Source of the DNA: Paucisalibacillus globulus
GTDB lineage: Bacteria; Bacillota; Bacilli; Bacillales; Amphibacillaceae
NCBI RefSeq assembly: GCF_900184735.1
Contig: NZ_LT855393.1
Span: forward strand, 235,844 to 299,843
DNA: 64,000 bases
Reading direction: 5' to 3'
The notes under the pieces are model-generated. The model had not been told where the DNA came from, did no database searches, and was given only the letters and a program-made list of their open reading frames with translations. The translations under genes were made by a program, and so were the position numbers. Shown one piece after another: positions 1 to 64,000 of the stretch (position 1 is the stretch's first letter; every line of letters starts with the position of its first letter).

Positions 1-234
1 CAAATCTTTTAGAAAAGGGAAGATATCCCGATGTAAAATCTCTGAATCAATTAGGGTCGAATAATAACCTATAGAGAGAGTGTGCTCCTCATAGGGTAAT
101 GTAGAAAGTGTAAAATCATTTGATCCATTTAGCTGCTGAAAAAGACTCTCAATCGATTCGTCTTTTTCCTTCTCTTTTTCTTTCTCTTTCTCTATTCTCT
201 TATTTAGTCTCCTTCTCTGTCTCCTTAATCTCAT
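1..234 (-). CDS. GerA-family spore germination protein, N-terminal part (cut by window edge)
   Basis: The reverse strand from 234 down to the window edge is an open frame of 78 codons with no stop. It begins with a basic, highly charged stretch (Arg-rich, then alternating Lys-Glu at residues 15-24). After this come segments typical of the cytoplasmic N-terminus of GerA/GerKA-type germinant-receptor A subunits: NGSNDFT near residue 36, then a YYSTLIDSEILHRDIFPFL segment near the edge. The ATG at 234 follows an in-frame stop (235-237) and has an AAGGTGA ribosome site about six bases upstream. In the family this membrane protein senses germinants in the spore inner membrane. Family assignment rests on the short segment recalled from homologues. 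The rest of the gene lies outside the window. Confidence 0.7.
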   Translation of the reverse strand, partial: MRLRRQRRRLNKRIEKEKEKEKEKDESIESLFQQLNGSNDFTLSTLPYEEHTLSIGYYSTLIDSEILHRDIFPFLKDL

Positions 235-468
235 TTACATTCACCTTCACCATCTATGTATAAAAATCAAGAGTCTATATTTTCTATTTTCTTCAATCGA
301 AGCTAAATTTATCCATGTTAACAAAGTTATTAGGTTTTTGTATCCGTACAGTCATAATTAATACCAATTGAAAAAAAATTCTATTAAATTAGTGATAACC
401 ACTTTAAAAATGTAACAAAATGTTCTAATATATTAAGTAACATTTCAAATATTTCATAATTTATTAAA

Positions 469-482
469 TGTAATCGGTTTCA
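469..482 (+). promoter_or_regulatory. cre site (CcpA operator) upstream of acsA
   Basis: TGTAATCGGTTTCA fits the catabolite-responsive element consensus TGWAANCGNTNWCA at all 14 positions. It lies 22 bases before the acsA start, where bound CcpA would block transcription. B. subtilis acsA is known to be CcpA-repressed, so glucose repression of this gene is a natural inference. The AT-rich stretch at 340-468 probably holds the promoter, but I could not fix its hexamers. Confidence 0.75.
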
Positions 483-504
483 AATTTCAAAACGAGGTGA
501 TAGG

Positions 505-2220
505 ATGGACATGCAACGAGTACCGGCTAGAGAAGGAAATTACAATTTAAAGAACTATGATGAGCTAAGGGCAACTTTTCAATGGGAAGACGTGCATCAA
601 CACTTTTCCTGGAAGGATACAGGTAAAGTAAATATTGCCTATGAGGCAATTGATAAACATGCAGAGAACCCAGCGAAAAAAGATCAAGTTGCACTTTTAT
701 ACTCTGCACCAGGAAGAGAAGAGTCCTTAACCTTTGAACAAATTAGTAAGGATAGTAATAAGTTTGCTAATGTGTTAACGAAATATGGCGTAGAAAAAGG
801 GGATCGTATTTTCCTGTTTATGCCACGAAGTCCGGAGTTTTATGTGAGTTTATTCGGTATTTTAAAAACAGGTGCTATCGCTGGACCTTTATTTGAAGCA
901 TTTATGGAACAAGCTGTGCGTGATCGAATTCAGGATAGTGAAGCAAGTGTACTTGTAACGACTCCTGATTTATTAGAACGTGTGCCACAAGAAGAATTAC
1001 CTTCTTTAGAAAAAATAATATTAGTTGGCAACCGAAGTGAAGCATCAGAAAAGTATGTTGATTATTATCATGAAATGGAATATGCAAGTGACAACTTCGA
1101 TATAGAATGGGTAGATTTAGAGGACGGAATGGTACTACATTATACCTCTGGTTCCACTGGCAAACCAAAAGGTGTATTACATGTCCATAATGCAATGATT
1201 CAGCATTATGCAACCGGGGAATGGGTACTAGACCTGAAAGAAGATGATGTATACTGGTGTACAGCAGACCCTGGTTGGGTAACAGGTACAAGTTATGGTG
1301 TCTTTGCACCGTGGCTACATGGAGTCACCAATGTCATCCGTGGGGGACGATTCACGCCAGAAGATTGGTATGGAACATTAGAGAAGAATAAAGTAACCGT
1401 TTGGTATACAGCCCCAACGGCATTACGGATGTTAGTTAGTGCAGGCGAAAACTTGGTTAATCAATATGACCTTTCCTCACTACGCCATCTGATGAGTGTT
1501 GGTGAGCCACTTAATCCCGAAGTGGTGACATGGGGATTAAAAGCGTTCAATCTTCGTATTCATGACACGTGGTGGATGACAGAAACAGGAGCACAATTGA
1601 TTGTAAATCTACCAACAGAAGAGATTCGACCAGGATCCATGGGGAAACCAATCCCGGGTATTGAAGCATCAATTGTGGACAATGAAGGAAATGAGATTCC
1701 ACCAAATCAAATGGGTAATTTAGCGATAAAAGCTGGTTGGCCATCGATGATGAGAGCCATTTGGAATAACCCTGGTAAATATGAAAGTTACTTTATTAAT
1801 GGGTGGTATGTATCTGGAGATAGTGCTTACCGGGATGAAGATGGTTATTTCTGGTTCCAAGGACGACTGGATGATGTCATTAATACCTCTGGTGAACGAG
1901 TTGGACCATTTGAGGTAGAGAGTAAATTAATTGAACATCCAGCGGTAGCAGAAGCGGGTGTTATCGGGAAGCCGCATCCAGAACGTGGAGAGATCATAAA
2001 AGCGTTTATCACATTAAATCCAGGATATACAGAATCGGCAGAATTACTGGAGGATATCCGTGTATTTGTAAAGACAGAACTAGCAGCCCATGCAGCACCT
2101 CGTGAGATTGAAGTGCGTGATACAATACCAAAGACTAGAAGTGGTAAAATCATGCGTCGTCTCTTAAAATCTTGGGAGCTAGGGCTTCCAACTGGTGATA
2201 CTTCTACTTTGGAAGCATAA
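505..2220 (+). CDS. acsA: acetyl-CoA synthetase (AMP-forming)
   Basis: Cytoplasmic enzyme that activates acetate to acetyl-CoA through acetyl-AMP, used for acetate re-assimilation. The 571 residues match the length of B. subtilis AcsA (about 572), and the protein resembles it from end to end. Visible are the adenylate-forming P-loop motif YTSGSTGKPKG (about 213-223), the A5-type motif DTWWMTETG (about 354-362) and the C-terminal PKTRSGKIMRR, whose Lys548 is the catalytic lysine that is acetylated in this family. The start ATG follows GAGGTGAT; a second ATG two codons on is also possible. A perfect cre site precedes the gene. In B. subtilis acsA sits beside acuABC at a different locus, so its position next to yaaH is unusual. 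No terminator hairpin separates it from the repeat at 2225. Confidence 0.95.
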   Translation: MDMQRVPAREGNYNLKNYDELRATFQWEDVHQHFSWKDTGKVNIAYEAIDKHAENPAKKDQVALLYSAPGREESLTFEQISKDSNKFANVLTKYGVEKGDRIFLFMPRSPEFYVSLFGILKTGAIAGPLFEAFMEQAVRDRIQDSEASVLVTTPDLLERVPQEELPSLEKIILVGNRSEASEKYVDYYHEMEYASDNFDIEWVDLEDGMVLHYTSGSTGKPKGVLHVHNAMIQHYATGEWVLDLKEDDVYWCTADPGWVTGTSYGVFAPWLHGVTNVIRGGRFTPEDWYGTLEKNKVTVWYTAPTALRMLVSAGENLVNQYDLSSLRHLMSVGEPLNPEVVTWGLKAFNLRIHDTWWMTETGAQLIVNLPTEEIRPGSMGKPIPGIEASIVDNEGNEIPPNQMGNLAIKAGWPSMMRAIWNNPGKYESYFINGWYVSGDSAYRDEDGYFWFQGRLDDVINTSGERVGPFEVESKLIEHPAVAEAGVIGKPHPERGEIIKAFITLNPGYTESAELLEDIRVFVKTELAAHAAPREIEVRDTIPKTRSGKIMRRLLKSWELGLPTGDTSTLEA

Positions 2221-2224
2221 AAAT

Positions 2225-2465
2225 AATGAGGTTGGGACAAAAAAGTTTTAGTTAAAAAACCCGAACAAACATGATAAGCGCATGGACCCGCTCCGGAAAT
2301 ATACTACGCTTTCCACGGGCGGCTGGTGAGCCTCCTCAGAGCTAAAGCTCTTGCGGGGTCTCACCGATGCCTATCCTCCCGTAGGAGTCTCCGTATATTT
2401 CCGGAGCTGATTATCACATCGTTCAGTTTTATAACGTAAACTTATATCTATGTCCCAACCTCATT
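2225..2465. repeat. modular intergenic palindromic repeat, copy 1 (intact, short form)
   Basis: A 241-bp element begins with AATGAGGTTGGGACA (2225-2239) and ends with its exact reverse complement (2451-2465). A second perfect 15-bp inverted pair lies inside: GCTCCGGAAATATAC (2290-2304) and GTATATTTCCGGAGC (2393-2407). The core holds a further fold-back, GGTGAG...AGAGCT/AGCTCT...CTCACC. Related copies occur at six other loci in this window. It sits between the convergent acsA and sleL/yaaH genes and may terminate both. It encodes no convincing protein. Confidence 0.85.
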
Positions 2466-2478
2466 AAATGTTATTCAC

Positions 2479-3771
2479 TCAACTCGATTTCTTCACAATA
2501 TTAAAGTTATCCTGCAATAGTAACCAGTTCTGTGGAAATGCTAGCCCTAATTTCCAATAACTAATTCCAAGTAATCCAAGTTCCTTAATCAAATCAAACT
2601 TAGCTTGTATCGAGCGTGCATCTTCAAACCAAACTTCATGTTGTCGCCCTTCTGCATCCGTATAACGGAAAAATGGTGCCTGGGCTGTCGTATCATATTG
2701 AATCGGTACATTATGTTCACGAGCAAGTGCAATAGCTTGTTGTGGGCTTACGGCACGTGCATACTCTCCACCTGGAACAAATGGTAAGGTCCAGTCATAG
2801 CCATATAGATTTTGACCTAATAAAATCTTATTAGCCGGCATTTCTGTAAGGGCGTATTCCACAACTCGTCGAACCTGATCAATTGGGGAAACTGCCATAG
2901 CAGGACCACCACTATAACCCCATTCATACGTCATCAGGACCACCATGTCATCGACGGCACCATGTGCACCATAATCATGTGCTTCATACCATTCCCCTTC
3001 TTGAGTAGCACTAACTTTAGGTGCAAGTGCACTAGACATTAATAGGCCCTGTGCAGATAATCTATCCTTCGCTTTACTCAAGAAAGAACTATAAGCATCT
3101 CGGTCTTCCGGTGGTAAAAATTCAAAGTCAAAATGGACATCGGTAAAACCAACTTGCCCTGCTGTATTCACAATGTTATCTAGTAGCCTATTCTGCACTT
3201 CTTGTACGGTAACTACAATATGACCTAATTCCGCACTAAAGGCTCCTTCTTCCAGTGTGGTCACAACCATCATTAAATTAGCATTGTTGGCATCGGCAAT
3301 TTCTTTGAAATTATTAAGTGGTGGGGCAGCCAAGCTTCCGTCTCGGTTTACTTGATAACTAAAAGGTGCAAGGTAGGTTAGATAAGGAGTATTTTTACGT
3401 GCGGCATTTTCTAAAGCTTCAGAAACGGTACCCCCGGTAGGTTCAATGTAAGCATTGGAAACGATATCCCGCTTTTGACCCTGGGGAATATATAACCGTA
3501 ACCCTACATTGAGGGGGGTGTTGACTGGAATATTATTAATTCTTGCAAGTTCTTGATAAGACAAACCAAATTGTGCTGCGATTGAAAATAAACTATCGCC
3601 AGGTTGAACAAAATAAAAGCGCCCAACAATTGGAATAACCAATGCTTGCCCAACGACAAGCTGATTTGGGGCATCTAATTCATTTGCATTTATTAAGGCA
3701 TCCACGGTTGTACCGTATGTACCAGCAATGGAAAATACAGAATCACCCTGCGCGACTACATGAATTTGCAT
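2479..3771 (-). CDS. sleL: spore peptidoglycan hydrolase, LysM x2 + GH18 (SleL/YaaH)
   Basis: Cortex-lytic N-acetylglucosaminidase family acting on spore cortex during germination. Two LysM cell-wall-binding repeats occupy about residues 1-47 and 50-96, each with the (A/P)GDSxFSIA signature. A glycoside hydrolase 18 barrel follows to residue 430, with the DxxDxE-type catalytic motif seen as DVHFDFE near residues 210-217. I chose the start at 3771 (430 residues, the family length) because AAGGAGGGAGAAT directly precedes that ATG; the nine-residue extension upstream has no ribosome site. In B. subtilis yaaH is transcribed in the mother cell and is followed by yaaI, the same arrangement as here in mirror image. 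No signal peptide is visible, as expected for a protein assembled into the spore coat. Confidence 0.9.
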   Translation of the reverse strand: MQIHVVAQGDSVFSIAGTYGTTVDALINANELDAPNQLVVGQALVIPIVGRFYFVQPGDSLFSIAAQFGLSYQELARINNIPVNTPLNVGLRLYIPQGQKRDIVSNAYIEPTGGTVSEALENAARKNTPYLTYLAPFSYQVNRDGSLAAPPLNNFKEIADANNANLMMVVTTLEEGAFSAELGHIVVTVQEVQNRLLDNIVNTAGQVGFTDVHFDFEFLPPEDRDAYSSFLSKAKDRLSAQGLLMSSALAPKVSATQEGEWYEAHDYGAHGAVDDMVVLMTYEWGYSGGPAMAVSPIDQVRRVVEYALTEMPANKILLGQNLYGYDWTLPFVPGGEYARAVSPQQAIALAREHNVPIQYDTTAQAPFFRYTDAEGRQHEVWFEDARSIQAKFDLIKELGLLGISYWKLGLAFPQNWLLLQDNFNIVKKSS

Positions 3772-3861
3772 ATTCTCCCTCCTTAAGATCATATCCAAGT
3801 CGAAACTTGAACGAATGTCTCTATATACAAATTTATGAAGGGAGCATGTACGTTATGTCGA

Positions 3862-4398
3862 TTAAATAGGGGCAATATCGGCTTTCATAACGGACTTCAT
3901 TAAATATAGTGCATAGTCATTCCCATCCTTTTCTTCAGATGCCATACAATTCTTGGGAATATGCATCGTAAAGTTGTACATATAAGCGTCCTTTGCAGTA
4001 AATAGAACACAAATATCACCTGCAATTCCTGCTAGGATAATTTTTGTAATTCGTAATTCATCTAACAGTGCCTTTAGTGGTGTTTGAAAAAATGCAGAAT
4101 GCTGTGGTTTAATGAAAAAGTAATCGTTAGCTGATGGTTTTATTTGCTTAATAATATGGTGATTTTTTTCATTGGTACAATGTTGTACAATGGATGGAAT
4201 ATCGGAAGTCCATAAATGATAATGATCATTAACATAAATAATTGGAAGTTGATGTGTTTCGGCAATATGTCGTAGTTTGAGTAGATTTGGTAGGATTTCT
4301 TCCGTGTGAGAGCGTAATTTATCGCCTCCATCAAATTGGAAATCATTAATTAAATCGATGAAAATAATGGCGGTACCAGCATATTGATTCTCCAACAA
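3862..4398 (-). CDS. yaaI: isochorismatase-family hydrolase YaaI
   Basis: A cysteine-hydrolase fold protein of 178 residues. Visible are the N-terminal strand with the conserved acid (IIFIDLINDFQ) and the GIAGDICVLFTA segment, which carries the non-proline cis-peptide region and the probable nucleophile cysteine near residue 131. The physiological substrate of YaaI is not known to me; relatives hydrolyse isochorismate or amides such as nicotinamide. The start is uncertain. A GTG at 4407 overlaps the AAGGAGGTG ribosome site, whereas the TTG at 4398 is six bases beyond it, so I prefer TTG. The gene lies between sleL/yaaH (same strand) and tadA (divergent), as in B. subtilis. Confidence 0.82.
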   Translation of the reverse strand: MLENQYAGTAIIFIDLINDFQFDGGDKLRSHTEEILPNLLKLRHIAETHQLPIIYVNDHYHLWTSDIPSIVQHCTNEKNHHIIKQIKPSANDYFFIKPQHSAFFQTPLKALLDELRITKIILAGIAGDICVLFTAKDAYMYNFTMHIPKNCMASEEKDGNDYALYLMKSVMKADIAPI

Positions 4399-4451
4399 GA
4401 TGTCCACCTCCTTAACACTATGAGTTAGTAGTATTGATAAAATAAAAATAG

Positions 4452-4937
<486 letters not shown>

Positions 4938-4965
4938 CTTCCAAATATTATCTCCGGCCAGTCCA

Positions 4966-4993
4966 TTGATTTTTTCCCATAAGATGTTATAAT
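4966..4993 (+). promoter_or_regulatory. sigma-A promoter of the SRP RNA gene
   Basis: TTGATT (4966-4971) and a consensus TATAAT (4988-4993) are separated by 16 bases and end seven bases before the expected 5' end of the SRP RNA. Confidence 0.65.
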
Positions 4994-4999
4994 GGATAT

Positions 5000-5270
5000 T
5001 ACCGTGCTAGGCGGGGAGGTAGCGGTGCCCTGTACTCGCAATCCGCTATAGCGAGGCTGAATTCCCATCACGAGGTGGATGTCCGTATGGTCTGCCTCAA
5101 GGGATTGGTGTTGACGTTTAGGTCCTGCGCAACAGAGACCCACGAACCCTGTCAGGTCCGGAAGGAAGCAGCAGTAAGTGGTTATCTCTGTGTGCCGCAG
5201 GGTCACCTAAACCGAGCCATGAACTTGAGTAACGCATGGGGACATTTCATCGACGGTGGGTGCACGGCTT
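5000..5270 (+). ncRNA. ffs: signal recognition particle RNA, large (Alu-containing) type
   Basis: The RNA scaffold of the signal recognition particle, which binds Ffh and targets nascent membrane proteins. Recognised by the Alu-domain 5' region (GTGCTAGGCGGGGAGGTAGC, 5004-5023) and the universally conserved S-domain tetraloop and internal loop (GTCAGGTCCGGAAGGAAGCA, 5152-5171). The closing 3' arm is GGTGCACGG at about 5258. The length of about 270 nt is that of Bacillus scRNA, and the location between tadA and dnaX matches B. subtilis scr. The ends are estimated to within a few bases. Confidence 0.95.
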
Positions 5271-5284
5271 ACATACTCAATTGG

Positions 5285-5319
5285 AAACCTCTTGTTTTGA
5301 TACAAGAGGTTTTGTTTTA
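5285..5319 (+). terminator. rho-independent terminator after SRP RNA
   Basis: AAACCTCTTG (5285-5294) pairs with CAAGAGGTTT (5303-5312) around a short loop, followed by a T-rich run. Confidence 0.85.
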
Positions 5320-5448
5320 TCATGTTATTCCCTCTTCAGAAGATTGGAATTTTACTATTTTTGCACACAGACAGTAGTCTCCTTTAAACATCCTAATCCG
5401 TAATAAGAATACTCCCATACATATTCCAGATTTTCTTTTTCATTATCA

Positions 5449-5477
5449 TTCACATTCGAACTTAAAATCGGTATAAT
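5449..5477 (+). promoter_or_regulatory. sigma-A promoter for the dnaX operon
   Basis: TTCACA (5449-5454), a 17-base spacer and consensus TATAAT (5472-5477) end 29 bases before the dnaX start. The stretch 5320-5448 is AT-rich and shows nothing else. Confidence 0.55.
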
Positions 5478-5506
5478 TAGATAGAAATCAATGAGGGGAA
5501 TCAATT

Positions 5507-7192
5507 ATGAGCTATCAAGCATTGTATCGCACATGGCGTCCGAGAACGTTTGAGGATGTTGTAGGGCAAAGTCATATAACACGAACACTCCAAAATGCAA
5601 TTGTTCAGGAAAAATTTTCACATGCATATTTGTTTACTGGTCCACGCGGAACCGGTAAAACAAGTGCTGCCAAAATTTTTGCTCAAACTATTAACTGTGA
5701 ACATGCTCCGGTCAAAGAACCATGTAATGAGTGTGCTGCTTGCATTGGTATTCGGGACGGATCCATTTCGGATGTTATCGAAATTGATGCTGCGTCTAAT
5801 ACTAGTGTTGATGATATACGTGAGATTCGTGAAAATGTTAAATACGCTTCTAGTTCCGTGCCGTATAAAGTTTACATTATTGACGAGGTCCATATGATTT
5901 CTGTGAATGCATTTAACGCATTACTGAAAACATTAGAAGAACCTCCTAAACATGTAGTATTTATCCTGGCTACGACAGAGCCACATAAAATACCGTTAAC
6001 GATTATTTCTCGTTGTCAACGATTCGACTTTAAACCAATTCCTAACCAAGCAATTGTAGAGCGGATGCAAACTATTGTTGAAGCAGAAAGTGTTTCCGTA
6101 GCGAAGGAAGCCTTTGATGCGGTAGCATTAGCTGCAGAAGGTGGAATGCGTGATGCTCTTAGTATTCTAGATCAAGCGATATCCTATAGTGAAGCAAGTG
6201 TTGAACTGGAGGATGTTCTTGCTGTTACCGGTGGAGTTTCTCAAAAAATTCTCACGGATATGGTTGCATCCATGCACCAGAAAGATGTTCAATCTGCATT
6301 AAAAATGCTTGATCAATTGATTCAAAATGGTAAAGATCCAGCACGATTTGTCTATGATATCATTTATTTCTTACGTGATTTATTGCTATATAAGAGCGCA
6401 CCTTCCTTAGAAGGGATTCTAGAGAGGGCCATTATTGATGATGCCTTTCAGCAGTTAGCATCGAATGTTCCAGAAACCTGGATTCAACATGCGATTATGC
6501 AATTAAATCAATGTCAGCAAGAAATGAAATGGTCTAACAATCCAAAGGTATTTATAGAGATTGCCATTATTACCATTTCCAATCGATATGAAGATACACC
6601 TCAAGCATCGGATTCCGTATCCTCAGAAGCAGTCATGCAATTAACACAGAAATTAGCACATCTCGAGAAAGAAATTGCTAATTTAAAACAAATACCTACC
6701 GGGGGCGTGCAAGCACCTCAGCCGGAAAAGAAAAGACAAACAGCTACGAAATCCAAAAATAGTTACAAGATTCCTTATGAGCGAATCCGTAATGTGCTAA
6801 AAGAAGCACAAAAGCAATCACTCAAGGATGTACAATCACAGTGGGCTAATTTCCTTAGCAAACTGAAGTCAACAAGTGCTCCAGCACATGCAACCATTCA
6901 GGATGCAAAACCTGCTGCAGCATCAGATTCATCACTTGTTGTAGCATTTAAATATGAAATCCATTGTTCGCTTTTCATGGATAACCGTGAATTAGTAGAA
7001 TCTATCTTAACAGGTATTCTAAATAAACCATTAACCATTATTCCGATTCCGAATCAGGATTGGCAAGAACTTCGGAATGAATATGTAAAAAGTCAAGAGC
7101 CATCTAGTTCAGGAGAACAAGCAAGTGGAGATCCTGTAGTAGAAGAAGCAAGAAAGCTTTTTGGGGATGACTTGATTGAAATACATGACTAA
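5507..7192 (+). CDS. dnaX: DNA polymerase III subunits gamma/tau
   Basis: Clamp-loader ATPase that, with HolA and HolB, loads the beta clamp and couples the polymerase to the helicase. N-terminal AAA+ domain: Walker A GPRGTGKT (about 45-52), a zinc module with cysteines around residues 64-79, Walker B IIDEVHM (about 124-130) and the SRC arginine finger (about 168). The C-terminal part (about 375 onward) begins with a coiled coil and continues as the variable tau tail. Length 561 matches B. subtilis (563). I see no poly-A slippery site of the E. coli type, so a separate gamma product is not predicted. The start ATG follows GAGGGGAA. It begins the dnaX-yaaK-recR-yaaL operon. Confidence 0.96.
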   Translation: MSYQALYRTWRPRTFEDVVGQSHITRTLQNAIVQEKFSHAYLFTGPRGTGKTSAAKIFAQTINCEHAPVKEPCNECAACIGIRDGSISDVIEIDAASNTSVDDIREIRENVKYASSSVPYKVYIIDEVHMISVNAFNALLKTLEEPPKHVVFILATTEPHKIPLTIISRCQRFDFKPIPNQAIVERMQTIVEAESVSVAKEAFDAVALAAEGGMRDALSILDQAISYSEASVELEDVLAVTGGVSQKILTDMVASMHQKDVQSALKMLDQLIQNGKDPARFVYDIIYFLRDLLLYKSAPSLEGILERAIIDDAFQQLASNVPETWIQHAIMQLNQCQQEMKWSNNPKVFIEIAIITISNRYEDTPQASDSVSSEAVMQLTQKLAHLEKEIANLKQIPTGGVQAPQPEKKRQTATKSKNSYKIPYERIRNVLKEAQKQSLKDVQSQWANFLSKLKSTSAPAHATIQDAKPAAASDSSLVVAFKYEIHCSLFMDNRELVESILTGILNKPLTIIPIPNQDWQELRNEYVKSQEPSSSGEQASGDPVVEEARKLFGDDLIEIHD

Positions 7193-7222
7193 AATTACCT
7201 AAATTTAAAGGAGGCGTTTTCC

Positions 7223-7543
7223 ATGAAAGGTATGGGAAATATGGGCAATATGATGAAACAAATGCAAAAAATGCAAAAGAAAATGATGCAAGCGCAAGAT
7301 GAATTATTCGAAATGGAATTTGAAGCATCTGCAGGTGGCGGTATGGTAACCGTTAAAGCTAATGGAAAGAAAGAAATTATCGATGTAGAAATTAAAGAAG
7401 AAGTTGTGGATCCAGATGATATTGAAATGCTACAAGATCTAATCCTTGCGGCAACTAATGATGTTCTAAAGCAAGTTGATGATAAAACAAATGCAACAAT
7501 GGGGCAATTTACAAAAGGATTGAACATGCCAGGAATGTTCTAA
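7223..7543 (+). CDS. yaaK: YbaB/EbfC-family nucleoid-associated protein
   Basis: Small DNA-binding protein (106 residues) encoded between dnaX and recR in most Firmicutes. The N-terminal third is a Met/Gln/Lys-rich helix ([15 protein letters not shown], about 11-25). It is followed by the family's beta region [18 protein letters not shown] and a helical C-terminus. Family members bind DNA as dimers; a precise role for YaaK is unsettled. The ATG follows AAAGGAGG, 30 bases after dnaX. A short repeat remnant (7547-7575) lies between this gene and recR. Confidence 0.92.
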
Positions 7544-7546
7544 TTT

Positions 7547-7575
7547 GTCTAGCTTCAGGCACCTTATGCATTTCT
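7547..7575 (+). repeat. collapsed copy of the GTCTAGCTTCAGGCACC element
   Basis: GTCTAGCTTCAGGCACC (7547-7563) is joined directly to TTATGCATTTCT (7564-7575). At 11515-11717 the same 17-base start and a near-identical end (TTACGCATTTCT) are separated by about 170 bases. This copy therefore looks like the two ends with the middle removed. It lies between the yaaK stop codon and the recR ribosome site. Confidence 0.7.
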
Positions 7576-7590
7576 TAGGGGGAAGACATC

Positions 7591-8187
7591 ATGTATTATC
7601 CAGAGCCGATTACGAAATTAATCGATAGCTTTACAAAATTGCCAGGTATTGGGCCGAAGACGGCTGTTCGTCTGGCATTTTTTGTGTTAAATATGAAAGA
7701 TGATGATGTACTTGAATTTGCTAATTCACTGGTTAATGCCAAACGTGAATTAACACATTGTTCCGTATGTGGTCATATCACAGATCAGGATCCTTGTGCT
7801 ATCTGTACGGATTCCACAAGAGATAATTCTGTTATTTGTGTCGTTCAGGATCCAAAAGACGTGATAGCCATGGAGAAAATGAAAGAATTCCATGGTAAAT
7901 ATCATGTGCTACATGGCGCCATTTCACCAATGGATGGAATTGGTCCGGAAGACATAAATGTTCCAGATTTGTTAAATCGTTTAAAAGACGAAGAAGTGAA
8001 TGAAATTATCTTAGCAACAAACCCTAATATTGAGGGAGAAGCAACTGCAATGTATATTTCGCGTTTAGTAAAGCCTTCTGGTATCAAAACAACAAGGATT
8101 GCACATGGTTTACCAGTTGGTGGCGATTTAGAGTATGCAGATGAGGTAACATTATCGAAAGCGTTAGAGGGTAGGAGAGAACTGTAA
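7591..8187 (+). CDS. recR: recombination mediator protein RecR
   Basis: Works with RecO and RecF to load RecA onto single-stranded gaps. The 198 residues show the helix-hairpin-helix segment ([14 protein letters not shown], about 17-30), a four-cysteine zinc finger (CSVCG...CAIC, about 57-72) and a Toprim domain (about 80-175) with the acidic motif near [10 protein letters not shown]. Length equals B. subtilis RecR. The start ATG follows AGGGGGAAG. It is third in the dnaX operon. Confidence 0.96.
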
Positions 8188-8202
8188 AGTCGGGTGACAT
8201 CA

Positions 8203-8427
8203 GTGGGAAGAAAGAAAAGAAAGCAAAAGCGAGAGGTCGATGAGCTTTTACTTGATGCTATCTTCTCCATCGAACACGAGTGGAAACAGATAAGGTCCAT
8301 CGTTGAAAAATCCATTGAGCCAACATTCGAGGGGAAAAGCACAGAGAAAATTGCTCAATCTAAGTATTTATTTTTATTAAGAGAAGCAAGGCGCCGTAAG
8401 ATAAGCGCGATTAGGTATAGTAAATAA
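8203..8427 (+). CDS. yaaL: DUF2508 protein YaaL
   Basis: Small uncharacterised protein (74 residues), strongly basic at the N-terminus (GRKKRKQKRE) and helical throughout, ending RRRKISAIRYSK. B. subtilis has YaaL of about the same length directly after recR and before bofA; its function is unknown. A GTG three codons upstream (8194) is also open, but GGGTGA (8192-8197) is well spaced for the GTG at 8203, so I use the latter. It is 15 bases from recR and followed by a terminator. Confidence 0.8.
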   Translation: MGRKKRKQKREVDELLLDAIFSIEHEWKQIRSIVEKSIEPTFEGKSTEKIAQSKYLFLLREARRRKISAIRYSK

Positions 8428-8430
8428 AGG

Positions 8431-8467
8431 AAACACCTACAATTAATTTTGTAGGTGTTTTTATTTT
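8431..8467 (+). terminator. terminator of the dnaX-yaaL operon
   Basis: AAACACCTACAA (8431-8442) pairs with TTGTAGGTGTTT (8449-8460), followed by T-rich sequence. Confidence 0.88.
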
Positions 8468-8483
8468 AGGTTGTTTCCCTAAT

Positions 8484-8910
8484 CACTTCAACCCAAATTT
8501 ATAGCCAAAACGAAGTGCAACGGGTTCTCATTCATCATTTCAACCCAAATTTATAGCCAAAACGATTTGTGACAGGTTCTCATTCATCACTTCAACCCAA
8601 ATTTATAGCCAAAACGAAGTGCAACGGGTTTTTATTCATCATTTAAACCTGAATTCATAGCCCAAATGATGTGCAACAGGTTCTCATTCATCATTTCAGC
8701 CCAAATTTATAGCCAAAACGAAGTGCAGCGGATTCTCATTCATCATTTCAACCTGAATTCATAGCCCAAATGATGTGTGACAGGTTTTCATTCATCACTT
8801 CAACCCAAATTTATAGTCAAAATGATGTGCGACAGGCTTTCATTTATCATTTAAACCTGAATTCATAGCCCAAATGATGTGCAACAGGTTCTCATTCATC
8901 ATTTCAACCA
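8484..8910. repeat. tandem array, eight units of 52 bp
   Basis: The segment beginning ACCCAAATTTATAG or ACCTGAATTCATAG recurs at 8491, 8543, 8595, 8647, 8699, 8751, 8803 and 8855, exactly 52 bases apart. A broken ninth start is at 8907. Two unit types alternate: CACTTCAACCC...GAAGTG...GGGTT and CATCATTT..AACCTG...AAATGATG...CAGGTT. Because 52 is not a multiple of three, and no frame stays open, it is non-coding. It fills the gap between the yaaL terminator and bofA; 8911-9060 shows nothing further. Confidence 0.92.
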
Positions 8911-9086
8911 TGTGACTGTATCAATATGATTTAACTCAATAAATCCCTAAAAACTCACTCACAGATTTAACTAACTTTAAATTGAATTAAAACCAGTATA
9001 GAAATTAGCCTTGTTTTGGTTCTTTTTTCTTGCTCTGAGTCATATCTACATATATAAGGGACAAGTTAAAAGGAGTTGATTTTTGG

Positions 9087-9353
9087 ATGGAACCTGCAGT
9101 CATTATTTCTATTATGGTGGCAGTTATTGTCTTACTACTATTTGTCGGAACTTCATTTAAACCAATGCGTTTTCTTGTGAATGGTACGGTGAAATTAGGA
9201 ATTGGTATATTATTTTTATTCTTTTTTAACGTGATTGGTGGATCATTTGGATTGCATATTCCAATCAATATTTTTACGGCAGTCGTGTCTGGATTTTTAG
9301 GATTATTTGGTGTTGCAAGTCTAGCAGCTATTCATTTAATTATTCTTCCTTAA
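9087..9353 (+). CDS. bofA: pro-sigma-K processing inhibitor BofA
   Basis: Integral protein of the forespore outer membrane that, with SpoIVFA, holds the SpoIVFB protease inactive until the forespore signals. The 88 residues match B. subtilis BofA (87) in length and hydrophobic plan: a transmembrane segment at about 4-22, a second at about 36-52, and the conserved C-terminal half with GGSFGLHIPINIFTAVVSG at about 50-68. The ATG follows AAAGGAG. It is a single gene here; B. subtilis has rRNA genes between bofA and csfB, which are absent. Confidence 0.93.
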   Translation: MEPAVIISIMVAVIVLLLFVGTSFKPMRFLVNGTVKLGIGILFLFFFNVIGGSFGLHIPINIFTAVVSGFLGLFGVASLAAIHLIILP

Positions 9354-9371
9354 AAGTTTCAAAGATTTAAC

Positions 9372-9400
9372 GTATAGCTTCCGTTAAAGTTGGACAAACT
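9372..9400 (+). promoter_or_regulatory. candidate sigma-F promoter of csfB
   Basis: GTATA (9372-9376) and GGACAAACT (9392-9400) with a 15-base spacer resemble the sigma-F consensus GYWTA-N15-GGnrAnAnT, with one deviation. csfB is a known sigma-F gene in B. subtilis. Confidence 0.5.
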
Positions 9401-9429
9401 GGTTACTAGTTTTAACGGAGGTGGGGAAA

Positions 9430-9624
9430 ATGGAAGAAAGAATCGTAGAATTAGAGTGTTGTGGGATTTGCGAGGAGAAAAAGCATCGTGGAATTCATCT
9501 ATACCATATGTTTATTTGCACGGATTGCGAATACAATATGATTCATACAGAACCTCGCGAGGAAAAGTATAATTACTATCTACAAAAATTAAAAAATATT
9601 AATCAACCTACTTTATTTTCATAG
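9430..9624 (+). CDS. csfB: anti-sigma-G factor Gin
   Basis: Forespore zinc protein that binds and inhibits sigma-G (and sigma-E) to keep late gene expression from starting early. The 64 residues are the same length as B. subtilis Gin. Two cysteine pairs are present (CCGIC at about 11-15 and CTDC at about 31-34), around the conserved KHRGIHLYHMFIC block. The C-terminal LKNINQPTLFS resembles the B. subtilis tail. The ATG at 9430 is chosen because GGAGGTG lies at 9417-9423; the GTG at 9421 is inside that site. Confidence 0.92.
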   Translation: MEERIVELECCGICEEKKHRGIHLYHMFICTDCEYNMIHTEPREEKYNYYLQKLKNINQPTLFS

Positions 9625-9634
9625 ATTTATCGAG

Positions 9635-9673
9635 AAGGCCTTTGCATTATTTTTTTGCAAAGGCCTTTTTTGT
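9635..9673 (+). terminator. terminator of csfB
   Basis: AAGGCCTTTGCA (9635-9646) and TGCAAAGGCCTT (9656-9667) form a 12-bp stem with a T run. Confidence 0.9.
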
Positions 9674-9717
9674 TGTTATGATATTTTTAGACTATTTTGG
9701 TATAGTTTGGTACTACT

Positions 9718-10009
9718 GATAGAAACTGTGCGGCTATTTATTAAATTGGGGGAGCATCATTCCCGCTACGGAAATACACTCCGCTTTTACTGCCAGCACA
9801 GGGGCGACATCTGTTCGAAAAGACCTCACAGTGTCTGCCTTGCCGCGGGCGGCTGGTGAGCCTCCTCAGAGCTGAAGCTCCTGCGGGAAAAGCACGTGTC
9901 CGAAGACCCCGCAGAGGTGAACTTTCCTCGAGGAGGCTGAGGCCGGGCCCGCGGAAAGCGGAGTATTCTGCCGGAGCGGTATCATCATATCTTATATTGT
10001 TACCACACA
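9718..10009. repeat. modular intergenic palindromic repeat, copy 2 (long, hybrid core)
   Basis: Starts with GATAGAAACTGTGCGG (9718) and ends near GTTACCACAC (9999-10008), a degraded inverted match. Inside, CCGCTACGGAAATACACTCCGC opens the element and GCGGAGTATTCTGCCGGAGCGG closes it; the arms pair only partly. The core holds the optional block containing CACAGGGGCGACATCTG (9798 on), then the first half of the GGTGAGCCTCCTCAGAGCT core fused to the AAGCACGTGTCCGAAGACCCC core. The GC-rich block stands out from its AT-rich surroundings. It lies between csfB and the yaaO-type gene. Confidence 0.82.
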
Positions 10010-10101
10010 TTTACCTTTTACTATCCGTTAGATTAAACTAAATGGAGAATACAATCTTCTAGAAAACAAACTATTTATTAGCTTTGGAGAGGAAATTTAA
10101 C

Positions 10102-11520
10102 ATGGATCACTATAAAAAGCCGTTATTAAAACGGATTATCGAATTTACTAAAGAAAATTCTATTTCATTTCATGTTCCAGGACATAAAAATGGTGCTGTT
10201 TTTTTAGAAGCAGCAAAGCCATATTTTGAGTCTATCTTACCTATTGATGTAACAGAATTGACTGGTTTAGATGATTTACATGCACCACAAGAAGCGATAA
10301 AAGAGGCACAGGATTTAGCAGCAGATTATTTTGGAGCAGAGCACACATTTTTCTTGGTTGGTGGTAGTACAGCTGGAAACTTGGCTATGATATTATCCGT
10401 ATGTAATCCTGGAGATACCATCATTGTTCAACGTAATAGCCATAAATCCATTATGAATGGATTGGAATTAAGTGGGGCAAAGCCAATTTTTATCAGTCCA
10501 GAGTTTGATGAAACTGTTCATCGCTACACGGCTCCAAGTTACGAAACGGTGGAACAAGCTATTGTAAGCCATCCAAATGCAAAGGCTTTAGTATTAACCT
10601 ATCCAGACTACTTTGGGAAAACCTACGATATCAGGAGGACCATTGATTTAGCACATCAATATCAAATTCCTGTGTTAGTAGATGAGGCACATGGTGTTCA
10701 CTTTTCCATTGGTGAACCATTTCCAAAGTCTGCTATTTACTTAGGAGCAGATATTGTCGTACAATCAGCGCATAAGATGGCTCCAGCAATGACAATGGCA
10801 TCCCTATTACATGTAAACTCTAAACTTATTTCTAAAGATGATGTAGCTCATTATTTACAAATACTACAGTCAAGCAGCCCATCCTATCCACTGATGGCAT
10901 CATTGGATGTCGCAAGATCCTATTTGGCAACACTTTCTAAAGAGGAACTAGATGCGATTTTAAAAAGTGTGATGAGCTTTAGAAGTGTGCTGGAGCAGGG
11001 AGAGCATTGGCAAGTTCTTCCGACCGATGATCCATTAAAAATAACACTACAGGTTAACAATAGGTTATCTGGATTTGAAGTAGCAGATTTTTTTGAGGCT
11101 CATCATGTGTATCCAGAACTAGCAACGGATAAACAAGTTTTATTCATTCATGGATTAAAGGTATTTAAAGAAACAGAGCAAATTGGAAATATCGTGAAAA
11201 GCTTCAAGGAAGAATATAAATATCTCCTAAATCATGCTACAATAGAGGTAAGTAACTTATTTAAAGAGCCTTTATCACAATTAGCAATAAGCTATCACGA
11301 TATGTTCAAGCTTCCTAGAAAAAGGGTGCAATTGGAGGAAGCGGTCGGATACGTTGCTGCAGAAGCGGTTATCCCTTATCCGCCAGGTATTCCTGTTATG
11401 TTAAAAGGGGAACGTGTAACAGAAGAACAAATTAGGCTAATTCAGCATTTAATAAAGCAAGGCGCAACAATTCAACACCAGGATATTAAACAAGGCATCC
11501 AGGTTTTTGTTGGTGTCTAG
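10102..11520 (+). CDS. yaaO: PLP-dependent Orn/Lys/Arg decarboxylase, YaaO family
   Basis: Fold-type I pyridoxal-phosphate decarboxylase of the major ornithine/lysine/arginine family, 472 residues against 480 for B. subtilis YaaO. Visible are the N-terminal FHVPGHKNG block (about 22-30), VDEAHGVHF (about 199-207) with the cofactor-binding aspartate, SAHKMAPAMTM with the PLP lysine at 225, and the C-terminal YPPGIPVM substrate-site motif. The true substrate of YaaO-type enzymes is not settled by sequence; arginine, lysine or ornithine are all possible. The ATG at 10102 follows GGAGAGGAAATTTAAC; a TTG at 10084 is too early. The stop codon TAG lies inside the first bases of the repeat at 11515. 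Confidence 0.9.
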   Translation: MDHYKKPLLKRIIEFTKENSISFHVPGHKNGAVFLEAAKPYFESILPIDVTELTGLDDLHAPQEAIKEAQDLAADYFGAEHTFFLVGGSTAGNLAMILSVCNPGDTIIVQRNSHKSIMNGLELSGAKPIFISPEFDETVHRYTAPSYETVEQAIVSHPNAKALVLTYPDYFGKTYDIRRTIDLAHQYQIPVLVDEAHGVHFSIGEPFPKSAIYLGADIVVQSAHKMAPAMTMASLLHVNSKLISKDDVAHYLQILQSSSPSYPLMASLDVARSYLATLSKEELDAILKSVMSFRSVLEQGEHWQVLPTDDPLKITLQVNNRLSGFEVADFFEAHHVYPELATDKQVLFIHGLKVFKETEQIGNIVKSFKEEYKYLLNHATIEVSNLFKEPLSQLAISYHDMFKLPRKRVQLEEAVGYVAAEAVIPYPPGIPVMLKGERVTEEQIRLIQHLIKQGATIQHQDIKQGIQVFVGV

Positions 11521-11717
11521 CTTCAGGCACCAGCGACTAGCGAGACTTCCCTCACCTCCGTGCGATAAGTCAACATCGACTTAAGTATTAAAGGAAGGTC
11601 GACTAAAACCGGCCATTGCGGCCAACGTCGACATACCCCTATGAAGGGGCATGTTTCCTTTATCTCCTACGGCTCAGTCCAGTCCGTACGTCGCAAACTG
11701 TTGCCTTACGCATTTCT
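11515..11717 (+). repeat. structured intergenic element, GTCTAGCTTCAGGCACC type, full copy
   Basis: Begins GTCTAGCTTCAGGCACC, overlapping the yaaO stop codon, and ends CTTACGCATTTCT just before the tmk ribosome site. Several hairpins are visible: AAGTC/GACTT (about 11566-11582), GTCGAC...CCGGCC attgc GGCC...GTCGAC (about 11598-11632), CCCCT/AGGGG (about 11636-11649), and AAAGGAA pairing with TTCCTTT around the latter two. Similar sequences after stop codons in other Bacillaceae are familiar to me, but I know no function for them. Confidence 0.75.
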
Positions 11718-11737
11718 ATTAAAAGGAGAAGGATTAA

Positions 11738-12717
<980 letters not shown>

Positions 12718-12743
12718 TTAATGATTGAAAGGGGGCTGAGCGC

Positions 12744-13184
12744 GTGAAAATCAGTCAGGAAATGTTGAAACAGGTAGACACATCACAAAAGAATTTACGT
12801 ACTAGAGAACCTAATCTTCCATCCTTCGGTAATTTAGTTCAGTCCCAAACCCAAAAACTGCAACAAACAGAGTTACAACGATTAATGAGTGACATTACGC
12901 TTCAAGGAGATCGTCTAGCACGATATCGTTCTTTTAAAGATTTAGTGAAGTTTAAACGATTAATAAAACGCTTTTTAGAAGAAGCTGTTTCGAGCGGTAT
13001 GGACTTACAGAAGTCTCTTAGTTTTAGTTATACCGGCAGTAGTAGAAACTTAACTCTAGTGAAACAAATTGATGAAAAACTGATCGAATTAACAGAGGAA
13101 ATTATGAGTCAAGAAAAGAAGACAGTAGACTTATTAGGACTTATTGGAGAAATTAAAGGTCTATTGATTAATTTATATACGTAA
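12744..13184 (+). CDS. yaaR: DUF327 protein YaaR
   Basis: Uncharacterised 146-residue protein of the YaaR/DUF327 family, always found between darA and holB in Bacillus. It is largely helical and basic, with the LARYRSFKDLVKFKRLIKRF segment at about 54-73 and a closing helix with EKKTVDLLGLIGEIKGLL. No catalytic motif is visible. The GTG start follows AAAGGGGGCTGAGC. Confidence 0.9.
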   Translation: MKISQEMLKQVDTSQKNLRTREPNLPSFGNLVQSQTQKLQQTELQRLMSDITLQGDRLARYRSFKDLVKFKRLIKRFLEEAVSSGMDLQKSLSFSYTGSSRNLTLVKQIDEKLIELTEEIMSQEKKTVDLLGLIGEIKGLLINLYT

Positions 13185-13216
13185 ATGGACAAGCACTTAA
13201 ATAGGTAGGGATTAGG

Positions 13217-14203
13217 ATGAAAACGTGGTCTGAAGTAGCGGAAATACAACCAATGGCTAGTAAAATTATTACCAATAGTATTGTGAAGGACCGCATTTCA
13301 CATGCTTATTTAATTCAAGGTGCACGTGGAACTGGGAAGGAAGCAATTGCTGTCTTAATTGCTAAGGTCTTGTTTTGTGAAAATCTATCAGGTGTTAATC
13401 CGTGTTTGGATTGTAATGCATGTAAACGAATAGATTCTCGTAATCACCCTGACGTCCATTGGATTGAGCCAGAAGGCCAATCTATTAAAATTGAACAGAT
13501 AAGAAATTTACAAAAAGAATTTACCTATTCTGGTCTTGAGTCAGATCAGAAAGTTTATATGATAAAAGGCGCTGAAACGTTAACGGCAAATGCGGCGAAT
13601 CGGATTCTCAAGTTTTTAGAGGAGCCAAGCCAAAAAACAACAGCTATTATGTTAACCGAGAATAGCCAATCTATTCTACCAACGATACGTTCTCGTTGTC
13701 AGAACATTGATTTACAACCATTAAATGCTCTTAAGTTCCAAGAGAAATTAGTAGAATCAGGATTAAATGAAGCAAGTGCAAAATTAATGAGTGCACTTAC
13801 TAATAATCTTGATGAAGCAATGGAATGGAGCCAAGACGAGTGGTTTGCCGAAGCAAGAAAATTAGTGGTACAATTAGTAGAAACATTTACAGATAATTCA
13901 AATGATGTGTATCTATTTATACATAATCATTGGTTACAACATTTTAAAGAGAGAATTAAAATCGATCAAGGCATCGATTTATTGCTTTTAGCTTTTAAAG
14001 ATATATTATATTCTCATCTAGATAATGAAGAATCACTTGTGTTCTTCCAACAAGATGAACAATTAGAGCGTCTTAGTATGTACTTTTCACAAGAAAAACT
14101 GATTTCCATTTTACATGGATTACTAGATGCAAAGAGAAAATTGAAGCAAAATGTCCATCCAACACTTGTGATGGAACAGGTGACACTTCAAATAGAGAGG
14201 TGA
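13217..14203 (+). CDS. holB: DNA polymerase III delta' subunit
   Basis: Stator subunit of the clamp loader, partner of DnaX. The 328 residues form an AAA+ fold with the degenerate P-loop GARGTGKE (about 35-42) in which the usual GKT/S is GKE, consistent with a subunit that does not hydrolyse ATP. A zinc module (CENL...CLDCNAC, about 54-72) and SRC (about 158-160) are present. The start ATG follows GGTAGGGATTAGG. Spacing to yaaR is 32 bases. Confidence 0.94.
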   Translation: MKTWSEVAEIQPMASKIITNSIVKDRISHAYLIQGARGTGKEAIAVLIAKVLFCENLSGVNPCLDCNACKRIDSRNHPDVHWIEPEGQSIKIEQIRNLQKEFTYSGLESDQKVYMIKGAETLTANAANRILKFLEEPSQKTTAIMLTENSQSILPTIRSRCQNIDLQPLNALKFQEKLVESGLNEASAKLMSALTNNLDEAMEWSQDEWFAEARKLVVQLVETFTDNSNDVYLFIHNHWLQHFKERIKIDQGIDLLLLAFKDILYSHLDNEESLVFFQQDEQLERLSMYFSQEKLISILHGLLDAKRKLKQNVHPTLVMEQVTLQIER

Positions 14204-14208
14204 AATGA

Positions 14209-15036
14209 ATGATTGGGGTAATTGGTGTCCGCTTTAAGAAAGCGGGTAAAATATATTATTTTGATCCAGCAGGGCAAGATATAGAATTAGATAGCTATGT
14301 TATCGTAGAAACTGTCCGAGGGATTGAATTTGGTAAAGTTGTTATTGCTAACAAGCAAGTAGAGGAAGAAGATGTTGTCCTTCCATTGAAGAAGGTTATC
14401 CGTGCAGCTACCGATAAAGACAAACTAACGGTAATGGAAAATAAAGAATATGCAGATAAGGCATTTGTTGCTTGCTCGGATAAGATTGAGGAACATCAAT
14501 TAGATATGAATCTAGTGGATGTGGAATATACATTTGACCGAAATAAAATTATCTTTTATTTTACAGCAGATGGTCGTGTTGATTTCCGTGAACTAGTAAA
14601 AGATTTGGCAGCAATGTTTAAAACACGAATTGAATTAAGACAAATTGGTGTTCGTGACGAAGCAAAAATGTTAGGCGGAATAGGACCTTGTGGTAGAATG
14701 CTTTGTTGTTCAACATTTTTAGGGGACTTTGAACCAGTTTCCATCAAGATGGCAAAGGATCAAAATTTATCATTAAATCCGGCTAAAATATCCGGTTTAT
14801 GTGGAAGATTAATGTGTTGTCTTAAATATGAAAATGATGAATACGAAGAAGCAAAACGAGAATTACCAGACTTAGGAGAACATGTGAAAACTCCTCATGG
14901 AGAAGGAAAGGTCGTTGGTCTTAATATTCTTGACCGTGTAATTCAAATCGAAATTCCAGCAAAAGAACGTGTTATTGAATATACCTTGGATGAACTCATC
15001 GAAGAAGGAATAGTGACAGCTCAGCGCCAAGAATAA
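14209..15036 (+). CDS. ricT: PSP1-domain protein RicT (YaaT)
   Basis: Subunit of the RicA-RicF-RicT complex, which in B. subtilis promotes RNase Y-dependent mRNA maturation and affects sporulation, competence and biofilm formation. The PSP1 region (about 60-145) is followed by two cysteine clusters, GPCGRMLCCS (about 161-170) and GLCGRLMCCLKYE (about 196-208), which bind an iron-sulfur cluster in the B. subtilis protein. Length 275 equals that of YaaT. It starts six bases after holB, with GAGAGGTGAAATGA as ribosome site. Confidence 0.94.
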   Translation: MIGVIGVRFKKAGKIYYFDPAGQDIELDSYVIVETVRGIEFGKVVIANKQVEEEDVVLPLKKVIRAATDKDKLTVMENKEYADKAFVACSDKIEEHQLDMNLVDVEYTFDRNKIIFYFTADGRVDFRELVKDLAAMFKTRIELRQIGVRDEAKMLGGIGPCGRMLCCSTFLGDFEPVSIKMAKDQNLSLNPAKISGLCGRLMCCLKYENDEYEEAKRELPDLGEHVKTPHGEGKVVGLNILDRVIQIEIPAKERVIEYTLDELIEEGIVTAQRQE

Positions 15037-15051
15037 TGGAGTGAGTCGAAA

Positions 15052-15396
15052 TTGCAAAAGAGAAAAATATTTGACCAAGTATCAGATATGGAAAAACAAA
15101 TTGGTGAATTATATGAACAACTTGGCGACTTAAAAGGAAGGCTAAGTGACCTGCTAGAAGAAAATCATCGCCTAGAAATGGAAAACCATCATCTAAGAAA
15201 TCGTTTAGATGGATTCGATAATGACCAAGAAAGTACTGGTGATGGTATCGAAATAACGAAAATTCCAAGTGAAGGTTATGATAATCTAGCTAGATTGTAT
15301 GAAGAGGGTTTTCATATTTGTAATTTAGAATTTGGCAGTCCAAGAAGAAATGAAGATTGTATGTTTTGTTTAGATTTTCTAAGCAAAACTAAATAA
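15052..15396 (+). CDS. yabA: replication initiation control protein YabA
   Basis: Binds DnaA and DnaN and restrains initiation at oriC. The 114 residues consist of an N-terminal leucine-zipper coiled coil (about 5-60) and a C-terminal zinc module with HICNLEF and CMFC (about 84-109). The TTG start has GGAGTGAG about eight bases upstream, and no ATG is better placed. It ends the tmk cluster and is followed by a terminator, which separates it from trmN6. Confidence 0.94.
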
Positions 15397-15406
15397 CGTA
15401 TAATGT

Positions 15407-15441
15407 AGCTGTCTGGATATGTTCAGACAGCTTTTCTTTTT
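15407..15441 (+). terminator. terminator of yabA
   Basis: AGCTGTCTG (15407-15415) and CAGACAGCT (15424-15432) form a 9-bp stem, followed by TTTCTTTTT. Confidence 0.85.
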
Positions 15442-15452
15442 AACTAGTTGAA

Positions 15453-15663
15453 AATGGAGCATGCTACCAAACAAGTTTGGCATGCATCCGGGAAACTGGA
15501 TTATGCTCCTGTACGTGTCGAGGATGTGCCCGTGAATCCGGATTATGCGCCCAAACTTGTCAAGGATGTGCCCAGGAATCCAGATTATGCACCCAAACAA
15601 GAAGAGGATGCACCCAAGCACAAAAACCATGCATCAAACAAAACCAACATTCTACCCACCAGA
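15453..15663 (+). repeat. five degenerate 42-bp repeats before trmN6
   Basis: Five consecutive 42-base units begin GAGCAT, GATTAT, GATTAT, GATTAT and AACCAT. Translated in the frame that begins at 15454, they give 14-residue units such as DYAPVRVEDVPVNP and DYAPKLVKDVPRNP. Since 42 is divisible by three, all + frames stay open by default. No ribosome site precedes the ATG at 15454, so I do not call a gene. Another frame runs into trmN6 and could mislead start prediction. Confidence 0.75.
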
Positions 15664-15677
15664 AAGGAATTTTACAT

Positions 15678-16418
15678 ATGGTTCAATTATATGATGATGA
15701 GAGGCTTGACTATTTAACTGCTGATGAAGGTATGCAGATCATTCAAAGCCCGACTGCTTTTTCTTTTTCGCTAGATGCAGTATTATTAGCTAATTTTGCG
15801 TCTATACCGATTAAGAGGGGAAATATTTTAGACTTATGCAGTGGTAATGGAGCAATTCCGCTCTTATTATCGAGGAAATCAAATGCTAATATTGTTGGTG
15901 TTGAGCTACAGGAACGTATTATAGATATGGCAAAACGAAGTGTGGAGCATAATCAATTAGCTAATCAAATTCAGATGCTGCAAGGTGATATCCGAAATTT
16001 GAAAGGGGAATTACACCAATCTAGTTTTGATGTAGTTACTTGTAATCCTCCATACTTTAAAACACCTTCTGATACGGAACATAATCAAAATGAATATCTA
16101 ACCATTGCAAGACATGAAGTGTATTGTACGTTAGAGGATGCGGTAAAGGCATGTAAATTACATGTAAAGCCTGGGGGGAAGGTTGCTATGGTTCATCGCC
16201 CAGGTAGACTGGTTGATATTGTGACAACCTTTCGTATGTATAAACTCGAACCAAAACGATTACGTCTTGTTTATCCTAAAAGAGGACGAGAAGCAAACAT
16301 GTTATTAGTGGAAGGGATCCGCGATGGGAAGGCAGATTTGCATATCTTGCCACCGTTATACATTTATAATGAGGACGGAACCTATACAGAGGAAGCAAAG
16401 GAGATTATTTATGACTGA
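15678..16418 (+). CDS. trmN6: tRNA1(Val) (adenine-37-N6)-methyltransferase-like protein YabB
   Basis: SAM-dependent methyltransferase of 246 residues (B. subtilis YabB 247). Visible are the SAM-binding motif LDLCSGNGAIPLLL (about 51-64) and the catalytic NPPY motif in TCNPPYF (about 122-128), typical of N6-adenine methylation. The assignment to tRNA A37 follows from E. coli TrmN6 homology. The start ATG at 15678 follows AGAAAGGAAT. The open frame extends 67 codons further upstream through the 42-bp repeats, giving a Cys-rich sequence absent from the family; I reject that extension. It overlaps yazA by eight bases. Confidence 0.88.
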   Translation: MVQLYDDERLDYLTADEGMQIIQSPTAFSFSLDAVLLANFASIPIKRGNILDLCSGNGAIPLLLSRKSNANIVGVELQERIIDMAKRSVEHNQLANQIQMLQGDIRNLKGELHQSSFDVVTCNPPYFKTPSDTEHNQNEYLTIARHEVYCTLEDAVKACKLHVKPGGKVAMVHRPGRLVDIVTTFRMYKLEPKRLRLVYPKRGREANMLLVEGIRDGKADLHILPPLYIYNEDGTYTEEAKEIIYD

Positions 16419-16704
16419 TTACGAACACACCGTATATATCCTAAAATGCGGTGATGGCTCATTATATACCGGTTATACGAATGACCTTGAGAACAGGTTG
16501 AAAGTACATGAATCAGGAAAAGGTGCTAAATACACCAGAGGACGTGGGCCTTTTCAGGTCATGTTAGTGGAGAAGTTTCCGACGAAGGAAGCGGCAATGA
16601 AGCGGGAATATGAGATTAAGCGATTAACTCGTAAAGGAAAGTTTCAATTAATACGAGATAAACTGAAAGAGGTCATGAAAAATGATGATTCAAAAGAGCT
16701 TTGA
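16411..16704 (+). CDS. yazA: GIY-YIG nuclease-fold protein YazA
   Basis: Small single-domain GIY-YIG protein (97 residues) of the UPF0213 group. The motif appears as VYIL...LYTGYT (about 8-22), with a conserved arginine in LENRLKVHESGKGAKYTR and a glutamate in MKREYEIKRL. The nuclease activity of YazA-type proteins is presumed rather than shown. The start at 16411 follows AAAGGAG and overlaps the trmN6 stop, marking translational coupling. It also overlaps rsmI by 23 bases. Gene order yabB-yazA-rsmI is as in B. subtilis. Confidence 0.9.
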   Translation: MTDYEHTVYILKCGDGSLYTGYTNDLENRLKVHESGKGAKYTRGRGPFQVMLVEKFPTKEAAMKREYEIKRLTRKGKFQLIRDKLKEVMKNDDSKEL

Positions 16705-17554
16705 GAATCGAAGTGAAGGGTCATTATATGTTGTCCCAACACCAATTGGGAATTTAGAAGATATTACATATCGGGCCCTTTCTATTTTAAAATCGGTATC
16801 GGTTATTGCTGCTGAGGATACGAGAAATACCATAAAGCTACTGAATCACTTTGAGATCTCTACTCCGCTTATTAGTTATCATGAACATAATAAACTAGGT
16901 CGTGAAGACCAGTTGCTGGAGAGACTTGCAAATGGGGAATCTATTGCTTTAGTAAGTGATGCTGGAATGCCTGCTATTTCCGACCCAGGATACGAGATTG
17001 TAAAAGCGGCAACAGAACAGAATCTCTCTGTCATTGTGTTACCAGGTGCTAATGCAGCCCTTTGTGCGTTGGTTGGGTCTGGGTTACCTAATAAGGAGTT
17101 CTTATTTTATGGTTTTTTACCTCGGAAGCAAAAGGAAAAGGAAGAAGAACTAGAAAGACTAGGAAGATACAAAGCAACACTGCTTTTTTATGAGTCACCA
17201 TACCGAGTAAAAGACACATTAAAAGCTATTCAAAAACAACTTGGAAACCGAAACATAGCCATTGCACGTGAATTAACAAAGCGATTTGAAGAGTATGTAC
17301 GTGGTACCACAGAAGAATTAATCGAATGGGCAAGTCAACATGATCCAAGAGGTGAATTTTGCATTGTGGTCGAAGGTAATAGTATAGAGCAGCAAGAGGA
17401 AGTGGAGATATGGTGGAGCGATTTAGAAATTCCTGCTCATGTAGACCATTATATTAATGAAGAAGGATTAGCGAGTAAAGATGCTATCAAACAAGTAGCA
17501 AAAGATCGGGAATTACCAAAGAGAGAAGTATATCAGGCGTACCATATTGAGTAA
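16682..17554 (+). CDS. rsmI: 16S rRNA (cytidine-1402-2'-O)-methyltransferase
   Basis: Methylates the 2'-OH of C1402 in the decoding centre of 16S rRNA. The 290-residue protein has the tetrapyrrole-methylase fold: the N-terminal VVPTPIGNLEDITYRA (about 13-28), AAEDTRNT, SDAGMPAISDPGYE (about 94-107) and VLPGANA (about 119-125). The C-terminal part is the family-specific extension. The start overlaps yazA, with GAGGT upstream. It ends about 35 bases from the convergent L,D-transpeptidase gene. Confidence 0.95.
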   Translation: MMIQKSFENRSEGSLYVVPTPIGNLEDITYRALSILKSVSVIAAEDTRNTIKLLNHFEISTPLISYHEHNKLGREDQLLERLANGESIALVSDAGMPAISDPGYEIVKAATEQNLSVIVLPGANAALCALVGSGLPNKEFLFYGFLPRKQKEKEEELERLGRYKATLLFYESPYRVKDTLKAIQKQLGNRNIAIARELTKRFEEYVRGTTEELIEWASQHDPRGEFCIVVEGNSIEQQEEVEIWWSDLEIPAHVDHYINEEGLASKDAIKQVAKDRELPKREVYQAYHIE

Positions 17555-17589
17555 CTGCATACGCTACGGATATACCACTCACTCCGTAG

Positions 17590-17928
17590 TTATTTACGAA
17601 TCACAACATCTGTACCAAGCGTAACCCTTGAGGATAAATCCAGAACATCTTGGTTATACATCCTAATACATCCAAGAGAAACATTCTTACCGATAGAAGA
17701 CGGATCATTGGTTCCGTGAATACCGTAATGAGGTTTGGATAAGCCCATCCAGAATGCTCCATACGGCCCACCTGGATTAGGTTGTTTATTGATTATCTGA
17801 TAACTCCCAAAAGGTGTTGGTGTGACCATTTTTCCAACTGCTATTGGATATGTCTTTATTAGTGTGCTACCATCGAAAAGTTTTAGCTCATGTCTTGTTG
17901 TCGAAACGTTAATCCAATACACCATCAT
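17590..17928 (-). CDS. minimal L,D-transpeptidase (YkuD domain)
   Basis: A single YkuD catalytic domain of 112 residues. The signature is complete: [20 protein letters not shown] (about 74-93), with catalytic Cys90 and its supporting His74 and Arg92. Such enzymes make 3-3 cross-links in peptidoglycan. There is no signal peptide, no transmembrane segment and no LysM module, unlike B. subtilis YkuD. This suggests either mother-cell release onto the forespore or non-classical export (inference). The start has GGAGTGG upstream. B. subtilis has no such gene between rsmI and abrB. Confidence 0.85.
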
Positions 17929-18025
17929 AGTCCACTCCAGTTTTTTTGATATTGTATGTGGAAAATTAGGTGATTGTTCAGAATAGGAATGAACTTACAT
18001 GGTCAAAAGTCGAAATTCAGCCATC

Positions 18026-18061
18026 AAAAAAAGAGCTTGGTATCAATCAAGCTCTTTTTTT
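18026..18061 (-). terminator. terminator of abrB
   Basis: AAAAGAGCTTG (18029-18039) and CAAGCTCTTTT (18048-18058) form the stem. Read on the - strand it ends in a run of T just after the abrB stop; a T run also follows on the + strand, so it may be bidirectional. Confidence 0.85.
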
Positions 18062-18062
18062 C

Positions 18063-18338
18063 TTATTTAAAATGAGATTGGATTTCATTAATTAATTGTT
18101 TTGCTCCCTCAGGACTCAACACTATTTTTCCATTTGCTAATGAAACATTGTCATCAGATGACTCCCCAGTGATCTGACAAGCCATATTTGGCTGATACTT
18201 TTTCAACACAACTTTATCATTATCGACATAAATTTCTAAAGGATCTTTAATATTAATATCCAGTGTTCTACGAAGTTCAATCGGAATAACGACCCTTCCC
18301 AATTCATCTACCTTTCTTACAATACCAGTAGATTTCAT
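18063..18338 (-). CDS. abrB: transition-state regulator AbrB
   Basis: Global DNA-binding repressor of post-exponential genes. The N-terminal swapped-hairpin domain is intact: MKSTGIVRKVDELGRVVIP at 1-19, with DNA-contact arginines at 8, 15, 23 and 24. It is followed by the C-terminal multimerisation domain to residue 91. The single cysteine of B. subtilis AbrB is also present (MACQITGES). The start has GGAGGAGGGG upstream. A sigma-A promoter and two Spo0A boxes lie just upstream, implying the classic Spo0A repression of abrB. Confidence 0.95.
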   Translation of the reverse strand: MKSTGIVRKVDELGRVVIPIELRRTLDINIKDPLEIYVDNDKVVLKKYQPNMACQITGESSDDNVSLANGKIVLSPEGAKQLINEIQSHFK

Positions 18339-18366
18339 ATACTTCCCCTCCTCCTACTCGCTCTAT

Positions 18367-18383
18367 TTCGTCACTTTTCGACA
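18367..18383 (-). promoter_or_regulatory. two Spo0A boxes in the abrB control region
   Basis: Read on the - strand, TGTCGAA (18383-18377) is a perfect 0A box. TGACGAA (18373-18367) is a six-of-seven match, starting exactly ten bases further downstream. They lie just downstream of the abrB promoter, as in B. subtilis, where Spo0A-P represses abrB. Confidence 0.75.
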
Positions 18384-18396
18384 TATTTCTTTTGCT

Positions 18397-18425
18397 ATAT
18401 TAGCAAACCTTTCTACTACTGTCAA
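18397..18425 (-). promoter_or_regulatory. sigma-A promoter of abrB
   Basis: On the - strand, consensus TTGACA (18425-18420), a 17-base spacer and TAATAT (18402-18397). The remaining gap to metG (18426-18704) shows no T-box leader and no other feature I can support. Confidence 0.75.
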
Positions 18426-18683
18426 TTCTGTTGATGTAATACAATAAATAATAGGAAAATTGTATTAATTGGCAGTATTCTTTTGTTCAATTACCCAATT
18501 ACGAACAAAGATAAACCAATAATTTGAAAAAAATTAATATTAATTCCAATATAGTAAAATATATCTACCCAGCTTAGAGTCTAAAATAGGAACTAATCGC
18601 TAATAATTCAAGATAGAAGAGTCAGGGCTAATAAGAAAAAATGGAAATATACCATAAAAATCGATACAATAGAAGAATCATAA

Positions 18684-20654
<1,971 letters not shown>

Positions 20655-20698
20655 GTTGTTATTTTTGTTAGTTATTTAATAAAGGAATGTACCTATGA

Positions 20699-21012
20699 TT
20701 GTTGCACTGAGCGATCCGAATACACGGAGACTCCTTGAAAAAGAAAAGCACTTTTTCTGCGTGCGATGTTTCGCTGACGAAGCCTTCCTTGTCCTGCGGG
20801 AGAATAGGCTTCGGTGAGACCCCGCAGTGCGAAATAGGGGTTCAAAGGCTAAAAACGCCTCATCCTGAGGCAACGCCTTTGTGACCAACATCCTGTTGGC
20901 CCGAGGCTCACCAGCCGCCCGCGGCAAGGTAGACACTGCGACGGTTCTTTCGAGCAGATGTCGCCCCTGTGCTGACAGTAAAAGCGGAGTGTATTCGGAT
21001 CGCGGTTAACAA
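20699..21012. repeat. modular intergenic palindromic repeat, copy 3 (long form)
   Basis: Perfect 15-bp inverted arms GCGATCCGAATACAC (20711-20725) and GTGTATTCGGATCGC (20989-21003) enclose the core, with ATTGTT/AACAAT outside them. The core holds the GGTGAGACCCCGCAGTGCG half, extra sequence with its own small hairpins (AAAGGC...GCCTTT; CCAACATCCTGTTGG), and the optional CAGCACAGGGGCGACATCTG-type block in reverse (about 20930-20985). This copy has the most internal additions. It lies between metG and tatD. Confidence 0.85.
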
Positions 21013-21026
21013 TCGAAGACATAAAT

Positions 21027-21072
21027 GGAAAGGTCAGCATACTACAAAACATGTAGAATCCTGACCTTTTCT
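21027..21072 (+). terminator. hairpin terminator upstream of tatD
   Basis: AAAGGTCAG (21029-21037) pairs with CTGACCTTT (21061-21069), with an inner CTAC/GTAG pair, then TTTTCT. It ends 20 bases before tatD and probably closes metG transcription; attenuation of tatD is an alternative. Confidence 0.65.
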
Positions 21073-21092
21073 AATAGAAAGGACAAATTCAC

Positions 21093-21863
21093 ATGTTATT
21101 CGACACACACGTACACCTCAACGCTGAACAATTCAAACAAGACCGAGAAGAAGTAATCAAACGCGCCTTTGACACAGGAGTAAAATACATGACCGTTGTC
21201 GGATTCGATCGAGAAACAATCCCCCTCGCCATCGAAATTGCCGAACAACACGATACTATTTATGCAGCGGTAGGCTGGCATCCAGTAGATGCAATCGACA
21301 TGACAGACGAAGATCTAGAGTGGATTGAAGAGCTATCCAGTCATCCAAAAGTAGTTGCCATTGGCGAAATGGGTCTCGATTATCATTGGGATAAATCTCC
21401 TAAAGATATTCAGAAAGAAGTATTCCGAAAGCAAATTCGATTGGCCAAAAAAGTGAACATGCCAATCATCATTCATAATCGTGAAGCAACCGAGGATATT
21501 ATCGAGATTCTACAGGAAGAAGATGCAAAAGAAGTTGGAGGAATTATGCATTGTTATAATGACTCTGCAAAATATGTCCAAACCTGTCTAGATATGAACT
21601 TTTATATATCACTAGGGGGTCCTGTAACATTTAAAAATGCCCATCTACCTAAAGAGGTCGCAGTAGAAGTTCCATTAGAACGACTTCTTGTTGAAACAGA
21701 TGCTCCTTTTTTAGCTCCACATCCAAATAGAGGGAAACGCAATGAGCCTGCCTATGTAAAATTAGTAGCAGAAAAGATTGCAGAATTACGAGAGATTTCT
21801 TTAGAAGAATTGAGTGAAAAAACAACCGAAAATGCTCTCAAATTATTTAACATTAACCAGTGA
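21093..21863 (+). CDS. tatD: TatD-family metal-dependent hydrolase
   Basis: Amidohydrolase-fold nuclease of 256 residues (B. subtilis YabD 255). Metal-binding residues are seen as HVHLN (6-10), GEMGLDYHW (about 92-100), IIHNREA (about 127-133), MHCYND (about 151-156) and VETDAPFLAPHP (about 202-213). Relatives show DNase activity. The ATG follows AGAAAGGAC. The first 200 bases use unusual codons compared with the rest, matching the pattern at the end of metG on the other side of the repeat. The gene order metG-tatD-yabE is conserved. Confidence 0.92.
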   Translation: MLFDTHVHLNAEQFKQDREEVIKRAFDTGVKYMTVVGFDRETIPLAIEIAEQHDTIYAAVGWHPVDAIDMTDEDLEWIEELSSHPKVVAIGEMGLDYHWDKSPKDIQKEVFRKQIRLAKKVNMPIIIHNREATEDIIEILQEEDAKEVGGIMHCYNDSAKYVQTCLDMNFYISLGGPVTFKNAHLPKEVAVEVPLERLLVETDAPFLAPHPNRGKRNEPAYVKLVAEKIAELREISLEELSEKTTENALKLFNINQ

Positions 21864-21916
21864 ATAGTAAATTTTAACTAAAAAAAACATAAATTTTTCA
21901 CTTTTTTAGACCATAT

Positions 21917-21944
21917 AGACTAGAAATGTTTCTAGTCTTTTTTC
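21917..21944 (+). terminator. terminator of tatD
   Basis: GACTAGAAA (21918-21926) pairs with TTTCTAGTC (21929-21937) before a T-rich run. Confidence 0.75.
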
Positions 21945-22018
21945 TTTGCCCAAAAGCTAGTGATAGCAAGAGTTTGACCCTATTCTGTCATGGTTATGAA
22001 ACAAGCTTTTATTGCCAA

Positions 22019-22044
22019 TGTAACCAAATTGTAAAATAACCGTA
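22019..22044 (+). promoter_or_regulatory. candidate ECF sigma promoter of yabE
   Basis: TGTAAC (22019-22024) and CGTA (22041-22044) with a 16-base spacer resemble the SigM/SigX-type consensus TGAAAC-N16-CGTC. yabE of B. subtilis is under ECF sigma control. Confidence 0.35.
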
Positions 22045-22056
22045 ATCCTATAAACA

Positions 22057-22086
22057 TTTACAAAAACATAATACTGTCTATATAAT
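22057..22086 (+). promoter_or_regulatory. candidate sigma-A promoter of yabE
   Basis: TTTACA (22057-22062), an 18-base spacer and consensus TATAAT (22081-22086), 25 bases before the yabE start. Confidence 0.5.
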
Positions 22087-22111
22087 CAACTCGAATAAGG
22101 AGGCAAGATGC

Positions 22112-23293
22112 ATGCGAATTCTTTCAAAGCTATTGCCGGCCTCGAAACGGATGCTGGTCAATTCAAGTATTGGTATTGTAGTGCTTTTAACATTTGCTAG
22201 TGTAATGCTATTTTATGCAACACAGAATGAAGTAGTATTTGCTGAAAATGGAGAAGATAGAACCATAGATACACATGCTGATACAGTTGAAGAACTACTA
22301 GAAGAAATAGGAATTGAAGTTGGAGTTCATGATGCACTATCGCATGATTTACATGCAGAGATTGCAGATGGAATGAAGATTGAATATAAGAAAGCAAATC
22401 AAGTTATTGTAACCATTGACGGAAAGAAAGAAGAATTCTTTACAGTTGAAAATACAGTTAAAGATTTTCTAGAGAAAGAAAATCTATCAGTCTCTGAACA
22501 TGATGCTCTTTCTCACCAATTAGACGATGAAATAGCAGATGGTCTTACCCTATCTATCACAAAAGCGTATCAAGTAGTGATTCAAGATGGTGAAAAAGAA
22601 AAGAAGGCATGGACAACTGGCGGTTCGGTTAAAGAATTGTTAGAGTCTAATAGTATAAAGCTTTCAAAACTTGATAAGGTAAAACCGGCACTAGATCAAA
22701 CGATTTCTAAAGATACAGCTATCTCCATTGTTCGAGTAGAAAAGAAGACAGAAGAAGTAACAGATTCTATTGCTTTTCAAACAGAAACTCGTAAGGACAG
22801 TTCCCTTGCTAAAGGCAAAGAGCAAGTAATTGAAGCTGGAGAAGACGGATCCGTTGTTAAAACATATGAAGTTACATATGAAAACGGGGAAGAAGTAAAT
22901 CGTGAATTAGTAGCGGAAGAGGTTACAAAAGAAAGTAAGAACCGAATTGTAGCAATTGGAACAAAAGAACCACAAAACTTAGTGACCCTATCTAGTGGGG
23001 ATGGAAAAGAATTCACTATGACTGCAAGTGCATTTACTGCAACATGCAGTGGCTGTTCTGGTTATACTGCAACTGGTATTAACTTAAAAGCAAATCCTAA
23101 TATGAAAGTTATTGCTGTAGATCCAAGCGTTATTCCACTAGGTACAAAAGTTTGGGTGGAAGGATATGGAGAAGCAATCGCTGGAGATACCGGTGGTAAT
23201 ATTAGTGGTATGCGTATCGACGTTCATGTACCATCAAAGGCTGATGCTTATAAATGGGGCGTAAGAAAAGTTAAAGTAATCATTTTAGACTAA
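22112..23293 (+). CDS. yabE: cell-wall-binding protein with DUF348 x3, G5 and 3D domains (YabE)
   Basis: Exported, membrane-anchored putative muralytic enzyme of the stationary-phase survival (Sps/Rpf-like) group. A single transmembrane anchor lies at about 17-37. Three DUF348 repeats follow (each with a DGxx(I/L)xIxxAxxV-like strand, about 40-200), then a G5 domain (about 205-285) and a C-terminal 3D domain (about 300-393). The three aspartates of the last are visible in AVDPSVIPLG, AGDTGGN and RIDVH. Length 393 compares with 437 in B. subtilis. The ATG follows AAGGAGG. Confidence 0.9.
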   Translation: MRILSKLLPASKRMLVNSSIGIVVLLTFASVMLFYATQNEVVFAENGEDRTIDTHADTVEELLEEIGIEVGVHDALSHDLHAEIADGMKIEYKKANQVIVTIDGKKEEFFTVENTVKDFLEKENLSVSEHDALSHQLDDEIADGLTLSITKAYQVVIQDGEKEKKAWTTGGSVKELLESNSIKLSKLDKVKPALDQTISKDTAISIVRVEKKTEEVTDSIAFQTETRKDSSLAKGKEQVIEAGEDGSVVKTYEVTYENGEEVNRELVAEEVTKESKNRIVAIGTKEPQNLVTLSSGDGKEFTMTASAFTATCSGCSGYTATGINLKANPNMKVIAVDPSVIPLGTKVWVEGYGEAIAGDTGGNISGMRIDVHVPSKADAYKWGVRKVKVIILD

Positions 23294-23300
23294 TGAATTC

Positions 23301-23338
23301 AATGCTCTTACCATGTTATAGTGGTAAGAGCATATTTT
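23301..23338 (+). terminator. terminator of yabE
   Basis: ATGCTCTTACC (23302-23312) pairs with GGTAAGAGCAT (23323-23333) followed by a T-rich tract. Confidence 0.88.
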
Positions 23339-23365
23339 ATTTTGCAAAAAAGCGAGGAACAACCA

Positions 23366-24801
<1,436 letters not shown>

Positions 24802-24803
<2 letters not shown>

Positions 24804-24832
24804 AAGGATGTCCTAAGCGGACATCCTTTTAT
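24802..24832 (+). terminator. terminator of rnmV-rsmA
   Basis: AAAAGGATGTCC (24802-24813) pairs with GGACATCCTTTT (24819-24830). Confidence 0.85.
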
Positions 24833-24846
24833 TATGGGCATAAAGC

Positions 24847-24874
24847 ACGCATACGGCTCTTTACTCATAGTCTA
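24847..24874 (+). promoter_or_regulatory. candidate sigma-K promoter of yabG
   Basis: AC (24847-24848), a 17-base spacer and CATAGTCTA (24866-24874) match the sigma-K pattern AC-N16/17-CATAnnnTA. yabG is a sigma-K gene in B. subtilis. Confidence 0.5.
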
Positions 24875-24919
24875 TAGAGGAGAATGCTTTTTCTTCAGTG
24901 AAGGCTGTGAGGTGTGTAT

Positions 24920-25831
24920 ATGGAGCGTAGAACAAAAGGTGAATTAGTAACAAGGAAATCATATCATCATGATTTATTATTTCGTATTGATCAGATAAAA
25001 CAGGAAAAAGCAGTCCTACATGGTGAGGATATTCGGTTAGTAGCAGATGCCCCTCTCGATGACTTAGTGAAAGTTGAAGAAAGGGATCTCGTTAAAAGAA
25101 GGCAAAAAGGAAAAGACCAAGAAGAATTTTCGTATCGTTTATTTCGACAAGATTATCAGCTAATGAAGGAAAAGCGTGATTACCAATCAACCGATGGCTA
25201 CCAGTATACCGATTATTTCCAACTGCCAGCTAAAGTACTTCACTTAGATGGTGATCAAATGTATTTAAGAAAATGTATAGCCCTTTATCAACGTTTGGGA
25301 CTTCAAGTGCATGGGGTTCATCTAAACGAGAAGGAGATGTCCTTTCATATTCGTTCTTTAATTGAGAAAATCCAACCAGATATTATCGTCGTGACAGGAC
25401 ATGATTCATTTTCCAAAACGAAAGGGTCAAAAGATGATATTCGTGCCTATCGCCATTCAAAATATTTTGCTGAAACCGTTAGAGAGGCTAGAAAGGTCGT
25501 CCCTAATTTAGATCAACTAGTCATCTTTGCAGGGGCATGTCAGTCCCATTTTGAATCATTAATACGGGCTGGAGCCAATTTTGCAAGTTCCCCACTTAGA
25601 ATAAACATTCATGCATTAGACCCTGTTTATATCGCCGCCAAAATAGCATATACACCATTTATGGAAAAGGTAAATGTGTGGGATGCACTCCGCAATACGA
25701 TGACAGGAGAGAAAGGGATGGGTGGTGTAGAAACAAGAGGGCTTCTTCGTACTGGATTACCTTATCTTACTGATAGTGACCAAGAATCCAGTGACTCGAG
25801 CGATGGAACAGTAAATTTAAAACTCGGCTAA
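24920..25831 (+). CDS. yabG: sporulation-specific protease YabG
   Basis: Cysteine protease that trims several spore coat proteins in the mother cell. The 303-residue protein carries the family's VLHLDGDQMYLRKCIALY segment (about 102-119), TGHDSFSK (about 154-161), RHSKYFAETVREAR and FAGACQSHFE, the last with a conserved Cys-Gln-Ser-His stretch likely to be part of the active site. The ATG at 24920 follows GAGGTG; the GTG two codons earlier overlaps that site. A sigma-K-like promoter precedes it. Confidence 0.92.
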   Translation: MERRTKGELVTRKSYHHDLLFRIDQIKQEKAVLHGEDIRLVADAPLDDLVKVEERDLVKRRQKGKDQEEFSYRLFRQDYQLMKEKRDYQSTDGYQYTDYFQLPAKVLHLDGDQMYLRKCIALYQRLGLQVHGVHLNEKEMSFHIRSLIEKIQPDIIVVTGHDSFSKTKGSKDDIRAYRHSKYFAETVREARKVVPNLDQLVIFAGACQSHFESLIRAGANFASSPLRINIHALDPVYIAAKIAYTPFMEKVNVWDALRNTMTGEKGMGGVETRGLLRTGLPYLTDSDQESSDSSDGTVNLKLG

Positions 25832-25858
25832 CTCCTTTAAAGTAAGTCGGGTTTTAAT
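25817..25858 (+). terminator. terminator of yabG
   Basis: AAAACTCGGCT (25819-25829) pairs with AGTCGGGTTTT (25845-25855), with wobble pairs, starting inside the last codons. Confidence 0.65.
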
Positions 25859-25974
25859 CTAATTTATACTGGTATCCTTTTGTCTAGTTAGAAGAATAAA
25901 TTATATATTGTAAAAAAGGATACATAATCTGTCAATATTTTGTAATAATAAACTCAGATAGTGAAATTTACTTG

Positions 25975-26004
25975 TTGACATCAAAAAACATATCTTGTTA
26001 TAAT
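25975..26004 (+). promoter_or_regulatory. strong sigma-A promoter of veg
   Basis: Perfect TTGACA (25975-25980) and TATAAT (25999-26004) hexamers, 18 bases apart, with an AT-rich upstream region. The veg promoter is a classic strong vegetative promoter in B. subtilis. Confidence 0.8.
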
Positions 26005-26069
26005 AAAAGATTTTATTTGACTTTTATACAAGCATGTGTTAAAGTATAAGTACAGTGAGGTGGAGTGTA

Positions 26070-26339
26070 TTGGCTAAAACATTAACCGAAATCAAGCAAG
26101 GTCTTGAAGGTCAGATTGGTAAACGATTGACACTAAAAGCTAATGGCGGCAGAAGGAAGACGATAGAAAGAACGGGAGTACTAGCAGAAACGTATCCTTC
26201 TGTATTTATTGTTGAATTAGATCAAGACGAAAATGCTTTCGAACGTGTTTCATACAGCTATGCAGACGTACTAACAGAAACAGTAGAATTAAACTTCAAT
26301 GAAACCCTTCATGCAAGCGCATCGTTAATGGATCAGTAA
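26070..26339 (+). CDS. veg: Veg protein
   Basis: Small, highly expressed protein (89 residues; B. subtilis 86), linked to biofilm formation through the SlrR/SinR circuit. The central block is nearly invariant: [18 protein letters not shown] (about 17-34) and [17 protein letters not shown] (about 66-82). I take the TTG at 26070 as start since the protein then begins AKTLTEIK like its homologue and GAGGTGGAG is well placed. The stop codon overlaps the terminator stem. Confidence 0.94.
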
Positions 26340-26370
26340 CCTTTAAAGGATACTGATCCTTGTTTTTTTT
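26330..26370 (+). terminator. terminator of veg
   Basis: GGATCAGTA (26330-26338) and TACTGATCC (26351-26359) form a stem that includes the veg stop codon, followed by an eight-base T run. Confidence 0.85.
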
Positions 26371-26496
26371 ATAACCTCTTTATTATTCTCACCACTTTAT
26401 GTCCATGTAATTCACCTGAGACTTGGCAAAGATTAATTAATTGCATATAATTATTTGATAATTAAAACTTTATTTCTTAGGGGGACAATAACTAAA

Positions 26497-26844
26497 ATGG
26501 GGACATTGGAGAATGCAACTACGGAACAAGTTTGGCAAAGTATAGAAGATAAATTGACTAATAACAAAGAACCTTATTCAGACATGAAAGGTACATATGA
26601 AATACAAATTACGGATGAGAATGTAACATACCAGCTCTCATTTCGTGATGGCAATTTTTCACTTAACAAAGATGGTAGTGATAAACCGGATTGTACGTTA
26701 AAAATGAAAAATGGGGTATTCAGAAAGTTCTTAGCGGGAAATTTAAATAGTATGACAGCATTTATGACAGGAAAACTTAAGGTTGATGGGAACATTTCCA
26801 TGGCATTGAAGTTGGAAAGTCTTTTAAAGCAATATCAGTTTTAA
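26497..26844 (+). CDS. SCP2 sterol-binding domain protein
   Basis: A single SCP2-like lipid-binding domain of 115 residues. Recognised by the family pattern: YEIQITDENVTYQLSFRDGN, a DCTLKMKNGVFRKFLAG segment (about 66-82), and the C-terminal FMTGKLKVDGNISMALKLESLL (residues 90-111). Such domains carry fatty acyl chains or other lipids; the bacterial ligand is unknown. The ATG at 26497 has GGGGGAC upstream, though spacing is long (about 12). B. subtilis has no gene here between veg and sspF, so this is an addition. Confidence 0.82.
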   Translation: MGTLENATTEQVWQSIEDKLTNNKEPYSDMKGTYEIQITDENVTYQLSFRDGNFSLNKDGSDKPDCTLKMKNGVFRKFLAGNLNSMTAFMTGKLKVDGNISMALKLESLLKQYQF

Positions 26845-26949
26845 GAAAGAATTTCCTGATTTACCTAGATATAACTTGGCTATATCCCCATAGCTTGAAC
26901 AAACTAAGAATGTCGTAACAAGTTATAACAGGGAAGGGGTTGTTCTTTC

Positions 26950-27123
26950 ATGGGTAGACGAGGGATCATGTCTGACCAACTGAAAGAAGAAATTGCAAAA
27001 GAGTTAGGCTTTTACGACACGGTGCAAAAAGAAGGCTGGGGCGGAATTAAGGCAAGGGATGCCGGGAACATGGTAAAACGTGCAATTGAAATAGCCGAGC
27101 AAAACATGCAGAGCAGATCATAA
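26950..27123 (+). CDS. sspF: alpha/beta-type small acid-soluble spore protein SspF
   Basis: A 57-residue DNA-binding spore protein. It contains the germination protease target region KEEIAKELG (about 12-20) and the conserved C-terminal block [20 protein letters not shown] (residues 28-47). These proteins coat forespore DNA and protect it from UV and heat. The ATG follows AAGGGGTTG. The gene is in its usual place before ispE. A sigma-G promoter is expected, but I could not find a convincing one. Confidence 0.93.
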
Positions 27124-27140
27124 ATGGTCTGCTCTTTTTT
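27110..27140 (+). terminator. terminator of sspF
   Basis: AGAGCAGA (27110-27117) and TCTGCTCT (27128-27135) pair across the stop codon, followed by a T run. Confidence 0.85.
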
Positions 27141-27160
27141 ATTATTGGTGGAGAGCTCTC

Positions 27161-27360
27161 CTCAAGACCATTTTTGAATCTAATTCATTGCAAAAAGGTT
27201 GTGAGAGTGGTCCTCATAACCATTTCGAGTTCAATCAGTGCTAATAAGGTTATGAGGACCGTCCTCAAGACCAATTCGAGTTCAAATCAGTGCTAAAAAG
27301 GTTGTGAGCCCCTCCCCATAATTATTTCAAATCCAACAAACTCACAAAAAGTGCATAAAC
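27161..27360. repeat. short tandem array, 51-52 bp units, before ispE
   Basis: Units starting CTCAAGACC, CTCATAACC and CTCAAGACC occur at 27161, 27213 and 27264, followed by a decayed fourth near 27312. The middle unit carries a perfect 9-bp inverted pair, CTCATAACC/GGTTATGAG; the others have partial pairs. GAGGACcGTCCTC forms a palindrome at the junction of units two and three. It is non-coding. 27361-27505 is AT-rich and shows nothing else certain. Confidence 0.8.
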
Positions 27361-27505
27361 CCTCTACCTCATTACCATTCAAAAAACTACCCTACACCTA
27401 AAATACTCACGACATTATATTAATTTTCACACTATCAAGGACTCGCTTCCACCATCAAATGATATGTGTTACAATTTCCATACATGAAAAAAGTAGGTGA
27501 CGGTT

Positions 27506-28357
27506 ATGACTCATTTTGAGAAGGCGCCTGCTAAAATCAACCTGTCACTTGACGTTCTAAGGAAACGTGAAGATGGTTATCATGACGTGGAAATGATTAT
27601 GACGACAGTTGATTTGGCAGACCGAATTGAGTTAAATACTTTAGTGGAGGATCGTATCGAAGTCTCATTATGGAGTAGATATGTTCCAAATGATGAACGG
27701 AATTTGGCTTATAAAGCTGCACAAGCATTTAAACAAAAATACAATATTAAAAAAGGTGTTCATATTAAGATTGAGAAGGTCATCCCAGTTTCTGCTGGTT
27801 TAGGCGGTGGTAGTACAGATGCTGCGGCGGTTCTACGGGGCTTGAATCAATTATGGAATATGAACATCCCAATTGATGAGCTTGCAAAACTTGGATCTAC
27901 ATTAGGGTCGGACATTCCGTTTTGTGTATATGGCTCAACTGGAATCGCAAAAGGATTTGGTGAGATAGTCGAGAAACTACCATCTCCACCTCCTTTTTGG
28001 GTTATATTAGCAAAACCAGACATTGGTGTATCAACCAGAACGATCTTTCAACGTGTGAAAGTGGATGAAATTAGCCATCCTAATACAAACGGTGTAATAG
28101 AAGCATTATATGAAAAGGACTTTACAAAGCTCTGTCATAACATCGGTAATTCATTAGAAGAGATAACAGCCTCGCTTCATCCAGAGATACTACGAATTAA
28201 AGAGAAGATGAGACAAGCAGGTGCTGCGGGTGTGTTAATGAGCGGAAGTGGCCCTACTGTTTACGGATTAGTTGAGCATGAAAGCAAGGCGCAAAGAATC
28301 TATAACGGAATGAAAGGGTTCTGTACCGAGGTTTATTTAGTGCGATTACTTGGATAA
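27506..28357 (+). CDS. ispE: 4-diphosphocytidyl-2-C-methyl-D-erythritol kinase
   Basis: GHMP-family kinase of the MEP isoprenoid pathway. The 283 residues begin with [17 protein letters not shown]. The ATP-binding motif [15 protein letters not shown] (about 93-107) and the C-terminal [12 protein letters not shown] (about 245-256) are both clear. The ATG at 27506 with AGGTGA upstream is preferred to the GTG at 27497. B. subtilis order sspF-ispE-purR is kept. Confidence 0.95.
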
Positions 28358-28421
28358 ACTTGCTAAAAACATATAATGGTGGTATGTTTATATAAAATAA
28401 TTCGGTTTTTGAGGTGAAAGC

Positions 28422-29231
28422 ATGAAACGTAGTGGACGTTTAGTAGCATTAACTAATTTTTTTCTAGAAAACCCTAGGATTCATAAAAACCTACCATCGT
28501 TTTCGGATAAATATAATGCAGCAAAGGCATCTATTAGTGAGGATTTAGATATAATTGACGAGTTGTTTCGTGAAGAAGGAATTGGTTACTTAAAGCGTAT
28601 CGCTGGTTCAGCTGGTGGTGTAATGTATATTCCAGAAGCATCAAGAGAAAAGGGCATAGAATTTGTTGATCAGTTATGTGAACGGCTAAAGGATCCAAAT
28701 CGAATACTACCTGGTGGTTATCTTTATATGAGTGACATTTTAGGTGAACCATCTACAGTTCGTGAGATTGGAAGAATATTTGCTTCCAATTTTTCTAATT
28801 TAGAAATTGATGTAGTGGTGACGGTTGCCACAAAAGGAATTCCACTTGCATATGCGGTTGCATCCTTCCTAAATGTGCCGGTAGTCATTGTTAGGCGAGA
28901 TCCTAAAGTAACAGAAGGTTCATCCGTAAGCATTAACTATGTATCGGGCTCATCGAGAAAGATACAAACCATGGTCCTCCCAAAACGCAGTTTCGAGGAA
29001 GGATCTAATGTATGTATTATTGATGACTTCATGAAAGCAGGCGGTACCATTAATGGTATAGTAAGCCTCTTAAAAGAGTTTAATGCCAATGTAAAAGCAA
29101 TTGGAGTACTAGCAGAAGCAGATGATGAAGAAGAAGAACGAATCGTAGACGACTATACTTCTCTAGTAAAAATATCAGATGTAGATATAAAAGAGAACTT
29201 CATCTCCGTACAACGCGGTAATTTTATATAA
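28422..29231 (+). CDS. purR: purine operon repressor PurR
   Basis: PRPP-responsive repressor of purine synthesis genes. The N-terminal winged-helix domain (about 1-74) starts KRSGRLVALTNFFLENP. The C-terminal phosphoribosyltransferase-like domain has the PRPP motif VCIIDDFMKAGGTINGIVSL at about 197-216. The 269 residues are near the B. subtilis length of 285. The ATG follows GAGGTGAAAGC. In B. subtilis yabJ comes next; here the next gene is spoVG and yabJ is absent. Confidence 0.95.
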   Translation: MKRSGRLVALTNFFLENPRIHKNLPSFSDKYNAAKASISEDLDIIDELFREEGIGYLKRIAGSAGGVMYIPEASREKGIEFVDQLCERLKDPNRILPGGYLYMSDILGEPSTVREIGRIFASNFSNLEIDVVVTVATKGIPLAYAVASFLNVPVVIVRRDPKVTEGSSVSINYVSGSSRKIQTMVLPKRSFEEGSNVCIIDDFMKAGGTINGIVSLLKEFNANVKAIGVLAEADDEEEERIVDDYTSLVKISDVDIKENFISVQRGNFI

Positions 29232-29243
29232 TTAATTAATTTG

Positions 29244-29297
29244 AGGTTGGAATACAACTAGTTTTGGGTAACGAAACGTTGTATACCAGCCTTTTTT
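29244..29297 (+). terminator. terminator of ispE-purR
   Basis: GGTTGGAATACAAC (29245-29258) and GTTGTATACCAGCC (29278-29291) pair with two mismatches or wobbles, followed by a T run. Confidence 0.75.
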
Positions 29298-29382
29298 CTA
29301 TCTAATTTAATATTCTAAAAACTAGTAAAAAACATCTATTTTTTACTTTTTGTGTAAATTATTAAACTTTTTTCAATTTTAA

Positions 29383-29409
29383 GCAGGAATTTAGAAATAT
29401 TTGTAGAAT
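29383..29409 (+). promoter_or_regulatory. sigma-H promoter of spoVG
   Basis: GCAGGAATT (29383-29391), an 11-base spacer and GTAGAAT (29403-29409) match the sigma-H consensus RnAGGAWWW-N11/12-RnnGAAT. spoVG is the classical sigma-H gene, and the A/T-rich sequence upstream (29320-29382) resembles the AbrB target in B. subtilis. Confidence 0.72.
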
Positions 29410-29447
29410 TATTAATTAACTCAAAAGTACAAAGGTGGTGAATCAGC

Positions 29448-29735
29448 ATGGAAGTAACTGACGTAAGATTACGCCGTGTTAACACGGAAGGTAGAATGCG
29501 TGCTATCGCATCTATTACGTTAGATCAGGAATTTGTAGTTCATGATATCCGCGTTATCGATGGTAACAATGGACTATTCGTGGCTATGCCATCTAAACGA
29601 ACTCCTGATGGTGAATTCAGAGATATTGCACATCCGATTAACTCTAATACACGTTCTAAAATTCAGGATGCAGTATTAGAAGAATATCGCCGTGCAGGTG
29701 AAGAAGTTGAATTTGAGGAAGCGGGAGCATCCTAA
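29448..29735 (+). CDS. spoVG: regulatory RNA/DNA-binding protein SpoVG
   Basis: Small regulator (95 residues; B. subtilis 97) affecting cell division and sporulation; relatives bind nucleic acid. Conserved blocks: [20 protein letters not shown] at the start, the [20 protein letters not shown] core and the ...[12 protein letters not shown]... segment with the DNA-contact residues. The ATG follows AAGGTGGTGAATC. It is a single gene under a sigma-H-like promoter, followed by a terminator. Confidence 0.96.
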
Positions 29736-29756
29736 AAAATGAAACCCTTTACAACT

Positions 29757-29794
29757 AGAGGTCTAATCTCCTACAGATTAGCCTTCTTTTTTTG
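29757..29794 (+). terminator. terminator of spoVG
   Basis: TCTAATCT (29762-29769) pairs with AGATTAGC around 29775, and a long T run follows. Confidence 0.7.
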
Positions 29795-29867
29795 TGTCCA
29801 TATTTCTACCCTCGTTTATCCACTCTGAGTAACGTAAAAACCACTTCTACCTTTCCTAGTCAAATTG

Positions 29868-29896
29868 TTGAAATCAGCTGTTTTTTAGGATATAGT
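29868..29896 (+). promoter_or_regulatory. sigma-A promoter of glmU-prs
   Basis: TTGAAA (29868-29873), a 17-base spacer and TATAGT (29891-29896), 32 bases before the glmU start. Confidence 0.55.
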
Positions 29897-29927
29897 CAAA
29901 ATGGATAAAAATATTGGAGGGTACCTC

Positions 29928-31310
29928 ATGACGAAGAGATATGCAATTATACTGGCGGCAGGGCAAGGTACTAGAATGAAATCTAAATTATATAAAGTAC
30001 TTCATCCTGTACTTGGAAAGCCGATGGTTCAACATGTACTGGAGCAGGTGAGTGAAGTTGGCCTTGAGGATATTGTTACTGTCGTTGGATTCGGTTCAGA
30101 TAAAGTAAAAGAACATCTTGGAGATCGGACTAAGTTTGTCCTACAGGAAGAACAACTAGGAACAGGACATGCAGTAATACAAGCTGAAGAATTAATGAAA
30201 GACAAAAAAGGTACAACTATTGTTGTCTGTGGCGATACACCATTAATTACAAAAGAAACCTTCCAACAGCTATTTGACCACCATGAAAATGAGGGATCAA
30301 AGGCTACTATTCTGACAGCAAAAGCTCCTAATCCATTCGGGTATGGTAGAGTCATTCGTAATGCACAAAATGAAGTAGAACGAATAGTTGAGCATAAGGA
30401 TGCAACACAAGAGGAATTAGTAGTAGATGAGATAAATACAGGTACGTATTGTTTTGATAATGAGGCATTGTTTGAAGCATTAAAAGAGGTCTCAAATGAT
30501 AATGCACAAGGTGAATATTATTTACCAGACGTTATTGAAATCCTAAAGAATAAATCTGAAAAAGTAAGTGCCTTTTTATCTTCTAACTTTGACGAAACTC
30601 TGGGCGTAAATGATCGTGTCGCTTTAGCGCAAGCAGAGAAAACAATGAAGCTACGTATCAATGAGCAACATATGCGTAATGGCGTGTCCATTATTGACCC
30701 TGAAAATACGTATATCCAACCGGACGTTGTGATTGAACCCGATGTAGTAATCTACCCAGGTACCATCATTTCAGGTAAATCCATTATTTATGAACATGCC
30801 ATTATTGGTCCGAATAGTGAAGTATCAAACTGTGAAGTAGGTGCGCATACTGTTATTAAACAAAGTGTCGCAACAGATAGTAAAATTGGGGAACGGGTTA
30901 ACATTGGTCCATTTGCACATATCAGACCAGATGCCAATATTGGTGATGAAGCGAAGGTTGGTAACTTTGTAGAGATTAAGAAGGCAGAGTTAGGAAAAGG
31001 AAGTAAAGTTTCCCATTTAAGTTATATTGGTGACGCAAAAGTAGGAAGTAATGTTAATATTGGTTGTGGTACAATAACAGTGAACTACGATGGAAAAAAT
31101 AAATATTTAACTACAATCGAAGATGATTCCTTTATCGGTTGTAACTCTAATTTAATTGCTCCGGTAACAATTGGAAAAGGATCCTATGTTGCAGCTGGTT
31201 CGACTATTACGAAAAATGTACCAGAAGATTCTTTATCTGTTGCACGTGCAAGACAAACAAATAAAGAAGGCTACGCATCACGTCTTAAGAAAAGATTAGA
31301 AGATAAATAA
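29928..31310 (+). CDS. glmU: bifunctional UDP-GlcNAc pyrophosphorylase / GlcN-1-P acetyltransferase
   Basis: Makes UDP-N-acetylglucosamine, the precursor of peptidoglycan and teichoic acid. The N-terminal uridyltransferase domain has [11 protein letters not shown] (about 8-18) and the substrate lysine in [12 protein letters not shown]. The C-terminal part (about 250-460) is a left-handed beta helix of hexapeptide repeats with the acetyltransferase site. The 460 residues match B. subtilis (456). The ATG at 29928 follows TTGGAGGGTACC. prs follows 18 bases later. Confidence 0.96.
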
Positions 31311-31328
31311 TAACGGAGGGTTTACTTG

Positions 31329-32279
31329 ATGTCTCAATATCAAAATTCAAACATGAAGGTGTTCTCGCTTAATTCAAACCGGAAACTTGCAGAGGAAATC
31401 GCAGACCACATTGGAATTTCTCTTGGAAAGTGTATGGTAACCACTTTTAGTGATGGAGAAGTTCAAATTAATATCGAAGAAAGTGTACGTGGTTGTGATG
31501 TGTATGTCGTACAATCAACCAGTTCTCCTGTCAATCAACACTTAATGGAGTTATTGATTATGTTAGATGCATTAAAACGTGCATCTGCTAAAACAATCAA
31601 TGTTGTTATGCCTTATTATGGTTATGCAAGACAAGACCGTAAAGCACGAGCTAGAGAACCAATTACATCAAGGCTAGTAGCAGATCTAATCGAAACAGCT
31701 GGTGCAGATCGTGTCATTACACTTGATTTACATGCTCCTCAAATTCAAGGTTTCTTTGATAGACCAATTGACCACCTACAAGGTGTTCCACTTCTATCAG
31801 ACTACTTTGAAGCGAAGAATTTAGATGATGTTATTGTGGTTTCACCAGACCATGGCGGAGTGACAAGAGCGAGAAAGATGGCTGATCGTCTAAAAGCACC
31901 AATTGGAATTATTGATAAAAGAAGACCACGCCCGAACGTTGCTGAGGTAATGAATATTATCGGAAATATTGAAGGCAAAACAGCCATTCTAATCGATGAT
32001 ATTATTGATACTGCAGGTACCATTACACTTGCTGCTAACGCATTAATTGAAAATGGTGCTAGAGAAGTATACGCTTGTTGTACACACCCTGTACTATCAG
32101 GACCAGCAATTGAACGTATCGAAAACTCAAAAATTAAAGAATTAATTGTCACAAACTCTATTCCTTTAAAAGAGGAAAAGATGATTGATAAAATTACACA
32201 ATTGTCTGTTGCACCACTTATTGGGGAAGCAATCATTCGTGTGCATGAAGAACAATCCGTTAGTATTTTGTTTGATTAA
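31329..32279 (+). CDS. prs: ribose-phosphate pyrophosphokinase
   Basis: Synthesises PRPP from ribose 5-phosphate and ATP for purine, pyrimidine, NAD, histidine and tryptophan synthesis. The 316 residues show [18 protein letters not shown] (about 130-147), the flexible KRRPRPN loop and the PRPP motif [11 protein letters not shown] (about 220-230). The ATG at 31329 follows GGAGGGTTTAC; a TTG immediately before it is also open. It forms an operon with glmU, as in B. subtilis. Confidence 0.96.
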
Positions 32280-32280
32280 T

Positions 32281-32306
32281 GTTTAGTCTACCTGTTTTAG
32301 GGGAAC
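32281..32306 (+). promoter_or_regulatory. candidate sigma-B promoter of ctc
   Basis: GTTTAG (32281-32286), a 14-base spacer and GGGAAC (32301-32306) resemble the sigma-B consensus GTTTAA-N12/15-GGGWAW. ctc is a classical sigma-B stress gene in B. subtilis. The predicted leader is about 100 bases. Confidence 0.5.
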
Positions 32307-32415
32307 ATACTATATTATGGAAAGTAGATTTAGGTTACCATTTCATATACGAGAAAGTTGTCACCATTGTTAAATGATATACGAGTTTTTTATTGAATGG
32401 AAAGGATGATATAAC

Positions 32416-33039
32416 ATGTCAGTTACCTTAAATGCAATGAAACGAGAGGATCATACAAGATCGGCAACGAAAAAATTACGTCAAAGTGGACAAGTTCCAG
32501 CGGTAGTTTACGGAAAGGAAAACGAGTCTAAATCAATCTCTGTAGATAGTTTGGAATTACTTAAAACAGTCCGAGACGAAGGAAGAAATGCGGTAATTTC
32601 TCTACAGATTCAAGGTGATTCTGCTGTTAATGTAATGCTACATGACTATCAATCGGATCATATTAAAGATAGTGTCTTGCATGCAGACTTCTACATTGTT
32701 AATATGTCTGAAGAAATGGAAGCACAAGTTCCTGTTCGTTTGGAAGGGGAACCAGAAAACGGTGTCGTACAGCAACCGCTTTATGAGGTTACGGTAAAAG
32801 CAACACCAAATAATTTCCCAAATGAGATTACCGTTGATATTTCAAATAAAAGCATCGGTGACATTATTACAGTAGCTGAAATAGGTGAATCAACAACATA
32901 CAAAGTGGTAGATGATGCTGAAACTGTAGTTGCAAGTGTTTTAGCACCAAACACTAACGCTGATATGGAAGGTCAACAAGAAACAGACCAAGAACCAGAA
33001 TTCACCGGCGAAGCTCAAACAGAAGCAAACGAAGACTAA
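32416..33039 (+). CDS. ctc: 50S ribosomal protein L25 / general stress protein Ctc
   Basis: Two-domain L25/TL5 protein that binds 5S rRNA. The N-terminal L25 domain (about 1-92) includes KLRQSGQVPAVVYGKEN, and the C-terminal TL5-type beta domain (about 95-182) is followed by a very acidic tail rich in Glu and Gln. Length is 207 (B. subtilis 204). The ATG follows GGAAAGGATGATATAAC. It lies between prs and pth as in B. subtilis. Confidence 0.94.
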   Translation: MSVTLNAMKREDHTRSATKKLRQSGQVPAVVYGKENESKSISVDSLELLKTVRDEGRNAVISLQIQGDSAVNVMLHDYQSDHIKDSVLHADFYIVNMSEEMEAQVPVRLEGEPENGVVQQPLYEVTVKATPNNFPNEITVDISNKSIGDIITVAEIGESTTYKVVDDAETVVASVLAPNTNADMEGQQETDQEPEFTGEAQTEANED

Positions 33040-33072
33040 TATTTACGCAATACAATAAGCATAAAAACAAAA

Positions 33073-33115
33073 CCCCTCCATATAAATTATTTATACTGGA
33101 GGGATTATTGTATTT
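33073..33115 (+). terminator. terminator of ctc
   Basis: CCCTCC (33074-33079) and GGAGGG (33098-33103) close a stem with an inner TATAAA/TTTATA pair; the T tract is weak. Confidence 0.65.
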
Positions 33116-33224
33116 GTATTAAAGAGCGATGGATATATATTCCATGTGTTACAAATAAGGATTACATATTAAGGCCATACCAAAAGAGATAGTTAAATAA
33201 ACAAATGATAAAGGAAGAAACAGA

Positions 33225-33785
33225 ATGAAATGTATCGTTGGTTTAGGAAACCCGGGGAAAAAGTATCAATCTACCAGACATAATATCGGATTTATGGTAA
33301 TCGATGAATTACTATCACGACAAAATCTCAGCCTTAACAAAGATAAATTCAGAGGTAAATACGCACAAACCATTATAAATGGTGAGAAAGTTTTACTCCT
33401 TGAACCACAAACTTATATGAATTTATCTGGTGAATCTCTTAGACCACTAATGGACTATTACGATATTGCTGTAGAAGATATTATCGTGATTTATGACGAT
33501 TTAGATTTACCTACTGGAAAGGTAAGGTTACGACAAAAAGGAGGACATGGAGGCCATAATGGAATTCGTTCTATTATCGATCACTTAGGTACGAAAGACT
33601 TTAAACGTATACGTCTTGGTGTCGGTCGCCCTACATCCCCAATTCCAGTAGTGGATTATGTTCTAGGACCCTTTCCAAAGGATGAACAACCATTAGTTCA
33701 AGATAGCATCCAAAAGGCAGCAGATGCCTGTGAAAGTTGGATGGAAAAACAGTTTGAAGAAGTCATGAATGAATTTAATGCATAA
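33225..33785 (+). CDS. pth: peptidyl-tRNA hydrolase
   Basis: Recycles peptidyl-tRNA released from ribosomes (B. subtilis SpoVC). The 186 residues start with the signature [19 protein letters not shown] (5-23), with catalytic His19 and Asn9. A second block, [18 protein letters not shown]...GGHNGIRS (about 91-121), holds the conserved Asp and Asn. The ATG follows AAAGGAAGAAAC. Confidence 0.96.
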
Positions 33786-33807
33786 ACCTGTGAGTTTACG
33801 CATGATG

Positions 33808-33835
33808 GTATAAAATGACTGTTTTCGGATAAACC
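33808..33835 (+). promoter_or_regulatory. candidate sigma-F promoter of fin
   Basis: GTATA (33808-33812), a 14-base spacer and GGATAAACC (33827-33835) closely resemble the csfB promoter candidate at 9372. fin is expressed in the forespore in B. subtilis. Confidence 0.45.
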
Positions 33836-33876
33836 TATTAACTAGTTAGTTAATGTTTATTCGAGGAGGTTTTCCT

Positions 33877-34107
33877 ATGTCAGTTGTCTATAAATGTAGG
33901 CACTGTGGACATGTAATTGGTGAGATTAATGAACAAGTTGTCGATACAACAATACTCGGTTGGAATAACTTATCAGATGAGGAAAGAAAAGAAATGATTC
34001 AATATAAATCAAATGGAGATGTACATATCCAAGCAATCTGTGAAAATTGTGAAGAGACACTTGGAACATATCCAGAATACCATGAATTAGATTATTTCAT
34101 ACAATAA
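33877..34107 (+). CDS. fin: anti-sigma-F factor Fin
   Basis: Forespore protein that inhibits sigma-F to promote the switch to sigma-G. The 76 residues carry two zinc-binding pairs, CRHCGH (about 7-12) and CENCEE (about 56-61). The conserved segment between them includes DTTILGWNNLSDEERKEMIQ (residues 24-43). The ATG at 33877 follows GAGGAGG; the earlier ATG lacks a ribosome site. It lies between pth and mfd, where B. subtilis has yabK/fin. Confidence 0.93.
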   Translation: MSVVYKCRHCGHVIGEINEQVVDTTILGWNNLSDEERKEMIQYKSNGDVHIQAICENCEETLGTYPEYHELDYFIQ

Positions 34108-34124
34108 CAGATAAGAAATACAAA

Positions 34125-34156
34125 GCTTTGGTTTCCAAACCAAGGCATTTTTCTGC
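34125..34156 (+). terminator. terminator of fin
   Basis: GCTTTGGTTT (34125-34134) pairs with AAACCAAGGC (34137-34146), with one wobble, then ATTTTTCTG. Confidence 0.75.
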
Positions 34157-34301
34157 TTTATTTAATAGATTCCAATTAATTTACAAGGTTATTTTCTCTA
34201 AATAACGTGCGCAGATTCCGATTAAGGCGCAGGGTGAGAATAAGAAGCTAGTAAATTAGTAAGATTTTAGCATATGGGGAAGTCATGATGGGGGTTTAGA
34301 T

Positions 34302-37300
34302 GTGAAAGGTTTTAATCAATATTTAGAATCACAAAAAGACGTACAGTCTATCATAAGTGGAATTGAAGGAAACTTAAAAGAGCAATTAGTTGCAGGATTA
34401 TCTGGTTCGGCAAGAAGTATGCTAGTTTCCGCACTCGAAGCAGCTACAAAGCGACCAATTCTTCTTGTTACATACCAATTGGTCCAAGCTCAGCAATTGT
34501 ATGATGACTTAACCGTACTAGTCGATGAGGACAAGGTACATTTATATCCTGTCAATGAGTTAATCGCATCTGACATTGCGATATCGAGCCCGGAATTAAA
34601 GAGTCAACGAATAGATGCTTTAACAAAATGGTCTAGTCAGAAATCAGGTATCTTAATTGCTCCGGTGGCAGCCTTAAAACGATTATTACCCCCAATACAA
34701 TATTGGAGTAAGTATCAACTTAAATTCTCAGAAGGCGAAGAGATAGAAATCGATTCCTACCTTAGTTCTTTAATAGATATGGGGTATGAACATGCTTCCA
34801 TGGTAACGACACCAGGGGAGTTTAGTCGTCGTGGGGGAATTATCGATATTTACCCGATAACAGAAGCCCATCCGATTAGAATTGAAATGTTTGATGATGA
34901 GGTAGACTCCATTCGTTATTTTGATGCCGATACCCAACGTTCACTAGATCGACTTCAAACGGTTGCAGTTGGACCTGCAACAGAACTACTTTTAACTGAT
35001 GAAGATATCCTAACTGGTGCCCATCGGTTAGAAGAAGCTTTTTCTGCTACGTTAAAGAAATTGAAAACAAAAGAGTCAAAAGAAGCCTTAGTCGATGCCA
35101 TTGAGGGAGATATCGAGCGACTAAAAGGATTAGAACACTTTAAGGAAATGCATAAGTATATCGGGTTTTTCTATGATAAACCTGCTAGTTTATTAGATTA
35201 TTTACCAACAAATGGGTTTGTTATCCTAGATGAGATGAGTCGAATACAAGAAACAGCAACCAATTTGGATCATGAGGAAGCAGAATGGTACAGTAGCCTA
35301 CTAGAAGCAAGTAAGATGGTGGTAGGTAGTAAGTTCTCTTTTGATTGGCATTCTGTTTTCCACGATATGAATGCAACACGAGTTTATATGTCTGTATTTT
35401 TACGTCATATTCCTAATACCAACCCGCAAAATATAGTGAATCTTTCATCAAGGGCAATGCAAGAGTTTCATGGCCAGATGCATTTGTTTAAGAATGAACT
35501 GAAGCGGTGGTCCAAGGGAGACTTTTCCGTTGTTGTAGCTGTGCCAAGTAAGGACAGAGCGGAAAAGGTACAATCCATACTAGCTGATTATGATGTGGAA
35601 GCAAGGGTATCAGAACACTTACAACTACCAGTTGATGTTCCTACGATAGTTGTCGCAAATATGACTAGTGGTATTGAACTACCAATGCATAAACTGGTTG
35701 TCATAACGGAAAATGAGTTATTCAAAAAAAGATCGAAACGGCCAAGAAAGAAACAGAATATCTCCAATGCAGAACGAATTCAAAATTACCAAGAGTTAAA
35801 AGTTGGTGACTATGTTGTTCACACGAATCACGGTATAGGACGATATTTAGGAATTGAAACACTAGAGGTAAATGGAAAACATAAGGATTATATGCTGACT
35901 AAATACTCTGGTGATGATAAATTATTTGTCCCAATCGATCAAATTGACCTCGTGAAAAAATATGTTGGTTCCGAGGGGAAAGAGCCTAAGCTATATAAAT
36001 TAGGTGGAAGTGATTGGACAAAAGTAAAACGTAAAGTACAAAGTTCTGTTGAGGATATAGCAGATGATTTAATCAAGTTATATGCCGAGAGACAAGCGCA
36101 GAAGGGATTTGCTTATTCGCCAGATGGGGAATTGCAGCGAGAGTTTGATGCTTCGTTTCCATATCAAGAAACAGAGGACCAATTGCGTTGTATTGAAGAG
36201 ATCAAACAAGATATGGAAAGCATTAGACCAATGGATCGTTTATTATGTGGGGATGTTGGTTATGGAAAAACGGAAGTGGCAATTCGTGCTGCCTTTAAAG
36301 CGGTTGCAGATGGAAAACAAGTTGCTTTTCTTGTTCCCACTACTATTCTTGCCGGGCAACATTACGAGACAGTCCGGGAACGATTCCAAGATTACCCAAT
36401 AAATATTGGTTTATTAAGTAGATTTAGAACGCCGAAGCAGCAAAAGGAAACGACTGAAGGTCTAAAAAGAGGATTAGTCGATATTGTAATTGGTACCCAT
36501 AGACTCCTGTCTAAGGATATTGAGTACCATGATTTAGGTCTATTAATTGTTGATGAAGAGCAACGATTCGGGGTTAAGCACAAAGAAAAAATTAAACAAC
36601 TGAAATCCAATATAGATGTTCTAACCTTAACGGCTACACCAATTCCAAGAACCTTGCATATGTCTATGCTAGGTGTTCGTGACTTGTCTGTCATCGAAAC
36701 ACCACCAGAAAATCGTTTCCCTATTCAAACGTATGTGATGGAATATAATCCTGTACTTGTTAGGGAAGCGATTGAAAGGGAAATGGCCCGTGGTGGGCAA
36801 GTATTTTTCTTATATAACCGTGTTGAGAGCATAGATAAGATGGCTCGTGATATTGGAATGTTAGTACCAGAAGCACGAGTGGCCGTTGCACATGGGCAAA
36901 TGAATGAATCGGAATTAGAGAATGTTATGTTTGGCTTCTTAGAGGGAGAATTTGATGTATTAGTTAGTACAACCATCATTGAAACGGGCGTAGATATCCC
37001 TAATGTAAATACCCTAATTGTCTATGATGCAGACCGAATGGGATTAAGTCAGCTCTACCAGTTAAGAGGTCGTGTAGGGCGCTCTAACCGGGTTGCTTAT
37101 GCTTATTTCACCTATAAGAAGGATAAAGTATTAACCGAAGTCGCTGAAAAGCGTCTACAAGCGATTAAAGAATTCACCGAATTAGGGTCAGGATTTAAAA
37201 TTGCTATGCGAGATTTATCTATAAGAGGGGCAGGGAATCTCCTTGGTGCACAACAACATGGGTTTATCGATTCCGTTGGATTTGATATGTACAACCAAAT

Positions 37301-37820
37301 GTTAAGTGAAGCCATTGAAGCACGAAAACTCGGCAAGGAAATAGAGGATATTAAACCATTCGATCCAGAGCTAAACTTGTCCATAGATGCTTATATACCA
37401 GATTCTTATATTGAGGATGAAAGACAGAAGATTGACATGTATAAACATTTCCAAACCTTCTCCTCAAAAGAAGATGTTCATGATTTACAGGATGAATTAT
37501 TGGACCGATTTGGAGACTTCCCTACGGAAGTGGAAAATCTATTCATTGTTTCTGAGCTAAGATGGTTAGCGAAGAAGGAAAGAATAGAGTCCATTGTAGA
37601 AAAAAATTATAAAATAGAAATGCTTGTTTCTGAAGATAGGAGCCAGCTAATTGATGGCGCCAAAATATTCGAATTAGCAAATGAATACGGTAGAGAAATA
37701 ATGCTTGGTACAGAAGGAAACAAACTTAAGATTATGTATCGTTTTTCAAGGGATACGAAAGTAAATCGATACGATATAATAAAAGATTTTATTGGAAAAA
37801 TGGATAAAATTAATCGCTAA
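34302..37820 (+). CDS. mfd: transcription-repair coupling factor
   Basis: DNA translocase that removes stalled RNA polymerase and recruits UvrA. The 1172 residues (B. subtilis 1177) show the UvrB-like N-terminus (about 25-340), the RNA polymerase-interacting domain KVGDYVVHTNHGIGRYLGIE (about 500-519) and the superfamily 2 helicase region: GDVGYGKTEVA (about 650-660), DEEQRFG (about 752-758), TATPIPRTL and QLRGRVGRS. The C-terminal UvrA-masking domain ends the protein. The start is GTG with GGGGGTTT upstream. Frames on other strands inside it are shadows. Confidence 0.97.
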   Translation: MKGFNQYLESQKDVQSIISGIEGNLKEQLVAGLSGSARSMLVSALEAATKRPILLVTYQLVQAQQLYDDLTVLVDEDKVHLYPVNELIASDIAISSPELKSQRIDALTKWSSQKSGILIAPVAALKRLLPPIQYWSKYQLKFSEGEEIEIDSYLSSLIDMGYEHASMVTTPGEFSRRGGIIDIYPITEAHPIRIEMFDDEVDSIRYFDADTQRSLDRLQTVAVGPATELLLTDEDILTGAHRLEEAFSATLKKLKTKESKEALVDAIEGDIERLKGLEHFKEMHKYIGFFYDKPASLLDYLPTNGFVILDEMSRIQETATNLDHEEAEWYSSLLEASKMVVGSKFSFDWHSVFHDMNATRVYMSVFLRHIPNTNPQNIVNLSSRAMQEFHGQMHLFKNELKRWSKGDFSVVVAVPSKDRAEKVQSILADYDVEARVSEHLQLPVDVPTIVVANMTSGIELPMHKLVVITENELFKKRSKRPRKKQNISNAERIQNYQELKVGDYVVHTNHGIGRYLGIETLEVNGKHKDYMLTKYSGDDKLFVPIDQIDLVKKYVGSEGKEPKLYKLGGSDWTKVKRKVQSSVEDIADDLIKLYAERQAQKGFAYSPDGELQREFDASFPYQETEDQLRCIEEIKQDMESIRPMDRLLCGDVGYGKTEVAIRAAFKAVADGKQVAFLVPTTILAGQHYETVRERFQDYPINIGLLSRFRTPKQQKETTEGLKRGLVDIVIGTHRLLSKDIEYHDLGLLIVDEEQRFGVKHKEKIKQLKSNIDVLTLTATPIPRTLHMSMLGVRDLSVIETPPENRFPIQTYVMEYNPVLVREAIEREMARGGQVFFLYNRVESIDKMARDIGMLVPEARVAVAHGQMNESELENVMFGFLEGEFDVLVSTTIIETGVDIPNVNTLIVYDADRMGLSQLYQLRGRVGRSNRVAYAYFTYKKDKVLTEVAEKRLQAIKEFTELGSGFKIAMRDLSIRGAGNLLGAQQHGFIDSVGFDMYNQMLSEAIEARKLGKEIEDIKPFDPELNLSIDAYIPDSYIEDERQKIDMYKHFQTFSSKEDVHDLQDELLDRFGDFPTEVENLFIVSELRWLAKKERIESIVEKNYKIEMLVSEDRSQLIDGAKIFELANEYGREIMLGTEGNKLKIMYRFSRDTKVNRYDIIKDFIGKMDKINR

Positions 37821-38049
37821 AAACAGAAAATGGTATTTCATGTATAGTTCTTCCAAGATGATTTATACTACTAAAACACAACTGCAGTTTTAACATATAT
37901 AGAAGCACCAGAAAGTTGTGTAAATACTTAAGGAGTAGGCTGTTTTCAAAACACCTAACCAAAAACTCTATCACCATTAGCGTGACATAATAGGCTTAGC
38001 TTCGAACTTGGCACCAAAAATCATCATTAGAAAGCGAGGCTTCACTTGT

Positions 38050-38586
38050 ATGAAGGCAACAGGAATTGTACGACGGATTGATGATTTAGGTAGAGTAGTC
38101 ATCCCGAAAGAAATCAGAAGAACATTACGAATCCGAGAAGGAGATCCACTCGAGATATTCATTGATCGTGAGGGCGAGGTAATTCTAAAGAAATATTCGC
38201 CAATCAATGAATTAGGAAATTTTGCAACAGAATATGCACAAGCACTGTTCGATTCACTTCACCATCCGGTATTAATATGTGATCGTGATGAAATTATCGC
38301 AGTAGCTGGGGAATCCAAAAAAGATTACTTAAATAAAAACATCGGCTCTAAAATTGAAAAGGCAATTGAAAGTAGATTGCAAACTCTGGAAAAAGAAAGC
38401 AGCACGTTAGAATTACTTTCAGGAAAAGAAGAGAAGTTTAACTCGTATTGTATAAGTACAATTATTGCAAATGGTGACCCAATAGGTTGTATCGTAATGT
38501 ATTCACGAGAAGGCGATACATTAAGTGAAGTAGAACAAAAGTCATTGGAAACAGCAGCAAGCTTCTTAGCAAAACAAATGGAATAG
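38050..38586 (+). CDS. spoVT: stage V sporulation regulator SpoVT
   Basis: Forespore regulator of late sigma-G genes. N-terminal AbrB-like DNA-binding domain (1-50): MKATGIVRRIDDLGRVVIPK. C-terminal GAF domain from about 55 to 178. Length 178 equals that of B. subtilis. The ATG at 38050 follows GCGAGG; an upstream open stretch to 38008 is not family sequence. A CATAATA at 37985 might be a sigma-G -10 element, but no -35 fits. The gap 37821-38049 is otherwise featureless. Confidence 0.95.
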   Translation: MKATGIVRRIDDLGRVVIPKEIRRTLRIREGDPLEIFIDREGEVILKKYSPINELGNFATEYAQALFDSLHHPVLICDRDEIIAVAGESKKDYLNKNIGSKIEKAIESRLQTLEKESSTLELLSGKEEKFNSYCISTIIANGDPIGCIVMYSREGDTLSEVEQKSLETAASFLAKQME

Positions 38587-38592
38587 AGACTT

Positions 38593-38638
38593 AAAGAGTA
38601 AAAATTAGTTATGATCACTAATTTTTACTCTTTTTTTA
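38593..38638 (+). terminator. terminator of spoVT
   Basis: AAAGAGTAAAAATTAGT (38593-38609) pairs with ACTAATTTTTACTCTTT (38617-38633), followed by T residues. Confidence 0.9.
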
Positions 38639-38670
38639 AGTCTGGTTAAGATTTTGGTAATTACTTATTT

Positions 38671-38822
38671 GATAGGAAACGGTGCGGTAACTAGTTTAAT
38701 TACAAATGAATTAGTTATGGGGTATAGCTGTACGTCACCGCCCCGGCAGAATACTCCGCGGAGTGTATTTCCGTAGCGGGATGTTGCTCCCAATCATAAA
38801 TATTAGCCACGCTGTTTCTATC
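38671..38822. repeat. modular intergenic palindromic repeat, copy 4 (ends only, no core)
   Basis: Starts GATAGGAAACGGTGCGGTAA (38671) and ends GCTGTTTCTATC (38811-38822), an inverted match to the start. In the centre, GGCAGAATACTCC and GGAGTGTATTTCCGTAGCGGG, the two end types of larger copies, are joined at CTCCGCGGAG with all core modules missing. It lies between spoVT and yabM. Confidence 0.78.
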
Positions 38823-38916
38823 AAACAAATTTTTTTTGATAACCCTACTATTTTATTAGGGAAATTTCTAAGTTGGTGCTATGTAACTCGAGCGCAGTAC
38901 TACCGAACCATCACTA

Positions 38917-38925
38917 TGGTATAAT
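38917..38925 (+). promoter_or_regulatory. extended -10 promoter of yabM
   Basis: TGGTATAAT (38917-38925) is an extended -10 element; the -35 region is poor. It lies about 50 bases before the yabM start. Confidence 0.42.
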
Positions 38926-38975
38926 GGATTGGAATTTTATACAGTGGGTGAACACACGAAAAAAGGAAGTTACAT

Positions 38976-40496
38976 ATGGAACATAATAAATTTGTTAAGG
39001 GAGCTTTAATCCTTACATTAGCAGGCTTAATTAGTAAGGTATTGAGTGCTGGTTATCGAATACCATTACAAAATCTTACTGGTGATATTGGCTTTTATAT
39101 TTACCAACAAGTGTATCCTATACTCGGAATAGCACTTGTGCTAGCTCTCTATGGTTTTCCAACAGCAATCTCAAAGTTAACAGCAGAGAAAAAAGATATT
39201 TCCGTTCAGTACTTCATGATGCCAATCCTAACTATACTATTTGGAATTTGTGGTACATTAGCAATACTTCTTTTCTTTAATGCTGATGCTATAGCAATAT
39301 TTGTCGGAGATGAAAGGTTAGTCCAAGCCTATAAAATGGCAAGTATCCTGTTGTTATTGATTCCCTTCTCTGCATTACTTCGGGGAGTTTTTCAAGGAAA
39401 AGGAGAAATGAAACCAACAGCTTATTCGCAAATAGGTGAACAACTTGTTCGAGTCACCATTATCATCGTGATGGCCGTTTGTGTGGCAGTATATGGAATG
39501 GATATATATCAAATAGGAAATTTTGCTGCCATTGCTGCTATTATTGGGGTAATAGGAGCCGTCATCATTCTGATCTTTTTCTTCACGAAAACTAAACCTA
39601 CCACCATTACAAGCCAATCCATTCCATGGAAGTATTACATAAAAACCATACTAGTATTTGGATTAATTGCATCTTTAAATCATATGTTATTGTTGATTAT
39701 TCAGTTTGCAGACTCGTTTACCATGGTACCTGGGTTAATGGAGTATGGATTATCCAACCAAGAAGCAATGGAAGCGAAAGGGGTATTTGATCGAGGGCAA
39801 CCACTTATTCAACTAGGTGCAGTTCTTGGATCTTCTTTTGGACTTGCTTTAATCCCTAGTATGGCTAAGGATGCTCGTGATAGACAACAACATATTGAGA
39901 GTTCGTTAAAGATAAGTTTTTATTTGGCTTGGGGAGCAACAATCGGGTTAATCTTACTATTTCCGGAAGCTAATCAATTATTGTTTCAAGATAATTTAGG
40001 TGAACAGGCGTTAACCCTATTAATGGTGGCCATTCTATTAAGTTCACTAGTTATAACATCTAGTTCAATACTTCAGGGGTTAGGTCATATTAAATGGACT
40101 GCAATCTTCATTCTAGGGGCATTTCTACTTAAATGGCTGTTAAATTGGATAATGGTCCCGTATATTGGCATTATTGGAGGTTCCATTGCAACAGTCGGTA
40201 GTTTGTTATTTTTAACGATTACCACATTATTGAAATTAAAAATGGGGCAAAGTAAAAAGCTTGTCCATATGAACTGGAAAGCGTTTATAATTGCCAATTT
40301 TGGTATGATAACATTTTTATTAATAGTGGATAAGCTATTCTCAACGGATACTTTTTCTAGGATTACACTATTGTTCTTTGTTTTTATTGTCTCCACTCTA
40401 GGGGCATTAATATATTTATTACTACTCATACGCTTTAAAGCTTTTACCGATAGAGAGTTATGTCTTTTACCATTTATAACTAGGTTCTTAAAGTAG
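38976..40496 (+). CDS. yabM: MurJ/SpoVB-type lipid flippase family protein YabM
   Basis: Integral membrane protein of 506 residues with about 14 predicted transmembrane segments. It belongs to the MOP/MATE superfamily branch of polysaccharide and lipid II exporters (B. subtilis YabM, SpoVB, YkvU, MurJ/YtgP). The N-terminal KGALILTLAGLISKVLSAGYRIP and the GVFQGKGEMKPTAYSQIGEQ (positions about 136-155) motifs are characteristic. The precise substrate is unknown; paralogues supply precursor to cortex or cell-wall synthesis. The ATG follows AAAAAAGGAAG. It precedes yabN by 19 bases. Confidence 0.9.
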   Translation: MEHNKFVKGALILTLAGLISKVLSAGYRIPLQNLTGDIGFYIYQQVYPILGIALVLALYGFPTAISKLTAEKKDISVQYFMMPILTILFGICGTLAILLFFNADAIAIFVGDERLVQAYKMASILLLLIPFSALLRGVFQGKGEMKPTAYSQIGEQLVRVTIIIVMAVCVAVYGMDIYQIGNFAAIAAIIGVIGAVIILIFFFTKTKPTTITSQSIPWKYYIKTILVFGLIASLNHMLLLIIQFADSFTMVPGLMEYGLSNQEAMEAKGVFDRGQPLIQLGAVLGSSFGLALIPSMAKDARDRQQHIESSLKISFYLAWGATIGLILLFPEANQLLFQDNLGEQALTLLMVAILLSSLVITSSSILQGLGHIKWTAIFILGAFLLKWLLNWIMVPYIGIIGGSIATVGSLLFLTITTLLKLKMGQSKKLVHMNWKAFIIANFGMITFLLIVDKLFSTDTFSRITLLFFVFIVSTLGALIYLLLLIRFKAFTDRELCLLPFITRFLK

Positions 40497-40515
40497 CAAT
40501 AGGAGGTCAATCAAT

Positions 40516-41964
40516 ATGACGCATCGTATAGAAGTAATAGGATTAGGTGCAGGGGATTTAGAGCAACTACCACTTGGTATATACAGAAAACTAACCAATA
40601 TGGAATATGTTGTATTTACTCGCACGCTAGACCATCCAGTTATTCAATCATTAAAGGAGGAGGGCTTGACGTTCTCTTCGTTTGACTATTTGTATGAACA
40701 AGAAAAAGAGTTTGAACCGGTTTACCAGGAAATTGTGAGGGTTTTATTAGAGAAAGCAAAGGATAACAATGTTTGCTACACCGTTCCAGGTCACCCAATG
40801 CTTGCAGAAAGGACAGTTCAACTGTTATTAGAACAAGATCAAGTAGACGTGGAAATAGTTGGGGGACAAAGTTATCTGGATGCACTTTTCACCTCCTTGA
40901 AGGTTGATCCAATTGAAGGGTTTCAGTTTGTCGATGGAACAAGCTTTACAAGGGGACAACTTGACTACCAACATCATATTGTCTTCTGCCAAGTTTATGA
41001 CAGGTTCATTGCATCTGAGGTAAAACTAGCATTACTAGAAGATTTACCTGCAGATTATCAGGTAACCATTATTGATGCTGCAGGAAGTGATCAAGAAAAA
41101 ATTAACACAGTGCCATTAGAGGAACTCGATCACCGGGTGGAAGTAAGCAATTTAACCAGTGTGTACATACCACCAGTGCCGAAACAGATATTAACCCATA
41201 CATTTGATCGTCTAAGAGAGGTTATCGCCATTTTAAGAGGGCCAAATGGCTGCCCGTGGGACAAAGAGCAGACCCATGAGTCCTTACGGGAATATGCGAT
41301 TGAGGAAGTTTATGAACTAATTGATGCGATTGATGAACAAGATGACAACGGGATTATCGAAGAACTCGGTGATGTGTTATTGCAAATTATGTTACATAGC
41401 CAGATTGGTGAGGATGATGGATACTTTACGATTGATGATGTCATTAAATCGATTACCGAAAAGATGATTTTCAGGCATCCTCATGTGTTTTCTGATGTAG
41501 CAGTCGAATCTGTTGATGATGTGATGACCAATTGGGAAGCACTTAAGCGTAAAGAAAAAGGCGAGCTCAGAAAATCCGTTCTAGATGGTATACCAAAAGG
41601 ATTACCATCTCTTCTAAAGGCATATAAATTACAAAAGAAAGCTGCTAAAGTTGGGTTTGATTGGGATCAGGCAGAAGATATTTGGAATAAGCTGGATGAA
41701 GAATTAAAAGAAGTGAAGGCCGCAATTGAATCAGGTAATGAGGATGAAGTAGAGAAAGAATTCGGTGATGTATTATTTGTACTAGCAAACTTAACAAGAT
41801 ATTATAAAGTAAATCCTGAAAATGCCCTCAACCTAACAAACCAGAAGTTCTTCCGAAGATTCACGTATATTGAAGAGCAATTGGATGAACAGGGAAAGGA
41901 TATAAGAAAGTCCAATCTAGAAGAAATGGATTATTATTGGGATCAAGCAAAGGGGAGAGAATAA
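40516..41964 (+). CDS. yabN: fusion of tetrapyrrole-methylase-like and MazG NTP pyrophosphohydrolase domains (YabN)
   Basis: Two-domain protein of 482 residues (B. subtilis 489). The N-terminal part (about 1-215) has the SAM/tetrapyrrole methylase fold with IEVIGLGAGDLEQLPLG and TVPGHPMLAERTV. The C-terminal MazG part (about 235-480) shows GCPWDKEQTHESLREYAIEE (residues 246-265) and a second EE..ED helix with EFGDVLFVLANLTRYY. MazG domains hydrolyse non-canonical NTPs. What the fused methylase does is not known to me. The ATG follows AGGAGGTCAATC. Confidence 0.93.
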   Translation: MTHRIEVIGLGAGDLEQLPLGIYRKLTNMEYVVFTRTLDHPVIQSLKEEGLTFSSFDYLYEQEKEFEPVYQEIVRVLLEKAKDNNVCYTVPGHPMLAERTVQLLLEQDQVDVEIVGGQSYLDALFTSLKVDPIEGFQFVDGTSFTRGQLDYQHHIVFCQVYDRFIASEVKLALLEDLPADYQVTIIDAAGSDQEKINTVPLEELDHRVEVSNLTSVYIPPVPKQILTHTFDRLREVIAILRGPNGCPWDKEQTHESLREYAIEEVYELIDAIDEQDDNGIIEELGDVLLQIMLHSQIGEDDGYFTIDDVIKSITEKMIFRHPHVFSDVAVESVDDVMTNWEALKRKEKGELRKSVLDGIPKGLPSLLKAYKLQKKAAKVGFDWDQAEDIWNKLDEELKEVKAAIESGNEDEVEKEFGDVLFVLANLTRYYKVNPENALNLTNQKFFRRFTYIEEQLDEQGKDIRKSNLEEMDYYWDQAKGRE

Positions 41965-41968
41965 TCTT

Positions 41969-42232
41969 ATGCGTTTAGATAAATTTTTAAAGGTTTCTCG
42001 TTTAATTAAAAGACGTACTCTAGCAAAAGAAGTAGCCGACCAAGGTCGAATTACAATAAATGGGACGGTAGCAAAGGCATCTTCCACTGTATCAGTAGGG
42101 GATACTATGCAAATTAGATTTGGACAAAAGCTTGTAACGGTAGAGGTAACAACCCTTAAAGAAACCGTTCTTAAAGAAGAAGCGGACATGCTGTATAAAA
42201 TTATTAAAGAGGAAAAAATAGATAGAGAATAG
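41969..42232 (+). CDS. rqcP: S4-domain ribosome quality control protein RqcP
   Basis: Small S4 RNA-binding protein (87 residues; B. subtilis YabO 86), which works with RqcH to add alanine tails to stalled nascent chains on 50S subunits. The S4 domain covers residues 1-60, with MRLDKFLKVSRLIKRRTLAK at the start. The family's conserved Asp and Arg contacts (D4, R16) are present. It begins five bases after yabN, with AGGGGAGAG as ribosome site. Confidence 0.92.
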   Translation: MRLDKFLKVSRLIKRRTLAKEVADQGRITINGTVAKASSTVSVGDTMQIRFGQKLVTVEVTTLKETVLKEEADMLYKIIKEEKIDRE

Positions 42233-42286
42233 TTCTATACTTGTCCCTCCTTTCATAAAGTATTACTGATAAGGAGGAAGGCGGAT

Positions 42287-42589
42287 ATGAACTATTATGA
42301 GAAAGAAAATAGTACAAGAGTAACACAGCAAGAACATCAGTTAAAGTTAAATAATCGTAGGTTGTTAGAAATTACAGGTGTAAAAGAAGTAGATAGTTTT
42401 GACAATGAAGAGTTTCTGTTAGAAACCGTTATGGGTTACCTAATCATTCGTGGGCAAAATCTTCAGCTGAAAAATCTAGATGTTGGCGAAGGGGTAGTTG
42501 CCATAAAAGGTAAAGTGTATGAAATGTCTTATGTAGATGAACATACTCAGGAGAAGGCTAAAGGATTCTTTAGCAAGCTATTCAAATGA
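42287..42589 (+). CDS. yabP: sporulation protein YabP (spore coat/cortex morphogenesis)
   Basis: A 100-residue YabP/YqfC-domain protein, needed for cortex formation together with YabQ in B. subtilis. The domain runs from about residue 20 to 95: LKLNNRRLLEITGVKEVDSF (residues 20-39), then ETVMGYLIIRGQNLQLKNLD. The ATG follows AAGGAGGAAGGCGG. It overlaps yabQ by four bases (ATGA-type junction), so the two are translationally coupled. Confidence 0.93.
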   Translation: MNYYEKENSTRVTQQEHQLKLNNRRLLEITGVKEVDSFDNEEFLLETVMGYLIIRGQNLQLKNLDVGEGVVAIKGKVYEMSYVDEHTQEKAKGFFSKLFK

Positions 42590-43185
42590 CACTTAGTATC
42601 CAGTTCTTAACCATGGTTTCCATGATTGCTGGAGGCTTTTACCTTGGCATTGCCTTAGATACCTTTCGCAGATTCCAAAGACACTGGAAACAGAATGTAT
42701 GGTTAGTTTATCTGATGGAAATTAGCTTTTGGCTCACCCAAGTTTTCATTTTATATTTTATATTATTCCAAGTAAATTTAGGTGAGCTAAGATTTTATGT
42801 TTTTGTAGCTTGTTTATTAGGGTTTGCAGCTTATCAAGCATTGGCTGCAAACCTTTATAAACGGTTATTGGAACGTATGATAGTCATTGCTTCAAGAATC
42901 TATCAAATACTTTACAATCTAGTAAAGAACGTCATAATAGCACCAATAAAATACTTAATCCAGATCTTAATAGCAAGTGTAATCTTCCTCTTTAATATGG
43001 TTATGCTAGTTTTAGGTTTTGTTCTAAAGTGCGTCTACCTACCGATAAATTGGATCCTTAATCAGATATATCGTTTACTTCCAAAAAAATTCAAATTAAT
43101 TTTACACAAAATAGCAGGATTTTATAGTAAAATACAGAATATATGTATAAAGTATTGGAGGCTCATTTCATCTAAGAGGAGGTGA
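42586..43185 (+). CDS. yabQ: sporulation membrane protein YabQ
   Basis: Membrane protein of 199 residues in the forespore outer membrane, required for cortex synthesis. About five hydrophobic segments are visible, at roughly 5-22, 38-60, 65-85, 125-150 and a short one near 155. The start overlaps the yabP stop. The C-terminus is basic (ISSKRR). B. subtilis YabQ has a comparable plan and the same place before divIC. Confidence 0.9.
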   Translation: MTLSIQFLTMVSMIAGGFYLGIALDTFRRFQRHWKQNVWLVYLMEISFWLTQVFILYFILFQVNLGELRFYVFVACLLGFAAYQALAANLYKRLLERMIVIASRIYQILYNLVKNVIIAPIKYLIQILIASVIFLFNMVMLVLGFVLKCVYLPINWILNQIYRLLPKKFKLILHKIAGFYSKIQNICIKYWRLISSKRR

Positions 43186-43189
43186 CGCT

Positions 43190-43567
43190 ATGCAAAAGAA
43201 GAAGACAATTACAAAACTTAACTCAAACTATATGGAACAATATGATGCCCACATCGAACGACAAAAGCGGAAAAAACAACGCCTTTTCCGTCGGTTAGTT
43301 CTTTTTGCCGTTGTAGTTGCCGTTGCAGTTAGTGGCATGGCGGTATACCACTTCCAACAACGACAAGTACATTTGGAGAAGGCGGAAGAGTACAAGCTTC
43401 TTAAAGAAGAGCTAGCTGATTTGAAGAAAGAGGAAGACAGGTACAAAGAGGAAATACAATTGCTAAACAATGATGACTATATTTTAGAAATTGCTCGTAC
43501 TAAATACTTCCTATCAAAAGAAGGCGAATTAATTTTTAAAACTCCAGATGAAGATACGTCATATTGA
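43190..43567 (+). CDS. divIC: cell division protein DivIC
   Basis: Bitopic septum protein that forms a complex with DivIB and FtsL. The 125 residues have a basic cytoplasmic N-terminus (RQKRKKQRLFRR, about 24-35), one transmembrane helix (about 36-53), an extracytoplasmic coiled coil (about 57-92) and the conserved DDYILEIARTKYFLSKEGE (residues 97-115) block. The start has GGAGGTGACGCT upstream. The stop codon overlaps the -35 element of the yabR promoter. Confidence 0.94.
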   Translation: MQKKKTITKLNSNYMEQYDAHIERQKRKKQRLFRRLVLFAVVVAVAVSGMAVYHFQQRQVHLEKAEEYKLLKEELADLKKEEDRYKEEIQLLNNDDYILEIARTKYFLSKEGELIFKTPDEDTSY

Positions 43568-43593
43568 CACACTTTTGAGTTACTAGCTATAAT
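43564..43593 (+). promoter_or_regulatory. sigma-A promoter of yabR
   Basis: Consensus TTGACA (43564-43569), an 18-base spacer and consensus TATAAT (43588-43593). The -35 overlaps the divIC stop codon. Confidence 0.68.
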
Positions 43594-43641
43594 ATATAAG
43601 TAAGGTACTTTCCAAAAATTTTAAGGAGGAGCATTTTTTTT

Positions 43642-44025
43642 ATGTCAATTGAAGTAGGCAGCAAGCTGCAAGGTAAGGTAACCGGTATCACGAATTTTGG
43701 TGCTTTTGTCGAGTTAGGCCAAGGCACAACAGGATTAGTTCATATTAGTGAGGTTGCCGACAATTATGTCAAAGACATTAATGAACATTTAACAGTAGGT
43801 GACCAAGTTGAGGTTAAAGTAATTAATGTCGAAAAGGATGGCAAAATTGGTTTATCAATTAAAAAAGCAAAAGAAAGAAAGCCAGTCCGTCAGAATCCAA
43901 GAGAACGTACAGAAACATTTGATCAAAAAATGAGCCGTTTTCTTAAGGATTCTGAAGATCGATTAGCCTCTTTGAAGAAGCACACAGAATCTAGACGCGG
44001 GGGTCGAGGTGCTAGAAGAGGATAG
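43642..44025 (+). CDS. yabR: S1-domain RNA-binding protein YabR
   Basis: General stress-type RNA-binding protein (127 residues; B. subtilis YabR 128). An S1 domain covers residues 3-75: GSKLQGKVTGITNFGAFVEL (residues 7-26), GLVHISEVADNYV and DGKIGLSIKKA. A basic, Arg/Gly-rich tail (RRGGRGARRG) ends the protein and probably binds RNA. The role of YabR is not settled. The ATG follows AAGGAGGAGC. A terminator follows. Confidence 0.93.
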   Translation: MSIEVGSKLQGKVTGITNFGAFVELGQGTTGLVHISEVADNYVKDINEHLTVGDQVEVKVINVEKDGKIGLSIKKAKERKPVRQNPRERTETFDQKMSRFLKDSEDRLASLKKHTESRRGGRGARRG

Positions 44026-44080
44026 TAGATGCTGTCTACCGGATAATGCTCTAGTTTATTTAATATACGGCATGAATCAA

Positions 44081-44115
44081 ACAGCTACTCATAATGAGTA
44101 GCTGTTTTTTTATTT
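44081..44115 (+). terminator. terminator of yabR
   Basis: ACAGCTACTC (44081-44090) and GAGTAGCTGT (44096-44105) form a 10-bp stem with a T run. Confidence 0.9.
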
Positions 44116-44151
44116 CTCACGATTTATATTAAGAAACCGATGTGCACGGTT

Positions 44152-44646
44152 GATAGGAAACTGTGTGATAACTAGTTCAAATACTATTAGTTAATGGTTA
44201 TAGCGGTGTGATACCGCTCCGGCAGAATACTCCGCTTTTACTGTCAGTACAGGGGCGACATCTGCTCAGATCAAGACCGTCTCAGTGTCTACCTTGCCGC
44301 GGGCACGGCCTCAGCCTCCTTCCTCGAGGAAAGTTCGCCTCTCTAGTCTAGGGGTCTTCAGACACGTGCTATTTCCGTAGGAGTCTCGGTATTCTGCCTA
44401 CGCTGGTATTGATTTTCTAATTCAAGTTAGGAGTTATGTTCTGTTTTTTATTGATATGTTCTAAAATTTATTCGCTCAATACTAGCGAAGGAAATACACG
44501 GAGACTCCTGCGGGAGGATAGGCATCGGTGAGACCCCGCAAGAGCTTTAGCTCTGAGGAGGCTCACCAGCCGCCCGCGGAAAGCGGAGTGTATTTCCGTA
44601 GCGGGTATGGTGCTCTACCCAAAATGCTTAGTTAGAGTAGTTTCTC
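44152..44646. repeat. modular intergenic palindromic repeat, copies 5 and 6 (compound, two cassettes)
   Basis: One envelope starts GATAGGAAACTGTGTG (44152) and ends near GTAGTTTCTC (44646). The first cassette (44214-44410) carries the optional CAGGGGCGACATCTG block and the CGGCCTCAGCCTCCT...GACACGTGC core. The second (44482-44605) carries the GGTGAGACCCC...AGAGCTTTAGCTCT...GGCTCACC core in the opposite orientation. CCTACGCTGGTATT and ACTAGCGAAGG flank the middle. It lies between yabR and the tRNA terminator. Confidence 0.82.
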
Positions 44647-44667
44647 TTAAATATAATCCTGAAAAAC

Positions 44668-44706
44668 AAAAAAAGCTTGTTATCCAAAATAGATAACAAG
44701 CTTTTT
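44668..44706 (-). terminator. terminator of tRNA-Met
   Basis: AAAAGCTTGTTATC (44671-44684) and GATAACAAGCTTTT (44692-44705) form a 14-bp stem; on the - strand it ends in T residues. Confidence 0.85.
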
Positions 44707-44712
44707 GTCTGA

Positions 44713-44786
44713 TAGCGGCGGAGGGGATCGAACCCACGACCTCACGGGTATGAACCGTACGCTCTCGCCAGCTGAGCTACGCCGCC
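44713..44786 (-). tRNA. tRNA-Met (CAU), elongator type
   Basis: A 74-nt cloverleaf on the - strand. It has acceptor GGCGGCG/CGCCGCT, D stem GCTC/GAGC, anticodon loop TTCATAC with CAT, and T loop TTCGATC. The opening G1-U72 and D-loop resemble the elongator tRNA-Met of B. subtilis, which also sits between yabR and spoIIE. The 3' CCA is not encoded. The T stem (GTGGG/CCCTC) contains a U50-U64 mismatch where B. subtilis has, as I recall, G50-U64. Confidence 0.95.
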
Positions 44787-44828
44787 ATATGATAATGTGA
44801 CTACTCATTTCTTTAGCCAACAAAAATC

Positions 44829-44857
44829 ATAATACAATAGGAAACAAATTGTGTCAA
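44829..44857 (-). promoter_or_regulatory. sigma-A promoter of tRNA-Met
   Basis: On the - strand, consensus TTGACA (44857-44852), a 17-base spacer and TATTAT (44834-44829), about 40 bases upstream of the tRNA. Confidence 0.65.
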
Positions 44858-44931
44858 TATCTTTTATGAAAAAGGATATATTCAGATTTAATAGAATATA
44901 TAATTATACTCAAAAAAGAAGGTGATAAATA

Positions 44932-45390
44932 GTGAAAAAGCGCCATGAAGCCTTATTTAATCAACTTGAAACCTATCGAGGTGAAACTCTTGCATTAGTT
45001 GAAAAAATTACAGAGGAAGAAGCGGAGAGAATTCCAAAAGGGTTTAACAATAACATTAGATGGAATTTAGGGCATATCTATCTGGATCAATATTTATGGA
45101 TTGAAGCTGTAATCAAGGAAAAGTCAGACCAGACACAAATGTTGAACCAGTGGTTTGGTTTTGGAACAAGCCCAACGAATTTTAATAAAAGTACACCTAG
45201 TTTTACAGTGTTAAAGGAGTTACTGCGTAGCCAACCTATGCAAATAAAAGAAAAATATGGAGACCATCTAGAAAAAGAATTTCAGCCAACGGAAATGGGG
45301 ATGCATACCATAGAGCAGGTACTAATCCGTACCATATATCATGAAGGACTACATGCAGCTGCAATTCAGTATTTAAAAAGATTTATGTAG
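44932..45390 (+). CDS. DinB-family protein
   Basis: Four-helix-bundle protein of 152 residues from the DinB/YfiT-like superfamily. The metal-binding histidines are visible as WNLGHIYLDQ (His near residue 46) and YHEGLHAAAI (HxxxH near 138-142). Members include bacillithiol transferases and other thiol S-transferases; the substrate of this one cannot be told. The GTG start follows AAGAAGGTGATAAATA. The gene is not in the B. subtilis tRNA-spoIIE interval. Its stop codon overlaps the beginning of the next repeat. Confidence 0.85.
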   Translation: MKKRHEALFNQLETYRGETLALVEKITEEEAERIPKGFNNNIRWNLGHIYLDQYLWIEAVIKEKSDQTQMLNQWFGFGTSPTNFNKSTPSFTVLKELLRSQPMQIKEKYGDHLEKEFQPTEMGMHTIEQVLIRTIYHEGLHAAAIQYLKRFM

Positions 45391-45642
45391 AGGTTGGGAC
45401 ATAAAAGTTAAAGATAAAAAAACCTGAACGTAATGCCACATCAGCTCCGGAAATATACGGAGACTCCTACGGGAAGATAGGCATCGGTGAGACCCCGCAA
45501 GAGCTTTAGCTCTGAGGACGCTCACCAGCCGCCCGTGGCAAGGTAGACACTGTGAGGTACTCTCGAACAGATGTCGTCCCTGTGCTGACAGTAAAAGCAT
45601 AGTATATTTCCGGAGCGGGTCTATGCGCTCATCTTTTGTTTA
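45390..45642. repeat. modular intergenic palindromic repeat, copy 7 (inverted relative to copy 1)
   Basis: GAGGTTGGGACA (45390-45401) overlaps the end of the DinB-family gene. Inner arms GCTCCGGAAATATAC (45444-45458) and GTATATTTCCGGAGC (45602-45616) are perfect and identical to those of copy 1. The left flank matches the reverse complement of the copy 1 right flank, and CGGGTCTATGCGCTCATC matches the reverse of its left flank; the outer right arm is lost. The core includes the optional CAGGGACGACATCTG-type block. Confidence 0.85.
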
Positions 45643-45771
45643 AAGAAATAATTTCTATAAGTAATACCACTTCTTGAAACTCTCATTTTTACCCCACGCG
45701 ACCTTCTCTGACAAAAAGAATACACTTTCCTACAGATTATGTAGAAACTCCAACCACATACTAGATTTCAG

Positions 45772-45835
45772 TCGAACGATTTATTGATTTTATCTTCCTG
45801 TTTTGACAAAAAATAATTCCTATTTGTGGTTTACT
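45772..45835 (+). promoter_or_regulatory. candidate Spo0A-controlled promoter region of spoIIE
   Basis: AGTCGAA (45772-45778) and TTTGACA (45802-45808) are six-of-seven matches to the 0A box in opposite orientations. TTGACA (45803-45808) is followed after 21 bases by TTTACT, recalling the 21-base spacing of the B. subtilis spoIIE promoter. The match is weak. Confidence 0.28.
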
Positions 45836-45938
45836 GTTACGAAAGAGTATTGTCCATAAGAATAATATATGCCAACGATTTATCCGTTAGAACCCAATAT
45901 ACAAATAGAACAAAATAATAACTCAGAGGAGTGGTTGA

Positions 45939-48389
45939 ATGGAGTCAGTTCAAGGGGCCCAGCCAAAGGCTATAGGTGTAGAAGGAACATTTCTTGCGAA
46001 CATACGAATGAAAATATACACTGGTGGAAAAAAAATATTACTTGATCATGGATGGCTATATGTTTTTGTAGGATTTTTATTGGGACGGGCTATTATATTA
46101 TCCGTTGTATCGCCATTTGCTGTTGCCTTCCTAGCAACGCTATGGTTTATGCATAAAGACAAAGCAGCTAAAACATTACTTGCCACGATGGCAGGTGCAT
46201 TTACTATTTCATTGTCACATGGGTTATTTGTTGGGATAGCCTGCTTCTTCTTTATCATTATCGGTGCCATTTTTAAGAACGTAAAAGGCCAGCAAACGAA
46301 GATTCCGATTTTTGTATTCCTAGCAACGGTAGGACCAAGAATCTTTCTTTATTCAATAAATGGACAACTTACATCCTATGAATGGATGCTAATATTCGTA
46401 GAAGGAATCCTAGGAACAGTGCTTGTACTAATCTTTATGCAAAGTGTTCCTCTATTGTCGCAAAAAAGATATCGTCCAACATTAAAGAATGAAGAAATTG
46501 TCTGTATGATTATATTAATTGCGTCTATTCTTACAGGAACAGCGGGTTGGGAAGTATACGGGGCGCAGTTGGAGCAGGTATTATCGAGATACTTTGTACT
46601 AATATTTGCTTTTGTGGGTGGAGCATCTATTGGTTCCACTGTTGGTGTTGTAGTGGGATTAATCTTATCATTAGCAAACGTTGCTAATCTTTATCAAATG
46701 AGCCTGCTAGCATTTTCTGGTTTACTTGGAGGATTGCTTAAGGAAGGGAAGAAAATTGGTGTCGGTGCGGGTTTATTAGTTGGTACCTTTTTAGTAGGAA
46801 TCTATGGAGACTCTAGCTCACTTATCCCTTCTTTAGTAGAATCATCTATTGCAATTCTACTATTTCTTATAACACCAGCTAGCTGGTTTACTCAATTATC
46901 ACGATATATTCCGGGAACAGAGGAACATGCCAATGAGCAGCAACAGTATTTACAAAAAATCCGTAATGTAACGGCTAAAAGGGTAGAACAATTCTCTGAG
47001 GTTTTTGAAGCCTTATCTAAGAGCTTTAGCTCAGCAGAAAATTATTCAATGGAAGAAGAAGAAGCACAACGGGAAACAGATTACTTTTTAAGTAATGTGA
47101 CCGAAAAGACATGCCAATCTTGTTTTATGAAGGAAAGGTGTTGGCAACAACAATTTGATACAACCTACACCTTAATGGGAGAACTAAAGAAAGATATTGA
47201 AACGGGTAATGATCCAAGTAGAAAGCTAGTCAAGGAGTTTGAGAACCACTGTATCAAATCTCGTAAGGTTATAGATACCATGAATGAGGAAATGTCCTAT
47301 TTTGAAGCGAATCGTAAACTTAGAAGACAAGTTTTTGAAAGTAAAAAATTAGTTGCAGAGCAATTACAAGGTGTATCCGATGTCATGGAAGACTTCGCTA
47401 AGGAAATTTTAAAAGAACGGGAACAGCATGAAAATCAGGAAATGCAAATTAGCCATGCCTTAAAATCTATTGGAATTGAATTAGAAAAGTTAGATGTCTA
47501 TCGACTGGATAAAGGTAATGTTGATATCGAAATGACAGCATCTTTCTATGATTACCATGGGGAAGGTTCTAAGCTCATTGCACCGATTTTATCGGATATA
47601 TTAAATGAAACCATTGTGGTGAAACAAGAGGACATATCACCATTTCCAAATGGGTATTCTTTTCTAGCATTTGGATCTGCAAAGGAGTTTACCATTGAAA
47701 CCGGTGTGGCGAATGCCGCTAAGGGTGGTGGTATCGTATCTGGAGATAGTTACACCATGATTGAGCTTGGTGAAGGAAAGTATGCAATGGCAATTAGTGA
47801 TGGGATGGGGAACGGTGTACGAGCTAACGAAGAAAGTAAAGAAACATTACGATTACTTCAACAAATCTTACAGACAGGTATACCAGAAAAGGTTGCTATT
47901 AAATCTATTAATTCTATTCTAGCTCTCAGAACAACCGATGAAATGTTTGCAACACTTGATTTGGCCGTAATCAATTTACATAATGCCTTTGTAAGGTTCT
48001 TAAAGATCGGATCTACTCCTAGTTTTGTAAAACGAGGAGATCAACTGTTGAAGATAGAGGCTAGCAATTTGCCGATGGGAATTATTCGTGAATTTGAAGT
48101 GGATATCGTGAATGAGCAATTGCAGTCTGAAGATCTCCTAATTATGATGAGTGACGGCATTTTTGACGGACCAAAGCATGTGGAAAATACCGATATCTGG
48201 TTAAAGCGGAAGATACGAGAAATGGAAACAGATCACCCACAAGAAATAGCGGATCTGTTATTGGAGGAAGTTATTCGAACAAGATCAGGAGAAATAGAAG
48301 ATGATATGACGGTGCTAGTTGCGAAGGTAAAAAAGAATATTCCAGAATGGGCAACCTTCCCAATCTATCAAACCAAGGCAACTGTGTAA
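45939..48389 (+). CDS. spoIIE: stage II sporulation protein E (PP2C phosphatase)
   Basis: Membrane phosphatase that dephosphorylates SpoIIAA to activate sigma-F in the forespore, and that also associates with FtsZ at the polar septum. The 816 residues (B. subtilis 827) have about ten N-terminal transmembrane segments (about 45-325), a central FtsZ-interaction and regulatory region, and a C-terminal PP2C domain (about 590-800) with SGDSYTMIELGEGKYAMAIS and the metal-binding DGMGNG at 621-626. The ATG follows CAGAGGAGTGG. It starts the spoIIE-yabS-yabT group. Confidence 0.96.
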   Translation: MESVQGAQPKAIGVEGTFLANIRMKIYTGGKKILLDHGWLYVFVGFLLGRAIILSVVSPFAVAFLATLWFMHKDKAAKTLLATMAGAFTISLSHGLFVGIACFFFIIIGAIFKNVKGQQTKIPIFVFLATVGPRIFLYSINGQLTSYEWMLIFVEGILGTVLVLIFMQSVPLLSQKRYRPTLKNEEIVCMIILIASILTGTAGWEVYGAQLEQVLSRYFVLIFAFVGGASIGSTVGVVVGLILSLANVANLYQMSLLAFSGLLGGLLKEGKKIGVGAGLLVGTFLVGIYGDSSSLIPSLVESSIAILLFLITPASWFTQLSRYIPGTEEHANEQQQYLQKIRNVTAKRVEQFSEVFEALSKSFSSAENYSMEEEEAQRETDYFLSNVTEKTCQSCFMKERCWQQQFDTTYTLMGELKKDIETGNDPSRKLVKEFENHCIKSRKVIDTMNEEMSYFEANRKLRRQVFESKKLVAEQLQGVSDVMEDFAKEILKEREQHENQEMQISHALKSIGIELEKLDVYRLDKGNVDIEMTASFYDYHGEGSKLIAPILSDILNETIVVKQEDISPFPNGYSFLAFGSAKEFTIETGVANAAKGGGIVSGDSYTMIELGEGKYAMAISDGMGNGVRANEESKETLRLLQQILQTGIPEKVAIKSINSILALRTTDEMFATLDLAVINLHNAFVRFLKIGSTPSFVKRGDQLLKIEASNLPMGIIREFEVDIVNEQLQSEDLLIMMSDGIFDGPKHVENTDIWLKRKIREMETDHPQEIADLLLEEVIRTRSGEIEDDMTVLVAKVKKNIPEWATFPIYQTKATV

Positions 48390-48486
48390 CTAGACTCCTT
48401 AATTTATCCTGTATAGCCCCTTCTTTTATGTATATTTCCAATTATTTTTGTCGATGATGGTAATGATTAATCTGGAGGTGTTCGTA

Positions 48487-49221
48487 TTGAAGAAGGGGAC
48501 TTTAAAGCAAATTCTATTAATTACAGATGGGTGTTCTAATAAAGGCGAGGACCCAGCAGCAACAGCAGCTTTGGCACATCAACAAGGAATTACAGTTAAT
48601 GTAATTGGTATTTTAGAAGATGACCAAACAGAGGAACCGGAAGGACTACAAGAAGTCGAAGAAATTGCACTATCTGGTGGTGGTGTCAGTCAGTTAGTTT
48701 ATAAGCAAGCATTATCACAAACGGTACAGATGGTAACCAAGCAAGGAATGACCCAGACCTTACAAGGGTTAGTCAATTTGGAGCTTAAACAAATTCTTGG
48801 ACGTGAACAAACCATGGAAGATTTAGACCCAGAGAAGCGTGGGGAAATCATGGAAGTTGTTGAAGATTTAGGGGAAACTAGTGATTTAGAAGTGTTAGTT
48901 CTAATCGATACTAGTGCAAGCATGCATGATAAGTTACCAACTGTTAAGGAAGCTTTAATTGACTTGTCTATCAGTTTGAATTCCAGGGTGGGGAGAAACC
49001 GGTTCGCCATATATAATTTCCCGGGAAAACGTAAGGATATTGATAAAGTACTAGACTGGTCTCCGAGACTAGATACCATGTCGTCAGTCTTTCCAAAGCT
49101 TACAAGTGGAGGGATTACGCCAACAGGTCCGGCTATCCGAGAAGCAATGTATCAATTTGGTAAAAAAAGCTTGCTAAGGAGCTTCAGAAATAACCATGAA
49201 CAAGACATTGAAAACGCATGA
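48487..49221 (+). CDS. yabS: von Willebrand factor A domain protein YabS
   Basis: A 244-residue protein (B. subtilis 245) containing a VWA-like fold. There is an N-terminal strand LLITDGCSNKGEDPAAT and a MIDAS-type motif LIDTSASM (about 139-146). The TTG at 48487 is chosen because GGAGGTG (48473-48479) is correctly spaced; the 13 residues upstream are not in homologues. Function unknown; it always accompanies yabT and spoIIE. Its end overlaps yabT by 26 bases. Confidence 0.9.
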   Translation: MKKGTLKQILLITDGCSNKGEDPAATAALAHQQGITVNVIGILEDDQTEEPEGLQEVEEIALSGGGVSQLVYKQALSQTVQMVTKQGMTQTLQGLVNLELKQILGREQTMEDLDPEKRGEIMEVVEDLGETSDLEVLVLIDTSASMHDKLPTVKEALIDLSISLNSRVGRNRFAIYNFPGKRKDIDKVLDWSPRLDTMSSVFPKLTSGGITPTGPAIREAMYQFGKKSLLRSFRNNHEQDIENA

Positions 49222-50122
49222 TTCCTTCCTAAGACCCGGGATGACACTAACTGGTAAATGGCATCAAAAACGGTATGTTATCATTCGAAAACTAGGAAAT
49301 GGTGCTATAGGATCGGTCTATCTATGTGATGCGAATGGTAAAAAAGCAGCATTAAAGATAAGTGATATCAGTACCTCTATTACGATGGAGGTTAATGTAT
49401 TAAAGTCACTAGGAAAGGTCCAAGGAAAGAGTCTTGGACCTTCTTTGTTGGATGTTGATGATTGGGTAACACCGGTCGGACAGACATTTTCCTTCTATGT
49501 GATGGAATATATTCATGGTCAAACACTTCCAGAGTTTATGAAGCAGAACGGAAAGGAATGGATTGGAGTGTTTATGCTCCAATTATTAGAAGATCTCGGT
49601 AACTTACATCAATCTGGATGGGTATTCGGTGACTTAAAGGTTGATAATTTACTTGTAACAGGTTCACCAACACGGCTTCGTTGGATTGATGTTGGGGGAA
49701 CAACACAAATAGGTAGGGCAATTAAGGAGTATACCGAGTTTTATGACCGAGGGTATTGGGGATTAGGTACGAGAAAAGCAGAGCCAAGTTATGACCTATT
49801 TGCATTAGTGATGGTGTTTGTAGGTGTTTTCTATCCAAAACAATTCCCAAAAGGGTCAAATCCCCAAGCAACCTTATTTAAGAAAATGAATGAAGTAAAA
49901 GCACTGAAGCCTTATGAGGCATGTTTTAAAAAAGCTTTAACAGGGAAATATCAAACGAGTATTGAAATGAAGCAAGAATTATCTTCTATTATTTATGATT
50001 TGCAGAAGAAACCACAAACTACCACCAAAAGAAAGCAAGATAATCCTCCATTAGCATTGGAGTCTATTGGTTTCTTGTTAATTGCACTTGGGTATTATGT
50101 ATCCTCACTATTAATTCCTTAA
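49196..50122 (+). CDS. yabT: membrane-anchored Ser/Thr protein kinase YabT
   Basis: Hanks-type kinase of 308 residues (B. subtilis 338), activated by DNA in the B. subtilis enzyme and known to phosphorylate RecA and AbrB during sporulation. Visible: glycine-rich loop LGNGAIGSVYL (about 38-48), catalytic loop GDLKVDNLL (145-153), which lacks the usual HRD histidine as in YabT, and DVGG in place of DFG. A basic linker leads to a C-terminal transmembrane helix (about 285-305) with no extracellular domain. The start lies inside yabS, so the exact ATG is not certain. Confidence 0.93.
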   Translation: MNKTLKTHDSFLRPGMTLTGKWHQKRYVIIRKLGNGAIGSVYLCDANGKKAALKISDISTSITMEVNVLKSLGKVQGKSLGPSLLDVDDWVTPVGQTFSFYVMEYIHGQTLPEFMKQNGKEWIGVFMLQLLEDLGNLHQSGWVFGDLKVDNLLVTGSPTRLRWIDVGGTTQIGRAIKEYTEFYDRGYWGLGTRKAEPSYDLFALVMVFVGVFYPKQFPKGSNPQATLFKKMNEVKALKPYEACFKKALTGKYQTSIEMKQELSSIIYDLQKKPQTTTKRKQDNPPLALESIGFLLIALGYYVSSLLIP

Positions 50123-50183
50123 TAGCTCTATGGTTCTGTGATAAAATAAAGAGGTAATCAGTAATTAAGAGGGTGGACATTTA

Positions 50184-51569
50184 GTGAAGGATGTTGTGAC
50201 AGATTTTATTGAAAAGCATCAACTATTATTACCGGGTAAAACCGTCCTAGTAGCAGTATCAGGTGGCCCAGATTCCATGGCTCTCCTACATTTTTTAAAG
50301 TCCATTCAAATGGAATGGAACATTAGGGTGATTGCTCTCTCGGTTGATCATCAATTAAGAGGAGAGGAAAGCAGAGCGGACCTCAATTTTGTAGAGAGAA
50401 TCTGCCAAGAGTGGAGTATAGAATTTGTTGGGACATCTGTTGATGTGGAAGGTCATAAGAAGAATAATCAAATTGGAACACAGAGAGCTGCAAGAGAACT
50501 CCGATACCGTTTTTTTGCAGAACAAATGAAGTATTTTCAAGCTGATTACCTTGCCTTTGGTCATCATGGTGACGATCAAGCGGAAACGATGTTGATGAAA
50601 TTAGTTCGTTCAGGTGATTCTAGTTCCTTCTCCGGTATACCCGTAAAGAGAGAATTTGCCGGTGGGAAAATTATACGACCATTTTTATGTGTGACAAAGG
50701 GAGAGCTAGAGAATTATTGTGAGGCTCACGGCATTGTTCCAAGAATGGATCCTTCTAATGAAAGTGTGGACTATACTCGTAATTTCTACCGAATAAAAGT
50801 ACTCCCCTTGTTAAAAAGTAAAAACGGTAACCTACATAAAACGATCCAACATCTAAGTGAATCACTGGAAGCGGATGAAGAGTTTCTTCAATTGGAAGCA
50901 AAAAAGATGTTTAAGGAAGTCGTTCATACAGAAGAAAATCCATTAAGAGCTTCGTTTAAAATTGATGACTTTGTATCACGTGCATCTGCTTTACAAAGGC
51001 GTGTCTATCATCTAATATTAAACTATCTATATTACAATGATTTACCTAAGGATTTATCCTATGTCCACGAGGAACAATTACTATCGTTATTGGCCAAAAA
51101 TAAACGTAATGTACAAATTGATTTTCCCCGTCATTTAAAGGTAGAAAAAGCATATAATAAACTTATCTTTTATTTCCAAGAACTAGAGAAAAACCCCCTT
51201 AATTTCCATGAGGTGTTAAACGTACCAGGAGAAGTATTATTACCAAATGGTAAAAAAATAATCGCTACATATCAACATGAAATCACGAGAATGGATAATC
51301 ATACATATATATGTTTGGAAAGTGAATTGGTACTCCCATTACATATTCGAACACGGCGTGATGGTGATCGGATGAGCTGGAAGGGGTTAAATGGAAGTAA
51401 GAAGTTGAAAGATATTTTTATCGATGCAAAAATACCCTTACAAGATAGGAATAGTTGGCCAGTTGTAACGGATAATAATGGGGATATACTTTGGCTTGTT
51501 GGATTAAAGAAACGAGATCCAATACCAAACCAAAAAAGTTCCTCATATATACAGCTTTATTATGAATAA
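50184..51569 (+). CDS. tilS: tRNA(Ile)-lysidine synthase
   Basis: Adds lysine to C34 of tRNA-Ile2(CAU), an essential decoding change. The 461 residues contain the PP-loop AVSGGPDSM (24-32), an HxLRGEES motif (about 57-64), and a C-terminal domain ending with the LKKRDPIPNQ stretch. The GTG start follows GAGGGTGGAC. It precedes hpt by 23 bases; the tilS-hpt-ftsH order is highly conserved. Confidence 0.95.
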   Translation: MKDVVTDFIEKHQLLLPGKTVLVAVSGGPDSMALLHFLKSIQMEWNIRVIALSVDHQLRGEESRADLNFVERICQEWSIEFVGTSVDVEGHKKNNQIGTQRAARELRYRFFAEQMKYFQADYLAFGHHGDDQAETMLMKLVRSGDSSSFSGIPVKREFAGGKIIRPFLCVTKGELENYCEAHGIVPRMDPSNESVDYTRNFYRIKVLPLLKSKNGNLHKTIQHLSESLEADEEFLQLEAKKMFKEVVHTEENPLRASFKIDDFVSRASALQRRVYHLILNYLYYNDLPKDLSYVHEEQLLSLLAKNKRNVQIDFPRHLKVEKAYNKLIFYFQELEKNPLNFHEVLNVPGEVLLPNGKKIIATYQHEITRMDNHTYICLESELVLPLHIRTRRDGDRMSWKGLNGSKKLKDIFIDAKIPLQDRNSWPVVTDNNGDILWLVGLKKRDPIPNQKSSSYIQLYYE

Positions 51570-51592
51570 GGTAATTTGTAGGAGGGTTTTAT

Positions 51593-52141
51593 TTGCATAA
51601 CGAAATTAAGAAAGTACTCATCACAGAAGAAGAGATCGCAGCAAAGTGCAAGGAAATCGGGGAAAAACTGACACAGGAATATGAAGGACGCTTTCCGTTA
51701 GCAATCGGTGTATTAAAAGGCGCATTGCCATTTATGTCCGATGTATTAAGACAAGTACATACCCATTTGGAAATGGATTTTATGGATGTTTCAAGTTACG
51801 GTGGTACCAATACTAAATCTTCAGGGGAAGTAAAAATACTGAAAGACCTAAATACGAAGGTAGAAGGTCGTGATTTATTAATTATTGAGGATATAATTGA
51901 TAGTGGTAATACGTTACGTTATTTAGTTGATTTATTTAAATATCGCCAAGCAAACTCAATCAAAATTGTTACGTTACTTGATAAGCCAACTGGTCGCACA
52001 GCTGATATTAAGGCGGATCTAGTAGGATTTGAAGTGCCAGATGAATTTGTTGTAGGATATGGGCTAGACTATGATGAAAAGTACCGTAATTTACCGTACA
52101 TCGGTGTCCTAAAGCCAGAAATTTATGGTGGAGAAGAATAA
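51593..52141 (+). CDS. hpt: hypoxanthine-guanine phosphoribosyltransferase
   Basis: Salvages hypoxanthine and guanine with PRPP. The 182 residues (B. subtilis HprT 180) show [11 protein letters not shown] (about 99-109), the PRPP-binding loop, and the conserved [21 protein letters not shown] segment (about residues 144-164). The start is TTG, with an excellent TAGGAGGG ribosome site eight bases before it. In B. subtilis HprT also helps activate ftsH transcription with TilS. Confidence 0.95.
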
Positions 52142-52186
52142 TAACATAATATGGAAACATTTGTCCCAATTGCAGGGAGCAATTAG

Positions 52187-52216
52187 TTGAAAAATTTAAA
52201 TTTTATATGATACTAT
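52187..52216 (+). promoter_or_regulatory. candidate sigma-A promoter of ftsH
   Basis: TTGAAA (52187-52192), an 18-base spacer and TACTAT (52211-52216), about 37 bases before ftsH. Confidence 0.42.
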
Positions 52217-52252
52217 TGTTAATAGTTTTTCCCGTTTGGGAGGAGGTAGGCA

Positions 52253-54235
52253 ATGAACCGAGTATTTAAGAGTGCGTTTTTTTACTTAATCATATTTTTG
52301 GTTATTATAGCCGTAATTAGTTTGTTAAGTGGTCAGAATGAACAAGCTGAAGAGATGAATGTTAATAAGTTTGTTGAATCACTTAATGCAGGCGATATCC
52401 AAGAAATGACGATGCAGCCTGTAAATGGAATTATGCGTATAACAGGTAAACTAAAAGATGACAAACAATTTGTCGCACAAGTTCCTGAGAATAATGATGT
52501 AATTGCTGATATTACAGAAACAGCATTAGAACAAAGTGTTTTAAAAACGAAACCAATGGATCAACCTAGTATCTGGGTTACGCTTCTTACAACCATGATT
52601 CCGTTTTTAATCATTGGACTTTTATTTTTCTTCTTACTTAGTCAAGCACAAGGTGGCGGCGGTGGCCGTGTCATGAACTTTGGTAAAAGTAAGGCGAAAA
52701 TGTATAGTGAAGAAAAGAAAAAAGTTCGCTTTACAGATGTAGCAGGAGCAGATGAGGAGAAACAGGAATTAGTGGAAGTAGTAGAGTTCCTGAAAGACCC
52801 ACGTAAATTCTCTGCTATTGGAGCGAGAATTCCAAAAGGGGTTCTATTAGTTGGACCTCCAGGTACTGGTAAGACATTACTTGCACGTGCTGTTGCTGGT
52901 GAGGCAGGAGTACCATTCTTCTCCATCAGTGGTTCAGACTTTGTGGAGATGTTTGTCGGTGTTGGTGCTTCACGTGTACGTGATTTATTTGAAAATGCAA
53001 AGAAAAACGCACCATGTATTATATTTATCGATGAAATTGATGCAGTAGGTCGTCAGCGTGGTGCTGGTCTTGGTGGTGGACACGATGAGCGTGAGCAAAC
53101 ACTAAACCAGTTACTAGTTGAGATGGATGGTTTTGGAGCAAATGAAGGTATCATTATTATAGCTGCAACCAACCGCCCAGATATCTTAGACCCAGCACTT
53201 CTTCGTCCAGGACGTTTTGACAGACAGATTACGGTTGATCGTCCAGATGTAAAAGGTCGTCAAGAGGTTCTAAAGGTTCACGCAAGAAACAAACCGCTAG
53301 GTCCTTCTGTTGACTTGAAGACAATTGCAATGCGCACACCTGGGTTCTCAGGTGCAGACTTAGAAAACCTTCTGAATGAAGCAGCACTTGTTGCAGCCCG
53401 TCGAGATAAGAAGGAAATAGACATGTTAGATGTAGATGAAGCTATTGACCGTGTCATCGCTGGTCCTGCTAAGAAGAACAGAGTGGTGTCCGAGAAAGAA
53501 CGTAATATCGTGGCATATCATGAAAGCGGACATACGATTATTGGTATGGTACTTGATGATGCTGATATCGTTCATAAGGTAACGATTGTTCCTCGTGGGC
53601 AAGCTGGTGGATATGCTGTTATGCTTCCAAAAGAAGACCGTTACTTCATGACTAAACCAGAACTATTCGATAAAATTACAGGCCTTTTAGGTGGTCGTGT
53701 AGCTGAAGAAATTGTCTTTGGTGAAGTAAGTACTGGCGCATCTAATGACTTCCAACGCGCTACAGGTATCGCACGTAAAATGATTACCGAGTATGGTATG
53801 AGTGATAAACTTGGACCTCTACAATATAGTAGTGGTGGCGGAGAAGTCTTCCTTGGAAGAGATATTAATAACGAACAGAATTATAGTGATGCAATTGCTC
53901 ATGACATTGATCAAGAAATGCAAAACTTTATTAATCATTGTTATGACCGCGCAAAAACTATCCTTACAGAGAACCGCGATAAGCTAGAACTAATCGCTCA
54001 AACACTTCTAGAAGTCGAGACATTAGATGCAAGACAAATCAAGTCTCTATTTGAAGATGGTGTTCTTCCAGAACCAGAAGATTATGAGGAAGAAACAGCA
54101 GATAAGGACGTTAAAGTTAACATTACCTCTAAAAAGGACGATGATTCTGTAGATTCTTTTGAAGAAGCGAAAGAGAAAGCAAATGAAAAGCTTCAAAAAG
54201 AAATCGAAGAAGACCAAGAAGGTAAGAACGACTAA
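52253..54235 (+). CDS. ftsH: ATP-dependent zinc metalloprotease FtsH
   Basis: Membrane-bound AAA+ protease that degrades misfolded membrane proteins and regulators, needed for sporulation entry in B. subtilis. The 660 residues (B. subtilis 637) have two transmembrane helices (about 5-24 and 104-126), Walker A GPPGTGKT (201-208), Walker [10 protein letters not shown], the second region of homology RPGRFDRQI, and the zinc site HESGH (423-427). The C-terminal tail is strongly acidic and lysine-rich. The ATG follows GGGAGGAGGTAGGC. Confidence 0.97.
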
Positions 54236-54247
54236 TCTAATTAAAAC

Positions 54248-54280
54248 AAGGCAGCCTTAACATTAAAGGCTGCCTTTTCT
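54248..54280 (+). terminator. terminator of ftsH
   Basis: AAGGCAGCCTT (54248-54258) and AAGGCTGCCTT (54266-54276) form the stem with TTTTCTG after it. Confidence 0.88.
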
Positions 54281-54460
54281 GTTCCATTCAGATTTGTAAT
54301 TTCACTTACGAAAATGATTTTGGTATATTATTAAAGACTCAGGTTATTTTTTGGTTGTATCTTTAGACAATATTGTTGATTATGCAGACCTTGGGCAACC
54401 TAGGTAGTAATGAATTAGATTTTCAAGTTTTACTGTTTTCTCAATGTTAATTACATAATT

Positions 54461-54866
54461 GATAGAAACTGTGCGGTAACTACTACCAATTTACATTCTT
54501 TAAAGAATGCTGTGCTAGGATACCGCTGCGGCAGAATACTCCGCTTTCCGCGGGCGGCTGGTGAGCCTCCTCGCGCTTACGCACTGCGGGGTCTCACCGA
54601 TGCCTATCCTCCCGCAGGAGTCTCCGTATTCTGCCTACGCTAGTATTCGTTTCTATACAAATATTTTTTTATAATTTAATGTAAAAAAATAACACACTAT
54701 GCTAGCGCAGGAAATACACGGAGACTCCTACGGGAATAGCGCGTGTCCGAAGACCCCTAGAGAGGTGGTCTTCCCTCGAGGAGGCTGAGGCCGTGCCCGT
54801 GGAAAGCGGAGTGTATTTCCGTAGCGGGTATGTTGCACCCAAAATAAAATATTTACCGCACTGTTA
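54461..54866. repeat. modular intergenic palindromic repeat, copies 8 and 9 (compound, two cassettes)
   Basis: One envelope, from GATAGAAACTGTGCGGTAAC (54461) to its inverted match TTTACCGCACTGTTAC (54851-54866). The first cassette (about 54524-54645) has the GGTGAGCC...GGTCTCACC core in short form. The second (about 54703-54830) has the GCGTGTCCGAAGACCCC...TGAGGCCGTGCCC core. The middle is marked by CCTACGCTAG (54635-54644) and CTAGCGCAGG (54702-54711). Apart from this compound element and the ftsH terminator, I see nothing in the 713-base gap before coaX. Confidence 0.85.
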
Positions 54867-54948
54867 CAAACAACAGTAAAAATATAAGCAACAAACAATT
54901 CGAAACCAGACTTAAGTAAAAACATATTAAGTAGGAAGGACTTACCTC

Positions 54949-55716
54949 ATGCTATTTGTTCTAGACGTTGGAAATACAAACACAGTACTTGGAGTATTTG
55001 TCGAGGAAGAACTTAAATACCACTGGAGAATCAAAACAGACCGCTATAAAACAGAAGATGAATTCGGAATGTTAATTAAATCCCTATTCGATTTCAGCGG
55101 CATAAAATTACAAGATATTAATGGAGTCGTTTTATCATCTGTTGTACCACCTATCATGTTCCCACTAGATAGAATGTGTAAAATCTATTTCGGTATCGAT
55201 CCAATAATTGTTGGAAAAGACACAGTAAAGACTAATTTAGAAATGTGCTATCCCAATCCAAAGGAAATCGGTGCAGACCGCATTGTTAATGCTGTTGGAG
55301 CTTTAAAAGAACATAAAGCACCACTTATTATCATTGACTTTGGTACTGCAACAACATACTGCTATATAAATGAATCAAACCAATACTGTGGCGGAATTAT
55401 CTCCCCAGGAATAAATATATCAATGGAAGCATTGTACCAACGTGCTTCTAAATTGCCTAAGATAGAAATTGAGGCACCAGAGAGTGTAATTGGAAAGTCA
55501 ACCGTTGAAGCAATGAAGTCAGGTGTTTTTTATGGGTATATTGGTCAAGTCGATGGGATTGTAAATCGAATAAAGCAGGATGCCGGTATGGATGCCAAAG
55601 TAATTGCTACAGGTGGACTTGCTCCATTAATAGGAAAATCATCCGAAACAATTGATGATGTAGATCCTTTTCTAACATTAAAAGGATTATATGAAATATA
55701 TAAAATGAATCGATAA
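54949..55716 (+). CDS. coaX: type III pantothenate kinase
   Basis: First step of coenzyme A synthesis. The 255-residue ASKHA-fold enzyme begins [13 protein letters not shown] (5-17), with the phosphate-binding Asp6 and Asn9. It continues with [11 protein letters not shown] (about 104-114) and the catalytic DFGTATT near 129-135. Type III enzymes do not use the CoaA fold and resist CoA feedback. The ATG follows AGGAAGGAC. hslO follows after 30 bases, as in B. subtilis (yacB-yacC). Confidence 0.95.
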
Positions 55717-55746
55717 TTATTGAGTTTATAAAGGAGAGACATCAAT

Positions 55747-56619
55747 ATGTCAGATTACTTAATTAAGGCAACAACCTTCAATGGAATGGTTCGTGCGTAT
55801 GCTATTCGTTCCACTAATATGGTGGAGGAAGCTAGAAGACGTCATGATACATGGGCGACTGCTTCCGCTGCAATGGGGAGAACGATGACGATTTCAACTA
55901 TGATGGGAGCTATGTTAAAAGGAGATAACTCCCTAACAGTTAAGGTCGAAGGTGGAGGGCCTATCGGTGTCATTGTTACAGATGCCAATGCGAAAGGTGA
56001 AGTAAGATCCTATGTAACTAACCCCCATGTTGATTTTGACTTAAACGAAAAGGGTAAATTGGATGTAGCTAGAGCAGTTGGTACTACAGGCAGTCTTAGT
56101 ATTGTGAAAGATCTTGGATTACGTGATTACTTTACAGGACAAGTACCCATTGTATCTGGAGAGATCAGTGAGGATTTTACTTACTACTTTGCTACTTCTG
56201 AGCAAGTTCCTTCTGCAGTTGGAGCTGGAGTTTTAGTTAATCCAGACCATACCATTTTGGCAAGTGGTGGTTTTATTGTTCAAGTTATGCCCGGTGCAGA
56301 TGAAGATGTAGTGGAAAGGTTAGAAAAGAAAGTAACTTCATTTCCACCTATCTCATCTCTCGTTCAACAAGGAAAAACTCCTGAAGAGATATTAGAGCTT
56401 TTATTTGAAGGCGAAGAATTAAAAATCCATGAGAAAGTGCCTGTCCAATTTAAATGTAAATGTTCAAAAGAAAGATTAGCAAATGCGATAATTGGATTGG
56501 GTAACGATGAAATAAGACAAATGATTGATGAAGACCATGGAGCAGAAGCATCATGTCATTTTTGTAATGAGAAATATCATTTCACTGAAGAAGAACTTGA
56601 AGAATTAATTAAGAATTAA
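55747..56619 (+). CDS. hslO: redox-regulated chaperone Hsp33
   Basis: Holdase chaperone activated by oxidation and unfolding. The 290 residues show the N-terminal domain and the C-terminal zinc switch formed by KCKCS (about 236-240) and CHFC (about 270-273), four cysteines that form disulfides under bleach or peroxide stress. [20 protein letters not shown] (residues 70-89) is the family block. The ATG follows AAAGGAGAG. Confidence 0.95.
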
Positions 56620-56644
56620 TTCGGTCTACTGGAAGGAGTAACTT

Positions 56645-57541
56645 ATGTCAAAAAAATTATTACTCAGCATCATTGTCGTACTCCTAATCACAAATGTTGC
56701 AACGATGCTATTTTGGAAAAATGATCAAACAGAACCCATAGTAGAGGATAAAGAAATAGATACGAAGAAACCAGTTGCTACAATAGACGGGGAAGAAGTG
56801 TCTTATTCAGATTGGATTAAATCTCTACAAGGGAACTATGGAAAAAAAGAGCTAAAAGATTTAATTGACCATCAAGTCGTAGCTAAGTTAGCAGAAGATC
56901 AAAATATTACAATAAGTGATAAAGTAATTGAGAGAGATATAGCGATTCTAACTACGATGCAAGGGCCGATATCAAAAGAGAGTTTACAAAAATTAGAACA
57001 AGGTTGGCGAAATGATATTGTATATCGATACCAACTAGAAGCACTACTTGCAGATGGTAATCAAGTCTCAGAACAAGAAGTCGAAACCTATTACAACAAG
57101 TATCATAAACAGTATCAATTTGATCAATCATTACAATTCTCCCATATACTAGTATCTACAATGGATACTGCCGAAAAAGTTTATGCAGAACTAGAAGAAG
57201 GTGCTTCCTTTGCTCTATTAGCCAAGGAGTACTCGATTGATGAAGATTCTAGAGAAGCTGGAGGATACTTGGGATTTAACTCTGCCAATACAGAGTTCCT
57301 ACCATCTAATTATTTTGAAATAGCAGCCGGTCTTGAAGAATATTCTTATAGTGAGCCTTTTGTGACTAGTAATGGTATTGCCATTCTATACTTACATAAA
57401 AGCTTACCGACGATTGTATTTAGTTATGAAGAATTAAAACCATTTATCCGTAATGAACTAGCCTTACAAGCATCAAATCAGAAGTTAGTCGCGGACCCAT
57501 TATGGGAAAAATTAGATATAAATTGGATATATGGGGAATAG
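56645..57541 (+). CDS. yacD: membrane-anchored PpiC-type peptidyl-prolyl isomerase (PrsA-like, YacD)
   Basis: Extracytoplasmic foldase-like protein of 298 residues. One N-terminal transmembrane helix (about 4-22) lacks a lipobox cysteine, so unlike PrsA it is not a lipoprotein. A SurA-like helical region follows, and the parvulin domain spans about 150-250, with FSHILVSTMDTAEKVYAELE and AGGYLGFNSANTEFLP. B. subtilis YacD stands at the same place between hslO and cysK. Substrate proteins are unknown. The ATG follows GGAAGGAGTAAC. Confidence 0.88.
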   Translation: MSKKLLLSIIVVLLITNVATMLFWKNDQTEPIVEDKEIDTKKPVATIDGEEVSYSDWIKSLQGNYGKKELKDLIDHQVVAKLAEDQNITISDKVIERDIAILTTMQGPISKESLQKLEQGWRNDIVYRYQLEALLADGNQVSEQEVETYYNKYHKQYQFDQSLQFSHILVSTMDTAEKVYAELEEGASFALLAKEYSIDEDSREAGGYLGFNSANTEFLPSNYFEIAAGLEEYSYSEPFVTSNGIAILYLHKSLPTIVFSYEELKPFIRNELALQASNQKLVADPLWEKLDINWIYGE

Positions 57542-57555
57542 TATATATAAAGGTT

Positions 57556-57595
57556 AAAAGCATTTTCGTGAGTTAGCGAAATTGCTTTTTTTCTT
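57556..57595 (+). terminator. terminator of coaX-hslO-yacD
   Basis: AAAGCATTTTCG (57557-57568) pairs with CGAAATTGCTTT (57577-57588), with one mismatch, followed by a T run. Confidence 0.78.
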
Positions 57596-57689
57596 AGTAG
57601 TCAGGAAGTAAATTATTAACATGGTACAGGACTTGCCTATGATTATGAAAATGTTTCTTAATAAAAGAAGCCTATTTTTTGCATTTCGG

Positions 57690-57719
57690 TTGACAGTTTT
57701 ATGGACTTGGGAGTACATT
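57690..57719 (+). promoter_or_regulatory. sigma-A promoter of cysK
   Basis: Consensus TTGACA (57690-57695), an 18-base spacer and TACATT (57714-57719). Confidence 0.52.
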
Positions 57720-57726
57720 ATAAATA

Positions 57727-57749
57727 AATCCTATAAGATTAGTAGGAAT
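57727..57749 (+). promoter_or_regulatory. inverted repeat in the cysK leader, possible CymR operator
   Basis: AATCCTAT and TAGGAAT form a dyad just downstream of the cysK -10. B. subtilis cysK is repressed by CymR with O-acetylserine signalling, and the location fits a roadblock operator. The exact consensus was not checked. Confidence 0.35.
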
Positions 57750-57766
57750 TATGAGGAGGTAATTTC

Positions 57767-58693
57767 ATGAGAGTGGCAGATAACATTACCGGCTTAATCG
57801 GAGAGACACCAATTGTAAAATTAAATGGTATTACAGAGGAAGACAGTGCAGATATATATGTGAAATTAGAATTCTTTAACCCAGGTAGTTCTGTTAAGGA
57901 TCGTATCGCACTTGCTATGATTGAAGCAGCAGAAGAAGAAGGAAAATTAAAAGAGGGTGGCACAATTGTCGAACCAACTAGTGGGAATACTGGAATTGGT
58001 TTAGCCATGGTTGCAGCAGCAAAAGGGTATCGAACAGTAATTGTCATGCCTGATACTATGAGTAAAGAGCGTCGTAATATCCTACGTGCATATGGTGCAG
58101 AGTTAATTTTAACACCTGGTGCAGATGGAATGAAAGGCGCTATTAAAAAGGCAGGAGAGTTAGTCGAAGAAAAAGGCTACTTCATGCCGCAACAATTTAT
58201 GAATAAAGCAAACCCAGAAGTACATGCACATACAACAGGTCAAGAGATTGTGAAACAAATGGAAGATGGCCTAGATGCATTTGTATCAGGTGTTGGAACT
58301 GGCGGAACGGTAACTGGTGCTGGTCGAGTACTTAGAGAAAACTTTAAAGATATTAAAATATATGCAGTTGAACCAACTGATTCTCCTGTATTATCAGGTG
58401 GAAACCCTGGTCCACATAAAATCCAAGGGCTAGGAGCAGGATTTGTACCGGATGTACTGGATACGAAATCTTATGATGAGGTAGTTCAAGTTTCTAATGA
58501 AGAAGCATTTGAGACTTCTCGTGAAGTAGCAAAAACGAATGGTATCTTAGGTGGTATTTCTTCAGGTGCTGCAGTTGCAGCTGCGAAGAAGGTAGCAAAA
58601 GAACTAGGAAAAGGTAAAAAAGTTCTTGCTGTATTACCTGATAATGGTGAAAGATATCTTTCCACACCGCTTTATCAATTTGATGAAGAATAA
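57767..58693 (+). CDS. cysK: cysteine synthase (O-acetylserine sulfhydrylase)
   Basis: PLP enzyme that makes cysteine from O-acetylserine and sulfide. The 308 residues match B. subtilis CysK in length. PLP lysine is Lys44 in [10 protein letters not shown]. The substrate loop TSGNTG (about 70-75), the phosphate-binding GTGGTVTG (about 179-186) and the C-terminal SSGAA are present. The ATG follows TGAGGAGG. In B. subtilis the pabBAC genes come next; here only 140 bases separate cysK from folP. Confidence 0.96.
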
Positions 58694-58706
58694 GAATAGT
58701 GACATA

Positions 58707-58740
58707 AGGCTAGCATCTATACAAGATGCTAGCTTTTTTT
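58707..58740 (+). terminator. terminator of cysK
   Basis: GCTAGCATCT (58709-58718) and AGATGCTAGC (58724-58733) form a 10-bp stem, followed by a T run. Confidence 0.9.
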
Positions 58741-58833
58741 GTTCGGTAATATATAGGGACGGGCAAATGCGAGTTTTATGAATATATGGTACGATTAAGC
58801 TAATTATTTTAGTTGGAAGGGACAAAGAAGGCT

Positions 58834-59655
58834 ATGATTTTAAAGACGAAGACGAAGTCATATGATTTATCATCGAGAACACATATTATGGGTATATTGA
58901 ATGTAACGCCGGATTCCTTTTCAGATGGTGGTCATTACAATACAGTAGAACAAGCTATTAAACAAGCAGTGAAAATGGAGCAACAAGGTGCAGATATTAT
59001 TGATATAGGTGGAGAATCAACAAGGCCAGATCATGATCCAATATCGGTTGAAGAAGAAATCGCACGTGTCGTGCCGGTAATTAAAGCAGTAAGAGAGGCC
59101 GTATCCATCCCAATTTCAATTGATACCTATAAAGCTGAAACAGCAAGACAGGCAATTATGGCAGGAGCTGACCTTATCAATGATGTATGGGGTGCAAAAA
59201 AAGAACCTGAGATTGCGTCAGTTGCTGCAAAATACAATGTGCCAATTATCTTGATGCATAACCGTAACGATGAAAACTATACCTCGATAATAGAGGATAT
59301 GAAGCAGGACTTAGAAGAAAGTATCGATATTGCAAGGAAGGCCGGAGTATTGGATGAGAATATAATAATTGACCCGGGCATTGGCTTTGCCAAAAATGCA
59401 AATCACAACCTTATTGTCATGAATAATCTAGAAAAGCTAGTCGAAATGGGATTTCCATTCTTACTCGCAACTTCAAGAAAACGATTTATAGGGAGCGTTT
59501 TAGATGTTCCGCCAGCTGAGCGTGATAATGGAACAGGAGCAACAACATGCCTAGGGATTATGAAGGGTGCACATATGATGCGTGTTCATAATGTCAAAGT
59601 AAATGTGGAACTTGCAAGAATGATGGATGCTATGCTACGTGTGGAGGATAAATAA
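58834..59655 (+). CDS. folP: dihydropteroate synthase
   Basis: Condenses p-aminobenzoate with the pterin pyrophosphate; the target of sulfonamides. The 273-residue TIM barrel shows ILNVTPDSFSDGG (21-33), DIGGESTRP (about 60-68), IDTYKA and the C-terminal SRKRF pocket. The ATG at 58834 lies just after AAGAAGG; the TTG at 58813 would add seven residues without a better site. It starts the folP-folB-folK-yazB-dusB cluster without the pab genes that precede it in B. subtilis. Confidence 0.95.
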   Translation: MILKTKTKSYDLSSRTHIMGILNVTPDSFSDGGHYNTVEQAIKQAVKMEQQGADIIDIGGESTRPDHDPISVEEEIARVVPVIKAVREAVSIPISIDTYKAETARQAIMAGADLINDVWGAKKEPEIASVAAKYNVPIILMHNRNDENYTSIIEDMKQDLEESIDIARKAGVLDENIIIDPGIGFAKNANHNLIVMNNLEKLVEMGFPFLLATSRKRFIGSVLDVPPAERDNGTGATTCLGIMKGAHMMRVHNVKVNVELARMMDAMLRVEDK

Positions 59656-60023
59656 TGGATAAGATTATATTAACAAATATGCAATTCTATGGATATCATG
59701 GACTATTACCAGAAGAAAACAAGCTAGGACAGCGATTCAATGTTGATTTAGAGTTGTACTTAGATACATCCAAGGCAGGTTTAAGCGACAATATGCATGA
59801 ATCAATTGACTATAGCCAAGCATATCAACGTGTGAAAAAAGTTGTAGAAGGAGAAGCGAAAAATCTAATAGAAGCAGTGGCCGAGACGGTTGCCTCTGAT
59901 CTATTATCTTCTTTTGAACTATTACAAGCATGCAGGGTAAAGATCATTAAGCCAGATCCACCAATACCTGGACACTATCAGTCGGTAGCGGTAGAGATTT
60001 ATCGGGAGAAAGCACATGAATAA
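59655..60023 (+). CDS. folB: dihydroneopterin aldolase
   Basis: Converts dihydroneopterin to hydroxymethyl-dihydropterin in folate synthesis. The 122 residues show FYGYHGLLPEENKLGQRFNV (residues 12-31), with the catalytic glutamate near 21, the YSQAY block, and the C-terminal lysine near 100 in RVKIIKPDPPIPG. The ATG overlaps the folP stop codon by one base. Confidence 0.95.
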   Translation: MDKIILTNMQFYGYHGLLPEENKLGQRFNVDLELYLDTSKAGLSDNMHESIDYSQAYQRVKKVVEGEAKNLIEAVAETVASDLLSSFELLQACRVKIIKPDPPIPGHYQSVAVEIYREKAHE

Positions 60024-60528
60024 GGCGTTTATTGCATTAGGTACGAATATAGAACCAAGAAAAGAATACTTGGATCAAGCTATTCAATTACTTAGTAAAG
60101 TAGAAGATGTCCAAATTATTAAGAAGTCCTCAATCTACCAGACTCCTCCGGTTGGTTATACGAATCAAGCTGACTTTTTAAATATGGTATTGGAAATAAG
60201 TACAAGGCTATCTTCAGAACAGTTATTAGACCAATGCCAAGAAATAGAGAATGAATTAGGGAGAAAGCGGACGATTCGATTCGGTCCTAGAACAATTGAC
60301 CTTGACATTTTAGTCTTTAATGAAGAAAATATAAAAACGGAACGATTAACCATTCCTCATCCGAGAATGGATATTCGTGCCTTTGTATTAGTACCCCTAA
60401 ACGAACTTGCCCCGGAATTACGCATAAGCGGATTGGGTAAAACGGTAAAACAATTATTACATGGTCTTCCAGATCAGGACAAGAAGGATATTACAAAATG
60501 GAAAATGGTCGAATCGGAAGAAGAATAA
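60016..60528 (+). CDS. folK: HPPK (6-hydroxymethyl-dihydropterin pyrophosphokinase)
   Basis: Pyrophosphorylates hydroxymethyl-dihydropterin before the FolP step. The 170 residues start with FIALGTNIEPRKEYLDQAI (5-23). The signature RFGPRTIDLDILVF (about 91-104) carries the magnesium-binding aspartates Asp98 and Asp100, and HPRMDIRAFVLVPL follows. The start overlaps folB by eight bases, with CGGGAGAAAGC as ribosome site. Confidence 0.95.
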   Translation: MNKAFIALGTNIEPRKEYLDQAIQLLSKVEDVQIIKKSSIYQTPPVGYTNQADFLNMVLEISTRLSSEQLLDQCQEIENELGRKRTIRFGPRTIDLDILVFNEENIKTERLTIPHPRMDIRAFVLVPLNELAPELRISGLGKTVKQLLHGLPDQDKKDITKWKMVESEEE

Positions 60529-60704
60529 AGGCATTTCGAAAGTTAAAAGGTTTCACTCAAGTAGAGTTTGCAAATAAACTTGGCATATCGTTAAATGTAC
60601 TAGGGGCAGTAGAACGTGGTACCAAAAAAGTACCGGAAGAATTAATCGACCGAATTGCGGAAACGCTAAATATAGATAAGAATGAATTGAAAGGGATAGG
60701 ATAA
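60498..60704 (+). CDS. yazB: helix-turn-helix protein YazB
   Basis: A Xre/Cro-type helix-turn-helix protein of 68 residues. The HTH spans about 8-62: IKAFRKLKGFTQVEFANKLG (residues 10-29), then the recognition helix SLNVLGAVERG. It has no ligand domain. B. subtilis YazB is about the same length in the same place between folK and dusB. Its targets are unknown. It begins inside folK, 31 bases before that gene's end. Confidence 0.88.
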   Translation: MENGRIGRRIKAFRKLKGFTQVEFANKLGISLNVLGAVERGTKKVPEELIDRIAETLNIDKNELKGIG

Positions 60705-60781
60705 GTTCATGTTAGGAATGATTTAGGTAGGTAAGTCATTTACTATGTTCTTTTTCTTAGGACCTTCTAGGAGGAGTAACC

Positions 60782-61771
60782 GTGTGGAAAATCGGGGACA
60801 TCACCATTCCTAACCGTGTAACACTTGCGCCTATGGCCGGAGTCAGTAATTGGGCATTCCGTTTAACGGTAAAGGAATTTGGTGCAGGTCTTATTACTGC
60901 CGAAATGGTAAGTGATAAAGGAATATTGAATCGAAATAAAAGAACAATGGAAATGTTATATATTGATGAACAAGAAATGCCAATGAGTTTACAGATTTTT
61001 GGCGGTGACAAAGACTCCCTTGTTCAAGCGGCACAATACGTGGATCAAAATACAAATGCTTCCATTATTGATATTAATATGGGGTGCCCCGCGCCTAAGA
61101 TTACGAAAGTCGATGCTGGTTCCCGTTGGTTATTAGACCCAGATAAGATATACCAAATGGTTAAAGCAGTAGTGGAAAATACAGAAAAACCTGTAACGGT
61201 AAAGATGCGTACAGGGTGGGATGAAGATCATATCTATGCTGTAGAGAATGCGAAAGCTATTGAAGCGGCTGGTGGTAGCGCAATTGGTCTTCATGGCCGT
61301 ACTAGAAAGCAAATGTATGAAGGCTATGCAAACTGGGATATCATCAAGGAAGTAAAATCAGCTGTTCATATACCGGTGATTGGTAATGGTGACATTGATA
61401 GCCCAGAAATAGCTAAAAAGCGGTTAGTAGAAACGGGTGTAGATGCTGTTATGATTGGACGAGCAGCTCTAGGAAATCCGTGGATTATCTACCAAATTGT
61501 CAAGTATCTGGAATCGGGCATTTTAATAGATGACCCTTCCCCAAGAGAGAAAGTTGATGTATGTCTATTGCATATGGATCGCCTTATTAAAATAAAAGGT
61601 GAAAAAGTGGCCATTATGGAAATGCGTAAACATGCTGCATGGTATTTAAAGGGGATTGACGGGAATGGGAAAGCTAGAAAGCTTATTAACAGTGCTGAAA
61701 AACGTGATGACTTAGTAAACATCTTGTCTGAGTTTGCTAGAGAAGCGGAAGCAATTATTCAAGTTTCTTAA
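60782..61771 (+). CDS. dusB: tRNA-dihydrouridine synthase
   Basis: FMN-dependent enzyme reducing uridines in tRNA D-loops. The 329 residues show the N-terminal VTLAPMAGVSNWAFR, the catalytic cysteine Cys102 in MGCPAPK, KMRTGWDEDH and the FMN phosphate site IGRAALGNPW. The GTG start follows AGGAGGAGTAACC. In Firmicutes this is called DusB or Dus1 by different sources. It is followed by a terminator. Confidence 0.94.
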   Translation: MWKIGDITIPNRVTLAPMAGVSNWAFRLTVKEFGAGLITAEMVSDKGILNRNKRTMEMLYIDEQEMPMSLQIFGGDKDSLVQAAQYVDQNTNASIIDINMGCPAPKITKVDAGSRWLLDPDKIYQMVKAVVENTEKPVTVKMRTGWDEDHIYAVENAKAIEAAGGSAIGLHGRTRKQMYEGYANWDIIKEVKSAVHIPVIGNGDIDSPEIAKKRLVETGVDAVMIGRAALGNPWIIYQIVKYLESGILIDDPSPREKVDVCLLHMDRLIKIKGEKVAIMEMRKHAAWYLKGIDGNGKARKLINSAEKRDDLVNILSEFAREAEAIIQVS

Positions 61772-61784
61772 ATTTAGATATGAT

Positions 61785-61816
61785 AATCTGCTAGTTCTCG
61801 CTAGCAGATTTTTTTA
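61785..61816 (+). terminator. terminator of the folate-dusB operon
   Basis: AATCTGCTAG (61785-61794) pairs with CTAGCAGATT (61801-61810) followed by seven T. Confidence 0.9.
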
Positions 61817-61913
61817 AAGAACATGATTAGTTGATGACTTAGCCTTTAGAGGTGTAAAATAAGGTATTGCCTGAGATAATGATAGATAAAATGAACTAAT
61901 AATATCTAATTAA

Positions 61914-63416
<1,503 letters not shown>

Positions 63417-63449
63417 TTTGATCTTAATAAGATCTCATTAACTAATGAA

Positions 63450-63500
63450 TATACCGTATGAAATCATTCCTAATAGTTTGGATTTCATACGGTATTATTA
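63450..63500 (+). terminator. terminator of lysS
   Basis: ATACCGTATGAAATC (63451-63465) and GATTTCATACGGTAT (63481-63495) form a perfect 15-bp stem; the T tract after it is weak. Confidence 0.75.
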
Positions 63501-63722
63501 TATAGAGTGATATATTATTGCTAAATAGAAAGATACAGTGCAGTTATGACTATCAATTAATCAATATACTGTTACAAAAAAACAACGATATTAAAGGAAC
63601 AGTCTTACTAAAATTGCAGTCCCAATAATTGCCTTAAATAAAAGCTTGATTAATGGTTAAAATCATGGTAAATTAAATAACGTTGCTTGTTCATACGAAA
63701 CAAGGTAACAACAAAAAATATG

Positions 63723-63751
63723 TTGACATCAAATTGCCAGCATGATATATT
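63723..63751 (+). promoter_or_regulatory. rRNA operon promoter P1
   Basis: Consensus TTGACA (63723-63728), a 17-base spacer and TATATT (63746-63751). Confidence 0.8.
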
Positions 63752-63809
63752 AATAAAGTCGCTGATTTAAGAAGCGAAGATGCGATTCAAAAAAACTTTT
63801 AAAAAACTA

Positions 63810-63838
63810 TTGACATGAAAAGTTGAAAATAGTATAAT
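63810..63838 (+). promoter_or_regulatory. rRNA operon promoter P2
   Basis: Consensus TTGACA (63810-63815), a 17-base spacer and consensus TATAAT (63833-63838). It is 87 bases downstream of P1, close to the spacing of the tandem rrn promoters of B. subtilis. Confidence 0.85.
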
Positions 63839-63874
63839 ATAAAAGTTGACGCAAAAACAACGATTTAATTTTAT

Positions 63875-63888
63875 TGCTCCTTGAAAAC
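63875..63888 (+). promoter_or_regulatory. boxA-like antitermination sequence in the rRNA leader
   Basis: TGCTCCTTGAAAAC (63876-63888 with one base before) resembles the boxA signal TGCTCTTTGAAAAC, which binds NusB/NusE in rRNA leaders. A hairpin, TAAAAGctagcgtGCTTTTA, lies near 63951-63970 in the leader. Confidence 0.55.
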
Positions 63889-63987
63889 TGAACAAAACAA
63901 CCAGTATGTAAGAAAAAACAACCCTGTTTTTTCTATTAAAAAGAAATTCTAAAAGCTAGCGTGCTTTTAGTGCTAAGAAACACAAAC

Positions 63988-64000
63988 TTTTTTGGAGAGT
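63988..64000 (+). rRNA. 16S rRNA, first bases (cut by window edge)
   Basis: The window ends TTTTTTGGAGAGT. In Bacillus, mature 16S rRNA begins with GGAGAGT followed by TTGATCCTGGCTCAG. With two rRNA promoters upstream and lysS before them, this is very probably the 16S start. The exact 5' end is estimated. Confidence 0.75.

What the first reader, a model, noticed from the sequence alone, without database searches (positions are those of the whole stretch)
2225..54866. A modular, mosaic palindromic repeat family fills seven intergenic loci
Loci 2225-2465, 9718-10009, 20699-21012, 38671-38822, 44152-44646, 45390-45642 and 54461-54866 share a GC-rich core in an AT-rich genome. The pieces recombine as modules. 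Core type i has GGTGAGCC..AGAGCT/AGCTCT..GGTCTCACC. Core type ii has CGGCCTCAGCCTCC..GTCTTC.GACACGTGC. An optional block of about 65 bases carries CAGGGGCGACATCTG and CAGTGTCTACCTTGC, and replaces a short TTTCC link. The 9718 copy is a hybrid of cores i and ii. None has a transposase. I recall similar sequences in other Bacillaceae, but no assigned function. The mosaic plan suggests a non-autonomous mobile element or a structured RNA that exchanges modules by recombination.
Basis: partly seen in the sequence, partly recalled or inferred. Interest (0 to 1): 0.72.

Follow-up and report, generated by a model that had tools for sequence, protein, structure and literature searches.

The report
Modular hairpin-carrying mini-transposons of Bacillaceae
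Short gene-less DNA repeats that fill gaps between genes here, and recur in nearly all sampled relatives of this bacterium, have ends like those of a known bacterial transposon family and carry plug-in hairpin modules, one of them listed in Rfam as an RNA of unknown function; they were likely spread by that transposon family's enzyme.

Summary
All seven loci are real and belong to a genome-wide family (at least 142 core-i arm matches; 167 inner-repeat hits against 7 for a reversed control). A full element has outer ends (GGCTGTTTTC...), an inner inverted repeat (GAAACTGTGCGGTAA), and two inverted hairpin arms around an AT-rich spacer. Modules M1, M2 and M3 plug into fixed slots of the arms; M3 is Rfam RF01690 'Bacillaceae-1 RNA'. 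The outer ends resemble the left and right ends of an intact 1,466-bp insertion sequence with an IS1595-type transposase (PF12762) and an exact 8-bp target duplication, in another genus. Of 19 elements from other genera with both ends recognisable, 9 have 8-bp flanks matching at 7 or 8 positions; no one of 5,000 shuffles reaches the mean. Window element 9690-10071 has such ends, flanks matching 6/8, and an empty orthologous site in a congener. So these are non-autonomous, IS1595-like mini-transposons (MITEs) with modular cargo. Strand-specific RNA selection is not supported (G-U 81, A-C 76 mismatches). Arms occur in 113 of 120 genomes of the host's family. Open: what the arms do, the engine of copies with other ends (2225, 20699, 45390), and whether any copy still moves; this genome has no PF12762 match.

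The parts
2225..2465 (-). Element e1: outer inverted repeat AATGAGGTTGGGACA/TGTCCCAACCTCATT and one core-i arm (2280-2409, minus strand). It stands where two congeners have a small hairpin after the upstream gene.
9682..9689 (.). Left flank TATTTTTA of e2, candidate 8-bp target duplication (6/8 with the right flank)
9690..10071 (+). Element e2: B-type end left, A-type end right, inner repeats 9722-9736 and 10000-10014, M1 (9799-9839), fused arm i/arm ii. G001 has 3 nt in place of 391 nt here.
10072..10079 (.). Right flank TATTTATT of e2, candidate 8-bp target duplication
20699..21012 (+). Element e3: single core-i arm with M2 (from 20737), M3 and M1 (20928-20969); ends of the GAGCG.../...CGCGG type, engine unknown
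20833..20899 (+). Module M3 = Rfam RF01690 Bacillaceae-1, 70.4 bits, at the apex of the e3 arm
38671..38822 (.). Element e4: inner inverted repeats with collapsed arm bases, no core
44152..44646 (+). Element e5: arm ii with M1 (44206-44405, minus; M1 44250-44293), AT-rich spacer, arm i (44483-44612, plus). Other copies stand in this slot in G001 and G007; none in G003 and G010.
45390..45642 (+). Element e6: GAGGTTGGGACA end on the left only, core-i arm with M1 (45442-45626; M1 45542-45582)
54461..54911 (.). Element e7: inner repeats 54465-54479 and 54853-54867, arm i (54515-54642, minus) and arm ii (54703-54835, plus) with apices swapped against the genome's usual order; decayed B-like end to 54911. 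G007 holds a differently composed copy in this slot.

Best explanation
These loci are copies of a gene-less mini-transposon family whose outer ends resemble those of an IS1595-type insertion sequence, likely moved in trans by that kind of transposase, and whose interior is a pair of hairpin arms with plug-in modules. Shown in the sequence: outer ends of two kinds (B and A) like the left and right ends of an intact IS with a PF12762 transposase; an excess of matching 8-bp flanks; presence/absence between congeners; fixed slots for M1, M2 and M3; compensated base pairs across genera. Inferred: a transposase encoded elsewhere bound the outer ends, cut, and inserted the element into AT-rich intergenic DNA, and copies between divergent genes were lost by selection. 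Inferred: the arms are kept as DNA palindromes (cruciform or single-stranded hairpin) and not as one oriented RNA; modules come and go by recombination at short words shared by the junctions. This genome has no PF12762 match, so its copies are predicted to be immobile now. Copies with GAGGTTGGGACA or GAGCG/CGCGG ends (e1, e3, e6) share the arms but not these ends, and their vehicle is unidentified.
For: Ends: GGCTGTTTTC-like words outside the inner repeat of 38 elements, 34 sense against 4 antisense hits, with 12 at 31-34 nt and 5 at 56-59 nt. Parent: L274, 1,466 bp, PF12762-type ORF of 344 aa stop to stop, ends GGCTGTTTTCGTATAGATTGTTGCTT and GGCTGTTTTCTCAAAGATTGTTGTTT, exact duplication TTAATGAA; 12 elements match these ends at 11-24 and 16-25 of 26 positions, and in 11 of 12 the fit with one end of each kind beats the swapped fit, 1 tie. 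Duplications: 19 elements from other genera, 9 with at least 7/8, 3 exact, mean 5.21 against 3.32 in shuffles, 0 of 5,000 reach it; 8 elements of the host genus, 5.5 against 3.53, 1 of 2,000. IS1595-family ISApl4 makes AT-rich 8-bp repeats and has ends GGGGCTGTACTAGA (PMC12561309, passages). Empty site of e2; 14 element gaps against G001: 6 own only, 6 G001 only, 2 both. Slots. DNA-level constraint. Placement: 38 own elements, 27 tandem, 10 convergent, 0 divergent, 1 edge, 0 inside an ORF, against 121/24/32 background gaps (Fisher p 0.0019).
Against: The parent rests on one complete copy, in another genus; it shares only the outer ends, not the inner repeat or arms. No PF12762 match in the own genome, and only 2 of 11 congeners have one, one of them broken; close relatives of the transposase are in 14 of 146 family genomes, while arms are in 113 of 120. 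10 of 19 elements have flanks matching 6/8 or less; the other 87 of 106 arms showed no pair of ends; random places showed one in 51 of 2,000. The two IS ends resemble each other, so the A/B assignment gains only 1 to 7 positions. e1, e3 and e6 have other ends; e4, e5 and e7 have decayed ends. The plus strand folds better in 75 of 101 copies, which leans to RNA. The tRNA control for one search is small and crude (13 tRNAs, 5 G-U, 0 A-C, 17 other mismatches).
Confidence: 0.8

Rival explanations
1. Structured RNA: the arms are a transcribed regulatory or small RNA kept for its fold, with Bacillaceae-1 as one domain; mobility is secondary.
For: Compensated pairs and invariant unpaired bases across genera; RNA fold z -4.9; plus strand more stable in 75 of 101 copies; RF01690 was proposed as an RNA (PMC2864571, passage).
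Against: G-U and A-C helix mismatches equal: 81/76 in other genera, 28/29 and 17/17 in own arms. Most own elements hold two arms of opposite sense. No clear orientation to genes: 34 co-directional, 24 opposed, 13 convergent, 10 divergent, 23 at an edge, 2 inside an ORF of 106.
Confidence: 0.15
2. REPIN/BIME-like repeats moved by a RAYT (Y1 transposase): two inverted hairpins around a spacer.
For: Two-hairpin inverted architecture in intergenic gaps; the genome has a RAYT-like gene (L114) and an IS200-like gene (L113).
Against: No arm, inner-repeat or core motif within the 3.3 kb around either gene; by eye L114 is flanked by another hairpin (GGGGAGTGACAGGCACCCC). 8-bp duplications are not expected of Y1 enzymes (recalled).
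Confidence: 0.05
3. Copies with GAGGTTGGGACA ends (e1, e6) moved by replacing a target hairpin, as described for IS1272.
For: e1 stands where G007 has CCTCCAGCGTTTTTTGCTGGAGG and G010 a like hairpin; flanks of such copies continue the inverted repeat and are not direct repeats (by eye); hairpin replacement described in PMC5678879 (passages).
Against: No transposase with such ends found; the one long pair of ends (L124, 2,068 bp) holds other ORFs. Only one locus shows replacement. No alignment of IS1272 ends was made.
Confidence: 0.3
4. Elaborate intrinsic terminators spread by local recombination, not by transposition.
For: No own element of 38 lies between divergent genes; e1 replaces a hairpin after a gene.
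Against: 27 of 38 lie between tandem genes; presence/absence between congeners; 8-bp duplications; ends shared with an IS.
Confidence: 0.05

Closest known systems
IS1595-family insertion sequences and MITEs derived from them
   Same: Outer ends like the IS in L274, GGCTGT as in ISApl4 ends, 8-bp AT-rich duplications, no transposase of its own
   Different: The inner repeat and the two modular hairpin arms are not in the IS; the same arms also occur between other ends (e1, e3, e6)
Rfam RF01690 Bacillaceae-1 RNA
   Same: It is module M3: 13 of 13 over-threshold hits of this genome lie at an arm apex (by eye; one at a contig end shows one side only)
   Different: It covers 67 nt of the element; in other genera it also stands outside these arms
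BOX elements and other modular repeats (recalled; not compared by sequence)
   Same: Intergenic, palindromic, built of optional modules
   Different: Other modules and host; here the outer ends point to an IS1595-type engine
REPIN/BIME with RAYT
   Same: Two inverted palindromes around a spacer, between genes
   Different: Arms about 125-300 nt, 8-bp duplications, RAYT gene of this genome not flanked by the arms
bcr1 of the Bacillus cereus group
   Same: Short mobile-like repeat of a Bacillus group, listed among bacterial MITEs (PMC3733652, passage)
   Different: Its paper's title calls it specific to the B. cereus group (reference line only seen); no sequence comparison was made

Membership tests
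MITE of the IS1595 family | No transposase gene inside | tested here: met
   No such ORF seen in the seven loci (by eye)
MITE of the IS1595 family | Terminal ends shared with an autonomous member | tested here: met
   For copies with A/B ends. Not met by e1, e3 and e6
MITE of the IS1595 family | 8-bp target duplication | tested here: met
   As a statistical excess: 9 of 19 with at least 7/8, 8 host-genus elements; e2 has 6/8
MITE of the IS1595 family | Empty orthologous site | tested here: met
   e2 in G001; 12 of 14 listed gaps differ between own genome and G001
MITE of the IS1595 family | Transposase in the same genome | tested here: not met
   No PF12762 match in the own genome; this concerns present mobility, not descent
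MITE of the IS1595 family | Mobilisation by the transposase | not testable with these tools
   Needs an experiment
REPIN/RAYT | RAYT gene flanked by the repeat | tested here: not met
   L113 and L114
Structured RNA (arms) | Strand preference for G-U over A-C in helices | tested here: not met
   81/76, 28/29, 17/17
Structured RNA (arms) | Lower folding energy of one strand | tested here: inconclusive
   Plus strand lower in 75 of 101, mean -55.6 against -53.4 kcal/mol; copies are related, so the p value is not independent
Rfam RF01690 | Score over the gathering threshold | tested here: met
   Only for window 20833-20899; not for the arms as such
Inverted-repeat-replacing insertion (IS1272-like), for e1 | Target hairpin lost and no direct duplication | tested here: inconclusive
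   two congeners with a hairpin; no enzyme found
BOX, bcr1 | Sequence of their modules | not tested
   No comparison made

The most novel reading that the evidence does not exclude
The hairpin modules are themselves mobile parasites of palindromes: M3 (Bacillaceae-1), and perhaps M1 and M2, move on their own into the apices and junctions of several unrelated mobile repeats, and next to 5S rRNA genes, so that Bacillaceae mini-transposons form a shared platform of nested, protein-free elements kept as DNA hairpins.
Probability: 0.28. Interest if true: 0.85.

Novelty: new variant of a known kind. Interest (0 to 1): 0.62.

Why it matters
It gives a high-copy repeat of Bacillaceae genomes a likely engine and places an orphan Rfam family inside a mini-transposon. 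Two questions become testable: does an IS1595-type transposase move these elements, and do the conserved arms act as DNA hairpins? Annotation that calls each Bacillaceae-1 match a small RNA gene may be marking transposon cargo.

Tried and rejected
RAYT or IS200 as engine: genes present, no arm motifs around them. Strand-specific RNA: no G-U excess. Another Rfam family for the arms: in window 44100-45700 only sub-threshold matches, MIR2606 30.8 bits (threshold 139.7) and tsr24 21.2 bits (threshold 50). Phages: no match; plasmids: 4 records, 3 Priestia megaterium and 1 Bacillus badius. The transposase beside a B end in L260 has no matching second end, so it was taken as a lead; the complete IS came. 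Other IS1595-type genes with GGCTNTGTTAA-like words upstream (L280, L281, L282, L287) could not be closed at the second end. GAGGTTGGGACA ends as an IS: the L124 pair is accidental.

Papers: ten searches. Four core strings searched in full text gave 0 papers. None of the titles and abstracts listed describes this family. Passages only were seen of PMC2864571, PMC4333381, PMC2267715, PMC5678879, PMC12561309, PMC3733652 and PMC2229807. ISfinder and subscription papers were not searched, so a named entry there is possible.

Rows dropped: strings with N and duplicates; searches use 98 of 106 matches (length 108-136), folds 101, one search uses 96. skips gaps of negative length in the relative, so e2 is not among its 14; its aligned chain covers own bases 101785-258244 of 264000. 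In one search the left flank of M2 passed in 23 of 31; the 8 failures, all shown, read GACTCC directly before the module, so the pattern was at fault. score only part of the candidates per genome (28, 45 and 22), so copy numbers are floors.
Full report
Observation. All seven loci are as described in kind, with corrected limits. A covariance model of core i (R1) has 12 matches in the window at E<=1 and at least 142 in the genome, 150 of 961 candidates scored. The inner inverted repeat GAAACTGTGCGGTAA (two mismatches) has 80 forward and 87 reverse hits against 7 and 0 for the pattern read backwards. The arm at 44483-44612 folds better than all 200 shuffles as DNA (z -4.4) and as RNA (z -4.9).

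Anatomy. Reading genome copies with their flanks (30 loci, output partly cut) shows the whole element: outer end, inner inverted repeat, arm ii, AT-rich spacer, arm i in opposite sense, inner repeat, outer end. An arm has a basal stem, a junction with constant GACTCC and GGAAAGC, a stem with one bulged base (T 73, A 15, C 7, G 3 of 98 copies from other genera), a second stem and an apical hairpin. M2 enters after GACTCC, M1 enters on the opposite side, M3 takes the place of the apex. Slots: M1 23 of 23 on both sides; M2 31 of 31 on the right and 23 on the left by pattern; M3 11 of 11. GGCAGAATAC stems carry core ii (34 of 35) and GGAAATACAC stems core i (32 of 33 with a typed core); the two exceptions are the arms of e7. 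e2 is an arm-i/arm-ii fusion. Inside the same kind of ends, other cargo occurs: no arms (L261, L270) or tandem repeats (L271) (by eye).

Bacillaceae-1. RF01690 has 14 matches in the genome, 13 over the cut-off. All 13 sit at the apex of arms (by eye; L040 is cut by a contig end on one side). The 14th (window 11587-11649, 33.1 bits, under the cut-off) lies in another repeat. RF01690 occurs in 75 of 100 family genomes. Of 21 further loci (L229-L249), by eye 7 are in arms (L230, L231, L235, L237, L245, L246, L249), L248 is partly arm-like, L238 could not be placed, and 12 are elsewhere: in other palindromes, next to 5S rRNA sequence (L234, L247), or apparently within a gene (L232). In print its discoverers are unsure of the strand, and a CsrA link was proposed for the reverse complement (PMC4333381, passages; table row of PMC2864571).

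Distribution. R1 at E<=1e-5: 113 of 120 genomes of the host's family and 44 of 46 genera; 26 of 151 genomes drawn from the class, own included. G007 is probably Paucisalibacillus sp. EB02, since contig lengths agree at 284,870 (inference).

Mobility. Six congeners were aligned to the window. e2: G001 has 3 nt where the window has 391; G007 holds a decayed remnant. e5: G003 has 11 nt and G010 80 nt without an element, G001 and G007 carry other copies, G005 a fragment. e7: no element in G001, G010 and G003, one of another type in G005, and in G007 a copy with another interior. Against G001, 14 element-bearing gaps were listed: 6 own only, 6 G001 only, 2 both. So copies come and go, and interiors differ within one slot.

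Engine. Outside the inner repeat of 38 elements, GGCTGTTTTC-like words give 34 sense and 4 antisense hits, with 12 at 31-34 nt (B) and 5 at 56-59 nt (A). The B end, sought in 11 congeners, was found just upstream of an ORF with PF12762 and PF12760 in L260. Relatives of that protein occur in 14 of 146 family genomes. One, L274, is complete: 1,466 bp, left end like B, right end like A, exact duplication TTAATGAA. Other IS1595-type genes have GGCTNTGTTAA-like words upstream, resembling the outer ends of single-arm copies in Neobacillus, Metabacillus and others; no complete IS of that type could be closed. Duplications: 19 elements, 9 with at least 7/8, 3 exact, mean 5.21 against 3.32, 0 of 5,000 shuffles, 8 elements of the host genus, 5.5 against 3.53, 1 of 2,000. 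An armless own copy (L270) has TATTGTAA on both sides (by eye). ISApl4 of the IS1595 family makes AT-rich 8-bp repeats and has ends GGGGCTGTACTAGA (PMC12561309, passages). The own genome has no PF12762 match; 2 of 11 congeners have one.

DNA or RNA. Compensated pairs are common. Isolated helix mismatches are G-U 81 and A-C 76 in 96 copies from other genera, 28 and 29 in 28 own core-i arms, 17 and 17 in 18 own core-ii arms; 13 tRNAs gave 5 and 0, with 17 other mismatches, so the control is crude. This favours a palindrome kept as DNA. Against it, the plus strand folds better in 75 of 101 copies. Arms from other genera lie co-directional with both genes 34, opposed 24, convergent 13, divergent 10, at an edge 23, inside an ORF 2, of 106. 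The 38 own elements lie tandem 27, convergent 10, divergent 0, edge 1, inside an ORF 0, against 121, 24 and 32 background gaps (Fisher for divergent p 0.0019).

Limits. The parent IS rests on one complete copy. e1, e3 and e6 have other ends and no known engine; e4, e5 and e7 have decayed ends. The role of the arms is inferred. No expression or transposition data were available.

Noticed in passing
window 11515-11700: A second palindromic repeat (TGTCTAGCTTCAGGCACCAGCG...) with a weak RF01690 match (11587-11649, 33.1 bits, under cut-off) between two genes.
   Followed up: partly
window 21575-21585 (minus strand): A lone AGGTTGGGACA word without a partner or arm.
   Followed up: no
L114 (G000:C22:319645-319974): RAYT-like PF01797 gene flanked by another hairpin (GGGGAGTGACAGGCACCCC), a candidate REP/RAYT pair of this genome.
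   Followed up: no
L271 355-668; L258 from 1501: The same outer ends enclose tandem repeats (AACCATGTGCCCGCCCCA; GATTCAGGAAAACATG) in place of hairpin arms.
   Followed up: no
L234 and L247 around 1501-1567: Bacillaceae-1 modules next to 5S rRNA sequence, in L234 beside a partial second 5S copy.
   Followed up: no
G005, gap orthologous to window 44115-44665: Tandem repeat of about 49 bp (CTCTCGGACAAAAAGGTGAGAGAAATGG...).
   Followed up: no
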